This document shows positions 1-64,000 of a DNA stretch of 64,000 bases, piece by piece. The notes below the pieces were generated by a model. That model did no database searches and was not told the DNA's origin. It worked only from the letters and a program-made list of their open reading frames with translations. The position numbers and the translations under genes were made by a program. The stretch is from Polytrichum commune (Eukaryota > Streptophyta > Polytrichopsida > Polytrichales > Polytrichaceae): positions 41,726,001-41,790,000 of the forward strand of contig OX485806.1 of the NCBI GenBank assembly GCA_950295325.1, read 5' to 3'. Each line of letters begins with the position of its first letter. Position 1 is the stretch's first letter.

Positions 1-162
1 TTCAAGTTGTCCGTAGCTATCACAGGTTCGTATGGAATCACAAATGTGTGTTAAAAGGATTTCCAATTTTTTTGGATTTGTTTGCCAAATGTCCAACTTC
101 ATCCATCTGTTTAGTGGTTATCTCATATTTTTGTTGTTCATCCATCATTTTTTTTTTTCAGG

Positions 163-327
163 TATGATCGTCCACGGCCATGGGGACGTGAAATATGCCC
201 ATTATGGTTTGGATTCTTACCCTGGCAATGCCAACCACACGGTTGGTTCATTTGCAAAAGTCTTGCACGATCTTGAGAAGCCGCCGATTCATTCTTCCCG
301 TGTCCTTTCTGATGGTTGTGGAACGAC
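163..327 (+). pseudogene. DUF7869-like gene, 5' exon before the 59-kb insertion
   Basis: An open frame starts directly after a long pyrimidine tract ending in CAG at 160-162, a good splice acceptor, so bases 1-162 look like an intron. The exon encodes about 54 residues (M-I-V-H-G-H-G-D near the start, then a segment ending L-S-D-G-C-G-T-T). It stops being host sequence at ACGAC (323-327), where LTR retrotransposon A begins. The same reading frame resumes after the second ACGAC at 59554 once one copy is discounted, which is the main evidence that the two pieces are one gene. The family assignment rests on the downstream exon (DNC.KDNK.RYVF and GHTHDDIDASF motifs, recalled as DUF7869-like). Function is unknown; an RNase H-like, transposon-derived origin is an inference. 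Exons upstream of the window are not visible. Confidence 0.65.
323..327. repeat. Left TSD (ACGAC) of gypsy element A
   Basis: ACGAC at 323-327 is repeated exactly at 59554-59558, immediately outside the two LTR ends of element A. A 5-bp duplication is the expected footprint of a Ty3/gypsy integrase. The host reading frame is continuous across the pair when one copy is removed. Confidence 0.8.
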
Positions 328-2515
328 AGTGAGCCCGAATTTGTGCTCACATGGTTCCTTAATCACAAAAAATTACTAACACCTCAATTTTGTACTTCAT
401 TGAGTTGTCAAAAGGATAAAGAAAAAGTGAGGAGTTTAAGTCTTGGTTGAATTAAGTTAATTGGTGGTTAAAAGTTAAGTAGTTGAATATGAGTCTAGGG
501 GGAGGAAAAGTCAAACTAAAGGAGTGGGAAAGTGGAGCTTGGAAGGGTAAAGGCCAAAGGGAGAGGTCTTGACCCGTTTTTCTTTTCAGGCGGCCCGAAA
601 GATGCCGGGCACCCCAGGAAAAAAAGGAGAAGCTTGGAGGGGTCTTGGGAGGCAAGTGAGAGGAGCCTCATTAAGCATGTAGGTGGGTAGAGGAAGAGAA
701 GAGAGAAGGCTAGGTTAGGAGGGCGGAAACGCTGCAAAAAATAAAAATAAAAATAAAAAAATTCGGCAGAAGTGAAGGCATCAATCAAATGAGGTGCATG
801 CAGAAATGCGCGAAACGGATGTTCGTGCAAACGAAATGGTGAATCAGAGGGCGACACGAGGATTGACTTCCGAGATCTGAAGAAGAAAAGTAAAGAGATG
901 CAGGACGCGGGATCCTAGGCGGGAGATGGCATTACAGGGATCCGGTTACGGGTGGTGAGGTTGCGAGCGACTCCTCATGCAGGAGTGTCTGCTTTGAGCT
1001 GGTTCCGTCTTGAACTCCCAGGTTTGAAATTCTCCCCATTTGATTTCTTTCCAGAAAAAGAAAAATGAGCATAGGAGAGGGGTTGTTTGTCTTCATGACG
1101 ACAGTTGCATTTGGCAGTATTGCCGACATAGTGTGGTGGGGGTGAGGCCAAGTCACGTTGCTTGTGATCTGCTAGTTGATGCGATCTCCTGGTGATAAAT
1201 GTCATTTCCTCTGTTTGAAAGACTTGGCTGCAATGTGGAATTTGTGGTAACTAGCGAGCAAAAAACTCGTGTGGAGATGGGCCAATGTTTGACGAAAGGT
1301 GCTACGTTGGGGGGCCATCTCTATTGCGATCTTGGGCTTAATGTCTCTATAGGTTGAGGTTGTGAGTTGGGTCAGAATCCTCAAATTGGGGTGAGAGGGT
1401 AGTGGATTTAAGAGCGAGAGCGTGCTCGGCAATTTGGCAGTCTTCAGGGAGTAAACACGTCTTGTGATATCAGGAGCGTAGCAGACTGATCCGGCGCTGC
1501 GATTTGTGTGGGTCGTTGAAAAAGTTCTAAGGGGGGTGGATGCAACAGTCGGAGTGTGGGTGGTAGTTTCATACATGCGATTGGTGGCAGGGGGTTGTTG
1601 GTTTGATCTTCTGCTGTTTTCTTTTAAACAAAAAGAGTTGTTGGAAGACCTGACCTCGGACTGTTCCCGCCTACAATTGCTGCACTTGTGTGGCGAGCAA
1701 TTTTCCTTCTCAGGATGTAGGGGAGGAAAGGGAGAATTTACTTATCTTCTTGTTAGTTGCTGTGAAAGTTTCTGGGACTGCAGAGGCTGAGAACGGGGGT
1801 GGTGGATGCGGTGGAGACAACTGGACGGTTTCCTCATACTTCGAACTGAGGCAGTAAACTCTTGCTGGTTGGAGAAAGGAGTCAAGAGCTGTAATAGAGC
1901 TATGGACCTGCCGACTACCTGATGCACTAACCTCGTCCAAAGGGGGGGCAACTTCTTGTTGATGTCCACTGGGTGATGGAGTCTCTGCATCGAGGACTTC
2001 TTGAGTCGGTAGTATATAGGGGAAAATCCGCTCACCCACAGCAGCGACTCTTATTAGCAGGCGAGAGCAACCAGACAACCATGCTCGGTAACGGAGCCGT
2101 GGAGGTCAGAATGGTCGGCATCCCAACATCACCAAAAAATGGAGGGGCAGATGGGTAGCTGGCCAGGGTTGGACAAGGTGATAGAGCTGGAAACAAACAG
2201 AGGGATGCCACTAAGGAATGAAGTTTAGCATTAGAGAGTGAGGTAGGGAATAAGCCGGACTCCCCTCTTGCTGAGGAAAGATGCTATTAGGCAGAGGTAG
2301 GAGAGGAACTAATAGATTTATAAGGAACGGACAAGGTTAGGAGTCCCAACATTTGTAAATGTTTGTATGGTTTAATAAAGAAAATGTGTTATACACACCA
2401 CTTCTCCCATTTCCTCAATTATGATTGCACATGTGAGTGGTATGCTTGAATGTGGCACATGATCTTCCACCCGGACTAGGACGCAATTGAAGGGCGGGGG
2501 TGATTGTAGCTCATA
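328..2515 (+). repeat. 5' LTR of element A (TGTGAGCC family)
   Basis: The LTR begins AGTGAGCCCGAATTTGTGCT and ends GTAGCTCATA. The ends are imperfect inverted repeats typical of this family (TGTGAGCC...GGCTCACA). The homologous remnant at 58395-59553 matches 654-1525 and 2254-2515 but lacks 1526-2253. Sequence around 540-680 recurs in inverted orientation near 55640-55770 and 62500-62650 inside other LTRs of the family. A CCGGACTAGGACGC motif lies about 40 bp from the end, as in the other family members. The short ORFs in this interval are not conserved between copies and I do not call them genes. Confidence 0.8.
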
Positions 2516-2519
2516 TAAT

Positions 2520-2537
2520 TGGTGTGTTCGCCGGGAG
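2520..2537 (+). promoter_or_regulatory. Primer-binding site of element A
   Basis: TGGTGTGTTCGCCGGGAG follows the 5' LTR end by 4 bp. It has the form of the complement of a tRNA 3' end: TGG for CCA, then acceptor stem, then the T-arm strand. Element B has the related TGATGCGTCCGCCGGGAG at the same position. From memory the second resembles the complement of a plant tRNA-Gly(UCC) 3' end; that primer identity is unverified. Confidence 0.55.
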
Positions 2538-2538
2538 C

Positions 2539-3209
2539 AAGGAGGTCACAATTGTTGGAAGCGGATGCGGTGGTAGAAGAGGATTTCAATTGAGATAAAC
2601 AACCTCAACTCCAACTTGCACATTGCTGATTTGATTGTGTTCAAGGAGTAGTAATCACGCATTTCAATTAATGATAACAATAAGGGGAAAATAAAGATAA
2701 AATTAAAAAAATTTATTTACTTAGTTGATTAGATAAATAGCTAGGTAATTGATTAGTTACTTAAGTAGTCAATTAGCGAGTTAATTCGTGAGTTAATTAG
2801 TGAATTAATTAATGATTTAATTAATGATTTAATTAATCACTTAATTAAATGATATTAATTCAAAATAAATTTTAGTCAATTAAGTTACTTTAGTGTTTTA
2901 CCGCCACTTTTTGATTGCGGCCGAAGAGAGTTACTAGGTAAGTTCCTTCACCGTAATTTTTGTTTTTACTGCGGTAAATTTTTTAATTTCTATCGAGCAG
3001 CAGCGCACAATACACTTTTTTTTTCCTGCTTTAGGATTAGAGTGTAATTGCTAGCTGCAATCAAGTAGGAAGTTAGGGGGAAGATTGAATTCACTCCAAT
3101 CTCCCAACACTAGCACAAAGTGTTGGGAGGATCCCCCCCTACTTCTTGTGTTAGGGTCAAGCGAGGGGGCCTTGGGGTAAAATGTGGAGGTCGTCCCACG
3201 GTTGCTCTA
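2539..3209 (+). other. Element A untranslated leader, first part
   Basis: No gene is seen here. The stretch 2690-2870 is very AT-rich with repeated TTAATTAATGA-like words. A perfect 11-bp inverted repeat lies at 3101-3111 / 3119-3129 (CTCCCAACACT / AGTGTTGGGAG) with a 7-base loop, a possible RNA hairpin in the leader. The leader is interrupted by a solo LTR at 3210 and resumes at 5127. Confidence 0.5.
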
Positions 3210-5126
3210 TGTCAGCCCTAAACTCCCACCCTTGTGCGTCGTAGTCCGGGTGAGAGCCTGTGGCAGACATGTCATTGATCAACCCTCTTGGCCTTAGGAT
3301 TCAACTTCCCAGGTTCCATATCGAAACTTTAAACACATATTTCTTTATTTCAAGAACACAAGGTTACAAGTATTGACAAATACTGTTTCCCCCTGTGGGT
3401 ATTTCCAAACCCCTCACTTCATAAACCTTCAGCACACCACACTTAAATCCTAATACAATAAGTTACCCTACAGTTGGTTGATACCAAACCCAGGTTAGCA
3501 GTTGGGTTTAATCACCCTTCCCGCTACACATTCCAACTTGGCTCACATCCACACAACTAAAACACTTATTAATGACTTAGCTTCTACTCTACGGAATACT
3601 CCAATTTGACTATCAAACTCTCATGTCACTACCCCTTACATTCACCATGTGATCAATTAGTGCCTAATCATGTTCGGTGACTAAGCCTTATTTCCCAGCC
3701 CAAGACCATTACAGCCAACGGTAATCACCCCCATGCCTCCTAACGGCTTCACAGTACCTTCCGACCTTGCTGATCTTTGAATCTGTTCTCAGCCACCATA
3801 TTCCCTCGCTTCCAGTTGCCTACATTGCAACAATGGCTCTGTATATTGCCGAGACAGGGGACTGTGGGGCGTTCCCACCCTCGGTATTGTCTCGATCTCA
3901 CCGAGCAGTCAAGAGCCAACCCTGCCGCAAAAACTCAAAACTCCCAACCCCGAAGCTGGCTACCTTTTCGCAGCTTAGAGTTATCCTTCGGGAGGAGACT
4001 GAATAAGACCACTTTCTTCTCCCAGCAATATCAAAATTCACAGCCGAGGTATTCACCTCCGACCTGAATCATAGCCTCTCAACTGAGCACGCCACTGCCA
4101 TTCTAGATGCCAACATCAAGAGCCCAACCGCGATTGCTGGGTCGTTTATTAACATTGATCATTTAAGATTCCTGCACCGAATTCAAGCATGATACCCACC
4201 TTCCCCAAATGTGCAGAATGTGGCCTAGCAACTAGACCGCTCCTCGAATGTGTAGTTTTTTTCCTTGGCACCCAACTTCTCATAGTGTCGGCAGAAGAGT
4301 TGACTGCATTTTTCCTCTCTGCCACAGGTGTTGCATTCAATTGAGCCGCAGGTGCCTCTTCGGGCCCTCCCACATCCTTCTCAACTAGCCTCCACCATAC
4401 CAGTGCGTCTCAAGAACAAGGGAACCCTTTGAGCTCTTCCGAATTCCATGTGCACAACCGGGCTTATGCCGCCAGCCCTCCGCCTGTAGCCACATTACTC
4501 CCACAACATCCTTCGCCTTTCCCCCTCCTGTAACTGTCCTTGCACTCCCGCTTCCGCTTACTGGCCGACCATTCCCCTCGCCCCCTGCTACTGCCCTTGC
4601 ACTTCCCCGAGGAGAAAGAGAGGAGCAGCCACCGAACACCGAACAGGGCCCCTGGATCTGGAATTCCGGTACCCAATCTGGAATTTTTGAAGGGACCCCC
4701 CCTTGAATGAACAATTAACTTACTCTACTCGCCCAACTAACCTTGGATCAAGGCCATTCACCAAGGTGCATCCAACTTCACTTAACCTAACGCACTGCTT
4801 TAGTTTCTTTTTCACTTTTAATAACAAGAGTTTCTCAATCAACCCCACTAAATCCAATTAGCACCTAACACCCTTAACTAATTCTAAACTTACCCCCTTT
4901 AGCTATCCACTCCCACCAATACTAAGTTTCAATAATTTTAATGATTAAAAAGACATGGGGGCATAATATCGGGCTCACACTCATACACTCACCCGTAAAT
5001 CCCTTAAGGCTAACTTCAAGAGCTCTAACGCTCTACACTTACAACTTAACTTAACTGAAACACAATTCCATTGGCTGGGGAGTTGTTAATGCAACATACA
5101 AGTGTGGGCACCATATTGGGCTCACA
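3210..5126 (-). mobile_element. Solo LTR (TGTGAGCC family) in element A leader
   Basis: This LTR lies on the minus strand. Read on plus it starts TGTCAGCCCTAAACTCCCAC and ends ATATTGGGCTCACA. It is flanked by a perfect 5-bp TSD CTCTA (3205-3209 and 5127-5131). No internal region or partner LTR is present, so it is best read as a solo LTR left by LTR-LTR recombination. A second GGGCTCACAC end-like motif at about 4973-4982 suggests a short internal duplication. ORFs of 70-109 codons inside it are unsupported. Confidence 0.85.
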
Positions 5127-6171
5127 CTCTAAGATCAACCAATGAGCCCCTAGGCCAAAGGGGAAGGAGCATGTGCCCGGGTATGGGACAAGGGCGCTCC
5201 CTCCTTCACCCCTGGACTTGATTGACCGCCAAGGTAAGAGCAGCTAGTATTCCCCCTTACACCTTTACCTTTCTCGCAATCGTGGTGTGAAAAGACGCTT
5301 AAGGGGGTCGAGGGAAAGGAACGCGGCATGAGGTGAGTCTCCCTACCTTCTCGGGATGGCATAATTAAGATCACACTAATAAGATGACCGGTTAGAACAC
5401 TAAAATCTATTGGGGGGGTTTAATTAACATTTAGGCCGAAGTAATTTAGGATTTATCATAGGGTGAATTTTCAGGTTTTTACCTTAGGATAAATTCCGAA
5501 GTTTTTACCTTTAGATAATTAATTGGATGTTTTACCTTCGAATAAGAATTTCAGGTTTTTACCCCGGGATGAAATCATTGAGTTTACCTTGGGGTGGAAA
5601 TTTTTATTTACTAAGATAATTGAAAGTTACCGCCTATAACTTAGAAAACCCAGCTAAGAGATAGTTAGGCAAGAGATTACTAATAGCCAGGGAACAACAA
5701 ATTAGGATTTGCGCATGAGGGGGAGTGCTGACTAGCAGGTGGTGAGGATAATTGCTTAAGGTACGTCTTTCTACAAAGTGAAAATGATAAGTAATTAAAG
5801 AAGGATTTTTGTAATTGTCGTTGTCGGTATCCGAGGAAGAGAGTAATTCCCTAGTCATAGTGTCATGTCTAAGACGAGAGGGTGATGCCTCAGTCTCAAC
5901 ATGGTGCATGATGAAGGTCAGCCCCTCGCCTTGGTATTGTGGCAAGTACCAACTTGAGGGAGAGTACGAAGGTGATCCTCCAACTTGACTGATAGTTGGT
6001 AGGAGCATGTTATCCCCTGTTTGGGATTGCTAAACCTAAGTAGCTTGCAGGTTCCTTTTTTCCTCGCCTCCCAAATTGTTTAAATAACATCAAGATAAGC
6101 GGAAACATAATTGGAGAAAAAATAGTGAGGGGTAAGCTTGGTCAAGTGAAGGTCGATCGATTATTTAGTAG
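5127..6171 (+). other. Element A untranslated leader, second part
   Basis: No gene. 5210-5440 is homologous to 13400-13640 in element B (shared GGGATGGCATAA and ACACTAATAAGATGACC-like blocks). 5640-6060 is homologous to 15240-15605 (shared GACGAGAGGGTGA, GATCAGCCCCTC, CTGTTTGGGATT and GCTTGCAGGTTC blocks). Between these, 5455-5605 is a run of about four imperfect repeats built on AGGTTTTTACCTTAGGATAA. This shared leader is the main evidence that A and B are members of the same gypsy family. Confidence 0.6.
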
Positions 6172-8649
6172 ATGTATGTTAGGACTCAATCGCAGAAGCC
6201 GAAATTAACATTAGGATTAGAACGAGCTACGTGGCGGAAGAGGCTACCGAAAATTGTAGAGGTAATAGATGAAGTAGAGGATAGGAAAGAATGTGGTAGA
6301 GACGTAGGAGGTGTGCGCGAGCTTTTAGAAGTAGAGGCTCAACCGGAGAAGGAGGCAACTTCTTTCCAGTTGAGAAGCCGGATATCATCAGAGACTGATA
6401 CGAACGGAGAGAAGACTGCGTTAGAGGCTAGTAGCAAGGTGGGAGTGGATACACCATTAGTCATCATCGCCCAGGAAGGGAAAAGAGGGCCTCCACCCCC
6501 TATTCCACCCATTCACCCTTTGGTTAGACCGAGAGGTCTCCCAATTATGGTTCCGCGGAATTTGGCGGTTGTGGATATGCCCTCTAACCTCCCTAAGTTT
6601 TGGGGAACAAAAAAATGAGGATCCCTCGAGGCACATGGAGCGGTACATTGAGAGGTTAGCTAGTTCGCTAATCATTGACCCTGGATACTAGTTAGTATGG
6701 TTCTCGACTACTTTGGAAGGCGAAGCTTACGAGTGGTACAAGGACCATACCAATGGTCATTTTAGAGGTTGGGAACAAATACAGAGAGATTTCTTGAATG
6801 AATTTAGGTTGGAGGTAGGGCATAGCACTGCCTTGAGAACATTATCTTCTTTAAAGCAGGGGAGGGACGAGGAGATCTCTGCTTACATTAAGAGGTTTGA
6901 TATGGTGTGTACCTGCTTTATTGGCACAATGCTTAATGACGACACGCTAAAGCATTTCTTTATCCAAGTTTTTTTTTAAAGCGGATACTATACGAGGAGT
7001 GTTGGAGAGAAACCCTCAGACTTTAGTAGCAGCTAAGACAACTGCTAGGGAGATGGAGCATATAGACATGGATTATAAGATGCTATGGATTATAGGATGA
7101 GTCAATTCCTCAGTTCATTCCTATCCGCCCTAGACCGTTGAAGAGAGAGTCAGGAAAAAATGTGGGGCAAGCCCCACAAGCACTCACCAATTCGGGACCT
7201 AGGCCATTAGCAGTTAGAGAGCCGACGCCACTACTAGCTTTGTCAGCTCCTCGGGGGGACATTCAACTCGAAGACATGGAGAAGAGGTTGGAAGCTAGTC
7301 AGTTAGGATTTCAAGAGGCCATGATGAAGCAAATGCAAAGCTTGACGGATCAAATATCCTTGATAATTAGGAGTTAGCAACATGGTCCTCCACTTCCGGT
7401 AGAATCAGGAAGACACGCTTTGGGGTTGTGGTGTGTCTAGTGTGGCCAACCGGGCCACACGAAGCAGTTTTGTAAAGTGGGGCAAAACCACAATCAGAGG
7501 ATAGTAGGCAGTCCACCTCCACACAACCAAGGAGGGCAAGGCCCAAATCAGTATGGTCAGGGTAATTTTAGGGGACCTCCTAGAGTACAAGGTGGACATA
7601 GTGGTGTGAGGAAGGAGTTTCATCATTTTTGTGGAAGGTGACACTCCCCTGAACAATGTTCGTCGGAAGGACAAAGATATGGTTGTAGCAATTTTGGAGG
7701 CAACCATCTTTTCAACGAATGTCGTTAGCCGATCAAAGTCATTAGGTTGCTTCATCCCGTGGCCAATCCGTACCAACAAGCGAGGGACAATTTGAGAGGT
7801 GCTAGGCCATAGGGAGGACCTACTAACGAACTAAGGCCACCTAACCTCTATTATGACCACGAGAATATTAAGCAAACATTCCATCTTCCGGCGGGTTTAC
7901 AAACGGCAAGTGGTTACATTCCTATAAAGGGTAGACTCGTAGGTCCACAGATTAAGGACAATAGGAGGCAAGGTCCACCCAATGATTCAGGACCGTCAAA
8001 TTCTCAGGATGTCAGGTTCATGGGGGTGCCTACGGATTCCCATCCGGATGAGGTTTTCCTTCTCTAATTGACACCTGGGGAAGAGAAAAACCAATGGCCT
8101 CCTAACGTTAACGTGATCACTTACGAGTTGAGAGGGTTTGATGAGGAAGCTAAACCACTAGCTCCAGCACTTGCAGTCACCACTAGGACCATGCGGGGCA
8201 ATCTCCAAGCCGAGAGGAAAACGGAGGGCCAAGAGGAATACTCCTCAAATGAGGCCCCCCATCTTTGGGATTTAGAAAGAGTGGCTAGATCGGCTAGGAG
8301 GACTGCCAAGGCCTTGGAACAAGAGAACAAGGTTCTCGAAGGTAGAGAAGGGTCACCTATCATTCACGACTTAGAGGCTAGTGAGATGGGAGAGTGGGAA
8401 GGACCTGGGATCCCTAGGGAGGAGTTTGATGGGGTGAAAAATGTAAAGTTGGAGAGACAAAAGGGATATGATTTGTGGGCGGACTTTAGTTCGCTCAAGG
8501 CTGACATCACGTTTGGACAATTGTTGGAAATATCACCCTTGGCTCGTAAAACCCTCAAGGAAGGAATGCCCGTGACTAGGAGAACTAGGAAGACAAAGAC
8601 TAGAGTGGCGGCTACAATGCAATTGCCGGGGAAGGGTCATGACGTAAAG
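6172..8649 (+). pseudogene. Element A gag polyprotein (broken)
   Basis: The gag region packages retroelement RNA into virus-like particles. The frame opens at the ATG at 6172, shortly after the leader end, and aligns with B's gag from 15703. A poly-A frameshift lies at about 6610-6617. The capsid-like retrotransposon gag core follows at 6713-6979 (EAYEWYKDH, FLNEFR, AYIKRFD motifs), with another break at about 6970. A proline-rich and MMKQMQSLTDQ segment lies at 7138-7377. A CCHC zinc knuckle at about 7430-7480 (C-V-stop-C-G-Q-P-G-H-T-K-Q-F-C) carries an internal TAG. The 8068-8649 frame (acidic, E/R-rich, ending at G-H-D-V-K) links gag to protease and is cut by the LTR fragment at 8650. Several stops mean no functional Gag is made. 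Confidence 0.75.
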
Positions 8650-10177
8650 TAAGAAGCTTCAATAACAATTGTAGTAAGTAGATTATCTTATATCAATATT
8701 ACTTCATTCATATGTATTCAAACTTTGATATGAATTAATGTCTTCATCATTCTTGTTAATCATAAGTTCAACAATCAATATGTAATATAATATGTATAAT
8801 ACTTATAAGTCAATTATGTAGTTTTCAATAATAAGCTCCTCCTCTTTTGAAGGAGTTGCAATCGTTAAGTTGTTTTGCTTAAATCATAACATGCATATAA
8901 TTCTTCAATCATTCAATCACATGTATATTTATAATTCCCTTTTGAGGAGATCAATGATAAGTTCCGCTTTGAGAGATAATCTTGTTTCCTTCACTCAAGT
9001 TGACAATCACTTTCTCAATTCAATCTCTCTCAAAGTCCCATTGATTCTCCAATTTGTCTTGAGCGCTTTGTTCTCACCCTCACACTATCTTTTGAGTTCT
9101 TTCTCAAAAGAGTCTACTCAATCTACTCTACTCTCGGTTGCTCAATCACTTAAGCTACAAAGTACCATTGACGACTCGTAGTTCAAATTGAGAAGGAGAG
9201 GTAAGAGAGATCACTCATATTGTAGAAAAGATAAGTGTATTGCAAAAGTTCCTCAAGAGGAGAGTTACAAAAGCTTCAAGTGATTCTTGACACTCAAATT
9301 TAAGATAACTTCGTTGTGTAGAAAATGAGGTAATAGTCTCCTAATTTGCTTTCCTTATATAGTCTTCTCTTCCTAATCCAAAATCTACATTAAGAGTGGT
9401 TGTGATCTCCACTTTTCTAAATAACTATCTATCTTCAAAATATGTAGATGTTAACTAACTTAAACGGTTATAACCGTTTTACCATTTGAATGTTCAAGTC
9501 TCTAAGATTCTACTATATCCTTGTCGTGGCTACATTGTAATTCCTTTTGAGAATGCAATCAAGTCTTCACATTTGCTTGATTCCAATGATTTGTTTTAAA
9601 CATACTAGTAGAATCTACCTTTGTCCTATATGCTCATAATGCATCTTCTAATATCCCAACAATCCTAATATTCCATAATCATGTCTTTCAAAATATCCCC
9701 GATTCTCATATATACTTCATAATCATATCTCCTCAATAGTCATTTAATCCTCAAAAACCCATATTCCTATATGCTCCCTAATACTACTTATAATTGCTTT
9801 CATAATTGTCTTCAAAACACTTACACTTAGATTAGTGGTATATAATCCTAGTCCTAATATACCATATAATGTCCTTCTATACCCTTATATTCCTCCTCTA
9901 TAAGTCCTTACAAAAATTCCCCCTTTCTAATACTAAGTTCCCTTTGTTAAACGGCCGAGTACCTATCACCATGGTAAGGGAGCCTAATACCGCGCGTCTT
10001 CCTTGTGATGCCGTGGTAATGGACCCTATAGCCGTGGTTGTGCTCTTATTGCCGTGGTTGAGAACCTCCGAGCTCTCTTCCGGGCCTCTCTCCATTTCGG
10101 TGATGATCTTTTTCCTCTTGGTGATGCTTGATGCCTTTGGGTGTTTCATTTCCCTCTCATAATGTTGGTACTCAACA
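8650..10177 (-). mobile_element. Truncated L2-type LTR fragment between A gag and protease
   Basis: This is a minus-strand copy of the 2.27-kb element seen intact at 26713-28981. Bases 8646-9345 match the complement of about 27530-28220, and similarity continues more weakly to 10177, which ends in ...CTCAACA (TGTTGAG on minus). The left end starts mid-element at the word AAAG shared by host and LTR. About 760 bp of the LTR, its TSD and about 8 bp of A's coding sequence are therefore missing. It interrupts element A exactly where B's frame runs through. ORFs here (for example 8870-9181) are not called as genes. Confidence 0.7.
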
Positions 10178-10890
10178 GATAGAGGTCATAGTGGTGGACA
10201 AGGTGGTACCCAATGTACTCGTTGATGGGGGAAGTGGGTTAAACATCTTGCCGGCGCATACAATGAAAAAGCTCGGCCTCAGTTTGACAGGTTCATCACC
10301 CTTTGTCATTAATATGGCCAACCAAAGTCCTTCGATGCCGCTAGGGATGATTAAAGATTGTAGGATCATGACAGGAGGAGAAAAATACATTGTCATTTTT
10401 CATGTCATTAAGATACATTCAGACAAGAACGCATTTTCCATCTTGTTGGGTAGGCCTTGGTTGAGAATGGCGGATGTCATTGTAGATTGGGGAGGGGTTA
10501 AGCCCTCCATCACGTATGGCCCTAAGGGTAATAGAATTAAGGTACACATCGGGTCCTTAGGTCATTGGATAAGGGAAAAGATCACCCCCTCTTCGGATGA
10601 GGAAAAGGAAGAGAATGAGGGGGAGAAGAAGCATGAGACATTGGTGGGGGTGGTCCACTCAGGTAGACGTGAGGTTCCACTAGACACCGAGTTAATCAGC
10701 CTAGGTCTCAGTTTCTACCATTCGAGTGACGATGGAGAGTACGCTAAGTGGTTGAGGGAGTATCTTGACTTGGTGTGCGATGTGATGGTGACCTCTTACC
10801 ATGAGTGCTTAAGGGACGGCAGTAATTGCTTAAGGACGGAAGGGACGCCTCGCTGGAACCTTGTGAGATATTGACCGAGGAGGAGTGGTT
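10178..10890 (+). pseudogene. Element A protease region (retropepsin-like)
   Basis: The aspartic protease of the gypsy polyprotein cleaves Gag-Pol. After the LTR fragment the frame carries VLVDGGSGLNIL at about 10210-10250, the retropepsin D-x-G-S-type active-site region. It is followed by I-N-M-A-N-Q-S and I-L-L-G-R-P-W-L, which match the flap and C-terminal G-R-P-W motif of plant gypsy proteases. A region of acidic and Y/W-rich sequence follows. A frameshift near 10855-10870 ends the frame at a TGA before the RT linker. B has the homologous region at 17985-18890. Confidence 0.7.
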
Positions 10891-10921
10891 GCAAGGAGGA
10901 CTGACTCCTTGAATTGAAGAC

Positions 10922-12600
10922 GTGGGGGAGGAAGAGGTGTTAACAGTGCATGTGGACGACACTCAGGATGTGGAAATCCTCCCCGACACGTCACGATTAG
11001 AAAATCCGTTGCACTTCAAAACTACTTCTACCGGCATTACCGTAGGCGAGGATGTGAAAGACTACCCTCACGTCCCAATTGATTGGTACAGGAACACTAA
11101 TGAGCAAACACACGTAACTCAGACTGACTGGAAACAAGTAGAGGTAAAGACTAAGACTGGTGAAGTAAGGCAAATGAGAATGGGGGCGCAACTATCCGAT
11201 GGGGAGATGGGGACCTATAAGGAATTAATAGGTGAATTCAATGATATATTTGCGTGGTCATACCATGACCTGAAGGGTATTCCACCCGACATGGTTGAGC
11301 ATAGAATTCCTCTAGTCCCTGGAGCGAGACCAATCCGCCAGAAGGAAAGACAAATGACCCTAGACTTCAGTTGTTGGTGCGAGCTGAGTTAGAACGATTA
11401 CTGAAAGCACGGTTCAATCGGTCAGTACATATCACGGATTGGGTGTCCCCAATGGTTCTAGTGAAAAACAAGAACGGGAAGCTGAGGGTGTGCGTGGACT
11501 ACCGGAAGTTGAATGCCTGTACGCAACATGATTACTTCCCTTTTACCGTTTATCTCACTCCTACTAAAGGAGGTCGGAGGACACGCATACTACATGTTTA
11601 TAGACGGATAGGCGGGGTACAATCAAATCTCTATAGCTCTAGGCGATTAGTACAAAACGGCCTTCACCACTCCGTGGGGCACATTCATTTGGTTGGTAAT
11701 GCCTTTCGGGCTCTGCAACGCGCCGGCCACCTTCCAGAGGCTCGTAATGTTTATTTTTTCCGACCTTCTGTACAAATCAATGAAGGTCTTTGTGGGTGAC
11801 TTTAGCACACAATCGGATGCAGGTAGTCATTTAGAATGCGTGAGGGAGGCACTAAAGAGATGTAGAGCGGCTAGATTAGCACTGAACCCGGAAAAGACGT
11901 ACTTGGCAATGCGGAGAGGAGTGTTGTTGGGGTACGCGGTGAGTGAAAAATGGAGAGAACCCGATCCGGACAAGATTGTAGTGATCGAAAGATTGGAGGC
12001 ACCCATGAACGCTAAAGGTATAGCTAAGCTCTTGGGGCATGTGGGATGGTATAGGGAATTGATCCCTGCCTTCGCAAAGATAGCCCTTCCCATCACCAAG
12101 CTACTTAGGAAGGACGTGAAGTTTGAGGGAACGGAGGAGTGTGAGCAAGCCTTTGGCGAGTTAAAGGCTTGCCTGAGCACGTATCCGGTCTTAGTGCTCC
12201 CAAATTGGAGCATTCTTTTCCATGTATTTTGTGATGCCAATGCGGTGGCTGTAGGTAAAACCCTCTGTCAACCTAGCGGAGAAATAGAAAAGGATCAACT
12301 AGTGGCATATGCTAACAAGCAACTGACCATGGCCAAGCGTAACTACTCCACCACGGAAAGAAAATGCTTGGCTATGGTCTTCTCTGTAAAAAAATTCCGC
12401 CACTACCTGCTATGTAACCTGCTAGTTTTTTTTGTGGACCATATGGCGATTAAGTTTTTGGTAAACAAACAAGAGTTGAGCGGTAGATTAGCACGATGGG
12501 TTCTGTTGCTAGAGGAGTTCAACTACACAGTCGAGTACAAACCCGAGAAAATGCACTTGCAGGCGGATCACTTGTCAAGATTATCGGAACAAGCGGGCAC
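10922..12600 (+). pseudogene. Element A reverse transcriptase and RNase H (broken)
   Basis: RT copies element RNA and RNase H removes the RNA strand. The frame at 10922-11392 carries the pre-RT motif I-F-A-W-S-Y-H-D-L and P-G-A-R-P-I-R-Q-K. After a frameshift, 11371-11530 has MVLVKNKNGKLRVCVDYRKLN. After another, 11693-12610 carries VMPFGLCNAPATFQR. The catalytic F-V-D-D-F box (seen in B at about 50290) is F-V-G-D-F here, so one catalytic Asp is lost. RNase H (FHVFCDAN, STTERKCLAMVFSVKKFRHYL, VDHMAIKFLVN) runs to the end, finishing in M-H-L-Q-A-D-H-L-S-R. The sequence stops being pol at 12600. No integrase follows, unlike B. Confidence 0.85.
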
Positions 12601-13334
12601 TTGGGGATAGTGTAGAGAGGAATTTGCCCTGGCAGAGGAAACATTGTGCATTGACACATTCACGCACACTCTAATTCGTCACGACAGAGGGGCAGAATTG
12701 ACTAGCATGTGGCATTGGGAATTTTCTAAGTGCGACACCAACCAGTGTTGGGTAGAATTGTGGCAGGTCTGGAGTTCCAGTGAGTTCCGAGGATGGTTGA
12801 ACAATACGCATGTGAGTTTAGGAGCTGAGGCAGAGACTGAGGGCTTTACAACCAAAGTGGTTGGCAGTAGAGGTGGGTTGGTTCCAACCGCTGGAGGTGG
12901 AGCTGGGCATACGCTGCCTTCACGGGGCTGAGACCGGTACAAGGGAGGCACTCCAGGAGGGAGGCCATGAGGCTGCAGGTGTCGATTCAATTAATTAAGT
13001 AATTAGGGCAGTGAGCGGTTAGCCTTAGGGGAACTTGGACATGTCATTAAGATTACCTAGACAATAGGGCATATTGGTTAATTAACATCGTTGTGAGATT
13101 TAATTGACTGAGTGTGGAGACTCAATGAATAAGTGTATGTGGCAATAACCTAAGGACATGGAGTATTTCTCAATACTGTGACCTTGAGAAATGGAATTAA
13201 AGTGGCGTGTTGATATTGGTATTGGAAGAATATTGGAGGTTGAATGCCATAGTTAGGGGAGTTAGATGAGTACATGTGAACCACAAGCTACTATCCGGAT
13301 TACAACGCATAAGGGTGGGGGTTTGTGGCTGACA
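12601..13334 (+). repeat. 5' LTR remnant of element B
   Basis: It is nearly identical, and equal in length, to 57661-58394, the last 734 bp of B's 3' LTR. It ends GTTTGTGGCTGACA and is followed by the PBS. The first about 1008 bp of the LTR are missing and the left edge abuts A's RNase H. A 95-codon ORF (12644-12931) recurs at 57704-57991 only because the LTR is duplicated. Confidence 0.85.
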
Positions 13335-13338
13335 TAAA

Positions 13339-13356
13339 TGATGCGTCCGCCGGGAG
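13339..13356 (+). promoter_or_regulatory. Primer-binding site of element B
   Basis: TGATGCGTCCGCCGGGAG lies 4 bp after the LTR end, with the same spacing and shape as A's PBS. A TGG-to-TGA change at its third base would slightly weaken CCA pairing. It resembles the complement of a tRNA acceptor plus T-arm (possibly tRNA-Gly, from memory). Confidence 0.5.
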
Positions 13357-13703
13357 TGAAGCAGAATTAGGAGATTGAAGCTTAGAGGCACGAATTTGAG
13401 AGTGAGGAAGGAGCGCATGGTGCAAGGTGAGTACCTCACTTGGGTTTTGATTTTTCTTCATTGGCTAGGTTTGTTCAAATTCAATTCTTTTCCTTGGAAT
13501 GAATTGCAATTTCATTTATGCATTTTTTTTTGGGGAGGAGCACGGCTTGAGGTGATGTCCTAAACCTTTATGGGATGGCATAAAGGTATCCACTAATAGG
13601 ACGATCATTAGTTCACTAAATTTTAGAGGGATAATTAATTTTAGGAAGAGTCAACTTTGACACTCACCTCGGGGTGAGTTTCCAAGTTATGGTCTTGGAG
13701 AGT
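13357..13703 (+). other. Element B leader, first part
   Basis: No gene. This is homologous to 5210-5440 of element A and ends at the AGAGT target site of the solo LTR at 13704. A GGTGAGTACC-like donor at about 13425-13434, where A has GGTAAGAGC, raises the possibility of a spliced leader. That is only a suggestion. Confidence 0.45.
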
Positions 13704-15185
13704 TATGAGCCCAAAATGAGTGCTCATATTTGTTTTATGTTTAGAATTCAATTAGAAGTGCAATTGGAGTGTTATTAAAACAATCAAAAGTATAAAAATA
13801 GTGAGGCTTAGTGTGGATTTATGTTTAGGCCTTAAGCCATTTTGTGTGGTTAAGTAGAGGATTAGTAAAATTAGGAAGTGTTTTGATTAGGGGAGTAATG
13901 TTTGATGAAGCAAGGGGAAGTACCTTTGATTTGAATGTTTGAATTAGAACATGTTCTTGTTGGTTAAGGGGATAGGGAGTTAGTAGATTGGATAAGGTCC
14001 TACTAAGTAGGAAGAGGTTGAGGGGTTTTGTGGTCTTGGGTGTCCTCCCTTCTTCCTGCTCTCTCTTTCTCATTCTCTCTCTCTCTGTTGGGTGTGTGTG
14101 GGTGTTGTAGTGTGGTAGAAAATATAGTTGATTAGGGAGAACTTAGAAATATAGTTGATTAATGTGGAAATTAGGTAGTAGTTTATTAGGATTAATGAGT
14201 TTTGTTGGAATGATTAGTTAGGGGGCTTGTTAGAAGTTAAGGAAATACAAGATTAATCAGTTGGTGAGGGAAATTTATTAGTGGGAGGTTGCCCTCGGTA
14301 GCAATTGCAAGCTGTTAGTTCTACTGGAGGCTGCAGCTGGTTAGTTCTACTGGGAGATTGCAAGCTGGTTAGCTCTACTGGAGGCTGCAGCTAGTTAGTT
14401 ATACTGGGAGGCCACAGCTGGTTAGTTCTATTGGGAGGCCGCAGCTGGTTAGTTCTACTGGGAGATTGCAAGCTGGTTAGTTCTACTGGGAGGCTGCAGC
14501 TGGTTAGTTCTATTGGGAGGCCGCAGTTGGTTAGTTCTACTGGGAGGCCGCAACTGGTTAGTTCTATTGGGAGGCCACAACTGGTTAGTTCTACTGGAGG
14601 TCGCAGCTGGTTAGTTCTACTGGGAGATTGCAAGCTGGTTAGCTCTACTGGAGGCTGCAGCTGGTTAGTACTACTGGGAGGCCCTCGGCAATTTGTAATG
14701 GAGACACTTAGTTAATTATATTAGGAAGACGTGTTGGTTTTGGAGCAAGGTTGTATACCTTGCAATAGTGTGGGACCTAGGTAATTGTCCAAGGGGATTG
14801 AGATTGCAATATTATAAAGGGAGGAGTAGCATACGGGGTGGACAATAGATTAGTTTATAGCTAGTGAATAGAGTGAGCACGTAATGTTAGTTAGATAATT
14901 AGTTATTAGCAAATTGGTGGACCACTACACATTATAAGGTGATAATAGGAGACGTACTTGTGATTGAGTTGTGTGGGATTGTACTTGAGTACACTAATAG
15001 CGCCTTGAGAGAGAAGAGTGTTTCTAAACACTTGTAATCCATTATGGAATAAATTGGTGTACTCGAATTGATGAGAAATGTATTGGATTCTTACACATTT
15101 GGTAAGATGGAATTATGCGAACGGATGTGATGACCATTCCCTCACCCGGACTAGGACGCTTAAGGGTGGATGGTTTGGCCTCACA
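13704..15185 (+). mobile_element. Solo LTR (TGTGAGCC family) in element B leader
   Basis: It starts TATGAGCCCAAAATGAGTGC and ends GGTTTGGCCTCACA, and is flanked by a perfect 5-bp TSD AGAGT (13699-13703 and 15186-15190). At 1482 bp its length is close to the solo LTR at 21360. It contains a minisatellite (14310-14690) and a near-terminal CCGGACTAGGACGC motif shared with the family. There is no internal region. Confidence 0.9.
14310..14690 (+). repeat. 27-bp minisatellite inside the solo LTR
   Basis: About 14 tandem copies of a 26-27-bp unit, CTGGTTAGTTCTACTGGGAG plus GCCGCAG or ATTGCAAG variants. Three frames are open across it and give repetitive peptides (L-V-S-S-T-G-R-P-Q), which is a repeat artefact rather than a gene. 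It is not CRISPR: the units are contiguous with no unique spacers. Confidence 0.85.
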
Positions 15186-15702
15186 AGAGTCAATGCTTTT
15201 AGAGTTAACATTTATTTAGTTAGACAATTGCTAAATTGTTGAGTCAAGTTTGAGTCACGGTCGAGTGTGAGTGCTAACTTGCAGGGGGAGAGCGAATTGC
15301 TTCAGGTATGCAATTCTACAAAGTGAATGAATTAATTAATTAAGGAATTTCTTTTATAATTTTTTTTGTCGTTATCCAGTGTAGAGGGTAATTTCCTTAA
15401 TTGTGGCATGGTGTAGAAGACGAGAGGGTGAACCCTCAGTCTTCGGCATGGTGCACAACAAAGATCAGCCCCTCACAGGTGGTATTGTGGCGAGTATCAA
15501 TTGGAAGGCAAGTTTGGAGGTGATTCTTTGATCCAACTGAAGGTTGACATGAGCATGCATATTCTCTGTTTGGGATTTTTCACTTAAGTGGGCTTGCAGG
15601 TTCTCTCTCCTCACCTCCTTAAATTTTAATCTACACCCAAATAAGTGAAAATGTTAATGAAAGGAATAGTCAAGGGTTATTGCTTGGTCAAGTGAGGGTT
15701 GA
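15186..15702 (+). other. Element B leader, second part
   Basis: No gene. It is homologous to 5640-6170 of element A up to the gag start. It contains a GACGAGAGGGTGA block and a pyrimidine-rich CTTGCAGG (15594-15601) acceptor-like site also present in A. Confidence 0.5.
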
Positions 15703-17473
15703 TTGAATGTGCATGGAATGCAAGGTAAGACTCGATCTCACAAACCTAAATTAGAGTTAGCATTAGGAAAGGGTTTACTTAGAAAAATATCGTCTAAGAT
15801 TAGTGAAGTTGTAGAAAAAATAGAAGTTGGGATAGAAAGTTGTTTGAATGTGGAGCCCAATGTTAGTCCAATGTTAGAAAATTTAGAGGTACATACTCAA
15901 CTTGAGGAGTAGGCTACTCCCTCCAAGTTGAGTGGCGAGACATCAACAAAGACTGATAAAGTTAGGGAAGAGATTCTTGTAGAAACTAATAGAGGAATAG
16001 GAGTAGAGTCACCAGTCACCATGAATCCGGATGGAGAGGGAGGATGTCCACCTCCCATGCCACCCATTGATCCGTTGGTTAGGCCAAGAGGTCTACCAAT
16101 TTTGGTTCCACAGAACTTGGTGGCTGTGGATATGCCATCCCATCTCCCCAAATTTTATGGGACCAAGGATGAAGACCCTTCTAGGCACATTGAGAGATTT
16201 GTTGAGAGGTTGGTTAGTTCTCTTATCACCAATCCGGGATATTGGTTGGTGCGGTTTCCTACCACTCTAGAGGGCGAAGTATATGAGTGGTCTAGAGATC
16301 ATGTAGAGGGTTATTTTAGAGGATGAGAACAGATGCAAAGGGAGTTCTTGAATGAATTTAGGCCAGAGGTTGGTCAGAGCGCCGCTTTGAGGGCTTTAGC
16401 ATTATTGAAGCAAGGAAGGGAAGAAGAGATTTTGGCTTATATTAGGAGGTTTGATTTAGTGTGTACACGCTTTGTTGGCACGATGCTCAACGACCACATA
16501 CTAAAACAATTGGGATTTATTGAGTACTATTAGAGGTGTGTTAGAGAAAAATCCTCAGATCCTAGCGGATGTTAAGGTGGCAGCTATGGAGATGGAAAAC
16601 ATAGACAAGGATTATGAAAAATTATGGAGGAAGGAGGACGAATCAATTCCTCAATTCATTCCTATTCGACGAAGACTGGTAGAGGGAGAGCCAAGTAGGC
16701 ATGGGAACCAACCTCCACCTGCTCTCACTAATTTAGGTCCACGGCCTTTGGCAATGAAAGAACCAACTCCATTGTTAGCATTGCCAGTCCGTCAGACAGA
16801 TCCTCACCTAGAAGAGGTAAAGAGGAAGTTAAGAACTAGCGAGTTGGGATTTCAGGAAGCCATGATGAAGCAGATGCAGAGTTTGACCGATCAGATGTCA
16901 TTAATGATTAAGAGTCAACAACCAGGTCCTCCCCCACCAGTGGAGTCGGGTAGGCATGCTTCAGGATTGTGGTGTGTTCAGTGTGGCCAACCGGGACACA
17001 CCAAACAATTTTGTAGAGTGGGCCAGAATCAAGATCAAAGAATGATCGGCGCTCCACCTCCACCAAACCAACCAGGTTAGGGACAGAATCAGTATGGTCA
17101 GGGTAATCATAGGGGACCTCCTCCTAGAGGACATGCTGGTCAGAAGGTTGAGAGAAAGGAGTTCCATCCTTTCTGTGAAAGATGGTACGCACAAGGTCAA
17201 TGTTGGTCTGAAGGTCATAATTATGGGTGTAGTAATTGTGGAGGTAATCACCACTCAAAGGAGTGTCGTCAACCTGACAAGGTCATTAGAATGCCTCAAC
17301 CGGTGGCCAATCCTTACCAACAAGCTAGAGACAACATGAGAGGTGTCAGGCCACAGGGCAGACCTCCTAATGAGCTGAGGCCGCTTAATTTTTATTATGA
17401 CCATGGGAATGCTAGGCAGACATTCCATCTTTCAGTTTGCTTACAGACAGCTAATGGATATATTCCTATTTAG
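15703..17473 (+). pseudogene. Element B gag polyprotein (broken)
   Basis: This is homologous to A's gag, starting at the ATG at 15703. An in-frame TAG at 15910-15912 and a TGA at 16324-16326 (replacing the Trp codon of A's G-W-E-Q) break it, and there is a frameshift at about 16510. The capsid-like core (E-W-S-R-D-H, FLNEFRPEVGQS, AYIRRFD) spans about 16200-16500. The best-preserved CCHC knuckle of the window is at about 16975-17020 (C-V-Q-C-G-Q-P-G-H-T-K-Q-F-C). A second Cys/His cluster follows at about 17225-17275 (C-S-N-C-G-G-N-H-H-S-K-E-C) after a frameshift. The tandem knuckles suggest nucleic-acid binding by Gag. No functional product is expected. Confidence 0.78.
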
Positions 17474-17571
17474 TATAGACCAGTGGGTCCATAGCCCCAC
17501 GACAATAGGAGGCAAGTTCCACCTAATGACCTTGGTCCATCGAACCTGCGTTAGCAGTCACCACTAGAGCA

Positions 17572-19026
17572 ATGCGAGGTAATATCCAAGCTAACAAGGA
17601 ATTGGAGGGGCAAGAGGAATACTCATCGGATGATGCTCCCAATCTTTCGGATTTGGGAAGAATAGCTAGGGAAGCTAGGAGGACTGCCAAACCTTTGGAG
17701 CGAGAGAACGAGATTCTTCAGGATAAAAAAAGGTCACCCAATATCCACGACTTAGAAGTTAGTGAGATGGAAGAGTGGGAAGGACCTGGGATTCCGAGGG
17801 AGGAATTTGATGGAGTGACAAAAGTGGGTGTGGAGAAACCCAGTGGATATGACTTATGGGCCGACCTTTGTTCGCTCAAGGCCGATATCACCTTCGGACA
17901 ATTGTTGGAAATATCGCCCATGGCTCGGAAGACTCTCAAGGAAGGAATGTGAAGACTAGGGTAGCTGCTAGAGTTCAGCTGCAAGGAGGAGGTCGTGATG
18001 TCAAGGCGGTAGAGATAGAGGTCATGATAGTAGACAAGGTAGTGCCCAATGTGTTGGTAGATGAAGGAAGTGGACTAAACATCTTACCAGAACACACCAT
18101 AAAGAAGTTGGGTCTTAGCCTAACATGTTCATCTCCTTTCATCATCAACATGGCAAATCAAAGTCCAATAGTACCCTTTGGAATGATTAAGGATTGTAGA
18201 ATTAGCACATGACGTGAGGATTATGTTGCCACTTTTCACGTCATCAAAATGCATTTCAGCAAGGATACATTTCCCATTCTGTTGGGTCGACCTTGGTTAA
18301 GAATGGCGGACACCATAGTGGATTGGGGAGGAGCTAAGCCATCCATAACTTATGGTCCTCAAGATAATAGATTCAAGGTGTCTATAGCGTCACTAGGTGG
18401 TTGGATGAGAAAAGACATCGTCACATCTTCGGATGAAGAAGCGGAAGACAAAGAGGATGTTAGGAAAGTGAGATATTAGTGGGAGTGGTCTAGTCAGGTA
18501 GTCAAGGGGCTAAGCTAGACGCAGGTTTGGGCCATCTAGGTCCTAGTTTTTACCATTGGAGTGACAATGGTGAGTATGCTCAATGGTTGAAAGATTATCC
18601 GGAGTCGGTGTGTGATGTGATGGTAACCTCTCACCACGAATACTTGAAGGATGATATGGATAGCTCGAGGACAGAAGAGTATGCGTTGTTGGAACCATGT
18701 GAGGTGCTTACGGAAGAGGAGTGGTTACAGGGAGGATTGACTCCATGGGTAGATGGAATGGAGGAATGTGGTGTTAGTTTAGTGCTCGTAGATGGGACTC
18801 AGGATGAGGAGGCATTGTTTGAAGCTGCAAAGTTGGAGGAGCCCTTGCACTTCAAGACCACATCGACAGGCATTCTAGTGGGTTAGGATGTCAAGAATTA
18901 CCCTAAGGTTCCCCCAGATTGGTATAGAAATACGACGGAACAAACCCATGTGTCTGAGGCGGATTGGAAGTATGTGGAGATGAAGACTAGGAATGGAAAT
19001 GTTAGGCAGATGAAGATGGGGTCTAC
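17572..19026 (+). pseudogene. Element B gag-protease linker and protease (broken)
   Basis: 17572-17952 is the acidic linker, with E-E-Y-S-S-D-D and D-L-W-A-D blocks shared with A at 8200-8570. A small deletion at about 17950 removes roughly 22 bases relative to A and makes a TGA. Protease follows at 17985-18479 with VLVDEGSGLNIL (the D-x-G-S motif has Glu in place of Gly) and I-L-L-G-R-P-W-L. The TAG at 18883-18885 interrupts the linker toward RT. The frame reaches M-K-M-G-S-T-L-E-A exactly at the 9-bp target site of transposon M and continues at 49698. Confidence 0.75.
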
Positions 19027-19035
19027 GTTGGAGGC
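19027..19035. repeat. Left 9-bp TSD (GTTGGAGGC) of giant MULE M
   Basis: GTTGGAGGC at 19027-19035 is repeated exactly at 49689-49697. With one copy discounted, element B's pol frame aligns residue for residue with element A across the site. A 9-bp duplication is the hallmark of Mutator-like (MULE) transposition. Confidence 0.88.
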
Positions 19036-19095
19036 GGGACGACACTCCTATATGAGCGGTGAGCGGAGAGTGGAGAGCGGAGAGGAAGTAAAAAT
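19036..19095 (+). repeat. Left terminal inverted repeat of M
   Basis: It begins GGGACGACACTCCTATATGA, followed by GCGG-GAGCGG-type purine repeats to about 19088. Its partner is 49630-49688 on the opposite strand. The two align at nearly the same offset from the ends (GAGCGG at base 19 in the left repeat, base 18 in the right), but the outer 17 bases match poorly. Confidence 0.65.
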
Positions 19096-19577
19096 AACAA
19101 ACTTGTTAGAATAAATTTAATAATATTTTAAATAGAATCGAATATAGATAGAATATTCTAAATATTCTAAATATAGTAACAATGTATGACCTATTTCCGT
19201 GGAATGTATAGGTCCAAAAATAAATAAAAACGACCTGAATTTGAAATGGTCTCATAAAATTTGGAAACCGGGAAATACTAAAATGATATAAAAATTATGA
19301 TAAAATAGATAAGTATATGATTAAAACCAAAGGTGATCCCAAAAAAGGTTTAAATGAATATGATTTTATCGAGATTGGTATATTGAAGAATGAATCAATC
19401 AAAATACAAAGGGCGACCAACTTGCTTCGTTTTTATTCCATCACTTTTGTGTTTGTCCTATATGTGAGTCAACTCTAGAGCTTGGACTCCAACAATTTGT
19501 GGTCGAAGAAATTATCTTCAGCTGAATATATATGAGGTTATAAGTTAGATTAGTATCCAATACAGATGTAGAGACAT
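19096..19577 (+). other. AT-rich subterminal region of M
   Basis: No gene. It is AT-rich with repeated AATATTCTAAATAT words at about 19140-19175, followed by unremarkable sequence up to the first small ORF. It may hold the 5' flank of the 19578 ORF; no clear promoter motif is seen. Confidence 0.4.
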
Positions 19578-20099
19578 ATGCACACAATGGGAGAGGAGAG
19601 AGACATGTTCGTTGGCCTAGGATGGGAGAAGGAGATTAAAAGTCTAGGAGATCCGCATGTTCCATTTAATCCATCGCCGGAACATAACATAGGTGATGCA
19701 AATTGGTATAGTGATGACTACGAGCTGACTCCATTTTTGCAGTTCACACAAGCATGGAGGTGGAGGGTGCATGAGGAGCAGAAACAATAAACAAAAAATG
19801 AAAAGAGGCGAGCGGATGTGCTAGAGAAGGACGCCACAAGGTGCATAAATAGTGAGGCAGATGATACAACTGAGTTGAATGAAGAGAACTCGAACAACAG
19901 AGATAAGGAGGTCAAGGTGGTAGGCGAATCTTCGAGGCCTTTGTCGTTTCGCGAGAGAATGAAAGGATTATCGCCGCATCGTCGTCGTCATCGTCAAATG
20001 AGGGATAAAACGGTTTTGTACGTTGATTTGCTTCAACCGGGTCCACCTCCATCAAGAATGGACGATGAAACATCTAGGAGGTTGGCAACACGGAAGTAG
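19578..20099 (+). CDS. Unknown two-part ORF at left end of M
   Basis: Two open frames lie in succession. 19578-19790 encodes 70 residues containing D-A-N-W-Y-S-D-D-Y-E-L. 19818-20099 encodes a hydrophilic, charged stretch (acidic N-terminal half, then R-E-R-M-K-G-L-S-P-H-R-R-R-H-R-Q basic cluster) ending in ...R-R-L-A-T-R-K at a TAG. The first frame ends in TAA at 19788-19790, and the second may be the same protein after a frameshift or short intron. I do not recognise a family. Its place between the terminal repeat and the transposase suggests an M-encoded accessory protein or captured fragment. It could equally be non-coding. Confidence 0.35.
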
Positions 20100-21359
20100 A
20101 TTTAATAGACATAGTAGGCATGTTAAATTGAACATGTAGTGTTCAACCGGGAGAGAAACATATGGCACAATTGAGTATATTGTAATACTATATTTTGAGG
20201 GAATAAAAATAATCCATGAAATTATATTTATTATAACAAACAATTATGAGTTCATAAGAGGTCTAGAATTGGACACATCTATCAAAATACAATGTAGTGC
20301 TAGGATGAGAGGAGTTCTAGGAAGTAGATTGTTCAAGAGGCCCCCTTCGAGGATGAGTTTGACCTCATTGAAGCTAAATGTCGGGGCGTGAATGAACAAA
20401 TCAACTTCGGGGTCTACATTAGAGACCTTGACAAATATGAAGTAGAGGTGCTTATAATGTAGGAACGAATTTCGTTTCCGGCCAAACATTGATATCATAT
20501 CCTTGAAGGCCGGCCAATTACACTCGGGCAGGGAACTCACTGTGAGTTGGTAAATAGATTGTGTAGGTGTAGGTTTGGACTGCAACATGATCACACAACC
20601 AAATCCAGGGCGTGGAATCATGGTGACCTTCAATATGGTCCCGTCCATAGCTCGTGCAAATGCCACCATCTGCATTTGTTTTGTTGATGGTGCGGTGGCA
20701 AACCATCTCGTAGTCTTGCACTCCCTGGAAGAAGGATAAGAGTCTGGGTTGGCTGGAACGTCCACTCTGGAGAGGTCGAGGGGAGGAGCCGATGTGTTGA
20801 AGAGGCGAGTGGGCATGATGCGTTTTTTTAGGGAGCTGAAAACCGGCATTCTCCAGCTTCAAGATCTCCAGACGAGTGAGGTTGGTACCAAGCTTGACAG
20901 TCCAGAGGGGCAAATTGGAGGTCGCTCTTGGTCAGCAGAGAATTGTCGACCCACTTGCGACGCAAACTTTTGACACAACGCTCAATGTCGTCCGGGTAAA
21001 AAAAGAACTTCTCGACATTAGGTGTTGTGAATTTGTAATAGTTCCAAACTCCAAGGTATCCCGGAGCAGGGGTGCTCTTGGAGTTGGAGATAATTTTTGT
21101 TGTACATTTATTTTTGGTGACCCCATGCATGGCCCAACATGCCTTGGAGGCATTGTAAGGAACGCGAGAAATATGCCAGAGCTTCTTATCCACTTTGGAT
21201 TCTTGTACGGCAGTGACGCGGCAAAAATCAAGACCAGTAGGAGGGGGAGGTGGAATGTCTAGCACTAACGGAGAGGACTCCTCGACCATGGTAGGCAAAG
21301 GTGAAGCATGAGATCTTCTGGTTCTCTGAGCGACCCGAGGGCGAGAGAAGTTGACGGTG

Positions 21360-22838
21360 TGTGAGCCCAAAAGCATGTGCTCACATGTGTTTTAAGTTTG
21401 GAAATTATTAAGATTTGAGTTTGGATTTATGATTACCTTATAAAAACATAAAAATAGTGAGCTTTGATCATGGTTTGATGATCAGGCTTTAGGCTGGATA
21501 GTTAGTGTGTGGTAGTTGCATCACTGAAGGATTAGACTAAATGTTAAGTAGGATTTAGATTTGAAGTGTGAGTGTTATGTTGACTTGAAGGCTGGGGCTA
21601 AACTACAGAATTAGGTAGAGTTGTTGTCCGAATTAGGCAGGTTGGTTGTTCGTAAGAGGGTGGCTGGGACTGTACCCTAGCAATTCTCGGTTGGTGTGTT
21701 TGACAGCCGGGAGTCGGAAGAGAGCTCAGTGTGAAAAATGCGAATGTGGGTTGCGGCTGAGCCGAAGGGAAAAGCCCAAGCAGGGGCAACAAAAAATCGG
21801 CTGGGAGGCCAGAAATGGTTTTGCCCACAGCTACAAAGCAACATTGTCCAATACCAGGGCAAGGGGAGGAGCTACGTGATGGGCACAATTTCAGCCAAAG
21901 AGGAAAACAATTGCTTGGACAATGGCCACTTTCTGAGGCTGAAGGGATTGTGCAGGCGGCTGTCTATGGGTGTGAGAAAGAAAAAAATTGAGGACTTGCC
22001 GCGGGGAAGGGTAAAGATCAACTGAGCTAAATGAGGGGGTAATTCGTACATTCTGGCAATCTGCGAAGAGGGATTCAATGCAGAGTGTCATTCTGTGAGG
22101 AGACAGGTAGGTTGAGAAGGAATGAGGATTCGCGCCAAGTCGGGAATTGTTCGACCCAGAGGCGTTGCCGCTCTGCACAAAGGGGAATGCTGCTGGATTC
22201 CGATCCACACAGGCTATAGAAGCGGGAATGGGGACCATGAAGGAGGTGGCGCAGAGCACCTGTGCAATTGGGAGTCGAAGCTCAACTATTTCTGGGGCTT
22301 GAGTAATCTCTGGGCAGCCAATCTGCGGTGGCTGGGCCAGCCGGCTAACCGAACTTTGACAGTTGACGGGTGATGACGAGCTCATCATCCGCCCAACAGC
22401 GTAGAATTATGCTCAGCCACTTCACACTGAGGATCCGGTAATCAACACTAGGGTAGGGGATTAGCATTTAGAAAGTGGGAAATACTAGGTTACGGAAGAA
22501 TTAGTGGAATAAGCAAAGAAGGGCCATCAATTAGGTGGTAATGGTCACTTATTAGGTACTTAATAGTTAGTTAGAGAGTAGGGCTTGGATTTCAAGGAAC
22601 ATGGAACACTAAAGAGGGGAGTTGTGTGAATGGTTACAGTGAAAATTGACCATTGGGGGTTGGGTGTTTCTAAACACTTGACACTTGGGTGGTGGAATAA
22701 AGTTGTGAATTGATGAAATTGTTTTATTGGTAAGAAGGAACTTAATCCTAAGGGAGGGGAAATCACACTGAGCTAGATGTGGGCCTTGGACTCTCACCCG
22801 GACTACGAACGCATAAGGGTGGGAGTTTATGGCTGACA
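21360..22838 (+). mobile_element. Solo LTR (TGTGAGCC family) in M transposase gene
   Basis: It begins TGTGAGCCCAAAAGCATGTG and ends GGAGTTTATGGCTGACA (1479 bp). Flanks are CGGTG (21355-21359) and CGATG (22839-22843), a 5-bp TSD with one mismatch. Removing it reconnects one minus-strand frame of the transposase. Small ORFs on either strand inside it are not shared with the 13704 copy. Confidence 0.85.
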
Positions 22839-24851
22839 CGATGTCGGGGCGGTGGGTTTCATCATCAGCTCCAATGGGGATGTCGGGCTTGCGTTTCTAT
22901 GAGCCGAATACCTCGGCACCCTCGAGGTGGGGACTACGAGTACAGAATTCGTCTCCGCCAGGCATGTCGAGAAGAACCTTCTGTAGGACAGCGGGGTCAC
23001 CAGAACGTTGAGCACGACGTTGAGCACATTGAAGCATGAGTTTCTCTTTGCTAGGGCCATCGCCCCAACGCCACCCTTTAGAAACTAATGGTATGCCACA
23101 ACTTGGAGGCATGCTCGAATATAGTCATCCACAGTGGCCGCGTAAAGATCGCCACCCTTGTTGCCGGACGCTTGAAGCCATTTGTTGTGAATGGATTCGG
23201 CAAGGTTGCAATTGGGCATTTGTGCAAATTCCTCGACGGTCATGATTTTCTCCAGAGAAATGGAATGGCAGTGCAAGAAATAAGCAAAGCTTGAAAATGA
23301 AGATAAAACAAAAAACAAAGAGTAATAACATTAAAGACGTACCAATTCCATAAAGCCACCCCATTGTCAATATCGGAAGTGCCAGAAGGCCAGCCAAAGT
23401 TGAAGGTGTTTCAGTCCATCCTCGGAGGTGCAGTTAGACGAAGCCCACCGGGCCTTGATGGCGAGGTACCTTGTCTCCGCCTCAAGCATAGAGGATGCGT
23501 CGCGATACTGGAGGCAGAGACGCTTGTGTTGGTCTTGCAAGTCGTGTTTGATATAGAGTTTGGTGTGTTTCTACAAAGACTGGGTCCAATGGAAGTAGCA
23601 GGTTCTCTCGCGCCCATCGATGGGAACCTTTGGATCTCTGGACCCGTAGACAATCCTCACGGCATTCCAATTGGCTTGCGCACTGTCCGCCATGAATCCT
23701 TTGAAGTGAGGCTTGGGAATTCCATGCCTAGCCATGACGTGGTTGAGGTTGTGCCTGAAAAACACTTGAGCATCCTTGTCCTTAGATTGAAAGTCGTAGC
23801 AAACGATGGTCATGATGCGCTGGTAGGTTCCGTCGTATACATGGCAGGCCATGGTAGTCCACTTAGTGACGAGTTTGATATGCTCGAGATCCCCGCCAGG
23901 TTGCGTGCACCTAACCAAGTCGACCCCACTACCAGGGCCGACTTTGGACATCTTGAAAATAAAAACTTTGTCCGTCTCGTCACCTTGGCCCGGGAATTGA
24001 TTTCGCTGAACATAGGCCCAAGTGCTGACACCTCTAAGCTTCGCAATGCCATCTGTAACTCCTAACCTACGTAAGTATTTGAAGGTGGTAACTTTGTTTC
24101 GGAGGTGGGGGGAATTCAACTCCTTGCAACGATAAAAAATGGGTTGAAGTTCTTCCAACGAAAGAAATTGATGAAGATCACTATCATTGCAGAGGAGGAA
24201 CTCACCCACAAGGTCCTTGTTGGCTTCAAGAACAATTTTGCTATGAGTGGCTTTGGGTGTTCGCTCGACGTGCTCCTCGATTAGGGTGTCGATGCGCTTG
24301 CGGCTATCTCTGCAGTTGCCGACCTTGACTGGGTGGCGATGGTTGCCCAGATGAATGCACGCACACTGAGTGGTGTCATTGCCGTGGACGTAGAAGATTT
24401 TGGTGTGGCATGGTGCAATGCACGTGGGGGGCTCCTTACAGATCCTACACATAGCCCAAAGGGAAGGGACCACCAACGGGAAAGGGCTCCTTTGTGAAGC
24501 CGTCGAAATCAATATCATTGACCGGGGAGGTGCGATGAGCACGTTGGAGGTAATCGCAAAGAGGATTTTGGCATTGGAGATGGCCAACGCAACTGGAGGA
24601 GCGAAAAGCAAGGCCCATGTCATTGGTCATATTGGTGGTCTGGGTTTTGGTCCAAACATGGCCGTCATAGCGTTTGTCCATGCCGTCCATGGATTTGGCC
24701 TTCGTATGAGAGGACAAGACGCCTACTGGGGGGAGGACAAACATCCGATTCCCATCAAAACGAGGCGGCATGAAATTCACCTCTTCTATTTGTAAGGTGT
24801 CATAATCCAGCTTCTTGAGGATGTTTTTCCTACCGGGCATGGAGGCAAAAG

Positions 24852-25043
24852 TATTGGAGGATAGTGTTAGGTTGCATCGGCAACATTGTCCCATATGGGT
24901 TGTCAACGCTGGTCCTAACCCATACATATAAATAAAAGCATAAGAGGAGGAACTAATCACTCTCTCCATTGTATGCAAACATAGTGTATTGTGTTCCACC
25001 TTCCTACGTTGGTCTCTTTGCTTTCTTCTCTCATTTCCCAATA
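24852..25043 (+). repeat. 5' LTR of the copia element
   Basis: It starts TATTGGAGGATAGTGTTAGG and ends TTTCCCAATA (TATTGG/CCAATA inverted ends). A TATAAATA box lies at 24927-24934. It is 187/192 identical to 32182-32373. Confidence 0.85.
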
Positions 25044-25193
25044 GGTTATGGGCCCATTTTGTTTTGGAGGTAGGAGATCGACTTAGGAAGAGCTTGGAGA
25101 GGGCGGGATCTGATTGGAGGTGTTTTAGAGGTGTTCTAGGGCTTGTGGCGGAGTCTTGAAGCTTTTGAAGCGCCTTAGAGCATTCTTGGAGGA
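25044..25193 (+). other. Copia leader remnant
   Basis: No gene is seen. GGTTATGGGCCC directly after the LTR may be a primer-binding site, but I cannot match it confidently to a tRNA. The region ends at the GTGGA target site of the next insertion. Confidence 0.35.
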
Positions 25194-25198
25194 GTGGA

Positions 25199-26174
25199 TG
25201 TCGCAACCCTTGCTAAGCCCCCCTTGACCATCTTGCCAATTTTCAATTCTAGCAAAGGTTACGAGTCGCTAACCCTTCGCATACCGCCATGCTAATGGTT
25301 AGCTCCTCTAACCCCGGACCATTAGTTCATAGGAGGGGAACCAACCCTCCTACTTTGATTTCGGGACTCACCCCTTTAATCGGTAACCAAACCTTAGATG
25401 TGGACTTCCATCCATGGAAGTCCAATCCTATGTTGATCATCGCATTGCCGGAGCAACACTACAACAACCCGAAGCATACTAGGCAACTATGGCCTCACAA
25501 TGGGCCAAAGCCCATGGAGGCCGTGCCGTTCGGCCTCGGGTGGGTGAGGCCACACCACCTCACCCATATAAGCCTCTAGGACTTCACGCGGGGCCCCTAC
25601 CCCACCGTCAACCAACCTCTTGTCTCTCTACCAAGAGTTGGGGCCAAGTGGACATTTTCCTTTAGCTGCTGGGCCTAGAACCCCCTAGCAGCTTCAGACC
25701 ATCATAACTTCCTTGTATGATGTCTGATCATAACAACCAACCACTCCATCTTCATCTACGCTTCACGTAGATGCCGATGGACTCCTCACTTGCCCCATTC
25801 GGACAAGTATTGAGGACGTTATGCCTGTTTGAACCTTGGCAGTCCCGAGAATCACTCCCAGGCACTGCTGTACCAGGGCGCTGTCCCGGGACAGCGCCCC
25901 ACTCAAATGGCCATAACTCCTAGCTCACACCTCCAATTGAGGTGTTCTTGAGCTTTCTAGAATCACCACGCCATGAGCTACGCATAGCTCATGGCCTTAC
26001 CCTTGTGCCTCCTAGTCTTCGTGGGTGGGAGGCGTTCCCAACGCCCGGGGCCCTCACCCACACTAGGATCACTTGGGCCCTCTCACCAACGGCGCCACAA
26101 GTCCCGGGTGTCACTCCGGGGTCCCCCTTGTGCCCATGGTGTTTCGGGCACTCCTCATGGAGAGGTGCGCGACA
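25199..26174 (+). mobile_element. Solo LTR, TGTCGC family, copy 1 (in copia element)
   Basis: It begins TGTCGCAACCCTTGCTAAGC and ends GAGAGGTGCGCGACA (976 bp). A perfect TSD GTGGA flanks it (25194-25198 and 26175-26179). A perfect 24-bp palindrome at 25876-25899 (GGGCGCTG...CAGCGCCC) lies about 275 bp from its right end. It is highly similar to 51261-52233 and, inverted, to 36117-37090. There are no coding genes; overlapping short ORFs are shared only as nucleotide repeats. Confidence 0.92.
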
Positions 26175-26279
26175 GTGGACCAGCGTGAGGGACCTTAGAG
26201 GAATGTTTCTACATTCTAGATCTCTTAAGGTATATGTCCACACCATTTCAAATGCTTAAGTGTACATCAGATCCGTATT

Positions 26280-29200
26280 TGAGTTGTTGAAGGCCATTCG
26301 AGTGCCAAAGGGCTTAGATTAGCTTTTTGATGTGTTTTGGAGTTTTGTGCATCTAACCGGATCATTTAGGTGCTGACTTGAGTGATTAGTTCATTTCTAC
26401 ACTAGATTGAGGGCATTCAAGTGCCAAAGGGCTTAGATTAGCTCTTTGATGTGTTTTGGAGATATTTTGCATCTAATTTGATAGGAAAGGTGTTGACTTG
26501 AATGTTTGGTTCATTTCTACACTAGATTGAGGACATTCAAGTGCCAAAAAGCTTAGATTAGCTCTTTGATGTGTTTTGGAGATATTGTGCATCTAACTTG
26601 AGAGGAAAGGTGTTGACTTGAATGTTTGGTTCATTTCTACACTAGATTGAGGACATTCAAGTGCCAAAGGGCTTAGATTAGCTCTTTGATGTGTTTTGGA
26701 GTTTTGTGCATCTGTTAAGTGCAAAACTTAGCATTAAAGCAAACATACAAGCAGATAATGGAACTTAGAAAGCCAAATTGAAAGGCACTAGAAAGAGACA
26801 GAATCGGATCCAAAAAGGAGAATGGAACTGAAGAAGGAGAGCTGTAGGAGAATGGAGCAGGTTGCGGGAAGATTGGGAGCTGGCCGAAGAAGACGACGGC
26901 TTGGCATTAGGGCTCGGTCACGGAGATAGGACCCACGGCCTCAGGGGCCTCTACTCACGGGTTTAGACCCTGTCATGGAAACACAAGGCTTACGTGCGGC
27001 TATAAGACCTTTTTACATGATATTGGGACTACCAGGGATTAGTAAGAGGAATTTAGGAAATTTAAGGCCGAGCTAGAGACATTATGAAATAATTAGGATT
27101 GGGATTTGAAAACATTTTGAAGAAGCATTAATGAAGTATGTTAGGATATAGGATGTTGAGGTTTTAAAGACCATTAAAAAGGCATGATGGCCGAATATAG
27201 GAATATAGAATTTTGGAAATATTATGAAGTAGAATAAAGGAATGATGTAAGAATGATTTCTATACATTATGAAGATCTTATGGAACTTCATAATATGAGA
27301 TCAAAGCATGATGTAAGCATTGTCTAAATATTATAAAAGGACACGATATGTAGCTACGACAAAGATAGAGTGGCATTCCCATAATAGGAACATATAAGAG
27401 CTTCGACGGTTATATCCATTTTTTGATAGATACGATCCACGGATGTCATAGATGAGTAGTTATCTAGGATAGGAAAGATTGGGACTCCGCGGATATAGAT
27501 TTTGAATCAAGTAAGAAAAACTACATAAGGGAAGCATTTTAGGAGACCTATACCTCATTTTCTATACAACGAAGTTATCTTAAATTTGAATGTCAAAAAC
27601 ACTTGAAGCTTTTTGTATCTCTCCTCTCGGAGCATTTTTGCAATACATTATCTTTTCTACAAATGCGTGTGATCTTTCTACCTCTCTCTCAAATTGAACT
27701 ATGAGTCGTCAATGGTACTTTGTAGCTTATGTGATTGAGCAACCGAGAGTAGAATAGATTGAGTAGACTCTTTTGAAAAAAAACTCAAAAGATAGTATGA
27801 GGGTGAGAACAAAGCACTCAAGACAAATTGGAGAATCAATGGAACTTTGAGAAGGATTGAATTTAGAAAGCGATTGTCAAACTTGAGTGAAGGAAACAAG
27901 ATTATCTCTCAAAGCGGAACTTATCATTGATCTCCTCAAAAGGGAATTATAAATATACATGTGATTGAATGATTGAAGAATTATATGCATGTTATGATTT
28001 AAGCAAAACAACTTAACGAATGCAACTCCTTCAAAAGAGGAGGAGCTTATTATTGAAAACTACATAATTGACTTATAAGTATTATACATATTATACTACA
28101 TATGGATTGTTGAACTTATGATTAACAAGAATGATGAAGACATTAATTCATATCAAAGTTTGAATACATATGAATGAAGTAATATTACTTACTACAATTG
28201 TTATTGAAGCTTCTTACTTTAAGATTCTTTGTGTGTTGTTGGATGTCATTACATTTTGAAGGATTATCTATTCAAGAGAAGATCTCTCTCTCTTGAGCAA
28301 AACTCAAGAGAGATAGATTTATCTTCTCGTCATCAAGAAACACTTTGTAGTAAAAGTATTTTTTCTCTTAAGATACTTTGTGAGTTGTTGGATGTCATTA
28401 ACAATAAAAAAGGAGATCTTCCTCTTGAATAAACCTCAAGAGAGTTATAATTATTCTTGTCATTAAAACACTTTGAATGTTAAACGTGACATTGCAAAAC
28501 AATCAATGATGTGTTCATGAAATTATAACTACTATATGCATACATGTCAAGTTACAATATTATAAGTAGTAACACTTGAGTTTTAAAAAGATGACTCAAG
28601 AATATTAGATCTTCTTCATCATTATAAGATTATTATCATTTGTGTGATTAATGTTTATGAACTACTAACATTAAGGATTCATACAATTTATTGAATACTA
28701 TATTATTATCAAGGATATTGTTACACCTCTTGAAGCTTTCTTTAAATCTAATGATTTTTATTATCAATGATGCCTTACATTGAGAGTAAGAATTAAGATA
28801 ATGAGATTGTGTTCACTCCAATAATTATATTCATATCATAAGAAGAAGAGAGGGATTATTAATTCGATACCGAACATATTAATGAGGCACGGTAGTTCTC
28901 AAGCGAATATAAATTTACGTGATGTCTCACCGTGAGTCTTCTTGAGCTAAATTGCAAGGGAACGACCCACGGGGTGCATCAGCATCTAACCGGAACATTT
29001 AGGTGCTGATTTGAGTTATTAGTTCATCTCTACACTAGATTGAGGACATTCAAGTGCCAAAGGGCTTAGATAAGTTTTTTGATGTGTTTTGGAGTTTTGT
29101 GCATCTAACCGAATCATTTAGGTGCTGACTTGAGTTATTAGTTCATCTCTACACTAGATTGAGGACATTGAAGTGCCAAAGGGCTTAGATAAGTTTTTTG

Positions 29201-29500
29201 ATGTGTTTTGGAGTTTTGTGCATATAACCGAATCATTTAGGTGCTGACTTGAGTGATTGGTTCATTTCTACACTAGATTGAGGGCATTCAAGTGCCAAAG
29301 GGCTTAGATTAGCTCTTTGATGTGTTTTGGAGATATTTTGCATCTAACTTGAGAGGATAAGTGTTGACTTGAATGTTTGGTTCATTTCTACACTAGATTG
29401 AGGACATTCAAGTGCCAAAGGGCTTAGATTAGCTCTTTGATGTGTTTTGGAGATATTGTGCATCTAACTTGAGAGGAAAGGTGTTGACTTGAATGTTTGG
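26280..29500 (+). repeat. 119-120-bp tandem array, split by element 26713-28981
   Basis: Units of 119-120 bp contain GTGCCAAAGGGCTTAGATTA, TTTGATGTGTTTTGGAG and GCATCTAAC. They recur with starts near 26302, 26421, 26541 and 26661, then 29054, 29173, 29292 and 29412. The 2.27-kb element at 26713 interrupts the array at a GCATC. The array ends just before the protease/integrase region of the copia element and stands where gag would be expected. No long frame crosses it. Confidence 0.85.
26713..28981 (+). mobile_element. L2 element: 2.27-kb LTR-like insertion in the 120-bp array
   Basis: It starts TGTTAAGTGCAAAACTTAGC, ends CCACGGGGTGCATCA, and is flanked by a perfect TSD GCATC (26708-26712 and 28982-28986). 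TG...CA ends and 5-bp duplication fit a solo LTR or an LTR-type non-autonomous element. It is AT-rich. A truncated inverted copy lies at 8650-10177. A 66-codon minus-strand frame at 27699-27899 resembles the 8870-9181 frame, but I treat both as repeat sequence. Confidence 0.82.
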
Positions 29501-29518
29501 TCGAGTGATGATTTTGCA

Positions 29519-32110
29519 TTTGTAGCGAGAGATGGGGCATCTAAAACCTCCGCCACTAGATGGATCGTCAATTTGGGGCCTCGCAACACATGACACCGCA
29601 TAAGCATTTTTTTGACACTTACGAACCCGTGACGGGCATGGTAGAGGCCGTAGGCAAAGGCTCTATACTAGTGGAAACACGCGTGAAAGGCCGTGTGCGG
29701 AGCATTAAAATGCATGACATGCTTCATGTGCCCAAAATACATTTCAACTTGCTTTCGGTGAGCAAGCTCATTTCGAGGGGTTTGAAAGTGCATTTCATTT
29801 CGTTGGGATGCATGGTGAGGGCGAGCAACGGCGAGATGTTGGCCGTGGCGTCGTTGGAGTCCAATTTGTACCAATTGGACACCAACGTGATGAATGGGGC
29901 CGAAACGAGTTCTTTGGCGCGTTACGATGGGACATCTCGACACAAATAGCGTGAAAATGCTTCAAAGCATGGTGAGCGGGATGGACGTGGGTGCGGCGCA
30001 AGGCGATGCGCATTCCTTCGATTGCGAAGGATGTGTGGAGGGCAAACAAGTGAGGCGGCCATTCTCCACGGATGGAGGTACCCGCGCCACCAAGATCTTC
30101 GAGCTCGTGCATTCCGACGTATGCGGGCCGATGAAAACGCCTTCCATTAGGGGCGCAAGGTATTTTCTCACCTTCATTGACGATTTCTCACGCAAGATTT
30201 GGGTGTACATGCTCAAGTGCAAGAGTGAGGTGTTGGCAATGTTCAAAGAATGGAAAACCTTGGTAGAGAGGCAATCGGAGCACGTAGTGAAGGTTCTTAG
30301 GTCGGATAACGGTGGGGAATACATCTCAAAGGCATTTGATGATTTTTTGAGCAAACATGGCATTGCACGGCAAACCTCCTCACCTTACACGCCGCAATAA
30401 AATGGCGTGGCGGAGCAAGCCAACCATACCATTGTGGAGATGGCACAGTCCATGATTCATGCCCAACGCCTCGGCCATGAATTTTGGGCGGAGGCGGTGT
30501 GCAATGTGGTGTACGTACGCAACCGGTGTCCAACCAAGGCGGTTGAAGGAATGACACCCGAGAAGGCGTGGAGCGGGAGGATGCTGCACGTGTCGCACAT
30601 GCGGGTGTTCGGATGTGTGGCTTACGCGAAGGTGCCGGATCAAAGGCGAATGAAGTTGGATGCAAAGGGCGTCAAGTGTTTATTCCTCGGATATTGCGAA
30701 GGCACGAAGGCGTATCGCCTCATTTGCTTGGAGACAAAGAAAATCATCAAGAGTCCGGACGTGGTGTTTTTCGAAGACAAAACGCATTTGGAGGATTGTC
30801 CAAGTGGGAGAGTTGAGGAAGTACCAGCGGTGAAGGTGGACATATCTCCTAAATCGGAAGAGGAGGAGTTGGAGGCAAGCGGCGACGTTTCGGAGCCGGA
30901 CAAGGAGGAGCTGAACATTGAGGATGAGTCGGAGGCCGAAGTACCGGCCGCAAAATCCACTCGTAGCGCGGAGGCATCGAAACTTAACGCCGGTAAGAAA
31001 ACCGCAACCAAACCACCTCTACCGCCGCAATATGGCAATGAGACCATTGGTAATTCTAGGTATCCGGATAGGCCATGTAAACCTCTTGGGGAATGATGGA
31101 AGAACCACATTCCGCAACCCCAAGACAATGAGCATGCAAACATGGCAATCGTTGGGGAACCTAAAAACTTGAAAGAAACATTTGAATTAAGTAATGCGAG
31201 CGAGTGGGAGTCGGCTATGCAAGAGGAGTACGAATCTCTCATAGCCACCGCCACGTGGGAATTGGCCCCATTGCCGAAGGGCCGCAAGGCCGTGAAGTGC
31301 AAGTGGGTGTTTCGCATGAAAAAGGATGCCAACGGCGTGGTGGTGCGTTTCAAAGCAAGGTTGGTGGCCAAAGGGTGCTCTCAAGTGGAAGGTGTGGATT
31401 TTGGCGAAACATTTGCACCTGTGGCCAAATTCAACACCATACGAGTCATCCTCGCAATCGGGGCCGCCATGGGGTTGGAAATGCATCAAATGGACGTCAA
31501 AACCGCATTCTTGAACGGCGAATTGCACGTGGTCATCTACATGGAGCAACCAGAGGGGTTTGTCCAAAAGGGCCGCGAGCATCTCGTATGCAAGTTGTAG
31601 AAATCGCTCTACGGATTGAAGCAATCCGGACGAGCATGGTACGAGTGCATTCACATATTCTTTGTGAATAGAGGTTTTACGAGGCGCCATGCGGACCACT
31701 CGTTGTATGTTCTACAAAATTGTGACTACATTGTGATTGTAATCATATATGTAGACGACCTCATCATCTTGGCAAGCAACGTGGATACCATCAACGACAA
31801 CAAACGACAACAAACGGTGGTACAATCTACAATGGAGGTGGAGTATATGGCCATGAACCGATGCACGAGGGAGGCCATTTGGCTTAGGCAACTAATGAAG
31901 GACATAGGTTGTATACAAGAGGATGCCACGACCATCATGTGCGACAACCAAGGTTCTATGGCATTAGCTAAGGACCCCACCAACCATGATAGGTCGAAGC
32001 ATATAGACGTTCAACATCATTTTATTAGAGAAAAAGTTGAAAACAAAATTGTAGAGCTAGAATATTGTCCAACGCAATATATGGTAGCAGATATTCTAAC
32101 AAAGGCATGA
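29519..32110 (+). pseudogene. Copia pol: preintegrase, integrase, RT, RNase H (broken)
   Basis: Polyprotein order is protease remnant, GAG-preintegrase, integrase, RT, RNase H. The protease D-S-G-A site at about 29563-29580 is altered (N-L-G) and frameshifted. L-H-V-P-K-I-H-F-N-L-L-S-V-S-K-L (preintegrase) and an H/C zinc region (C-E-G-C-V-E-G-K) follow. Integrase core residues are visible in H-S-D-V-C-G-P-M, L-R-S-D-N-G-G-E-Y and N-G-V-A-E-Q. RT has W-V-F-R-M-K-K-D, M-D-V-K-T-A-F-L-N-G and Y-V-D-D-L-I-I-L at about 31750. RNase H ends in D-N-Q-G-S-M-A-L and M-V-A-D-I-L-T-K-A. Stops at 30398-30400, 31094-31096 and 31598-31600, a frameshift near 29940, and a deletion at about 31800 joining RT to mid-RNase H make it non-functional. 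Confidence 0.85.
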
Positions 32111-32181
32111 GCGAGAGATAGACATAAGATGTTAAGTGAAATAATGGGGTTGGAGTACAATGCCACCTCACAAAGTGAGAG

Positions 32182-32373
32182 TATTGGAGGATAGTGTTAG
32201 GTTGCATCGGCGACATTGTCCCATATGGGTTGTCAACGCTGGTCCTAACCCATACATATAAATAAAGGCATAAGGGGAGGAACTAATCACTCTCTCCATT
32301 GTATACAAACATAGTGTATTGTGTTCCACCTTCCTACGCTGGTCTCTTTGCTTTCTTCTCTCATTTCCCAATA
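32182..32373 (+). repeat. 3' LTR of the copia element
   Basis: 192 bp with TATTGG/CCAATA ends and a TATAAATA at 32257-32264. It lies 71 bp after the end of the RNase H frame and differs from the 5' LTR at 5 positions. Confidence 0.88.
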
Positions 32374-33011
32374 AAGAGTATGTAGACATTGAAGAATGGA
32401 GATGGGGGGTATAGTAGAGGAAGGAGGAAGAGGAAACAGAAGATGCGGGGTAACAAAGGTAGAATGGAAGGAGGATGGGGATGGCTTGTGAATGGGAGTG
32501 GATACGAGGGGCTTATGACCATCGGAGGAATCGAAAATATATATGACAGTGTGCATACCGGGTTCAATCTTAACTTTGACCAGGGGAGGAATGTTGAAAG
32601 TGGAAGCAGAGGAATGGGGAGGGGTACAAATATCCGTGGATACTTCGTGCAAGGACCTGGGAGTCCGTACACCCTGTATTTACCAACGCAGAGTTCCCAC
32701 ATTGAAGATCCGTTGTCGGTAACCTTAGGATTTTTACGCATGGTCAATGACAACAAGGAAGTAACACTATCATAAATCTCGCGTTCGACCCATATTGTAC
32801 TATCTTGCAACGAAAACATGATACTAAGGTGAAAGGAAGAGACAAATACAAAACCGTTCGCATCTACGGGAAAAAGAATTGGGATTCCGATGCCATTGGG
32901 ACGGAGCTCAACCATTTCTAATACACAGGGCACGGTGGACGAGGAAGCCATGGACAAAGAGAGGGAGGAATATGAAAATAGTCCAAAAAGGACAAACAAG
33001 TCATACTTACC

Positions 33012-33480
33012 AGAAAATTGTAAATCCTAAATCTTGAACACTGGTACTATATAGGTCAGAGAGGGTTGGGGAAGGATCCTTTTGGGAGTGAAGGATAGGG
33101 ATGCTGAGATAGTAGAGAGCACAAAAAGGGAATCAGAGGAGAACTGGGACGCACACATGAAGGAACCAGAGCACATTACATATTCCACAATAGATCCAGG
33201 AAAGAGGCGGAAGAAGCGAAAGGGAGGTACAAGTTTTAGCAATTCGAAACAGAGGAGACGGAGAAAACTTAAGAAAAAAAAGGAATCGTACATAGAAGGA
33301 AGAGGTACTCCATGAGACTTGCAAAATACATGTGGAGAGATCAAGAGAGGACCTTTGAATTGGCATTTGAATTTGCAGCTGATAGAGGAATAGCGGGAGG
33401 ACAGTGATTCACCGGCACCATCTAATGTTTGTGTTAATGTTTAGCTCTCGGCCACATTTCAAAAAGGTTGAATATTCGAG
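33012..33480. other. Presumed 5' flank of M transposase gene
   Basis: No confident gene. On minus, the donor GTAAGTATG at 33011-33003 implies a transcribed exon just upstream. Purine-rich plus-strand sequence (33082-33315) is open in several frames but resembles nothing I know. From about 33430 the sequence grades into the satellite through one CTCTCGGCCACATTTCA unit, like those at 47836-48190. Confidence 0.35.
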
Positions 33481-35335
33481 TTAAGGTGTAGCTCTCGGTT
33501 CCAAGAGGCTAGAGGATTCGGCCCCTTATACCAGAGTTTGATAGTTGTTTCTTATTTGAGGTGTGTAGGCTAAGGGTCTAGGTTCCGAGAGGCTAGACGA
33601 TTCGGCCCATCACACTAGATTTTGAAGGTTGTTTTTTGGTTGAGAATGTGTGTAGGCTAAGGGCTCGGTTTCGAGAGGCTAGAGGATTCGGCCCCTTACA
33701 CCAGATTTTGATGGTTGTTTTTTGGTTGAGATTGTGTGTAGGCTAAGGGTCTAGGTTCCAAAAGGCTAGAGGATTTGGCCCAACACACCAGATTTTGAAG
33801 TTTGTTTTTTGGTTGAGAATGTGTGTAGGCTAAGGGCTCGGTTCCGAGAGGCTAGAGGATTCAGCCTCTTTGACCAGATTTTTAAGTTGTTTGTGGTTGA
33901 TCATATGTGTACGCCAAGGGTCTAGGTTCCTAGAGGCTAGAGGATTTGGCCCATCACACCAGATTTTGAAGGTTGTTTTTTGGCTGATCATGTGTGTAGG
34001 CCAAGGGTCTCGGTTCCGAGAGGCTAGAGGATTCGGCCTCTTTTACCAGATTTTGATGGTTGTTTTTTGGTTGAGAATGTGTGTAGGCTAAGGGTCTCGG
34101 TTCCGAGAGGCTAGAGGATTCGGCCCCTTACACCATATTTTGAAGTTGTTTGTGGTTGAGAATGTGTGTAGGCCAAGGGTCTCGGTTCCGAGAGGCTAGA
34201 GGATTCGGCCTCTTTGACCAAAATTTGAAGTTGTTTGTGGTTGATCATGTATGTAGGCTAAAGGTCTTGGTTCCGAGAGGCTAGAGGATCCGGCCTCTTT
34301 GACCAGAATTTGAAGTTGTTTGTGGTTGAGATTGTGTGTAGGCCAAGGGTCTCGGTTCCGAGAGGTTAGAGGATTCGGCCTCTTTGACCAGATTTTGAAG
34401 TTGTTTGTGGTTGATCATGAGTGTAGGCTAAAGGTCTCGGTTCCGAGAGGCTAGAGGATTCGGCCCCTTACACCATATTTTGAAGTTGTTTGTGGTTGAT
34501 CATGTGTGTAGGCCAAGGGTCTCGGTTCCGAGAGGCTAGAGGATTACGCCCCTTACACCAAAATTTGAAGTTGTTTGTGGTTGAGATTGTGTGTAGGCCA
34601 AGGGTCTCAGTTCCGAGAGGCTAGAGGATTCGGCCTCTTTGACCAGAATTTGAAGTTGTTTGTGGTTGACATTGTGTGTAGGCCAAGGGTCTCGGTTCCG
34701 AGAGGCTAGTGGATTCGGCCCCTTTTTCCAAAATTTGAAGTTGTTTGTGGTTGATCATGTGTGTAGGCTAAAGGTCTCGGTTCGGAGAGGCTAGAGGATT
34801 CCGCCCCTTACACCAGATTTTGAAGTTGTTTGTGGTTGATCATGTGTGTAGGCCAAGGGTCTCGGTTCCGAGAGGCTAGAGGATTCGACCTCTTTGACAA
34901 GAATTTGAAGTTGTTTGTGGTGGACATTGTGTGTAGGCCAAGGGTCTCGGTTCCGAGAGGCTAGTGGATTCGGCCTTTTTGACCAGAATTTGAAGTTGTT
35001 TGTGGTTGAGATTGTATGTAGGCTAAAGGTCTCGGTTCTGAAAGGCTAGAGGATTCGGCCCCGTACACCATATTTTGAAGTTGTTTGTCATTGAGATTGT
35101 CTGTATGCTAAGTGTCTCGGTTCCGAGAGGCTAGAGAATTCGGCCTCTTTGATCAGATCATGTGTGTAGGCTTTGGGTCTCGGTTTCGAGATGCTAGTGG
35201 ATTTGGCCCCTTACACAAGATTCTCATAGTTGTCTCTTGTTTGAGAATGTGTTTAGGCCAAGGGTCTTGGTTCCGAGAGGCTGGAGGATTCTTCCTCTTT
35301 GACCAAATTTTTAAGTTGATTGGTTTGATGTGACT
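33481..35335 (+). repeat. 85-bp satellite array, left of methyltransferase gene
   Basis: About 21 tandem units of about 85 bp. Each contains TGTAGGC(C/T)AAGGGTCTCGG then TTCCGAGAGGCTAGAGGATT and CGGCC...TTTGAAGTTG. The core TCTCGGTTCCGAGA is a perfect inverted repeat with a 2-bp centre, exact in about ten units here. Period was measured from GGCCAAGGGT at 34511, 34596 and 34681. The same array continues at 41165-42974 and 47009-47835. No coding potential. Confidence 0.9.
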
Positions 35336-35360
35336 TCAATTTGTGCAGGAATCACAAGCT

Positions 35361-38300
35361 ATGGATCTCATTCTTTTTGAGGAGCCATCAACAGAGGATG
35401 GTAATTTTCATTTGGAGCCTCCCTTGTTGGGAGTTGAGACCCTAGTCGATGTTGTGCACGTGGAGGTGTGTCCTTCATAAATTTTTCCTTTGGTTTCCAA
35501 TCACGTCGGGTTCTTCTATTTTCTATTATTTTGGGCTCTACCTCATGATATTGTGTTCACCCTTGTAGAATGATTCATCTGTTGAACCCGACTCTTTGAA
35601 TCCTCTTGATGAGTCCAACCCTGAGGAGACTCAGCTCTTGATTCGGAGAACTCAAAAAGAAGACTCCAATGCTATGATTCATCGGGTTCGAATAAAACCT
35701 CTTGTTAAGTCACGTTTCTCTATTCCTTTGTGCCGCTTGCAATGTCTTCCTCTAATTTGGCCCATCAGCGAGGTTGATGTCGCTCGGTTGCAAAATGAGT
35801 TTGTTATGGGTTACCGTGACGGTGACCGTGCCATGTATGACTCTCCCTACAACAACCTTGATGAGGTGCTTCATGTTTCCGAGGACAGTCGGGCCTCCTG
35901 GAGTTTATTATGGCAGGAGGCCAATGATGACTTTGATTCCATGCTAAAAAATGACTCCGATCTCTCTCACCTTGTTGGCAAGATGTTTTTCATGTATGAG
36001 GAAAATCATCGATTGACATCTTGGTTTAGGCACATTAACAAGCACCATTCCATGGACAAAGATTGGCACATGTCCGTGGACTGCATTGTTGAGGACCCAA
36101 GAAACTATACCGCCGTTGTCGCGCACCTCTCCATGAGGAGTGCCCGAAACACCATGGGCACAAAGGGGACCCCGGGGTGACACCCAGGACTTGTGGCGCC
36201 GTTGGTGAGAGGGCCCAAGTGATCCTAGTGTGGGTGAGGGCCCCGGGCGTTGGGAACGCCTCCCACCCACAAAGACTAGGAGGCATGAGGGTAGGGCCAT
36301 GAGCTATGCGTAGCTTATGGCGTGGTGATTCTAGAATGCTCAAGAACACCTCAATCGGAGGTGTGAGCTAGGAGTTATGGCCATTTGAGTGGGGCGCTGT
36401 CCCGGGACAACGCCCTGGTACAGCAATGCCTGAGAGTGATTCCCGGGACTGCCAAGGTTCAAACAGGCATAACTTCCTCAAGACTTTCTTGAATGGGGCA
36501 AGTGAGAGGTCCATCGGCATCAACGTGAAGCGTAGATGACGATGGAGTGGTTAGTTGTTTGTATCAGACATCATACAAGGAAGTTATGATGGTTTGAAGC
36601 TGCTGGGGGCTTCTAGGGCCAGCGACTAAGGGAAAATGTCTACTTGGCCCCAACTCTGGGTCGAGAGACAAGAGGTTTCTTGACGGTGGGGTAGGGGTCC
36701 CGCGTAGAGTCCTAGAGGCTTATATGGGTGAGGTGGTGTGGCCTCACCCACCCGAGGACGAACGGCACGGCCTCCAATGGCTTTGGCCCATTGTGAGGCC
36801 ATAATTGCCTAGTATGGTTCCGGTTGTTGTAGTATTGCTCCGGCAACGCGATGATCAACATAGGATTGGACTTCCATAAATGGAAGTCCACATCAAAGAA
36901 ATGGGTTACCGATTACGGGGTGAGTCCCGAAAGCAAAGTAGGAGGGTTGGTTCCCCTCCTATGAACTATATGGTCCGGGGTAGGAGGAACTAACCGTTAG
37001 CATGGCGGAATGCGAAGGCTTAGCGCTCGTGACCTTTGCTATAAAGGAAAATTGGCAAGGTTACTAAGGGGCCTAGCAAGGGTTGCGACAGCCGTTTTCC
37101 TTAATGCCATGAATGACATCAACTGGTAAGTTTGTTGTTTTTTTGGTTTTTCTTGTTTGTTTTTTGTTTTTAATGTTATTCTCATTTTGTTTCTCTTTTA
37201 CCTTTTTTTTGTAGGTCCACGGAGGATGACCATGTGAAGGACAACCTTCCCGCAAAGCTACTCCGCATTCAAACATTTGGGAAAATGAAGCTTGAGGAGT
37301 TCAAGGGCCTCATTTCTATAGCCGACTACAAGATGTGCGAGTCCAAAATGGATAAATATCCTACTTGGTATCCCCTTACCTTGGACGTCTTCGTCAAATT
37401 TTTGTATAAGGTAATTCTCCCTTCCGTTATGTTTATGTTTTTTTTTCTTGTTTTTTGTCATTCCCTTACACTTTTTTTGTGTGTTTTAGAGAGAGTTATC
37501 AAACGCTGCCGACACTGTAGCAAGGTTGTACCGGGAGAATACACCCGAGTCGCTTAGGTCTACTCCCAAAATTTGGGATACTATGACAAAAGCCCAAGAT
37601 AGACTCATCAAAAGTATTCGGTCACGAAATTTAGAGAAGTTTATTTCCGTGGCCCACAAGGATAATGGCGAAGATTTCTTCTACGAGGTGCGCCTCTTCT
37701 CTTTCCTTCTTTTTTGCTTATACTTTCCTCTTCAATTACTACTTGTTCTATCTTTTCTTACACTCGCATGTGTTGCAGATTGACCGTCATTTTTCCACCT
37801 TCCTCGTCACAGATTTGACAATAGAGAAACTTCAAAAGGTTGCAACCACCCATGTCGATGCCTCCTTCAAAGCCAAGTGGCTTCAGTGGTGGAATTCTCC
37901 CGCCGAGATCAGAATCAAAAACCATTTCCCCTCGGCTCTTCCTCTCTGTGAGAAAGTCCTTGACGACTGGCTTAGCAAAGCTTCTTTCTGGGCCCAGGTA
38001 CATCTTCAAGTTTTATTTTATTTTATTTTTTCTTTTTATTCTTTGCCATTTCTAACTATTGGTCTCTCTTAACATAGTCGGAGAAGGGGGTTAAGGCCAA
38101 GATCGCATCGTTTGAGAATGAGTGTTCTGTGGACATTGATTGGATTTCTGTGGAGATTTTGCAACCTTCCAATTATGTTGAGCATTGGAGGCTCATTTTG
38201 TGGGACAAGGCTTTCTGGGTGTATTTTGACGACAAAGGCGATTTGAAATTTGTTAAAGGCCTTGACCTTATGGAGTTTGAGGAAGGCCCCATTGCAATCA

Positions 38301-40539
38301 AACGCATTGCTTACCGGTAAATTTCTCAGTTGTCATTTCGTACATATTTTTTTTGTTTCTTTTATTTTCCACCACCGTTTTCTTATTCCATGTTCATCAT
38401 TTTCCAGGTACATTCATCATGAGCTCCTTGTGAAGAATGCTTTGCCTCCTTCGTGCTTGCCCACTTTCCTCTTAGATTGGGTCGTTGTCAACTCCAATCT
38501 TTGTGTCTATACGGCCATGCAAGTTGCAAAGTTTCCACACGTGCACTTGGAGGCTGGTGGTTCGTACTTGGATTGCTCTCGTGGATTCGTGCCCGAGGTG
38601 GAAGCAATGCTTTACAACACCCTTCTAAGCTCTGCCCCTGAGGTGATTGAATTAGAAGAAAAGCCGGAATAGGATAATCCCCCTCCTCTATCCAATGACA
38701 ACGATGTTGCGTCGGTCAAAGGTAAGGGCAAAGGTAGGAAGGTTGTCCCCCATGCCTCTTCTCAAGTATCTACTCGTTCTTTCAAGAAGGCCTCCGTTCA
38801 TCGCATTGTTGTTCCAGCCACCACCATGGTTGGAAATCCAACCGCCACTCCTTCTACCCCTGCCCCCAATCTTGTTGCCGCTCCTTCCCATAGCAGCGCA
38901 ACCATCCCATCGGTGCCTCGCAAGAGGAAGGCTGTTGCACCTGATACATCGGCGACTTCCTCGGAGAGGTCATCTAGTCTTTCATTGATTGAGAATGTGG
39001 ACATGAGAGAGTTCACTGAGGATCTCATGAAGACGAAGGTTCCCCCTACCGCCTACCGCCGCATACAATAATTCCTTACCAAAGTTTGTATGTCGTTCAC
39101 TTGTTTTATCCAATCTTTCAATGCAATTCCACATTTGATTTTTGATTTTGTTTTTTTTTTGGGATTTTGGTTTTTCAAGTTGAAGCGGGCCGTACTCGTC
39201 CAAACAACAAGCCTAAGGTTCACACATGCATTGATTTATTCTTTGCAGATGTGCCCGAGAACCTACGTTTGCCGAGCATCTTGGTCTCATCCTCGGATGT
39301 TCCTCAGTGGAACAAACGTTCTTTCACATACTTTAAGGTTTTATTTGCCTTTGCAAATGCCAACCTCCATGACAATGGCGTCCTCGTCTTTGCACACGCC
39401 ATTGATCCTGAGGTCTCTAGATCAATTCACAACTGGGCACACACTGAGGAATTTTATGTTGCCGAAGACTGGTTTGGCATGAATGACCTCGATCTCCAAT
39501 CGCCTACTAATATTCCTGAATTGGTAATTCCTTTTCGACTTCATCCATTTCCATTCTTACCTTCTTTCTTTCATTTATACATTCTTAATTCTACCGTTCA
39601 AATTTTGTGCAGACTCGCAAGTTCTTCATCAAGGTGCTTGTGCGTAATGAGTCCGTTTTGAATGTCCTAAACCTCGGACTTCAAGAACATGGGTTCCAGT
39701 CTCAAAAGAGATGGTTGGCTCAACAGCTTCACCGATGTGAAGAACCAATCGGGAACGACGGAGTGCCTTGGAGAGGTGCTTGTGAAAAACGCCCCGAGTT
39801 TTTCTCCATCATTTTCTCCGCTCTCACGGACAAGGACGACATTATCTTGGATTGGCAATGTGGCGTTGGTTCTTTCTTCACCTTTTTGTTTTTCATGTTT
39901 TTTGTTTTTCATGTTTTTTTATTTTTGATGTTTTAATTTCTTTTATATTTGGTTCATCTCCAATTCATTTCCTTATGCTCACCTATTCGCATTTTGTTGT
40001 TCTAGAAAATTCTATCATTGCATGCCGCTTCATTCAACGCCATATTGTTGCCCTTGAATCAGACATTGATGTCTTCAAGTCCATCCTCCTTCCCATTCGC
40101 GAGCCTGAGTAAAAACACACCTCTCAACACGCCGCCCCTCAATGAGACTCGGTTTTTTCTCCGCCTCCCTGGAAGTTGGCGAAGCGCAATTTCGATTTGC
40201 TGTGTGCGTAAGTTTGTTCTTGGATTCTACTTCGTTTGCATTTGTATTTTCTTGTATTGGAGTTTTGGACATGTGCTCATGTTTTCTTCTTTATTTTTCT
40301 GTATGTACAGAGTTCAAAATGAGAGCCCCATCCGCGTCCTTAATGCAGACATGTTTGCAATGTCTTCGACGACGTTCGAGCTCCCATTCTATGCTGTTGA
40401 GCTTGCCCATCTTTTGGCGGAAGCACCGTCCCCACCTCCTAGTCGCACCCGCCCTTTCGACAAACTAGTATTGGATTTCCTAGACATAGAGACCAAGCAG
40501 GGCGAGAATAGTGATAGACATGGTAGTCCAAATTCTTGA
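35361..40539 (+). pseudogene. ParB-like domain fused to beta-class DNA amino-methyltransferase, 11 exons
   Basis: Predicted exons: 35361-35465, 35569-36116 joined to 37096-37125 across a solo LTR, 37215-37410, 37490-37687, 37779-37997, 38078-38316, 38408-39087, 39180-39523, 39613-39868, 40006-40207 and 40311-40539. All introns except the one at 39869 have plausible GT-AG ends, and phases agree. The N-terminal part (about residues 55-190) resembles a ParB/Srx-type domain: F-S-I-P-L-C-R-L near its start, then M-Y-E-E-N-H-R-L-T-S-W, matching the ParB G-x-H-R-x-x-A box. The C-terminal third fits a beta-class DNA methyltransferase: D-L-F-F-A-D-V-P-E-N for motif IV (usually DPPY), then E-K-R-P-E-F-F and I-L-D-W-Q-C-G-V for the SAM-binding motif I, then H-I-V-A-L-E-S-D. 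In-frame stops at 38670, 39069, 40110 and 40143 plus the LTR make this copy inactive. An alternative is a plant-specific family with only fold-level resemblance. Confidence 0.6.
36117..37090 (-). mobile_element. Solo LTR, TGTCGC family, copy 2 (in methyltransferase exon 2)
   Basis: Inverted copy (974 bp). On plus it starts TGTCGCGCACCTCTCCATGA and ends AGCAAGGGTTGCGACA. It is flanked by a perfect TSD GCCGT (36112-36116 and 37091-37095). Removing it keeps exon 2 in frame. The internal palindrome present in copies 1 and 3 has one mismatch here (GACAACGCC). Confidence 0.92.
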
Positions 40540-41164
40540 CTACGCCTTGTGCGTTTGGAACCTCCATCTCATATGTATTGTTTTTGTTTAAGTTTATTTG
40601 TTGAATTTCCATGTACCTTTTGCAAACCCCATTCAACTCCTTATTCATCTCATGGTGGTGTTTGATTTCACTTCTCTAGAAGTTCGGGTTGACGGATTGA
40701 ATCTTTAGTGGTCGGGTTGATATGTCTCAAGTTAATGGGTTGGACAATGTAAGGACCCTCTCGGTTTAGAGAAGGTCCAGGGGTTGGGGGTATGCACTTC
40801 ATTGTTGATTGTCTAGGGAGGTTCGGGTGGACGGCTTGAATCTTTACTGGTTGGGTTGATATTTCTCAAGTTAAAGGGTTGGACAATGTCGGGACCCTCT
40901 CGGTTCCGAGAGGGTCCAGGGGTTGGGGGTATGCACCAATTTTTTGCATGTGGCATTATAGTCATAATGATAAAGATTGCATCCCCGTTCATAATATTTA
41001 ATATTAACTATGATCCCCCAATCAAGTTAAGATTCACCCCATTAATCTAGTGCAATCAAAACGAATATCATCCCAATGATGGTTACATCCCTGTGCACCC
41101 TTTTCACATTGGAATACTTCCAAGCCCTTGTGCTACATAACAAATGCCAGTGTTGGTTGGGTAG
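40540..41164 (+). repeat. 3' flank of methyltransferase gene with two 138-bp repeats
   Basis: No gene. Two direct copies of about 120 bp start near 40680 and 40819 (shared GTTGATAT.TCTCAAGTTAA, GGGTTGGACAATGT, CCAGGGGTTGGGGGTATGCA). The second contains a perfect 12-bp-stem palindrome at 40892-40917 whose centre, CTCTCGGTTCCGAGAG, is the satellite core. In the first copy the same site is mutated. Nothing else is recognised up to the next array. Confidence 0.7.
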
Positions 41165-42974
41165 CTCTCCGCCACAATTCAAGAAGGTTGGATGTTGGTG
41201 GTTCACCCCCTTACACCAAATTTTGAATTTTTTTTTTTGGTTTATCATGTGGGTAGGCTAAGGGTCTCGGTTCCGAGAGGCTAGAGGATTCGGCTCCTTA
41301 TACCAAATTTTGAATTTTTTTTTGGTTGATCATGTGGGTAGGCTAAAGGTCTCGGTTCCAAGAGGCTGGAGGATTCGGCCCCTTAAACCACATTTTGAAG
41401 TTTTTTTTGGAGGCTAGATAATTCGGCCCCTTACACCAAATTTTGAAGTTTTTTTGGGTTGATCATGTGGGTAGGCTAAGGGTCTCGGTTTTGAGAGGCT
41501 AGAGGATTCGGCCCCTTACACCACATTTTGAAGTTTTTTTTGGTTCATCATGTGGGTAGGCTTAGGGTCTCGGTTCCGAGAGGCTAGAGGATTCGGCCAC
41601 TAACACCAGATTTTGAAATTCTTTTTGGTTGATCATGTGGGTAGGCTAAGGGTCTCGGTTCCGAGAGGCTAGGGGATTCGGCCACGTACACCTGATATTG
41701 AAGTTCTTTTTGGTTGATCATGTGGGTAGGCTAAGGGCCTCGGTTCCGAGAGGCTTGTGGATTCAACCCCTTACACCAGATTTTGAAGTTTTTTTTGGTT
41801 GATAATGTGTGTAGGCTATGCCTGTCGGTTCCGAGAGGCTAGAGGATTTGGCCCCTTAAACCACATTTTCAAGTTTTTTTTGGTTGATCATGTGAGTAGG
41901 CTAAGGGTCTCGGTTTCGAGAGGCTAAAGGATTCGGCTCTCGAGACCAGATTTTGAAGTTTTTTTTGGAGGCTAGAGGCTGCGGCCCCTTACACCAGATT
42001 TTGAAGTTCTTTTTGGTTGATCATGTGTGTAGGCTAAGGGTCTCGGTTCCAAGAGGCTTGTGGATTCAGCCCCTTACACCAGATTTTGAAGTTTTTTTGG
42101 GTTGATAATGTGTGTAGGCTATGCCTCTCGGTTCTGAGAGGCTAGAGGATTCGGCCCCTTACACCACATTTTGAAGTTTTTTTGGAGGCTAGATGATTCG
42201 GCCCCTTACACCACATTTTGAAGTTTTTCTTGGCTGATCATGTGGGTAGGCTAAGGGTCTCGGTTCCGAGAGGCTAGAGGATTCGGCCACTTACACTTGA
42301 TTTTGAAGTTGTTTTTGGTTGATCATGAGTGTAGGCTAAGGGTCTCGGTTCCGAGAGGCTAGAGGATTCGGCCTCTTTTACCAGATTTTGATGATTGTTT
42401 TTTGGTTGAGATTGTGTTTAGGCTAAGGGTCTCGGTTCCGAGAGGCTTGTAGATTTGGCCCCTTACACCAGATTTTGAAGTTTTTTTAGTTGATCATGTG
42501 TGTAGGCTAAGGGTCGTCGTTCCAATAGGCTAGAGGATTCGGCCACTTATACTAGATTTTGAAGTTCTTTTTGGTTGATGATGTGGGTAGGCTAAGGGAC
42601 TAGGTTCCGAAAGGCTTGTGGATTCGGCCCCTAACACCAGATTTTGAAAAAAAAATTGGTTGATAATGTGTGTAGGCTATGCGTCTCGGTTCCGAGAGGC
42701 TAGAGGATTCGGCCACGTACACGAGATTTTGGAGTTTTCTTGGTTCATCATGTGGGTAGGCTAAGGGTCTCGGTTCCGAGAGGCTAGAGGATTTGGCCAC
42801 TTACACCAGATTTTGAAGTTCTTTTTGGTTGATCATGTGTGTAGGCTAAGGGTCCTCGTTCCGATAGGCTAGAGAATTCGGCCACGTACACTAGATTTTG
42901 AAGTTCTTTTTGGTTCATCATGTGGGTAGGCTAAGGCTCTCGGTTCCGAGAGGCTTGTGGATTCGGCCCCTTAC
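41165..42974 (+). repeat. 85-bp satellite array, right of methyltransferase gene (part 1)
   Basis: This is the same unit as 33481-35335 (GTGGGTAGGCTAAGGGTCTC, GGTTCCGAGAGGCTAGAGGA), with a period of 85 bp (GGCTAA at 41256 and 41341). Several units are shortened to about 55 bp (near 41405, 41955 and 42180), having lost the palindromic core. The array is cut at CTTAC (42970-42974) by element 42975-47003 and continues at 47009. Confidence 0.9.
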
Positions 42975-43571
42975 TGTGGGAGCCCAAAAATCCACGGAAG
43001 TCTGGATTGGCTTCCTAACCGGATTAATATCCGGATAATACCCTGATGTTGGTCTCAAATTAGGGTTTTCTAGGGTAGGATAGTTGTTTTATGGAATAAG
43101 GTTCTCAACATCCGCCTGACGCGTTAAAATGGTAAGAACGGACACTTTGGCCAGACCGGAACTTAATCCAGGGAGACCGTTTTTAAACGGTCCAGTCCAA
43201 AACGGTCCGGTCCAGGGCGTCCGGATTGGAAGGCGGTTATACCAGAAGGCAATTATACCGGAAGACGGTTATACCGAAACCTGGACGGTTGTAACAGAAA
43301 CGGTTGAGGACCCAAGCCCGTTAGAAGAAGAAGGAGAGAGTACTTAAAGGAATTTCTCTTCCTTTCCAAGCCATTTGCGCGAGCGGCATTGTCGAGAGAA
43401 CGAGTGGTGAGCTGTTTTTCGAGTCGCCAACAGTTAGATTGCTGGGATTCCTTAGTAATTGGCAGATAGAACTCCGGAGGGAAGAAGCCGGGGATTGTTA
43501 GAGGATTGAGGGTGCGAAGCAAAATGCCGGAGGCGTGAGAGGAAGATGAGAGAGAGCAGGTTCTGATTCCC

Positions 43572-45622
43572 GTGAAACCGGTGTCGCCAGCCACCCCGAA
43601 GAGAGATTCCGAGCTCAAGGAGCTCATAGAGGACCTAAGTCGGATGGGGTGCGAGGGATTACTCGCCAAGCCCTGGAATCTCCGGGCGGAGGCCACATTG
43701 CAGGAATTCTTGTTTGAGAGAGGCAATCAATGGATTCGGACGATGAGGCAGGAGCCGGAAAAATGGATGCCGGAGGTATGGGCGAGAGTCTACGGATTTT
43801 CGAAAGGAAAGGGTGAGGGCTGGGCTGGCCGCAGGGATAGTTTCTACGTAGGGAAGTTCAGAACGGACCCGGATCCTAAGGACGGATTCCATCCCGGGAA
43901 TTGCCGAACCCTAGAGAGAGGAGAGTTATAGAATTTATTCTCCCCATCCTTAGTCCGGAAAAGCCCAAGCGACTCAGCATTACCAAGGCCAACACCCTGT
44001 TTGGGGCCATGTCCAAAGCCCGGCCTGTAAATTGGGGTAGATTAATTCAGGAGTATGTGGAGAAATCCATCCCCTACATTAGCCGGAAACCCTCTTTTCT
44101 TTCCCTTTACATCCTCCACCTCTACCAACACCATGGCTGCATCAACGAAGAAGAGGAGGACATGCTGACGATAGCGGAAGATGAGGTGGTGTACAAGATC
44201 AGTCCGGAAGCCAAAGTTCCGGAGACCGGAACAGAGGATTCCAACGACACAGCGATTCTGGAACCATCTCCAGTTTCGTCCCCTCTGAAGGTCTGGAAAA
44301 CCGCCTCACCACCGGCCCGGCAGGAAGCTGGACCCTGCCGGGACGTTCCCTAGAAGGATATTGACCTCTCAACGTTCAAGTTTCCGGAAGCCCCCTTTAA
44401 GCGCGTCCGGGATGAGTTGACGGAGCTCCAGAACCAGTACTTCCGGATGGAGCACATCACCCGGGGAGTGAACATGGCCCTAGGTAATTGTGGACCCGGA
44501 AATATCCTCCGGGAGTTGGCTAAGCGGACAGACCGGAAACAGGTGGAGGCCCTGGAGACGGAAAAGGCACAGCTGGCGGCACAAGTGGCCGCTATGACCT
44601 GGGAGCTCGCCCAAAAGAGCGAGGAGATCCGGAAGTACCAGGCAGAACAAACCGTGGTGTTGAGCTGAGTCCGGGAGTTGGTGGGCCATCCGGGAGATAT
44701 TGTCAACAAGGCACACCTCTACGACCAGCTGATGGAGTCGGCGGATCCGTCTTCCGCCCGACAAACACTCCCGATTCTGGTAAAGTACTCCCGCTCACTG
44801 AAGGATTTACTCAAGGAGATTCAAAAGCTGCTGCCGGGTGGTACCCCCAGGCGGATGCTCTATCCAGGTCCACCCGGATCTCCGACGGGTACTTTATACG
44901 AGGTTATTGGAGAGGTGGAACTGGTTCCGGCCTCACTGGCGGGTGCGGGGCCTAGTCAGCCCGCCGGAACTTCCCAGCCACCCGAATCCGGAAGAGTTCC
45001 ATTTCGTAAGAAGACCCCTGTTCCGGAACGGGTCCGGTCATCCTTAGTTCGCCAGAAGAATACGGAACGGTCAGCCAGGTCCGGAAGGGGACAATCACCG
45101 AATCCGGGTCAGGGAAGGGCGTCAGGGCGGTCCCGAACGCCGGAGGGGACCAGAACTCCGGAAAGGATGAGGACGCCAGATGGGATGAAGACTCCGGATA
45201 GGGGTAAAGCACCGGTATCGCATGTTTCGCCTGTTCCTGCTCTTGACTGCATGATAGTGGAGCCGTGGGCTCCTCCACCCTCACACACGATGTCCGCAAG
45301 GGATCCCCGGACGACTTCCGTGTCCTGTGGCCGGAACAGGGAAGGGACCACCGAGAGTGACCCCTCGCCTGGCCAGAAGTCCCGAAAGGAGAAACACGTT
45401 TCCAATACGGCGCGATCCGGATCGGGAGACGGATCGGGAGAGGATCCGGCAGCAGCACACGATTCTGAAGAAGAGGTCGTCCCCTCCCCGAACATGAGGA
45501 GGGTATTTACAAGGCTGCAGGAGCGACGATTTTTGACCCCCAGTGGAGGCTCTTCCACCGTCATCGGACCCGCAAGTCACTCCAAGGACGGGACGACTCC
45601 GAAGAAGCACCGCACTACTTAG
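43572..45622 (+). pseudogene. Gag-like protein of the 4-kb element (broken)
   Basis: The first frame, 43572-43931, carries F-L-F-E-R-G-N-Q-W-I and V-W-A-R-V-Y-G-F. After a frameshift at about 43905-43925 a single frame runs 43901-45622, broken only by TAG 44351-44353 and TGA 44666-44668. Its first part (I-T-K-A-N-T-L-F-G, L-S-L-Y-I-L-H-L-Y-Q-H-H-G) resembles the 'plant transposon protein' type domain of gag-like ORFs, which is a weak assignment. Around 44520-44660 is a heptad-like coiled coil (V-E-A-L-E-T-E-K-A-Q-L-A-A-Q-V). The last 230 residues are disordered and rich in P, S, R and T, with R-T-P-E / K-T-P-D repeats, as in nucleic-acid-binding Gag tails. Expected role: particle formation and packaging with enzymes supplied by another element. 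Confidence 0.5.
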
Positions 45623-46980
45623 TTTAGGCTTAGGAAGGTTAACATTAGGAAGATCAAGATTAGGCTGGTAGAATTAAGGATAACCCTTTTTGAGTTTTTG
45701 GCAAAACTGTAAATTCAAATTTTGTCAGCGTGAAAAGTGGATCGAGATCCGGAAATTCCGCGTAGGATGCGTTTCCGGATTTCTCGGCGCTTGGGGTTTT
45801 CTGGGCGGCCGCCTGGGCCGCCACCAGTAGTTAGGGATTGCAAGCCTCTACTTAAGGCTGAATAAGGAGCTTGAAAAGGGTTATCTTCTCTGATGTTGTA
45901 TTTTGTTGCTCCCTACTCAATAAAACTCTAAGTTTTCCATCTATGCTGACTTGTTTTGTGCACGGACTGTTAGGAGAATGTGGTGGATCTAGAGGGAATG
46001 GATGAGTAGGAAGTACGGATAGGACAAAGAAGAAGAAGCCCGGGTCCTATCCGACTATAGTACTATGGCTCCTTTCTGAGTGTAGTGGGAGGGAAACCTT
46101 GTTATTCCGAATGTCTGAGTAACGCCTATGTGAAATAACCGTCGTTAGGACTGGGTAAGATCCGGGAGGTGCCGGACTTACGCCATCCGACCTTTTGAAG
46201 AGGTCTCACGGATCCTAGGCGGGGCAATCTGGAAAGCGGTACGCATCGCCCAGTTATCCCATATTTAGTTGAGCCTAAGTTCGCCATAGCCGGATTGATC
46301 TGTCGGAAGGAGGAGAGAAACCGGAAAGGTTAGGTTTCCGGTCCGGAGAGCATTTCCGACGTGTAGTGGGAGGGAAACCTCATTATTCCGGATGCCTGGG
46401 TAAAGTCCATGTGAGATAGCCGTCGTTAGGACTGGGTAAGATCCGGGAGGTGCCGGACTTACGCCATCCGATCTTCTGAAGAGGTCTCACAGTCTTTGGG
46501 CGGGGTAATCCGGAAAGTGGTATGGATCGCCCAGTTATCCCGGATTAACAGGTCTCGGATCCAAACTAAACCTTTCTGTCGTTGTAGTTCCGGGAACCAT
46601 CCGGATTCTCTGTGTGACCTGCCAGGAAATATTAGGCCGATCCGGACTGGTTGTGAGAGAAATCCGGATTTTGCCCATGTAGGGACGTCTTCACCGGATG
46701 AATTCCAATCACCAATGGAGGTAGGAAGTAGGTAGGTAGGTATTGAGGAAAAATGCATGTAGGAGTAAGACTTAATTATAGAGGTTCATTCCGGAAGGCA
46801 AGTCCTGGAATAAGGACTTCCAAAGGACTATCCGGATCCGGAAAGCAAATCCGGCCGGTGGTCGACTTTCAAGCAGGAAAAGTGCGTCCCTGACATCTTG
46901 CACTTCACAGAATCCCTGGACGATACTTGGACCATCCGGACAGACCGGATAAGGCATTGAAAAACGCCTATCCGGAAACT
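45623..46980 (+). other. Non-coding 3' region of the 4-kb element with a 277-bp duplication
   Basis: No gene. A polyadenylation-like AATAAA at 45919-45924 follows a T-rich stretch. 46084-46262 and 46361-46540 are direct copies about 277 bp apart (GTAGTGGGAGGGAAACCT, GTCGTTAGGACTGGGTAAGA, GGAGGTGCCGGACTTACGCC). CCGGA words continue to the end. Confidence 0.65.
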
Positions 46981-47008
46981 TTTGGTGTTCGTGTGCTCCC
47001 ACTCTTAC

Positions 47009-47835
47009 ACCAAATTTTGAAAAAAAAATTTGGTTGATAATGTGTGTAGGCTATGCCTCTCGGTTCCGAGAGGCTAGAGGATTCGGCCCCTTACACCACA
47101 TTTTGAAGTTTTTTTTGGAGGCTAGAGGATTCAGCCACATACACGAGATTTTGAAGTTCTTTTTGGTTGATCATGAGTGTAAGATAAGGGTCCTCGTTCC
47201 GATAGGCTAGAGGATTCCGCCACGTACACTAGATTTTGAAGTTTTTTTTGGTTCATCATGTGGGTAGGCTAAGGCTCTCGGTTCCAAGAGGCTTGTGATG
47301 CGGCCTCTTACACCAGATTTTGAAGTTCTTTTTGGTTCATCATGTGGGTAGGCTAAGGGTCCCGGTTTCGATAGGCTAGAGTATTTGGCCACTTACACCA
47401 GATTTTCAAGTTCTTTTTGGTTGATCATGTGGGTTGGCTAAGGGTCTCGATTCCGAGAGCCTTGTGGATTCGGCCCCTTACACCAGATTTTGAAGTTTTT
47501 TTTGGTTGATCATGTGGGTAGGCTAAGGGTCGCGGTTCCGTTAGGCTAGAGGATTCGGCCCCTTAAACCATATTTTGAAGTTTTTTTTGGTTGATCATGT
47601 GGGTAGGCCAAGGGTCTCGGTTCCGACAGGCTAGAGGATTCGGCCCCTTACAGCAGATTTTCAAGTTGTTTTGTGGTTGAGATTGTGTGTAGGCAAAGCC
47701 TTTTGGTTCCGATAGGCTAGAGGCTTCGTCCCCTCACCAGATTTTGGTGTTTTTTTTTGTTGATCATGTGTGTAATCTAAGGGTCTTGGTTCCGATAGGC
47801 TAGAGGATTTGGCCCATCACACCAAATTTTGAAGT
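47009..47835 (+). repeat. 85-bp satellite array, right (part 2)
   Basis: Continuation of 41165-42974 after the 4-kb insertion. Units are more diverged here (GGTTCCGATAGGCTAGAGG variants), and only one exact TCTCGGTTCCGAGA remains (about 47056). Confidence 0.88.
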
Positions 47836-48190
47836 TTATGTTCAGCTCTTGGTCACATTTCAGAATGCTTCAATGTTTGAGTGAAGGTTTAGCTCTCAGC
47901 CACATTTCAAAAATCATGAATGTTTGAGTTAAGGTTTAGCTCTCGGCCTATTATCAAAAATCTTGAATGTTTGAGTTAAGGTTTGCCTCTCGGCCACATT
48001 TCAGAAATCATGAATGTTTGAGTTAAGGTTTACCTCTCGGCCACATTTCAAAATGCTTGAATGTTTGACTTAACGTTTAGCTCTCGGCCGAATATCAAAA
48101 ATCTTGATTGTTTGACTTAAGGTTTATCTCTCGGCCACATTTCAGAAATTTTGAATGTTTGAGTTAAGGTTCAGCTCTCGGTCACATTTC
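47836..48190 (+). repeat. 47-bp tandem array
   Basis: Seven or eight units of about 47 bp (GTTTGAGTTAAGGTTTAGCT, CTCGGCCACATTTCA). CTCTCGGCC recurs at 47940, 47987, 48033, 48080, 48127 and about 48174. Single copies of this unit also occur at the outer edge of the left 85-bp array (33435-33490). Confidence 0.88.
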
Positions 48191-48253
48191 ATAAAGGTTG
48201 GATTCATATGATGAATGTGTCTCATTTTGTAACTCATTGAGGTTTGCGCATCA

Positions 48254-48785
48254 GGTTGGGGAAGATCGCGCCAATCCCACGTGATGGAGCCACTTGCATT
48301 GTATTTGGACATAGATGTACAATTGAGAGTTTTTGTTCCAAATTTGTTGGTGGGTGCCGCAAAGGGTGGATATGAATGCAGAGACGGCATTGGACACCCA
48401 ACTCCGTTTGTTGCTAATCCACAGTTTGAGGTTATCTTGCAAAGCATGGAAAACGATTGTGGATAAAAGTGCGGAGTACAATGCTCTTCGTTTGGCTCAA
48501 TATGAATACGCCATGTGTCACAATGATGTCATAAGGGTGTGTTTGCCATGCGAACATAACTTCATCACCCAATTTCAACAGAACTTGATGTGGTTCTCAC
48601 ATAGCCGGCACGTCAGCTCACGAATTTCGCGGAGGATTCTTATGTCGGACTTGGGGGATTTGTCATTGCGGAAATTGGCTAAGCTAAGGGATGAATTGGA
48701 GATGTCATTCTGTGCGGTGGAGTTCTATGGCATGAGATTTTATCCAGGTGCACCGTATTGGATATGCCCGGCCGATAGGGTGTAG
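48254..48785 (+). CDS. Unknown ORF near the right end of M (weakly F-box-like)
   Basis: A likely exon begins after GCGCATCAG at 48246-48254. The longest frame, 48333-48785 (150 codons), contains L-L-L-I-H-S-L-R-L-S-C-K-A-W-K-T-I-V-D, reminiscent of an F-box core, then N-A-L-R-L-A-Q-Y-E-Y-A and a tail rich in aromatic residues ending ...Y-W-I-C-P-A-D-R-V. An overlapping frame at 48281-48466 may hold the true N-terminus, requiring a frameshift. The F-box idea is weak and I do not assign a function. Its place between the arrays and the right terminal repeat suggests M cargo. Confidence 0.35.
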
Positions 48786-49629
48786 ACACGTGGGGGAGCC
48801 AAATGGATTTTTTTGTTTTTTTTTGTTTTTGTTTTTGGAGTAAACTGTTTATAGCAAATTAAACTGGATACACATTTTTGAAAGTCTTGATTTTGGCACC
48901 TAACTTCACCTACATTATCTCGGTCAATCAAATATTTTGTGTATGGGAATTATGGACATTGAAGAGTACTTGGAAAGAGTACCGTAGCTACTTGGGGCAA
49001 TGTATCACACTCTGAAAATCTTTTAAGTACACTTAAGTATATTTAAGGGTTCCTTCACACACGAGTGAAGAACCGTGACCTCCCAAAGGTGGATTTTCAA
49101 AATAGTCCAAGTTCGCATCCCATTACGCTTGATGGACCGACAGAGTAAGTGACTGCAAGATGGATGTAAAGTCTAAATGAATTTATATAGGGTATTAGAT
49201 GATCATGTTTCATGGTCACTTGGACGTTTTTTAAAAAACATTTGTTAGAAGTAAGTTTAACACAAAACCAGGAGACCTACTCATATATATAATGGCCATA
49301 TAGATCCTGGAGGGTATGTTCACTAATACACCTATTAATTTGATGTACCTTTTGCAAATCCCATTCAACTCTTTTTTCATCATATGTTGATGTTTGATTT
49401 CAATTGCTGACGTCAGCCCTAATTTAAAATGAAACCATTTGAAACCTAGACTATAAAATCTTTGATAACAAATACATTCTTCCACGCCTTTAGGTTCTGT
49501 TTGTTCCTCGAACTAGGTTGGGTTAATATCTCCACGGGATTGCAGTGCCTTTCCAATAAATTGAATTCAAACTATCTATAAATTCCATGGAAATAGGCAC
49601 TGCTTGTCCTATTTTTACCCAACAAAGTC
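48786..49629 (+). other. Right subterminal region of M
   Basis: No gene seen. It contains a T-rich tract (48812-48835) and ordinary AT-rich sequence leading to the terminal repeat. Only a short degenerate ORF (49231-49485, minus) is present, and part of it (TTTGCAAATCCCATTCAACTC) resembles 40618-40645 downstream of the methyltransferase gene. That hints at a shared, duplicated 3' flank. Confidence 0.4.
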
Positions 49630-49688
49630 AAAATTTTCCACTTTCCAATTTCCGCTTTCCGCTCTCCGCTCACACTACTAAGTTTCCT
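49630..49688 (-). repeat. Right terminal inverted repeat of M
   Basis: On plus it reads ...TTTCCGCTCTCCGCTCACAC TACTAAGTTTCCT. Its complement has GAGCGGAGAGCGGAAAGCGG about 17 bases from the end, matching the left end. It is followed directly by GTTGGAGGC. Confidence 0.65.
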
Positions 49689-49697
49689 GTTGGAGGC
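49689..49697. repeat. Right 9-bp TSD (GTTGGAGGC) of M
   Basis: Exact duplicate of 19027-19035. Element B's pol frame resumes with A-N-E-I-K-E-Y-S-D-L. Confidence 0.88.
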
Positions 49698-51113
49698 TAA
49701 CGAAATCAAGGAATATAGTGATTTGGTGGATGAAATCAATGATACATTTGCATGGTCATATGATGAGCTTAGAGGGATACCTCGGGAGATGGTCGAACAT
49801 CGCATTCCTCTGATTCCAGGTGCTAGACCAATTAGACAAAAGGAGATAAGAATGTACCCACAGTTGCAGTTGTTAGTAAGGGCAGAGTTGGAGAGGTTGT
49901 TGAAGGCTAGGTTTATAAAGCCGGTAGAGATCACGGATTGGATGTCTCCGATGGTGTTGGTCAAGAAGAAGAATGGAAAATTGAGGGTGTCTGTAGATTA
50001 TAGGAAGCTAAATGCTTGTACATAAAAGGACCACTTTCCCTTATCATTTATCACGCTACTTTAAGAGGAGGTAGGAGGGCATGCTCGCTACACCTTCATG
50101 GATGGTTATGCGGGTTATAACCAAATTTCTATAGCGTTGTAAGATGTTGACAAGACGGCCTTCACCACTCCTTGGGGCACGTTTGTGTGGGTGGTCATGC
50201 CATTTGGATTGTGTAATGCTCCAGCCACGTTTCAAAGGCTGGTCATGTACATCTTTACCGACTTGTTATACAAATCCATGATAGTCTTTGTGGATGATTT
50301 TAACACTCAGTCGAATTCTAGTCAACATTTTGAATGCGTGAGAAAGGCTTTGATTATATGCTGGAAGATGCAGTTGGCTTTGAATCCGAACATTACTTTC
50401 TTAAGAGTATAGAGAGGAATGTTGTTAGAATACGTGGTGAGCGCCGGAATTAGAGAGCCAGACCCGGAAAAGATAGCAGTCATAGATGAGTTGGCCACGC
50501 CAACCAATGCAAAGGACATAGCCAAGTTGTTGGCACATGTAGGTTGGTATAGAAAGTTGATCCAGGTTTATGCAAAGATTGTAGTACCTATCATACAACT
50601 GCTCAAGAAGGATAGTAAGTTTGAGTGGATAGAGGCATGCCAACGGGCATTTGAGGTGTTGAGGTCAAAACTTAGCACCTACCCGGTGTTGAGGCCACCA
50701 GATTGGGGGAAACCATTTCATGTGTTTTGTGATGCTAGTGCGGTAGTTGTAGGTAGTGCATTATGTCAGTCGAAGTGAGACAAATGGAAGGATCAACCTG
50801 TGGCTTATGCGAGCTGATGGTTAACCTTTGCATAGAGGAATTATTCTACCACGGAAAGGGAGTGTTAGGCCATGGTCTTCTCAGTTAAGAAATTTTGTCA
50901 TTACCTCATATGCAACCCAGTGGTTTTCTTCGTCGATCATATGGCAATCAACTTTTTAGTCAACAAGGCGGAGCTAAGTGGAAGGTTGGCTAGGTGGGTC
51001 CTACAGTTGGAAGAGTTCGACTACACTGTGGACTATAAGTCTGGGCGTATGCACTTGCAAGCAGACCACTTATCAAGGTTCTCTGATGAGGTTGGATCCA
51101 GTCGAATTGACAA
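49698..51113 (+). pseudogene. Element B reverse transcriptase and RNase H (broken)
   Basis: It continues B's pol after M. T-F-A-W-S-Y-D-E-L and P-G-A-R-P-I-R-Q-K-E lead into S-P-M-V-L-V-K-K-K-N-G-K-L-R-V. A TAA at 50023-50025 and a frameshift to about 50185 break the palm. VMPFGLCNAPATFQR and the intact catalytic F-V-D-D-F follow at about 50290. TAG 50410-50412 interrupts. RNase H has F-H-V-F-C-D-A-S-A-V-V-V-G, then a degraded stretch at 50776-50870, then V-F-S-V-K-K-F-C-H-Y-L and V-D-H-M-A-I-N-F-L-V-N, ending near Q-A-D-H-L-S-R. Confidence 0.85.
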
Positions 51114-53204
51114 CAATTTGAGGGATAACAATCTCTTCCTGGTAACCGCTAAGGCGGATTGGTACTCAGGCATTGTCAAATTTCTAACAACCCAACAATT
51201 AACTGGAGATTGGACAAAGGAGGATAGAAGAAAGGTCAGAGTTAATAGCAGGCACTACACTGTCGCAACCCTTGCTAGCCCCCTTAACAATCTTACCAAT
51301 TTTCATTTTCTAGCAAAGGTTACGAGTGCTAACCCTTCGCATTCCGCCATGCTAATTGTTAGCTCCTCCTACCCCGGACCTATAGTTCATAGGACAGAAC
51401 CAACCCTCCTACTTTGCTTTCGGGACTCACCCTTTAATCGGTAACCCATTTTCCCAATGTGGACTTCCATCCATGGAAGTCCAATTCTATGTTGATCATC
51501 GCGTTGCCGGAGCAACACTACAACAACCCGAAGCGTACTACGCAACTATGGCCTTACAATGGGCAAAAGCCCATGGAGGCCTTGCCGCTCGGCCTCGGGT
51601 GGGTGAGGCCACACCACCTCACCCCATATAAGCCTCTAGGACTTTTGCGGGGCCCCTACCCCACCGTCAACCAACCTCTTGTCTCTCTACCAAGAGTTGG
51701 GGCCAAGTGGACACTTTCCCTTAGCCGGTGGGCCTAGAAGCCCCCAGCAGCTTCAGACCATCATAACTTCCTTGTATGATGTCTGGTGCTAACAAGCAAC
51801 CACTCCATCTTCATTAACGCTTCACGTAGATGCCGATGGACTCCTCATTTGCCCCATTCAGGCAAGTATTAAGGAAGTTGTGCCTCTTTGAACCTTGGCA
51901 GTCCCGGGAATCGCACCTAGGCACTGCTGTACCAGGGCGCTGTCCCGGGACAGCGCCCCACTCAAATGGCCATAACTCCTAGCTCACACCTCCGATTGAG
52001 GTGTTCTTGAGCATTCTAGAATCAGCACGCCATGAACTACGCATAGCCCATGGCCTTACCCTCATGCCTCCTAGTCTCCGTGGGTGGGAGGCGTTCCCAA
52101 CGCCCGGGGCCCTCACCCACACTAGGATCACTTGGGCCCTCTCACCAACGGCGCCACAAGTCCCGGGTGTCACTCCGGGGTCCCCCTTGTGCCCATGATG
52201 TTTCGGGCACTCCTCATGGAGAGGTGCGCGACATACGCGATGATAGGGCATAGATTATTCAGGAGAGGGGCTGATGGCTTATTGAGGCATTGTATGTCGG
52301 AGGTAGAAGTGCCCTCCATCTTGTTAGCATGCCATGATAGTGCATGTGGTGGACATTTTTCTAGACTACTAACAGGCCAAAAGATACTAAGGGCTGAGTA
52401 TTTCTGGCCTGACTCGTTTAAAGATGCTAACGACTACGTCAAGAAGTATGACGCCTGTGAGAGGTATGCGAGAAATGACCTCCGCATAAAAATGCCACTT
52501 CATGTGTCCTTAGTTCTAGTTCCTTTTGAGAAATGGGAAATCGATTATGTTGGAGAGGTTCATCCCCATCCATCAAAAGACATGGCTTACATTGTGGTTG
52601 CTACCGAGTACTTGACTAAGTGGACGGAAGCCAAGGCTGTCAAAACAGACACGGCCGCACGTGCAGCCACATTCATGTACGAAAACATCATCTCGAGGTT
52701 TGGATGTCCCAAGATTTTAGTTAGTGATAGGGGAACTCATTTCATGAATTCCTTAATTCGGGAGATGACATATAGATTTCAGATAGATCATAGGAAGACA
52801 ACTCCTTATCATCCGCAGACCAATGGTCAAACGGACCGTGTTAACGGGACATTGGTGAGTATCCTTCGCAAGACAATTCACGATTCGAAGAGGGATTGGG
52901 ACGTCAAGTTAACAACGGCATTGTGGGCTTATCGGACAATTTTCAAGGTGACGACTCAAGCCACTCTTTTTTCATTGGTGTATAGGTTGGAAGCTACACT
53001 ACCCATTTTGTTCGCAGTGGAGTCATTACGAGTCGCAGTCAACTCGCGTCTCATGGATAATCAGTCATTGAGGAATATTCAATGAGAGAAGACGGATGGA
53101 AATTCAACACATCGAGGCCATCCAAAGGCGAAGAAATATCACCTTCGACAAGCGACTCAAGAAAATGGCACTAAGGCCAGGTATGATGGTGATGATTTAA
53201 GATG
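51114..53204 (+). pseudogene. Element B integrase, split by a solo LTR
   Basis: Integrase joins cDNA to the host chromosome. The frame runs from RNase H to R-H-Y at 51260. It is interrupted by a solo LTR (51261-52233) and resumes in frame through C-H-D-S-A-C-G-G-H-F-S. The zinc-binding CxxC after this is degraded (C-E-R-Y). In the catalytic core, W-E-I-D-Y-V-G gives the first Asp and V-S-D-R-G-T-H-F the second. The third acidic residue (Glu in the N-G-Q-x-E-R motif) is Asp here (N-G-Q-T-D-R-V-N). The frame ends at 53085, with the C-terminal K-M-A-L-R-P-G-M-M-V in another frame, and is cut at 53209 by a solo LTR. Confidence 0.82.
51261..52233 (+). mobile_element. Solo LTR, TGTCGC family, copy 3 (in element B integrase)
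   Basis: 973 bp, TGTCGCAACCCTTGCTAGCC to GAGAGGTGCGCGACA. Flanks are TACAC (51256-51260) and TACGC (52234-52238), a 5-bp TSD with one change. Removing it restores the integrase frame. The 24-bp palindrome is at 51935-51958. Confidence 0.92.
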
Positions 53205-55830
53205 CTAGGTGTAAGCCCAAATCCCCCTCACCCTTTGATTGCGTCCTAGTCCGGGTGAGGGATCATGAGCTACATTCAGTCTTCAAGTCATGAGTGCAAG
53301 CAGAGAGAAAGTGTTTAGAAGAAGTGGTGTGTATAACACCTTTTTTTCTTCTTATTACTTATATCAGCATTCACAAATGTTTGGCTACTTTACAATACCA
53401 ACACGACATGGATCCGAGTGAATCCTTCTCACACGTTAATTTACTTGTACTACCCCCTCATGTCCGACATCCTCGCCACTATAGTGCACTCCTAGTTCCC
53501 TAGTCCCTACCCCTAATGATTTTCCAGGCCCATGCAGCAACACTAGGTGTCCCCCTCCGTGGAAGCTTGCAATCTATTTCTATCCCCTTCCCTTAACAGA
53601 GTCCCTTGCGGTCCCTTCAGCCCTGTCGCAGTCGTTGGAAGGCCGTGCCACAACTTCAACACCTTAACGTCTGCAGCACAGGGGAGTGCAGCACCACCCT
53701 TCCCCTTCTTCAACAATCAGTCCTTCCCATGAGCCGCCTCCTGAGCCGAGCCTAGAGGTCGAACCACCCTGCATGGAAACTAAGAACGAGACAACAACAC
53801 ATACCACGTGATCTCCTATCGCCCAACTGTCAGCCTAAACCTAATGCCAGAATTGACTTCGTCGATGATGTCAGCTTCCCCCAGCATAGTCACTTCGCGA
53901 CTGTCAACCAACAACCGCAGATAGCCAGGGCAATTCCTTCTCTACACACTATTGAGCTTAAGCGCAAGGATGATATTTAATTGACAAACAACCAGAATAA
54001 ACCCTAGGGCCCTCGAGATCTCAGATCAACGTCATGGCCGGGGCGTGTTGAATGGCGAAGTGTGCAGCCGAGGAAAGTTCGGATGTTCCTGACCGATGGG
54101 AGGAGAGTGACTATCGAAAACCATTCGGTAGCACCGGGAACGTGCCTCTAGATACTTTTTTTAGCAATTGAGGTGAACATATGATCAGGAAGAACATGGC
54201 AGGGTTACCATTTTGAATTGCAGCCCGAATTCCATGTCTACTCTCTCAATACCACCCCGGTCAATTTATCGTGGAGTCGACTGCAGTAACCAGTTTCTAT
54301 GCTGCTCATGGGGAGTCGGCGACCCTGCACCCAACTCTCTCCTCTTACCCATAGTTCCCCTCCATCCTTGAGAGCAATTTCTCCCCATTTGCCTGATAAC
54401 CCTCTGTTTGCATTTCCTATTAGATTTTAAGAGCAAGGTCTAGAAACATCTCAACTACCGGTCCAACCAACCCGGCCTTCTCTAAACTTTTCATTCCTCC
54501 AGGCAACCGTTTGGCCCATTCCCTCAGCCGGTGGCCCTTTAATGCTAACTGTTTTTGTGATTCATGTAAGCCACCAACTCTACTGTGCTATCCACCCTCT
54601 AGGCGTCAATCCCCCTCACTTACGCCATCTAAACTTACCTGAAACAACTACGAGCGATCCGCTTGATTGGTGGACAGATCCGGAGGCGAGACTGTTCTAG
54701 CAACTCACCCAACCCCACCGGTGAGAGCATCGACTTGGAACCACAATCCAACCTCACAAACAAAACAAGGAGAGATGGGAGCCGGATAGAAGCAAGAACC
54801 ACAATTACGTGTTGGGTGGTGATGTATTTTCTTTGTGTATATCGAGTTGTGGTTGCTATGCCGCCAACGGCATCTCCTCTGGTCGCCCCATCTCTTCCCC
54901 CGGCAGCGACTGCCGCCCCTCCACTGCTTAGTCCTCATTTGCCTCTTCCCACTCTCCTAATCTTACTAGTGGTTGGAGTGTCAAGTGCAACCCCGCCCCC
55001 CGCATCAATGCAGCCCCCGCGTAGACCACCTCAAGGCGCGCTGCAAGCCTCTCATCTCGTCGCCCCCACATGCCTTGGTGTTTGGAATATACGCCAAGTG
55101 AGGATGTGTGGAGATCCAACACACCCTTTTCTGCGACAAAGTATCCACCTTTTGTCTCTTCCTTTCCCTTTTCGTCTCTCGTTCCTGGACTAGAGACTCC
55201 TCTCGCCTGCACTACCTCAATGGAAGCCTAACAGTGTGAATCCTTCTGACTAACTCCCCCTTCGTGTTCGGTGTGTCCACTGCCTCACTCATAGAACACC
55301 CCTCCTTTGTCTCCAAACCTTTGTCACCCCGACAGCCTTGCAGATCCTTGGAGTCCCTGCTAGCCAAAGACCGCAACCTTGCTACCACCGTTTTCCTTCC
55401 ACGCTGGAGCAGGGATCCCGCATGATCTCTATCTCTCCCCCTCTTTATCTACGTTGCATTAGTCCCCTCCGAGGTAGGACTTTGCTTCCTCTCTCCCTCT
55501 TGTTTCTCTCAACATGCAAAATTTTTGCAGGGCTTCGCCCTCTTGCTCTCTCTCCCCCTAACTTCTACTTCTCTATGCATCAAATCCCAACGGGGCAGGG
55601 CTTCGCGCTCTTACTACCTCTCCTTTCCTCTACCTCCCTAAACATGCATAATGAGCTCCCTACCTCCTACCTCTCAAGACCCCTCCAACCTCTACCTTTT
55701 TCCCCGGGTTGCCTGGCATCTTTCGGGGCGCCCGAGAGAAAAAAACGGGTTAAGACCTTTTCTTTTGGCCTCTCCCCCTTTCAAACCCACTTTCCCTCTT
55801 CTTCACTTGATTTCTTCTCCACCTAGACTC

Positions 55831-55858
55831 ATAGATAGATAGATAGATAGATAGGTAG
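55831..55858 (+). repeat. (GATA)n microsatellite
   Basis: Six to seven tandem ATAG/GATA units inside the solo LTR. Confidence 0.9.
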
Positions 55859-55894
55859 GACAATTAAGAATAACCCACCGTAGTTGTTAGCAAG

Positions 55895-56175
55895 TAATCA
55901 CGCTTGGGTCATAGTATAAATTGTGGTTTGTTGTGTTGGTGGTCACCAAGTCATGTTTCCTCGGTTGGTTGAGGAAGGATGTTTGTATTACACTTAGATG
56001 GTCCGGGTTCGATCCCCGTTGAGTTAGTCTGATCGTTTAGTGTATTACGCATGACTTGGCGCTGCTAGTGATTTCTAGGCAGGAAAATTGTATCAACCAA
56101 CCGACTCCTACCCCTCTTCCTGAGCTATCGTGTACATATTATTCAATAAATAATGGTCATTATTATGACCCCTTC
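55895..56175 (+). mobile_element. Possible tRNA-derived SINE
   Basis: GGGTTCGATCCCCG at 56005-56018 matches a Pol III B box and tRNA T-arm. GGTTGGTTGAGGAAGG at 55963-55978, about 30 bases upstream, could be a degenerate A box. Additional sequence with an AT-rich end (about 56140-56170) follows. I see no second copy in the window and no clear TSD, so the boundaries are rough. Confidence 0.35.
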
Positions 56176-56441
56176 TCTTCTTCTACTGGTGTTGCTTGGT
56201 TGTTTTTAATACGTTTTTTTACTAGACTCACACTTAAACACTTACGCCTTTACTCCCAATTAATCCTCTAAGGTTTATTGCCCTTCCTAGCTCTTATTCA
56301 CCCTTTAATTTAATCTAATCAAGACTTTTGACCCTTCGCATTTTTTAACCTTTAGATAAATCAAGCAAGCGCATATTCAAGATATTAGCAACTCCTAATG
56401 ATTACAGAACAATGTGAGCACAATTTAGGGCTCACACTAGG

Positions 56442-56652
56442 AAACTTGAATTTCCGGGTAAGTTTGATGTAGTGTTGTGGGGCCATACCTAGTTCGGGTG
56501 GCATTCCCAAATAATTCTTTGCAATTGGAGACATTGAACGGAGAAAGCTTCCCGACTCGGACATCAGGCAGTCGGTGCAAGGAGTACAGAGGTTGAAAAC
56601 CACTTACCTGCAAGCAAGAGATTATGGATCATACCCCGATGGTCGCCAATTA
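56442..56652 (+). pseudogene. C-terminal end of element B pol and 3' internal end
   Basis: After the TSD the integrase C-terminal tail resumes (K-L-E-F-P-G-K-F-D-V-V), then hits a TAG at about 56490. After a shift, A-F-P-N-N-S-L-Q-L-E-T-L-N-G-E is readable to a stop near 56594. The last 55 bp before the 3' LTR lack an obvious polypurine tract. Confidence 0.6.
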
Positions 56653-58394
56653 TGTGAGCCCAATATGGTGCCCACATGTGTTCTTAACCTTTATAATTCA
56701 TTAAAACTTAGTATTGGATTTTTCATTGATCACTTTAAAACATAAAAAGAGTGGGCTTTGACCTGGATTGCAATTTAAAATTAAAGCTAGGATGTTAGTG
56801 CTTTAGTGCTGGTAGGATTAGTTGGGGGCAGTTAAAATATTAGTTAGTGGGATTCTTAGATTTTAAAGGTTTGGGCTTTGCGAGCGGGGGGCATTTATTG
56901 ACCTTGGTAGGATCGGTTGTTGCCCATTAAGGGCAATGGGCACTGTTAGCCCTAGCAATTTCCGGGACCAGGGACTCTGGCGGAGGCGGCTGAGGCTGCC
57001 TCTAGGGGAAGGACACTCTCTCTCTCCGCACTGAAGGTCGAACCAAGGCTCGGAGGAGGGCAAAAAGGAAGAGATTCTTGCAAGGGCAAAACCCTGTTCG
57101 CCTGGGCATGGATGGTGTGCGTCCTGATAGGTGGGGCGGTAGGCCACTTTGGCCAAAGGCTTTACTGGTATAGAGTTGAGGAGGGAACATGAAGGTTGGA
57201 GGCGGGTGCAGCTCCTGACTAGCTACTGGAATGAATCTTAGTTGGCGGCTCAGCTGAGGGGGAGCCAACCAATGTGGGCACCAAGTCGAAGTGGACAGCA
57301 CACTCACATTCGCTGAATAACCAGAGGGGAGTGAGGAGATGAAATTAAGAAAGCAACCAGGGCAATGGCAACCAACAAAAATTTATCCAGCTGCATTCGA
57401 ACAAGAGTTAACTCAAAGGTGCAGAGGAGAGGTCACAGAATCATAAGGTTGATGAACTCAAGTGCGCAAACAGAGAGCCGTCAAGGAAGAGCCCAGTAAA
57501 CCAGCTGTTGTGCCAAGGAATTCAACATTGTGAGCTAAGAATCTCACACCCACCTGGGTTGCGGTTGATCTATGAGAAATTCCGATACTACTCGGTAGAC
57601 TGGTCGACTGGGCGATGCAATACTCAAAATTGACGTGTCAGAATTGAGCGAAGACAACCCTTGGGGATAGTGTAGAGAGGAATTTGCCCTGGCAAAGGAA
57701 ACATTGTGCATTGACACATTCACGCACACTCTAATTCGTCACGACAAAGGGGCAGAATTGACTAGCATGTGGCATTGGGAATTTTCTAAGTGCGACACCA
57801 ACCAGTGTTGGGTAGAATTGTGGCAGGTCTGGAGTTCCAGTGAGTTCCGAGGATGGTTGAACAATACGCATGTGAGTTTAGGAGCTGAGGCAGAGACTGA
57901 GGGCTTTACAACCAAAGTGGTTGGCAGTAGAGGTGGGTTGGTTCCAACCGCTGGAGGTGGAGCTGGGCATACGCTGCCTTCACGGGGCTGAGACCGGTAC
58001 AAGGGAGGCACTCCAGGAGGGAGGCCATGAGGCTGCAGGTGTCGATTCAATTAATTAAGTAATTAGGGCAGTGAGCGGTTAGCCTTAGGGGAACTTGGAC
58101 ATGTCATTAAGATTACCTAGACAATAGGGCATATTGGTTAATTAACATCGTTGTGAGATTTAATTGACTGAGTGTGGAGACTCAATGAATAAGTGTATGT
58201 GGCAATAACCTAAGGACATGGAGTATTTCTCAATATTGTGACCTTGGGCAAATGGAATTAAAGTGGCGTGTTGATATTGGTATTGGAAGAATATTGGAGG
58301 TTGAATGCCATAGTTAGGGGAGTTAGATGAGTACATGTGAACCACAAGCTATTCCCGGATTACGACACATAAGGGTGGGGGTTTGTGGCTGACA
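56653..58394 (+). repeat. 3' LTR of element B
   Basis: 1742 bp, TGTGAGCCCAATATGGTGCC to GTTTGTGGCTGACA. The last 734 bp match the 5' LTR remnant at about 98.7%. The right end meets A's 3' LTR remnant at AAGTG (58395). Confidence 0.85.
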
Positions 58395-59553
58395 AAGTGA
58401 GAGGAGCCTCATTATGCATGTAGGTGGGTAGATGAAGAGAAGAGAGACGGCTAGGGTTAGGAGGGCGGAAGCGCTGCCAAAAAGAAAGAAAAAAAAAAAA
58501 AAAAATGAGAGTTCGGCAGAAGTGAGGGCATCAATCAAATGAGGTGCATGCAGAAATGCGCGGAATGGAGGTTCGTACAAATGAAACGATGAACCGGAGG
58601 GCAGCACGAGGATTGACTTCCGAGATCTGACGAAGAAAAGTAAAGAGATGCAGGACGCGGGACCCTAGGCGGGAGATGGCATTACAGGGATCCGGTTACG
58701 GGTGGTGAGGTTGCGAGCGACTCCTCATGTGGGAGTGTCTGCTTTGAGTTGGTTCCGTCTTGAACTCCCTGGTTTGTAATTCTCCCCACTTGATTTCTTT
58801 CCAGAAAAAGAAAAATGAGCATAGGAGAGGGGTTGTTTGTCTTCATGACGACAGTTGCATTTGGCAGTATCGCCGACATAGTGTGGTGGGGGTGAAGCCA
58901 GGTCACGTTGCTTGTGATCTGTTAGTTGATGCGATCTCCTGGTGATAAATGTCATTTCCTCTGTTTGAAAGACTTGGCTGCAATGTGGAATTTGTGGTAA
59001 CTAGCGAGCAAAAAGCTCGTGTGGAGATGGGCCAATGTTTGACGAAAGGTGCTACGTTGGGGGGCCATCTCTATTGCGATCTTGGGCTTAATGTCTCTAT
59101 AGGTTGAGGTTGTGAGTTGGGTCAGAATCCTCAAATTGGGGTGAGAAGGTAGTGGATTTAAGAGCGAGAGCGTGCTCAGCAATTCGGCAGTCTTCAGGGA
59201 GTAGACACGTCCTATGGAATCGGGAATGTAGCAGACTGATCCGGCGCTGCGATTTGTGTGGGTCGTTGAAAAAGTTCTAAGGGGGGTGGATGCCGGACTC
59301 CCCTCTTGCTGAGGAAATGTGTTATTAGGCTGAGGTAGGAGAGGAACTAGTGGATTTATAAGGAACGGACAAGGTTAGAAGTCCCAACATTTGTAAATGT
59401 TTGTATGGTTTAATAAAGAAAAGGTGTTATACACACCACTTCTCCCATTTCCTCGATTATGATTGCACATGTGAGTGGTATGCTTGAATGTGGCACATGA
59501 TCTCCCACCTGGACTAGGACGCAATTGAAGGGTGGGGGTGATGGTGGCTCACA
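58395..59553 (+). repeat. 3' LTR remnant of element A
   Basis: It matches 654-1525 and 2254-2515 of A's 5' LTR, lacks the part before 654, and has a 728-bp deletion at 59292 (joining GGTGGATGC to CGGACTCC). It ends GGTGGCTCACA, directly before the TSD ACGAC at 59554. Confidence 0.85.
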
Positions 59554-60394
59554 ACGACACCCCTTTATGAGGCAGTGCTTCAAGGGAAAAAGGTTTGTGT
59601 ATCATCATTGCCAGAACCATCTCGTGAACCCACATTCGGGAAACCATTGCCTCCAACTCTCCATGTTCAACTTGATAATTGTGCTAAAGACAACAAATGT
59701 CGATACGTGTTTTGTTTTAGGTCATTGCTTGTGGCAAAAAGCATATTCAAAGAGGTGTTTGTATTTTTTTTTATGATGGGGCACACACACGACGACATTG
59801 ATGCGTCATTCAAACGTTGGAGCATGAAGTTGCATGAAGAGGATTTTCCTCCCATACCGCTTCTCATGAAATCATACATGGATTTGGACAATGTGCCCGT
59901 GATCTCGCACATGATTGAGGAAGTACCAAATTTCAAGGCCTTCATCAAGCCATACATGCTGAAAGGAGAGGACCGTTTGGTGGGACACACGAAAGCACAA
60001 CAATTTTGTTTCTATATGAGGGATGATGGTATCCCCGCCATGCAATTCAAGCTTTTGTGCACATCTCCTAATTGGTGTCCAGAGGATGGTATACTCATGT
60101 GGCGTCAAAACAAGGATGGGAAATGTTTGCTCCTGGATGGGAATCCAAAGCCTTGCAAACCCAACCCCATGAAAAATGGGCTGGAAATCATCAAAGGTAT
60201 ATCCGGATTCATTGAATATTGGAAAGAGTTGTGTGAGGAAGACATCACCAAACGTGTTAGCGATACTTATGAACCGTTGATCGCGTATTGAAATCGCATT
60301 GCTCAGCCTTGATGACACTTGGTGGCGACACACGTATGACTTTGACACAAGGATTTTGGCCACAAAGTCGTTTGACGGTTGTCGAGTCTAACAC
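59554..60394 (+). pseudogene. DUF7869-like gene, main exon
   Basis: The host frame resumes at the TSD and runs to 60291. Diagnostic motifs are V-Q-L-D-N-C-A-K-D-N-K-C-R-Y-V-F at about 59660-59710 and M-G-H-T-H-D-D-I-D-A-S-F at about 59770-59810. They resemble an RNase H-fold nuclease core, with the acidic D-N and H-T-H-D-D-I-D as candidate metal ligands (inference). S-W-x-type residues follow to L-I-A-Y, where TGA (60289-60291) stands in place of the expected Trp codon. A one-base shift then leads into L-T-Q-G-F-W-P-Q-S-R to 60389. The family is recalled as DUF7869, often many-copied in non-seed plants and possibly transposon-derived. A solo LTR interrupts at 60395. Confidence 0.6.
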
Positions 60395-62836
60395 TATGAG
60401 CCACAATCACCCCCACCCTTCAATTGCGTCCTAGTCCGCGTGGGAGATCATATGCCACATTCTACACCTAACATCCTCATAAGCAAGTGCACACTTAATC
60501 CATGTGAAGTGAGAGAAGTGGTGTGTGTAACACATTTTCTTCTTTATTAACAACATGAGCATTCACAAATGCTTGGCCACCAACCAATGTCAACCCAATT
60601 GAACATATCAAGTCCTCACTCCTCCTTGGCGTAACCCACCTTCTCCAAAGCGGAGCGCTCGGCCCCCGTGCTACCTAGCATCACTCACTACTAACAACTC
60701 TTTGTCAGTCCCCCAATGCTAGTCTAATGTTGCACCCAGCTGGTCCATTGAGTTGAGCTCCCTTGCAACGGCCACAACGTTCTCTTGCTTGAAGGAGTGA
60801 CTCTTCAGGGTCTTCCCCTATTTGCATCCCATGTGTTCGCTGCACCCTTGGGTCCCGACTTGGATAGCCCCCTAGGTTCCTTCCTCTCCTTCCCTCCTTA
60901 CCAACCTCACATTAATCCTATCTTAGTGTCACAGATTGAATCACTGGCAATTTGAACAACTGCAAGACAATCGGCGAGAGCTCCCCAATTTGCCTCCAAA
61001 ATGATCAATCCCCTGTCATGGCCATTTCTAAAAAAGAACGACTCACAAATTGGGTTTATTCATTAGGAGTCGGCGATACTGCCCAACTGTGGCTACTTGT
61101 TGCATTGAGCTGCTGCCGTGGAATTCTTCTGAGCGCTCCTTCACTTCATTCTCCTCATCATCTCGCTTGGTACCTTCGATATTTTGATTGCCTTTGTGTT
61201 GACGGTCATGAGTCTCCCGGCCAGGCTCTCTCCTATGTGCATTCGGTGTGGGAACCCTTGGCTCGCCCTTCGAACCCCTTTTACCGCCTTCGGCACCCAA
61301 TTCCCCCATTCACATCGTCGGCGCCCGAGGAATTCCCAGCTATTATTCCCGGTTCAGCTTCGAATCGGCCACTATGAATGTGGTTGCAAAAGTTCGGTGA
61401 CCCAATCACCACTGTGGGACCGACTCTCTCTTCTTCGTCCCTTGCCACATCCGATTCCTACAACCTTCCAGGCCGGGTCCTGCATCCAATCTGACCCTGC
61501 ACTTAACAACCATCCTTGGGAGGCGGCGAAACTATAGGATGGACACAACCTCAAATGGGTTGAGCCTGCTTACCAGTTGGATTATCCCGGTTAGTACCCG
61601 AAGATAACCCTGTTTCTATCTCCCCACTTGCAGGAGTGGTGACACCAAAAACTAATGGACGCAGGAGCAACACTAAGCTAAGTGGGTGATTCAACCCCAC
61701 ATCTCACAGTGCGAGCCCCATCCCAGCCGCACAGATGACACACACCAAAACTAGACCTCCTGCCCAAAGGAGCCCTAGACAAATCTAATGGCCGCCATCA
61801 GCAAGAGATGACCAAATTTGCGAATTGGTTTGAAGACGGTGCCAAAGTTCCTCTCCCTTTCTCTGAGCCAGATTCCGAAGCCAAATTTTCCACTCACTAG
61901 GCAATGTGACACCTACCAACCGTTTTCTCCTCCTTAGCGAGCCGGCCGAAAGTTGTGAGCTGGTAATTCCTGGACGAGGCAGATCAAGCACACCTGTGCA
62001 TGAAGACGCTAAGGGAAGGGAAGTGAGCGAGATCTGTTCATAGGGGAAGGCAAAGATGGTGTCCTTGAGACCTATCCAACTGCCGAACGATTGAAAGCTT
62101 GACCTGCGGCTTCAGAACTCCTTCTCTCTCGATCTTAGATGCCTCTTCGGAAACGCTCCCTGCTTCATCCTTGTCTCAGTGTGCGATTCAGCGTAGTCAA
62201 GGGAAGCCAGTATGATGTTTCGCGGCCGATGTCCTCCTACATGGGTTGTTTTAACCCGATGTTTGTTCGCGTCGGCGCTGGAATAACTCCTTGCACCTTT
62301 ACCGTGTTGCACAACAACGCCTCGTTCTCATGGCCAGCCAGCATGAGTAGTGGCTTCTTTCACTCACCTCTCTCCCTATCCTTGATCCGCTTCCCTCCCA
62401 GCCTAGGACTGTTCGTCACCGCTTTGTTTTCCCCTCTCAATCCCAACAGCGTTTCCACCTCCCTCTCCTATTCTCACATCGATCCCCCATGAGGCAGGGC
62501 TTCGCCTCCTCCCTCCTCTCTCTCCTCTCTACCCACATGCATAATGAGGCTCCTCTTCCTTGCCTCCCGAGACCCCTCCAAGCTTCTCCTTTTTTTTTGC
62601 GTTGCCCGGCATCTTTCGGGCTGCCCGGAAGGAAAAAGGGGTTTGGACTCCTTCCTTGCCCTTTCCTTCTAAGACTCCACTTGCCACACCCTTTAATTGT
62701 ACTTAACTCTTTCTCTTTTTATTTAATTTGCCTTACCCCTTCCCAAAGGTAAGGTTGACCTCATTAAAATTGTTTTCCATATCTTATCTTTATGGTGAAA
62801 CTAACAACCATGTGAGCACAACTTTTTGGGCTCACA
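60395..62836 (-). mobile_element. Solo LTR (TGTGAGCC family) in DUF7869-like gene
   Basis: 2442 bp. On plus, TATGAGCCACAATCACCCCC to CTTTTTGGGCTCACA. Flanks are AACAC (60390-60394) and GACAC (62837-62841), a 5-bp TSD with one mismatch. It is the same subfamily as element A's LTR (62500-62650 is the complement of 540-680) but inserted independently and inverted, about 840 bp from A's insertion in the same gene. Confidence 0.88.
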
Positions 62837-63349
62837 GACACCATGTTCTTCGACAATGGAGAGGTCCTTGAAGAGTTCGCAATGGACGAGCATTACGTTG
62901 GTCCTGCGCGCAATCGGCCAACACCGTTGATTTGTGTTGGTGTTGATTGCCATGAAGGTTATATGGTCATCGTACGAGCAGGAGATGAAGAGCACCCCAA
63001 GCCAATCTGGTTGATGAAAGCATTGTCTTCACCTAGTTTTGTCTGAACTAGCCCCAACTTTCGTCAAATTGAAGTGGAATATTGCCGTCCAAGCACCAAC
63101 GACCAGAACGTTCTCCGCACCTATTTAGGTTGGGACACCAAAAAGAGTTTCAAGTGGACAGTGGACTCAACATATGGACCGGTTTGGATAAACACGGATA
63201 CCATACTTTGTGCTTGGAAATCGCGTAAGGGTTCTAAATCGAAAACAATGACCATCCCCCCAAAACATATAGATTTTGCCAAAGATAACTTGGCACGTAT
63301 TGCAGCTACGGAAAATGAAGCGGAATATGGAGACGGGAAAACATAACAT
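62837..63349 (+). pseudogene. DUF7869-like gene, 3' part
   Basis: It continues in frame after the LTR with N-T-M-F-F-D-N-G-E-V-L-E-E-F-A, then V-G-P-A-R-N-R-P-T-P. A TGA at 63044-63046 breaks the frame, which continues as Y-C-R-P-S-T-N-D-Q-N-V to the terminal stop before 63349. The C-terminal region W-D-T-K-K-S-F...W-I-N-T-D-T-I may be a small beta-rich domain. Together with the TGA at 60289 this shows the gene copy is dead irrespective of the insertions. Confidence 0.55.
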
Positions 63350-64000
63350 AAGTTGGAATTAATGGCTAAACAGAGGGGCACTTTATAGACTTGGTATTAT
63401 TGCAATTATATATAATAAGTTTATAATATTCAAATTTATAAATACGTTTGGGATGTGCCATCCAATTCCATAAGACCCTTATATATGGGATGCGCACCCT
63501 AAACTTTATAATGACATAATACTATTTGATTTTGGGATTCGATTGTTTTTTCCACGTGTAGTTGATATTTATATTATGATATGAAGACTCACTACTTTTA
63601 GTAATGTGAATATTCTCCACGTGCGAATTTGTAAACCGTCATGTTCCCAATGTTCCATATGTTCACAATATTGGCATCCCAAACTATGGGCGTATTTTAT
63701 TTTGAGACTTTCCAAAGTCTCCGATTAATGAATATAGTGTTCTAGGTTAGAACTAGGTATGAAAATGATTAGTAGGTTTTAGAGCCACAATAGTAAAAAC
63801 TTAGGCCCAACCTCTAGAGGTGCTACAATGCAAATTCAATCGTCCTCCAAGATCTAAGCATTCATTTTATACACCTACCATCTAGGTTTGGTTTGGACAC
63901 CTACAAGTCCAGGCCACCTTCACCAAAAGGACTTATGTGGCACTTTTAGGCTCCCTCGGAGGGAGGTGGCCCAAAAGTGCCACAGTTTTTAGAACCACAA
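63350..64000 (+). other. 3' flank of DUF7869-like gene
   Basis: AT-rich, no gene. A nested inverted repeat sits at 63936-63984 (TGTGGCACTTTT pairs with AAAAGTGCCACA; inside it CTCCCTC pairs with GAGGGAG), possibly a transposon end or a hairpin. Confidence 0.5.

What the first reader, a model, noticed from the sequence alone, without database searches (positions are those of the whole stretch)
19036..49688. A 30.65-kb giant MULE ('M') inserted in a retrotransposon reading frame
A perfect 9-bp direct repeat (GTTGGAGGC, 19027-19035 / 49689-49697) brackets 30.65 kb. With one copy discounted, gypsy B's pol frame is continuous and aligns with gypsy A across the site. Both termini carry inverted GAGCGG-rich repeats at about the same offset, and the interior encodes a MULE-class transposase. 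9-bp TSDs are established for Mutator-like elements. Even after removing later insertions, about 16.6 kb remains, which would be an unusually large autonomous-type MULE with cargo genes.
Basis: partly seen in the sequence, partly recalled or inferred. Interest (0 to 1): 0.95.

Follow-up and report, generated by a model that had tools for sequence, protein, structure and literature searches.

The report
Giant plant transposon with methyltransferase-like gene
A 30.7-kb jumping gene in a plant genome, probably a moss, belongs to a many-copied family of giant elements that carry, besides a transposase, a gene derived from a DNA-methylating enzyme and repeats sharing one palindromic motif, which suggests a self-encoded system for escaping or marking silencing.

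Summary
The element (19037-49688, 30,652 bp) interrupts a gypsy pol frame; each end has 40 scored genomic places, its own included. The target duplication is best read as 10 bp, not 9 (at least 8/10 in 6 of 8 complete-ended copies). Later insertions make up about 14 kb.

The "cargo" is no casual capture. A multi-exon gene, under purifying selection (omega 0.14-0.21) and seen in four divergent lineages, encodes a protein derived from class-beta N6/N4 DNA methyltransferases, with DPPY replaced mostly by D[V/I]PE. Nearby tandem arrays differ between lineages, yet four of five contain TCGGnnCCGA, the only one of 256 such palindromic cores found twice or more in several array types. Cargo and arrays diverged together; transposase and ends stayed alike.

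Best reading: a MULE-like element whose methyltransferase-derived protein acts sequence-specifically on its own repeats, as VANC does in Arabidopsis VANDALs. Function untested.

The parts
19027..19036 (.). left copy of target duplication (GTTGGAGGC+G; 9/10 match to the right copy)
19037..19120 (+). left terminus GGACGACACTCC with GAGCGG-rich subterminal repeats
23088..24690 (-). transposase gene, main part (t2, t3): zinc/GCM-like domain, RNase-H core; frames broken; the AWIMFDH stretch with the first Asp is absent; E-exon at 23088-23261
24850..32373 (+). copia-type retrotransposon inserted in the transposase gene (LTRs 24850-25043 / 32180-32373, 97.4% identical)
32619..32951 (-). transposase N-terminal exon (t1) on the far side of the copia element
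33493..35149 (.). 85-bp tandem array between the divergently transcribed genes, carrying TCGGTTCCGA
35638..36111 (+). methyltransferase-derived gene, first conserved exon (p1)
36118..37090 (-). solo LTR (TGTCGCAACCC...GCGCGACA, inverted) inserted in the gene, 5-bp duplication
37216..39068 (+). methyltransferase-derived gene, middle exons p2-p7
39179..40109 (+). methyltransferase-like domain: m1 39179-39523 (motif IV DVPENL), m2 39613-39870 (motif I DWQCGVG), m3 40008-40109
41207..42974 (.). second 85-bp tandem array (related unit) downstream of the gene
42975..47002 (.). later insertion with TGTGGGAG...CTCCCAC ends and 5-bp duplication CTTAC, gag-like ORFs (naming by eye)
47028..47837 (.). remainder of the second tandem array
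49600..49688 (+). right terminus ...CCGCTCACACTACTAAGTTTCC(T)
49689..49698 (.). right copy of target duplication (GTTGGAGGCT)

Best explanation
The feature is a giant MULE-like DNA transposon. A transposase gene (- strand) and a methyltransferase-derived gene (+ strand) point away from each other, with tandem arrays between them and, in family a, also downstream. Shown: the mobile unit, its multi-copy ends, the conserved gene pair, purifying selection on the second gene, and array divergence with one shared palindrome. Inferred: the transposase mobilises the element by its ends; the second protein uses its methyltransferase-derived fold to bind TCGGnnCCGA sites in its own arrays and keeps the element expressed by blocking or removing host silencing there, as VANC proteins do for Arabidopsis VANDALs. 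Rapid change of array units with a fixed core would let families separate from each other and from host small RNAs. The window copy itself is a decayed relic.
For: Ends and duplications. Gene pair in W, E1, E2, E3, E4, E6 and, in part, in the nested divergent elements b and c; in E5 the second gene is absent. Cargo between types I and II: dS 0.73-0.91, omega 0.14-0.21, while transposase t2/t3 dS between W and E2/E3/E4/E6 is 0.08-0.15 over 107-134 codons. All 7 PDB hits of the spliced profile are DNA methyltransferases, best 9.6e-6; Pfam N6_N4_Mtase 6.5e-7, above its cut-off, for 1 of 6 profile members, the b copy. Arrays lie between the genes in a, b and c. TCGGnnCCGA: 11, 6, 3, 0 and 30 sites in arrays aI, aII, b, c and d against shuffle means of at most 0.025; the only core of 256 present at least twice in more than one array set; 25 in the element and 0 elsewhere in the window. 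VANC targets form rapidly diverging tandem repeats with short motifs (PMC10398659, abstract and introduction; PMC5735166, passages).
Against: No binding, expression or methylation data. The c array lacks the core (it has ATGCCGTTGACGGCAT), and in c only p1, p2, p4 and m1 of the second gene were detected. The t1 exon next to the arrays does not show the split between types (W to E2/E3/E4 dS 0.19-0.24, W to E1 0.185). Lineage d was seen only as one 10-kb piece without transposase or ends. The unit-conservation test was anchored on the palindrome and is biased. The methyltransferase profile hits cover mainly the motif I region.
Confidence: 0.45

Rival explanations
1. The second gene encodes an active amino-methyltransferase that methylates the element's own palindromes (6mA or 4mC self-marking), like a modification enzyme of a restriction system carried by a transposon.
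For: Class-beta relatives by profile include DpnA, CcrM and an N4-cytosine methyltransferase; motif I D-x-x-x-G-x-G kept; a palindromic site fits such an enzyme; omega 0.14-0.21.
Against: Motif IV mostly reads D[V/I]PE: none of 161 fetched homologues contains [DNS]PP[YFW]; a loose pattern for the place was parsed in 90 of 161, of which 66 read D[V/I]PE exactly and the other 24 are near variants without an aromatic fourth residue.
Confidence: 0.2
2. The arrays and palindrome serve the transposase or transcription (promoter or enhancer repeats); the methyltransferase-like protein acts elsewhere, for example in replication or repair of the element.
For: Arrays lie between two divergent genes; the transposase model has a GCM-like domain.
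Against: Type I and II copies share a close transposase (W to type II t2/t3 dS 0.08-0.15) yet have unlike arrays, which co-vary with the cargo instead.
Confidence: 0.25
3. The second gene is a captured host gene without function for the element.
For: MULEs often capture host sequence (recalled).
Against: Related gene in lineages a, b, c and d at 25-69% identity by exon, purifying selection between types, and 150 scored genomic places of its m1 exon out of 983 candidates.
Confidence: 0.05
4. Assembly artefact: the two junctions are chance joins.
For: The 9-mer also occurs elsewhere in the window.
Against: Both ends recur at many loci, several with their own duplications; the gypsy frame reads across.
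Confidence: 0.01

Closest known systems
VANDAL elements with VANC anti-silencing proteins (Arabidopsis Mutator-like elements)
   Same: Second protein besides the transposase; noncoding tandem repeats with a short motif that differ between related elements (PMC5735166 passages, PMC10398659 abstract and introduction; that VANDALs are Mutator-like is recalled).
   Different: The second protein here is class-beta methyltransferase-derived; repeats share a palindromic core; no Pfam DUF1985 hit in the cargo pieces scanned; no activity shown.
Mutator-like elements (MULEs) / IS256-type transposases
   Same: Duplication within the 9-11-bp range, RNase-H core followed by a helical region, D-D-CxxH-E order, GCM-like zinc domain (MULE features recalled).
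   Different: No Pfam transposase match in 40 scanned members plus 3 spliced fragments; 10-bp duplication; family-a copies of 14-47 kb including insertions.
Class-beta N6-adenine/N4-cytosine DNA methyltransferases (CcrM, DpnA, M.MboII)
   Same: Order motif IV then motif I; profile hits over the motif I region, and a weak extra alignment of CcrM motif IV.
   Different: DPPY replaced mostly by D[V/I]PE; long N-terminal regions; intron-containing, transposon-borne.
N4CMT of bdelloid rotifers (PMC8885841, start of abstract seen in the listing)
   Same: Bacterial-type amino-methylation of DNA in a eukaryote.
   Different: Reported there as a 4mC epigenetic mark; I saw no such data for this family, and here the gene is part of the transposon.

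Membership tests
Mutator-like element (MULE) | Target-site duplication of about 9-11 bp | tested here: met
   10-bp model: >=8/10 in 6 of 8 complete-ended copies; E1 none, E2 only with a shift
Mutator-like element (MULE) | Transposase homologous to MuDR/IS256 group | tested here: inconclusive
Mutator-like element (MULE) | D-D-E triad with CxxH between second D and E | tested here: met
   MFDHVKR, FMADSAQANW, ERTCxFHW, CNLAESIHNKW in homologues and genomic copies; assigned by eye; the first Asp region is missing in the window copy
Mutator-like element (MULE) | Terminal inverted repeats | tested here: inconclusive
   Family a shares only GGA and GTGAGCGG-type subterminal repeats; nested b has a longer inverted repeat around GGGACGAAGCTATTTTGC
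Class-beta DNA amino-methyltransferase | Profile similarity to known family members | tested here: met
   7 of 7 PDB hits at E<=10 are DNA methyltransferases; PF01555 6.5e-7 in 1 of 6 members, the b copy, above the Pfam cut-off. Against: the 33-row exon profile A2 gave no PDB hit; single family-a exons gave no Pfam hit; a hand composite gave PF01555 0.091 and NCBIfam CcrM 0.0065 and the E4 sequence nothing
Class-beta DNA amino-methyltransferase | Catalytic motif IV [DNS]PP[YFW] | tested here: not met
   0 of 161 fetched homologues; 66 of the 90 parsed read D[V/I]PE
ParB-like domain in the N-terminal part | Sequence-profile match | tested here: not met
   No ParB hit in PDB or Pfam; the GNHRLxAW resemblance is recalled only
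VANDAL/VANC system | VANC (DUF1985) protein | tested here: not met
   No DUF1985 match among the cargo pieces scanned in Pfam; works like, not member of

The most novel reading that the evidence does not exclude
A clade of giant MULE-like transposons, probably in mosses, carries a methyltransferase that has lost canonical catalysis and become a sequence-specific reader of the element's own CpG-containing palindromes. It would be an anti-silencing system that arose independently of VANC, with cargo gene plus cognate arrays exchanged as a module between element lineages.
Probability: 0.35. Interest if true: 0.9.

Novelty: new variant of a known kind. Interest (0 to 1): 0.78.

Why it matters
If the reading is right, self-encoded sequence-specific anti-silencing by transposons is not an Arabidopsis peculiarity but evolved at least twice, here from a DNA-modifying enzyme. 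Module exchange between copies would give a natural experiment on how a DNA-binding protein and its repeats change together, and haploid plants are good hosts in which to test it. It would also explain why such large elements carry kilobases of satellite-like DNA.

Tried and rejected
ParB domain in the N-terminal part: considered from a GNHRLxAW motif, not supported. AlphaFold model of the methyltransferase exon homologue P0128: mean pLDDT 53.9, perhaps because an unspliced intron is read through; not used. The exon profile A2 found no PDB hit; only the spliced, more diverse A4 did. The transposase profile by sequence gave only Dad4 at E 0.35 and its window ORF nothing. Phrase searches for a published moss MULE with a methyltransferase listed none that I recognised as such (listings and abstract starts only; subscription journals are mostly not held). 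Naming the species: searches gave no match; left unnamed. Linkage of transposase and methyltransferase genome-wide, a wider count of terminal sequences, and the Foldseek PDB search were asked for but not answered. In one search no MULE structure was listed, which excludes nothing. The stretch 21361-22837 has no clear duplication and may be a deletion in relatives. The boundary of 41.4 Mb used for the clustering on C4 was set by eye after seeing the places.
Full report
THE OBSERVATION. The 9-mer GTTGGAGGC is present at both stated places. Alone it proves little, since the same 9-mer occurs three more times in the window. The element is real for other reasons. A search of the window's own genome (G000, 408 Mb, 64 contigs; the window is C4:41726001-41790000) with the left 300 bp scored 40 places out of 360 candidates, and with the right 300 bp 40 places out of 276, the window's own included; counts are lower bounds. 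Matches begin at base 1 or 2 in 31 of 40 (left) and end at base 299 or 300 in 31 of 40 (right). Six left/right pairs were recognised and fetched (E1-E6, 14-47 kb) and a seventh by its left end only (E7). The gypsy B reading frame runs into both copies of the duplication and aligns with gypsy A.

TARGET DUPLICATION. With the family's ends GGACGAC...TTTCC plus one base, the duplication is 10 bp in 6 of 8 complete-ended copies at >=8/10 (window 9, E4 10, E5 10, E6 8, nested c 8, nested b 10); E2 needs a shift across a run of C and E1 has none. E3 and E7 were left out because the right end is truncated or was not fetched. Randomly paired flank 10-mers reach 8/10 in 0.11% of trials.

ANATOMY. Collinear alignment with the other copies shows which parts are later insertions in the window copy: a copia element 24850-32373 (with a solo LTR inside it), a solo LTR 36118-37090 and a 4-kb insertion 42975-47002, the latter two with 5-bp duplications. 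About 1.5 kb at 21361-22837 is also absent from relatives.

SECOND GENE. On the + strand, ten exon pieces (p1-p7, m1-m3; 35638-40109) recur, whole or in part, in E1, E2, E3, E4 and E6, not in E5. Substitutions are three-periodic with the frame changing at introns. Between two groups of copies, type I (window, E1) and type II (E2, E3, E4, E6), dS is 0.73-0.91 and omega 0.14-0.21. Within groups omega is 0.48-0.73, as expected of copies decaying after insertion. The m1 exon ORF found 130 homologues and the spliced profile 364 (120 listed each), among them Ceratodon purpureus M758_UG251900. That hit makes a moss likely; the genome itself is unnamed.

WHAT IT ENCODES. A profile of six spliced methyltransferase-like sequences (A4) retrieves seven PDB sequences at E<=10, all DNA methyltransferases: DpnA 9.6e-6 and 1e-5, CcrM 0.031, N4-cytosine methyltransferase 0.45 and 0.48, MboIIA 0.67, Mod 1.2. 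Pfam N6_N4_Mtase matches one of the six members, the nested b copy, at 6.5e-7 and 30 bits against a cut-off of 26.7, over the motif I region. The other five members give nothing, nor do single family-a exons; a hand composite gave 0.091 and CcrM 0.0065 in NCBIfam. Motif I is kept (DWQCGVG and variants), but motif IV is mostly D[V/I]PE: a loose pattern was parsed in 90 of 161 fetched homologues, 66 of them exactly so, and canonical [DNS]PP[YFW] is in none. Many of the 161 are single-exon pieces, so the denominator is loose.

DEEP CONSERVATION. The 47-kb copy E6 contains two nested relatives with like ends and 10-bp duplications: b (21.1 kb) and c (10.75 kb). Both have a transposase (t2/t3 49-65% identity, t1 38-40%) and parts of the second gene at 25-57% by exon: p1, p2, p4, p6, m1, m2, m3 in b; p1, p2, p4, m1 in c. 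A genome search with the m1 exon scored 150 places of 983 candidates. Of these, 46 rows at 59-66% identity (one of them E3's own exon) form a second class; 44 of the 46 have no stop inside, and nine rows on C1-C5 share one score, which points to a younger family, d. One 10-kb piece of d (L058) shows all ten exons without stops, at 49-69% identity; its ends and transposase were not fetched, so its being a full element is inferred.

ARRAYS AND PALINDROME. In a, b and c a tandem array lies between the two genes; in a, more arrays follow the second gene. Units are unlike: the aI (window) and aII (E4) arrays compared share no 14-mer, and b and c share no or one 12-mer with them. Yet TCGGnnCCGA occurs 11 times in aI array 1, 6 in aII, 3 in b (once per unit), 0 in c and 30 in d, against shuffle means of at most 0.025. 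Of all 256 such palindromic cores it is the only one found at least twice in more than one array set. It occurs 25 times within the element and nowhere else in the 64-kb window. In 7 of 8 array sets the palindrome columns are better conserved than the rest (one tie), but units were picked by the palindrome, which favours it.

MODULE EXCHANGE. Transposase t2/t3 dS between the window copy and E2, E3, E4, E6 is 0.08-0.15 (107-134 codons), no larger than to its cargo sister E1 (0.175); E1 to the same four is 0.13-0.26. The second gene differs by 0.73-0.91 across types. The right ends of E1-E6 are 91-95% identical to the window's, regardless of type. The t1 exon beside the arrays shows no clear split (W to E2, E3, E4 0.19-0.24; to E1 0.185). 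Cargo and arrays therefore appear to have one history, transposase core and ends another. This fits exchange of a cargo-plus-array module, and it ties the arrays to the second protein rather than to the transposase.

INTERPRETATION. Arabidopsis VANDAL elements encode VANC proteins that bind short motifs in rapidly diverging noncoding tandem repeats and remove silencing marks (PMC10398659, abstract and introduction read; PMC5735166, passages read). The present family has a like arrangement with a different protein. I propose a sequence-specific anti-silencing reader derived from a methyltransferase; an active self-marking methyltransferase is the main enzymatic rival. No function was tested.

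Noticed in passing
G000 contig C4, 41.4-59.1 Mb (contains the window): Family a is strongly concentrated here: 57 of 104 m1-exon places of the first class and 32 of 40 right ends lie in 4.3% of the genome, against 6 of 46 in the family-d-like class. It may be a non-recombining or heterochromatic region; only top-scored candidates were counted and the boundary was set by eye.
   Followed up: partly
P0280, Ceratodon purpureus M758_UG251900: The one listed homologue of the second gene whose source names an organism carries a tag that I read as the U sex chromosome (reading of the tag recalled).
   Followed up: no
25199-26174, 36118-37090, 51261-52233: Three solo LTRs of one family, TGTCGCAACCC...GCGCGACA, about 975 bp, one within the copia element; more copies sit inside E6 and E7.
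   Followed up: partly
42975-47002: 4-kb insertion with TGTGGGAG...CTCCCAC ends, duplication CTTAC and gag-like ORFs; no second LTR noticed.
   Followed up: partly
L058 1-4842: About 4 kb of tandem arrays upstream of a family-d gene without stops, with 28 copies of GGCCTCGGATCCGAGGCC.
   Followed up: partly
E6 (C4:41929962-41977141): Elements of the same clade are nested within each other, with solo-LTR insertions in turn; E7 also holds pieces of two divergent transposases.
   Followed up: partly
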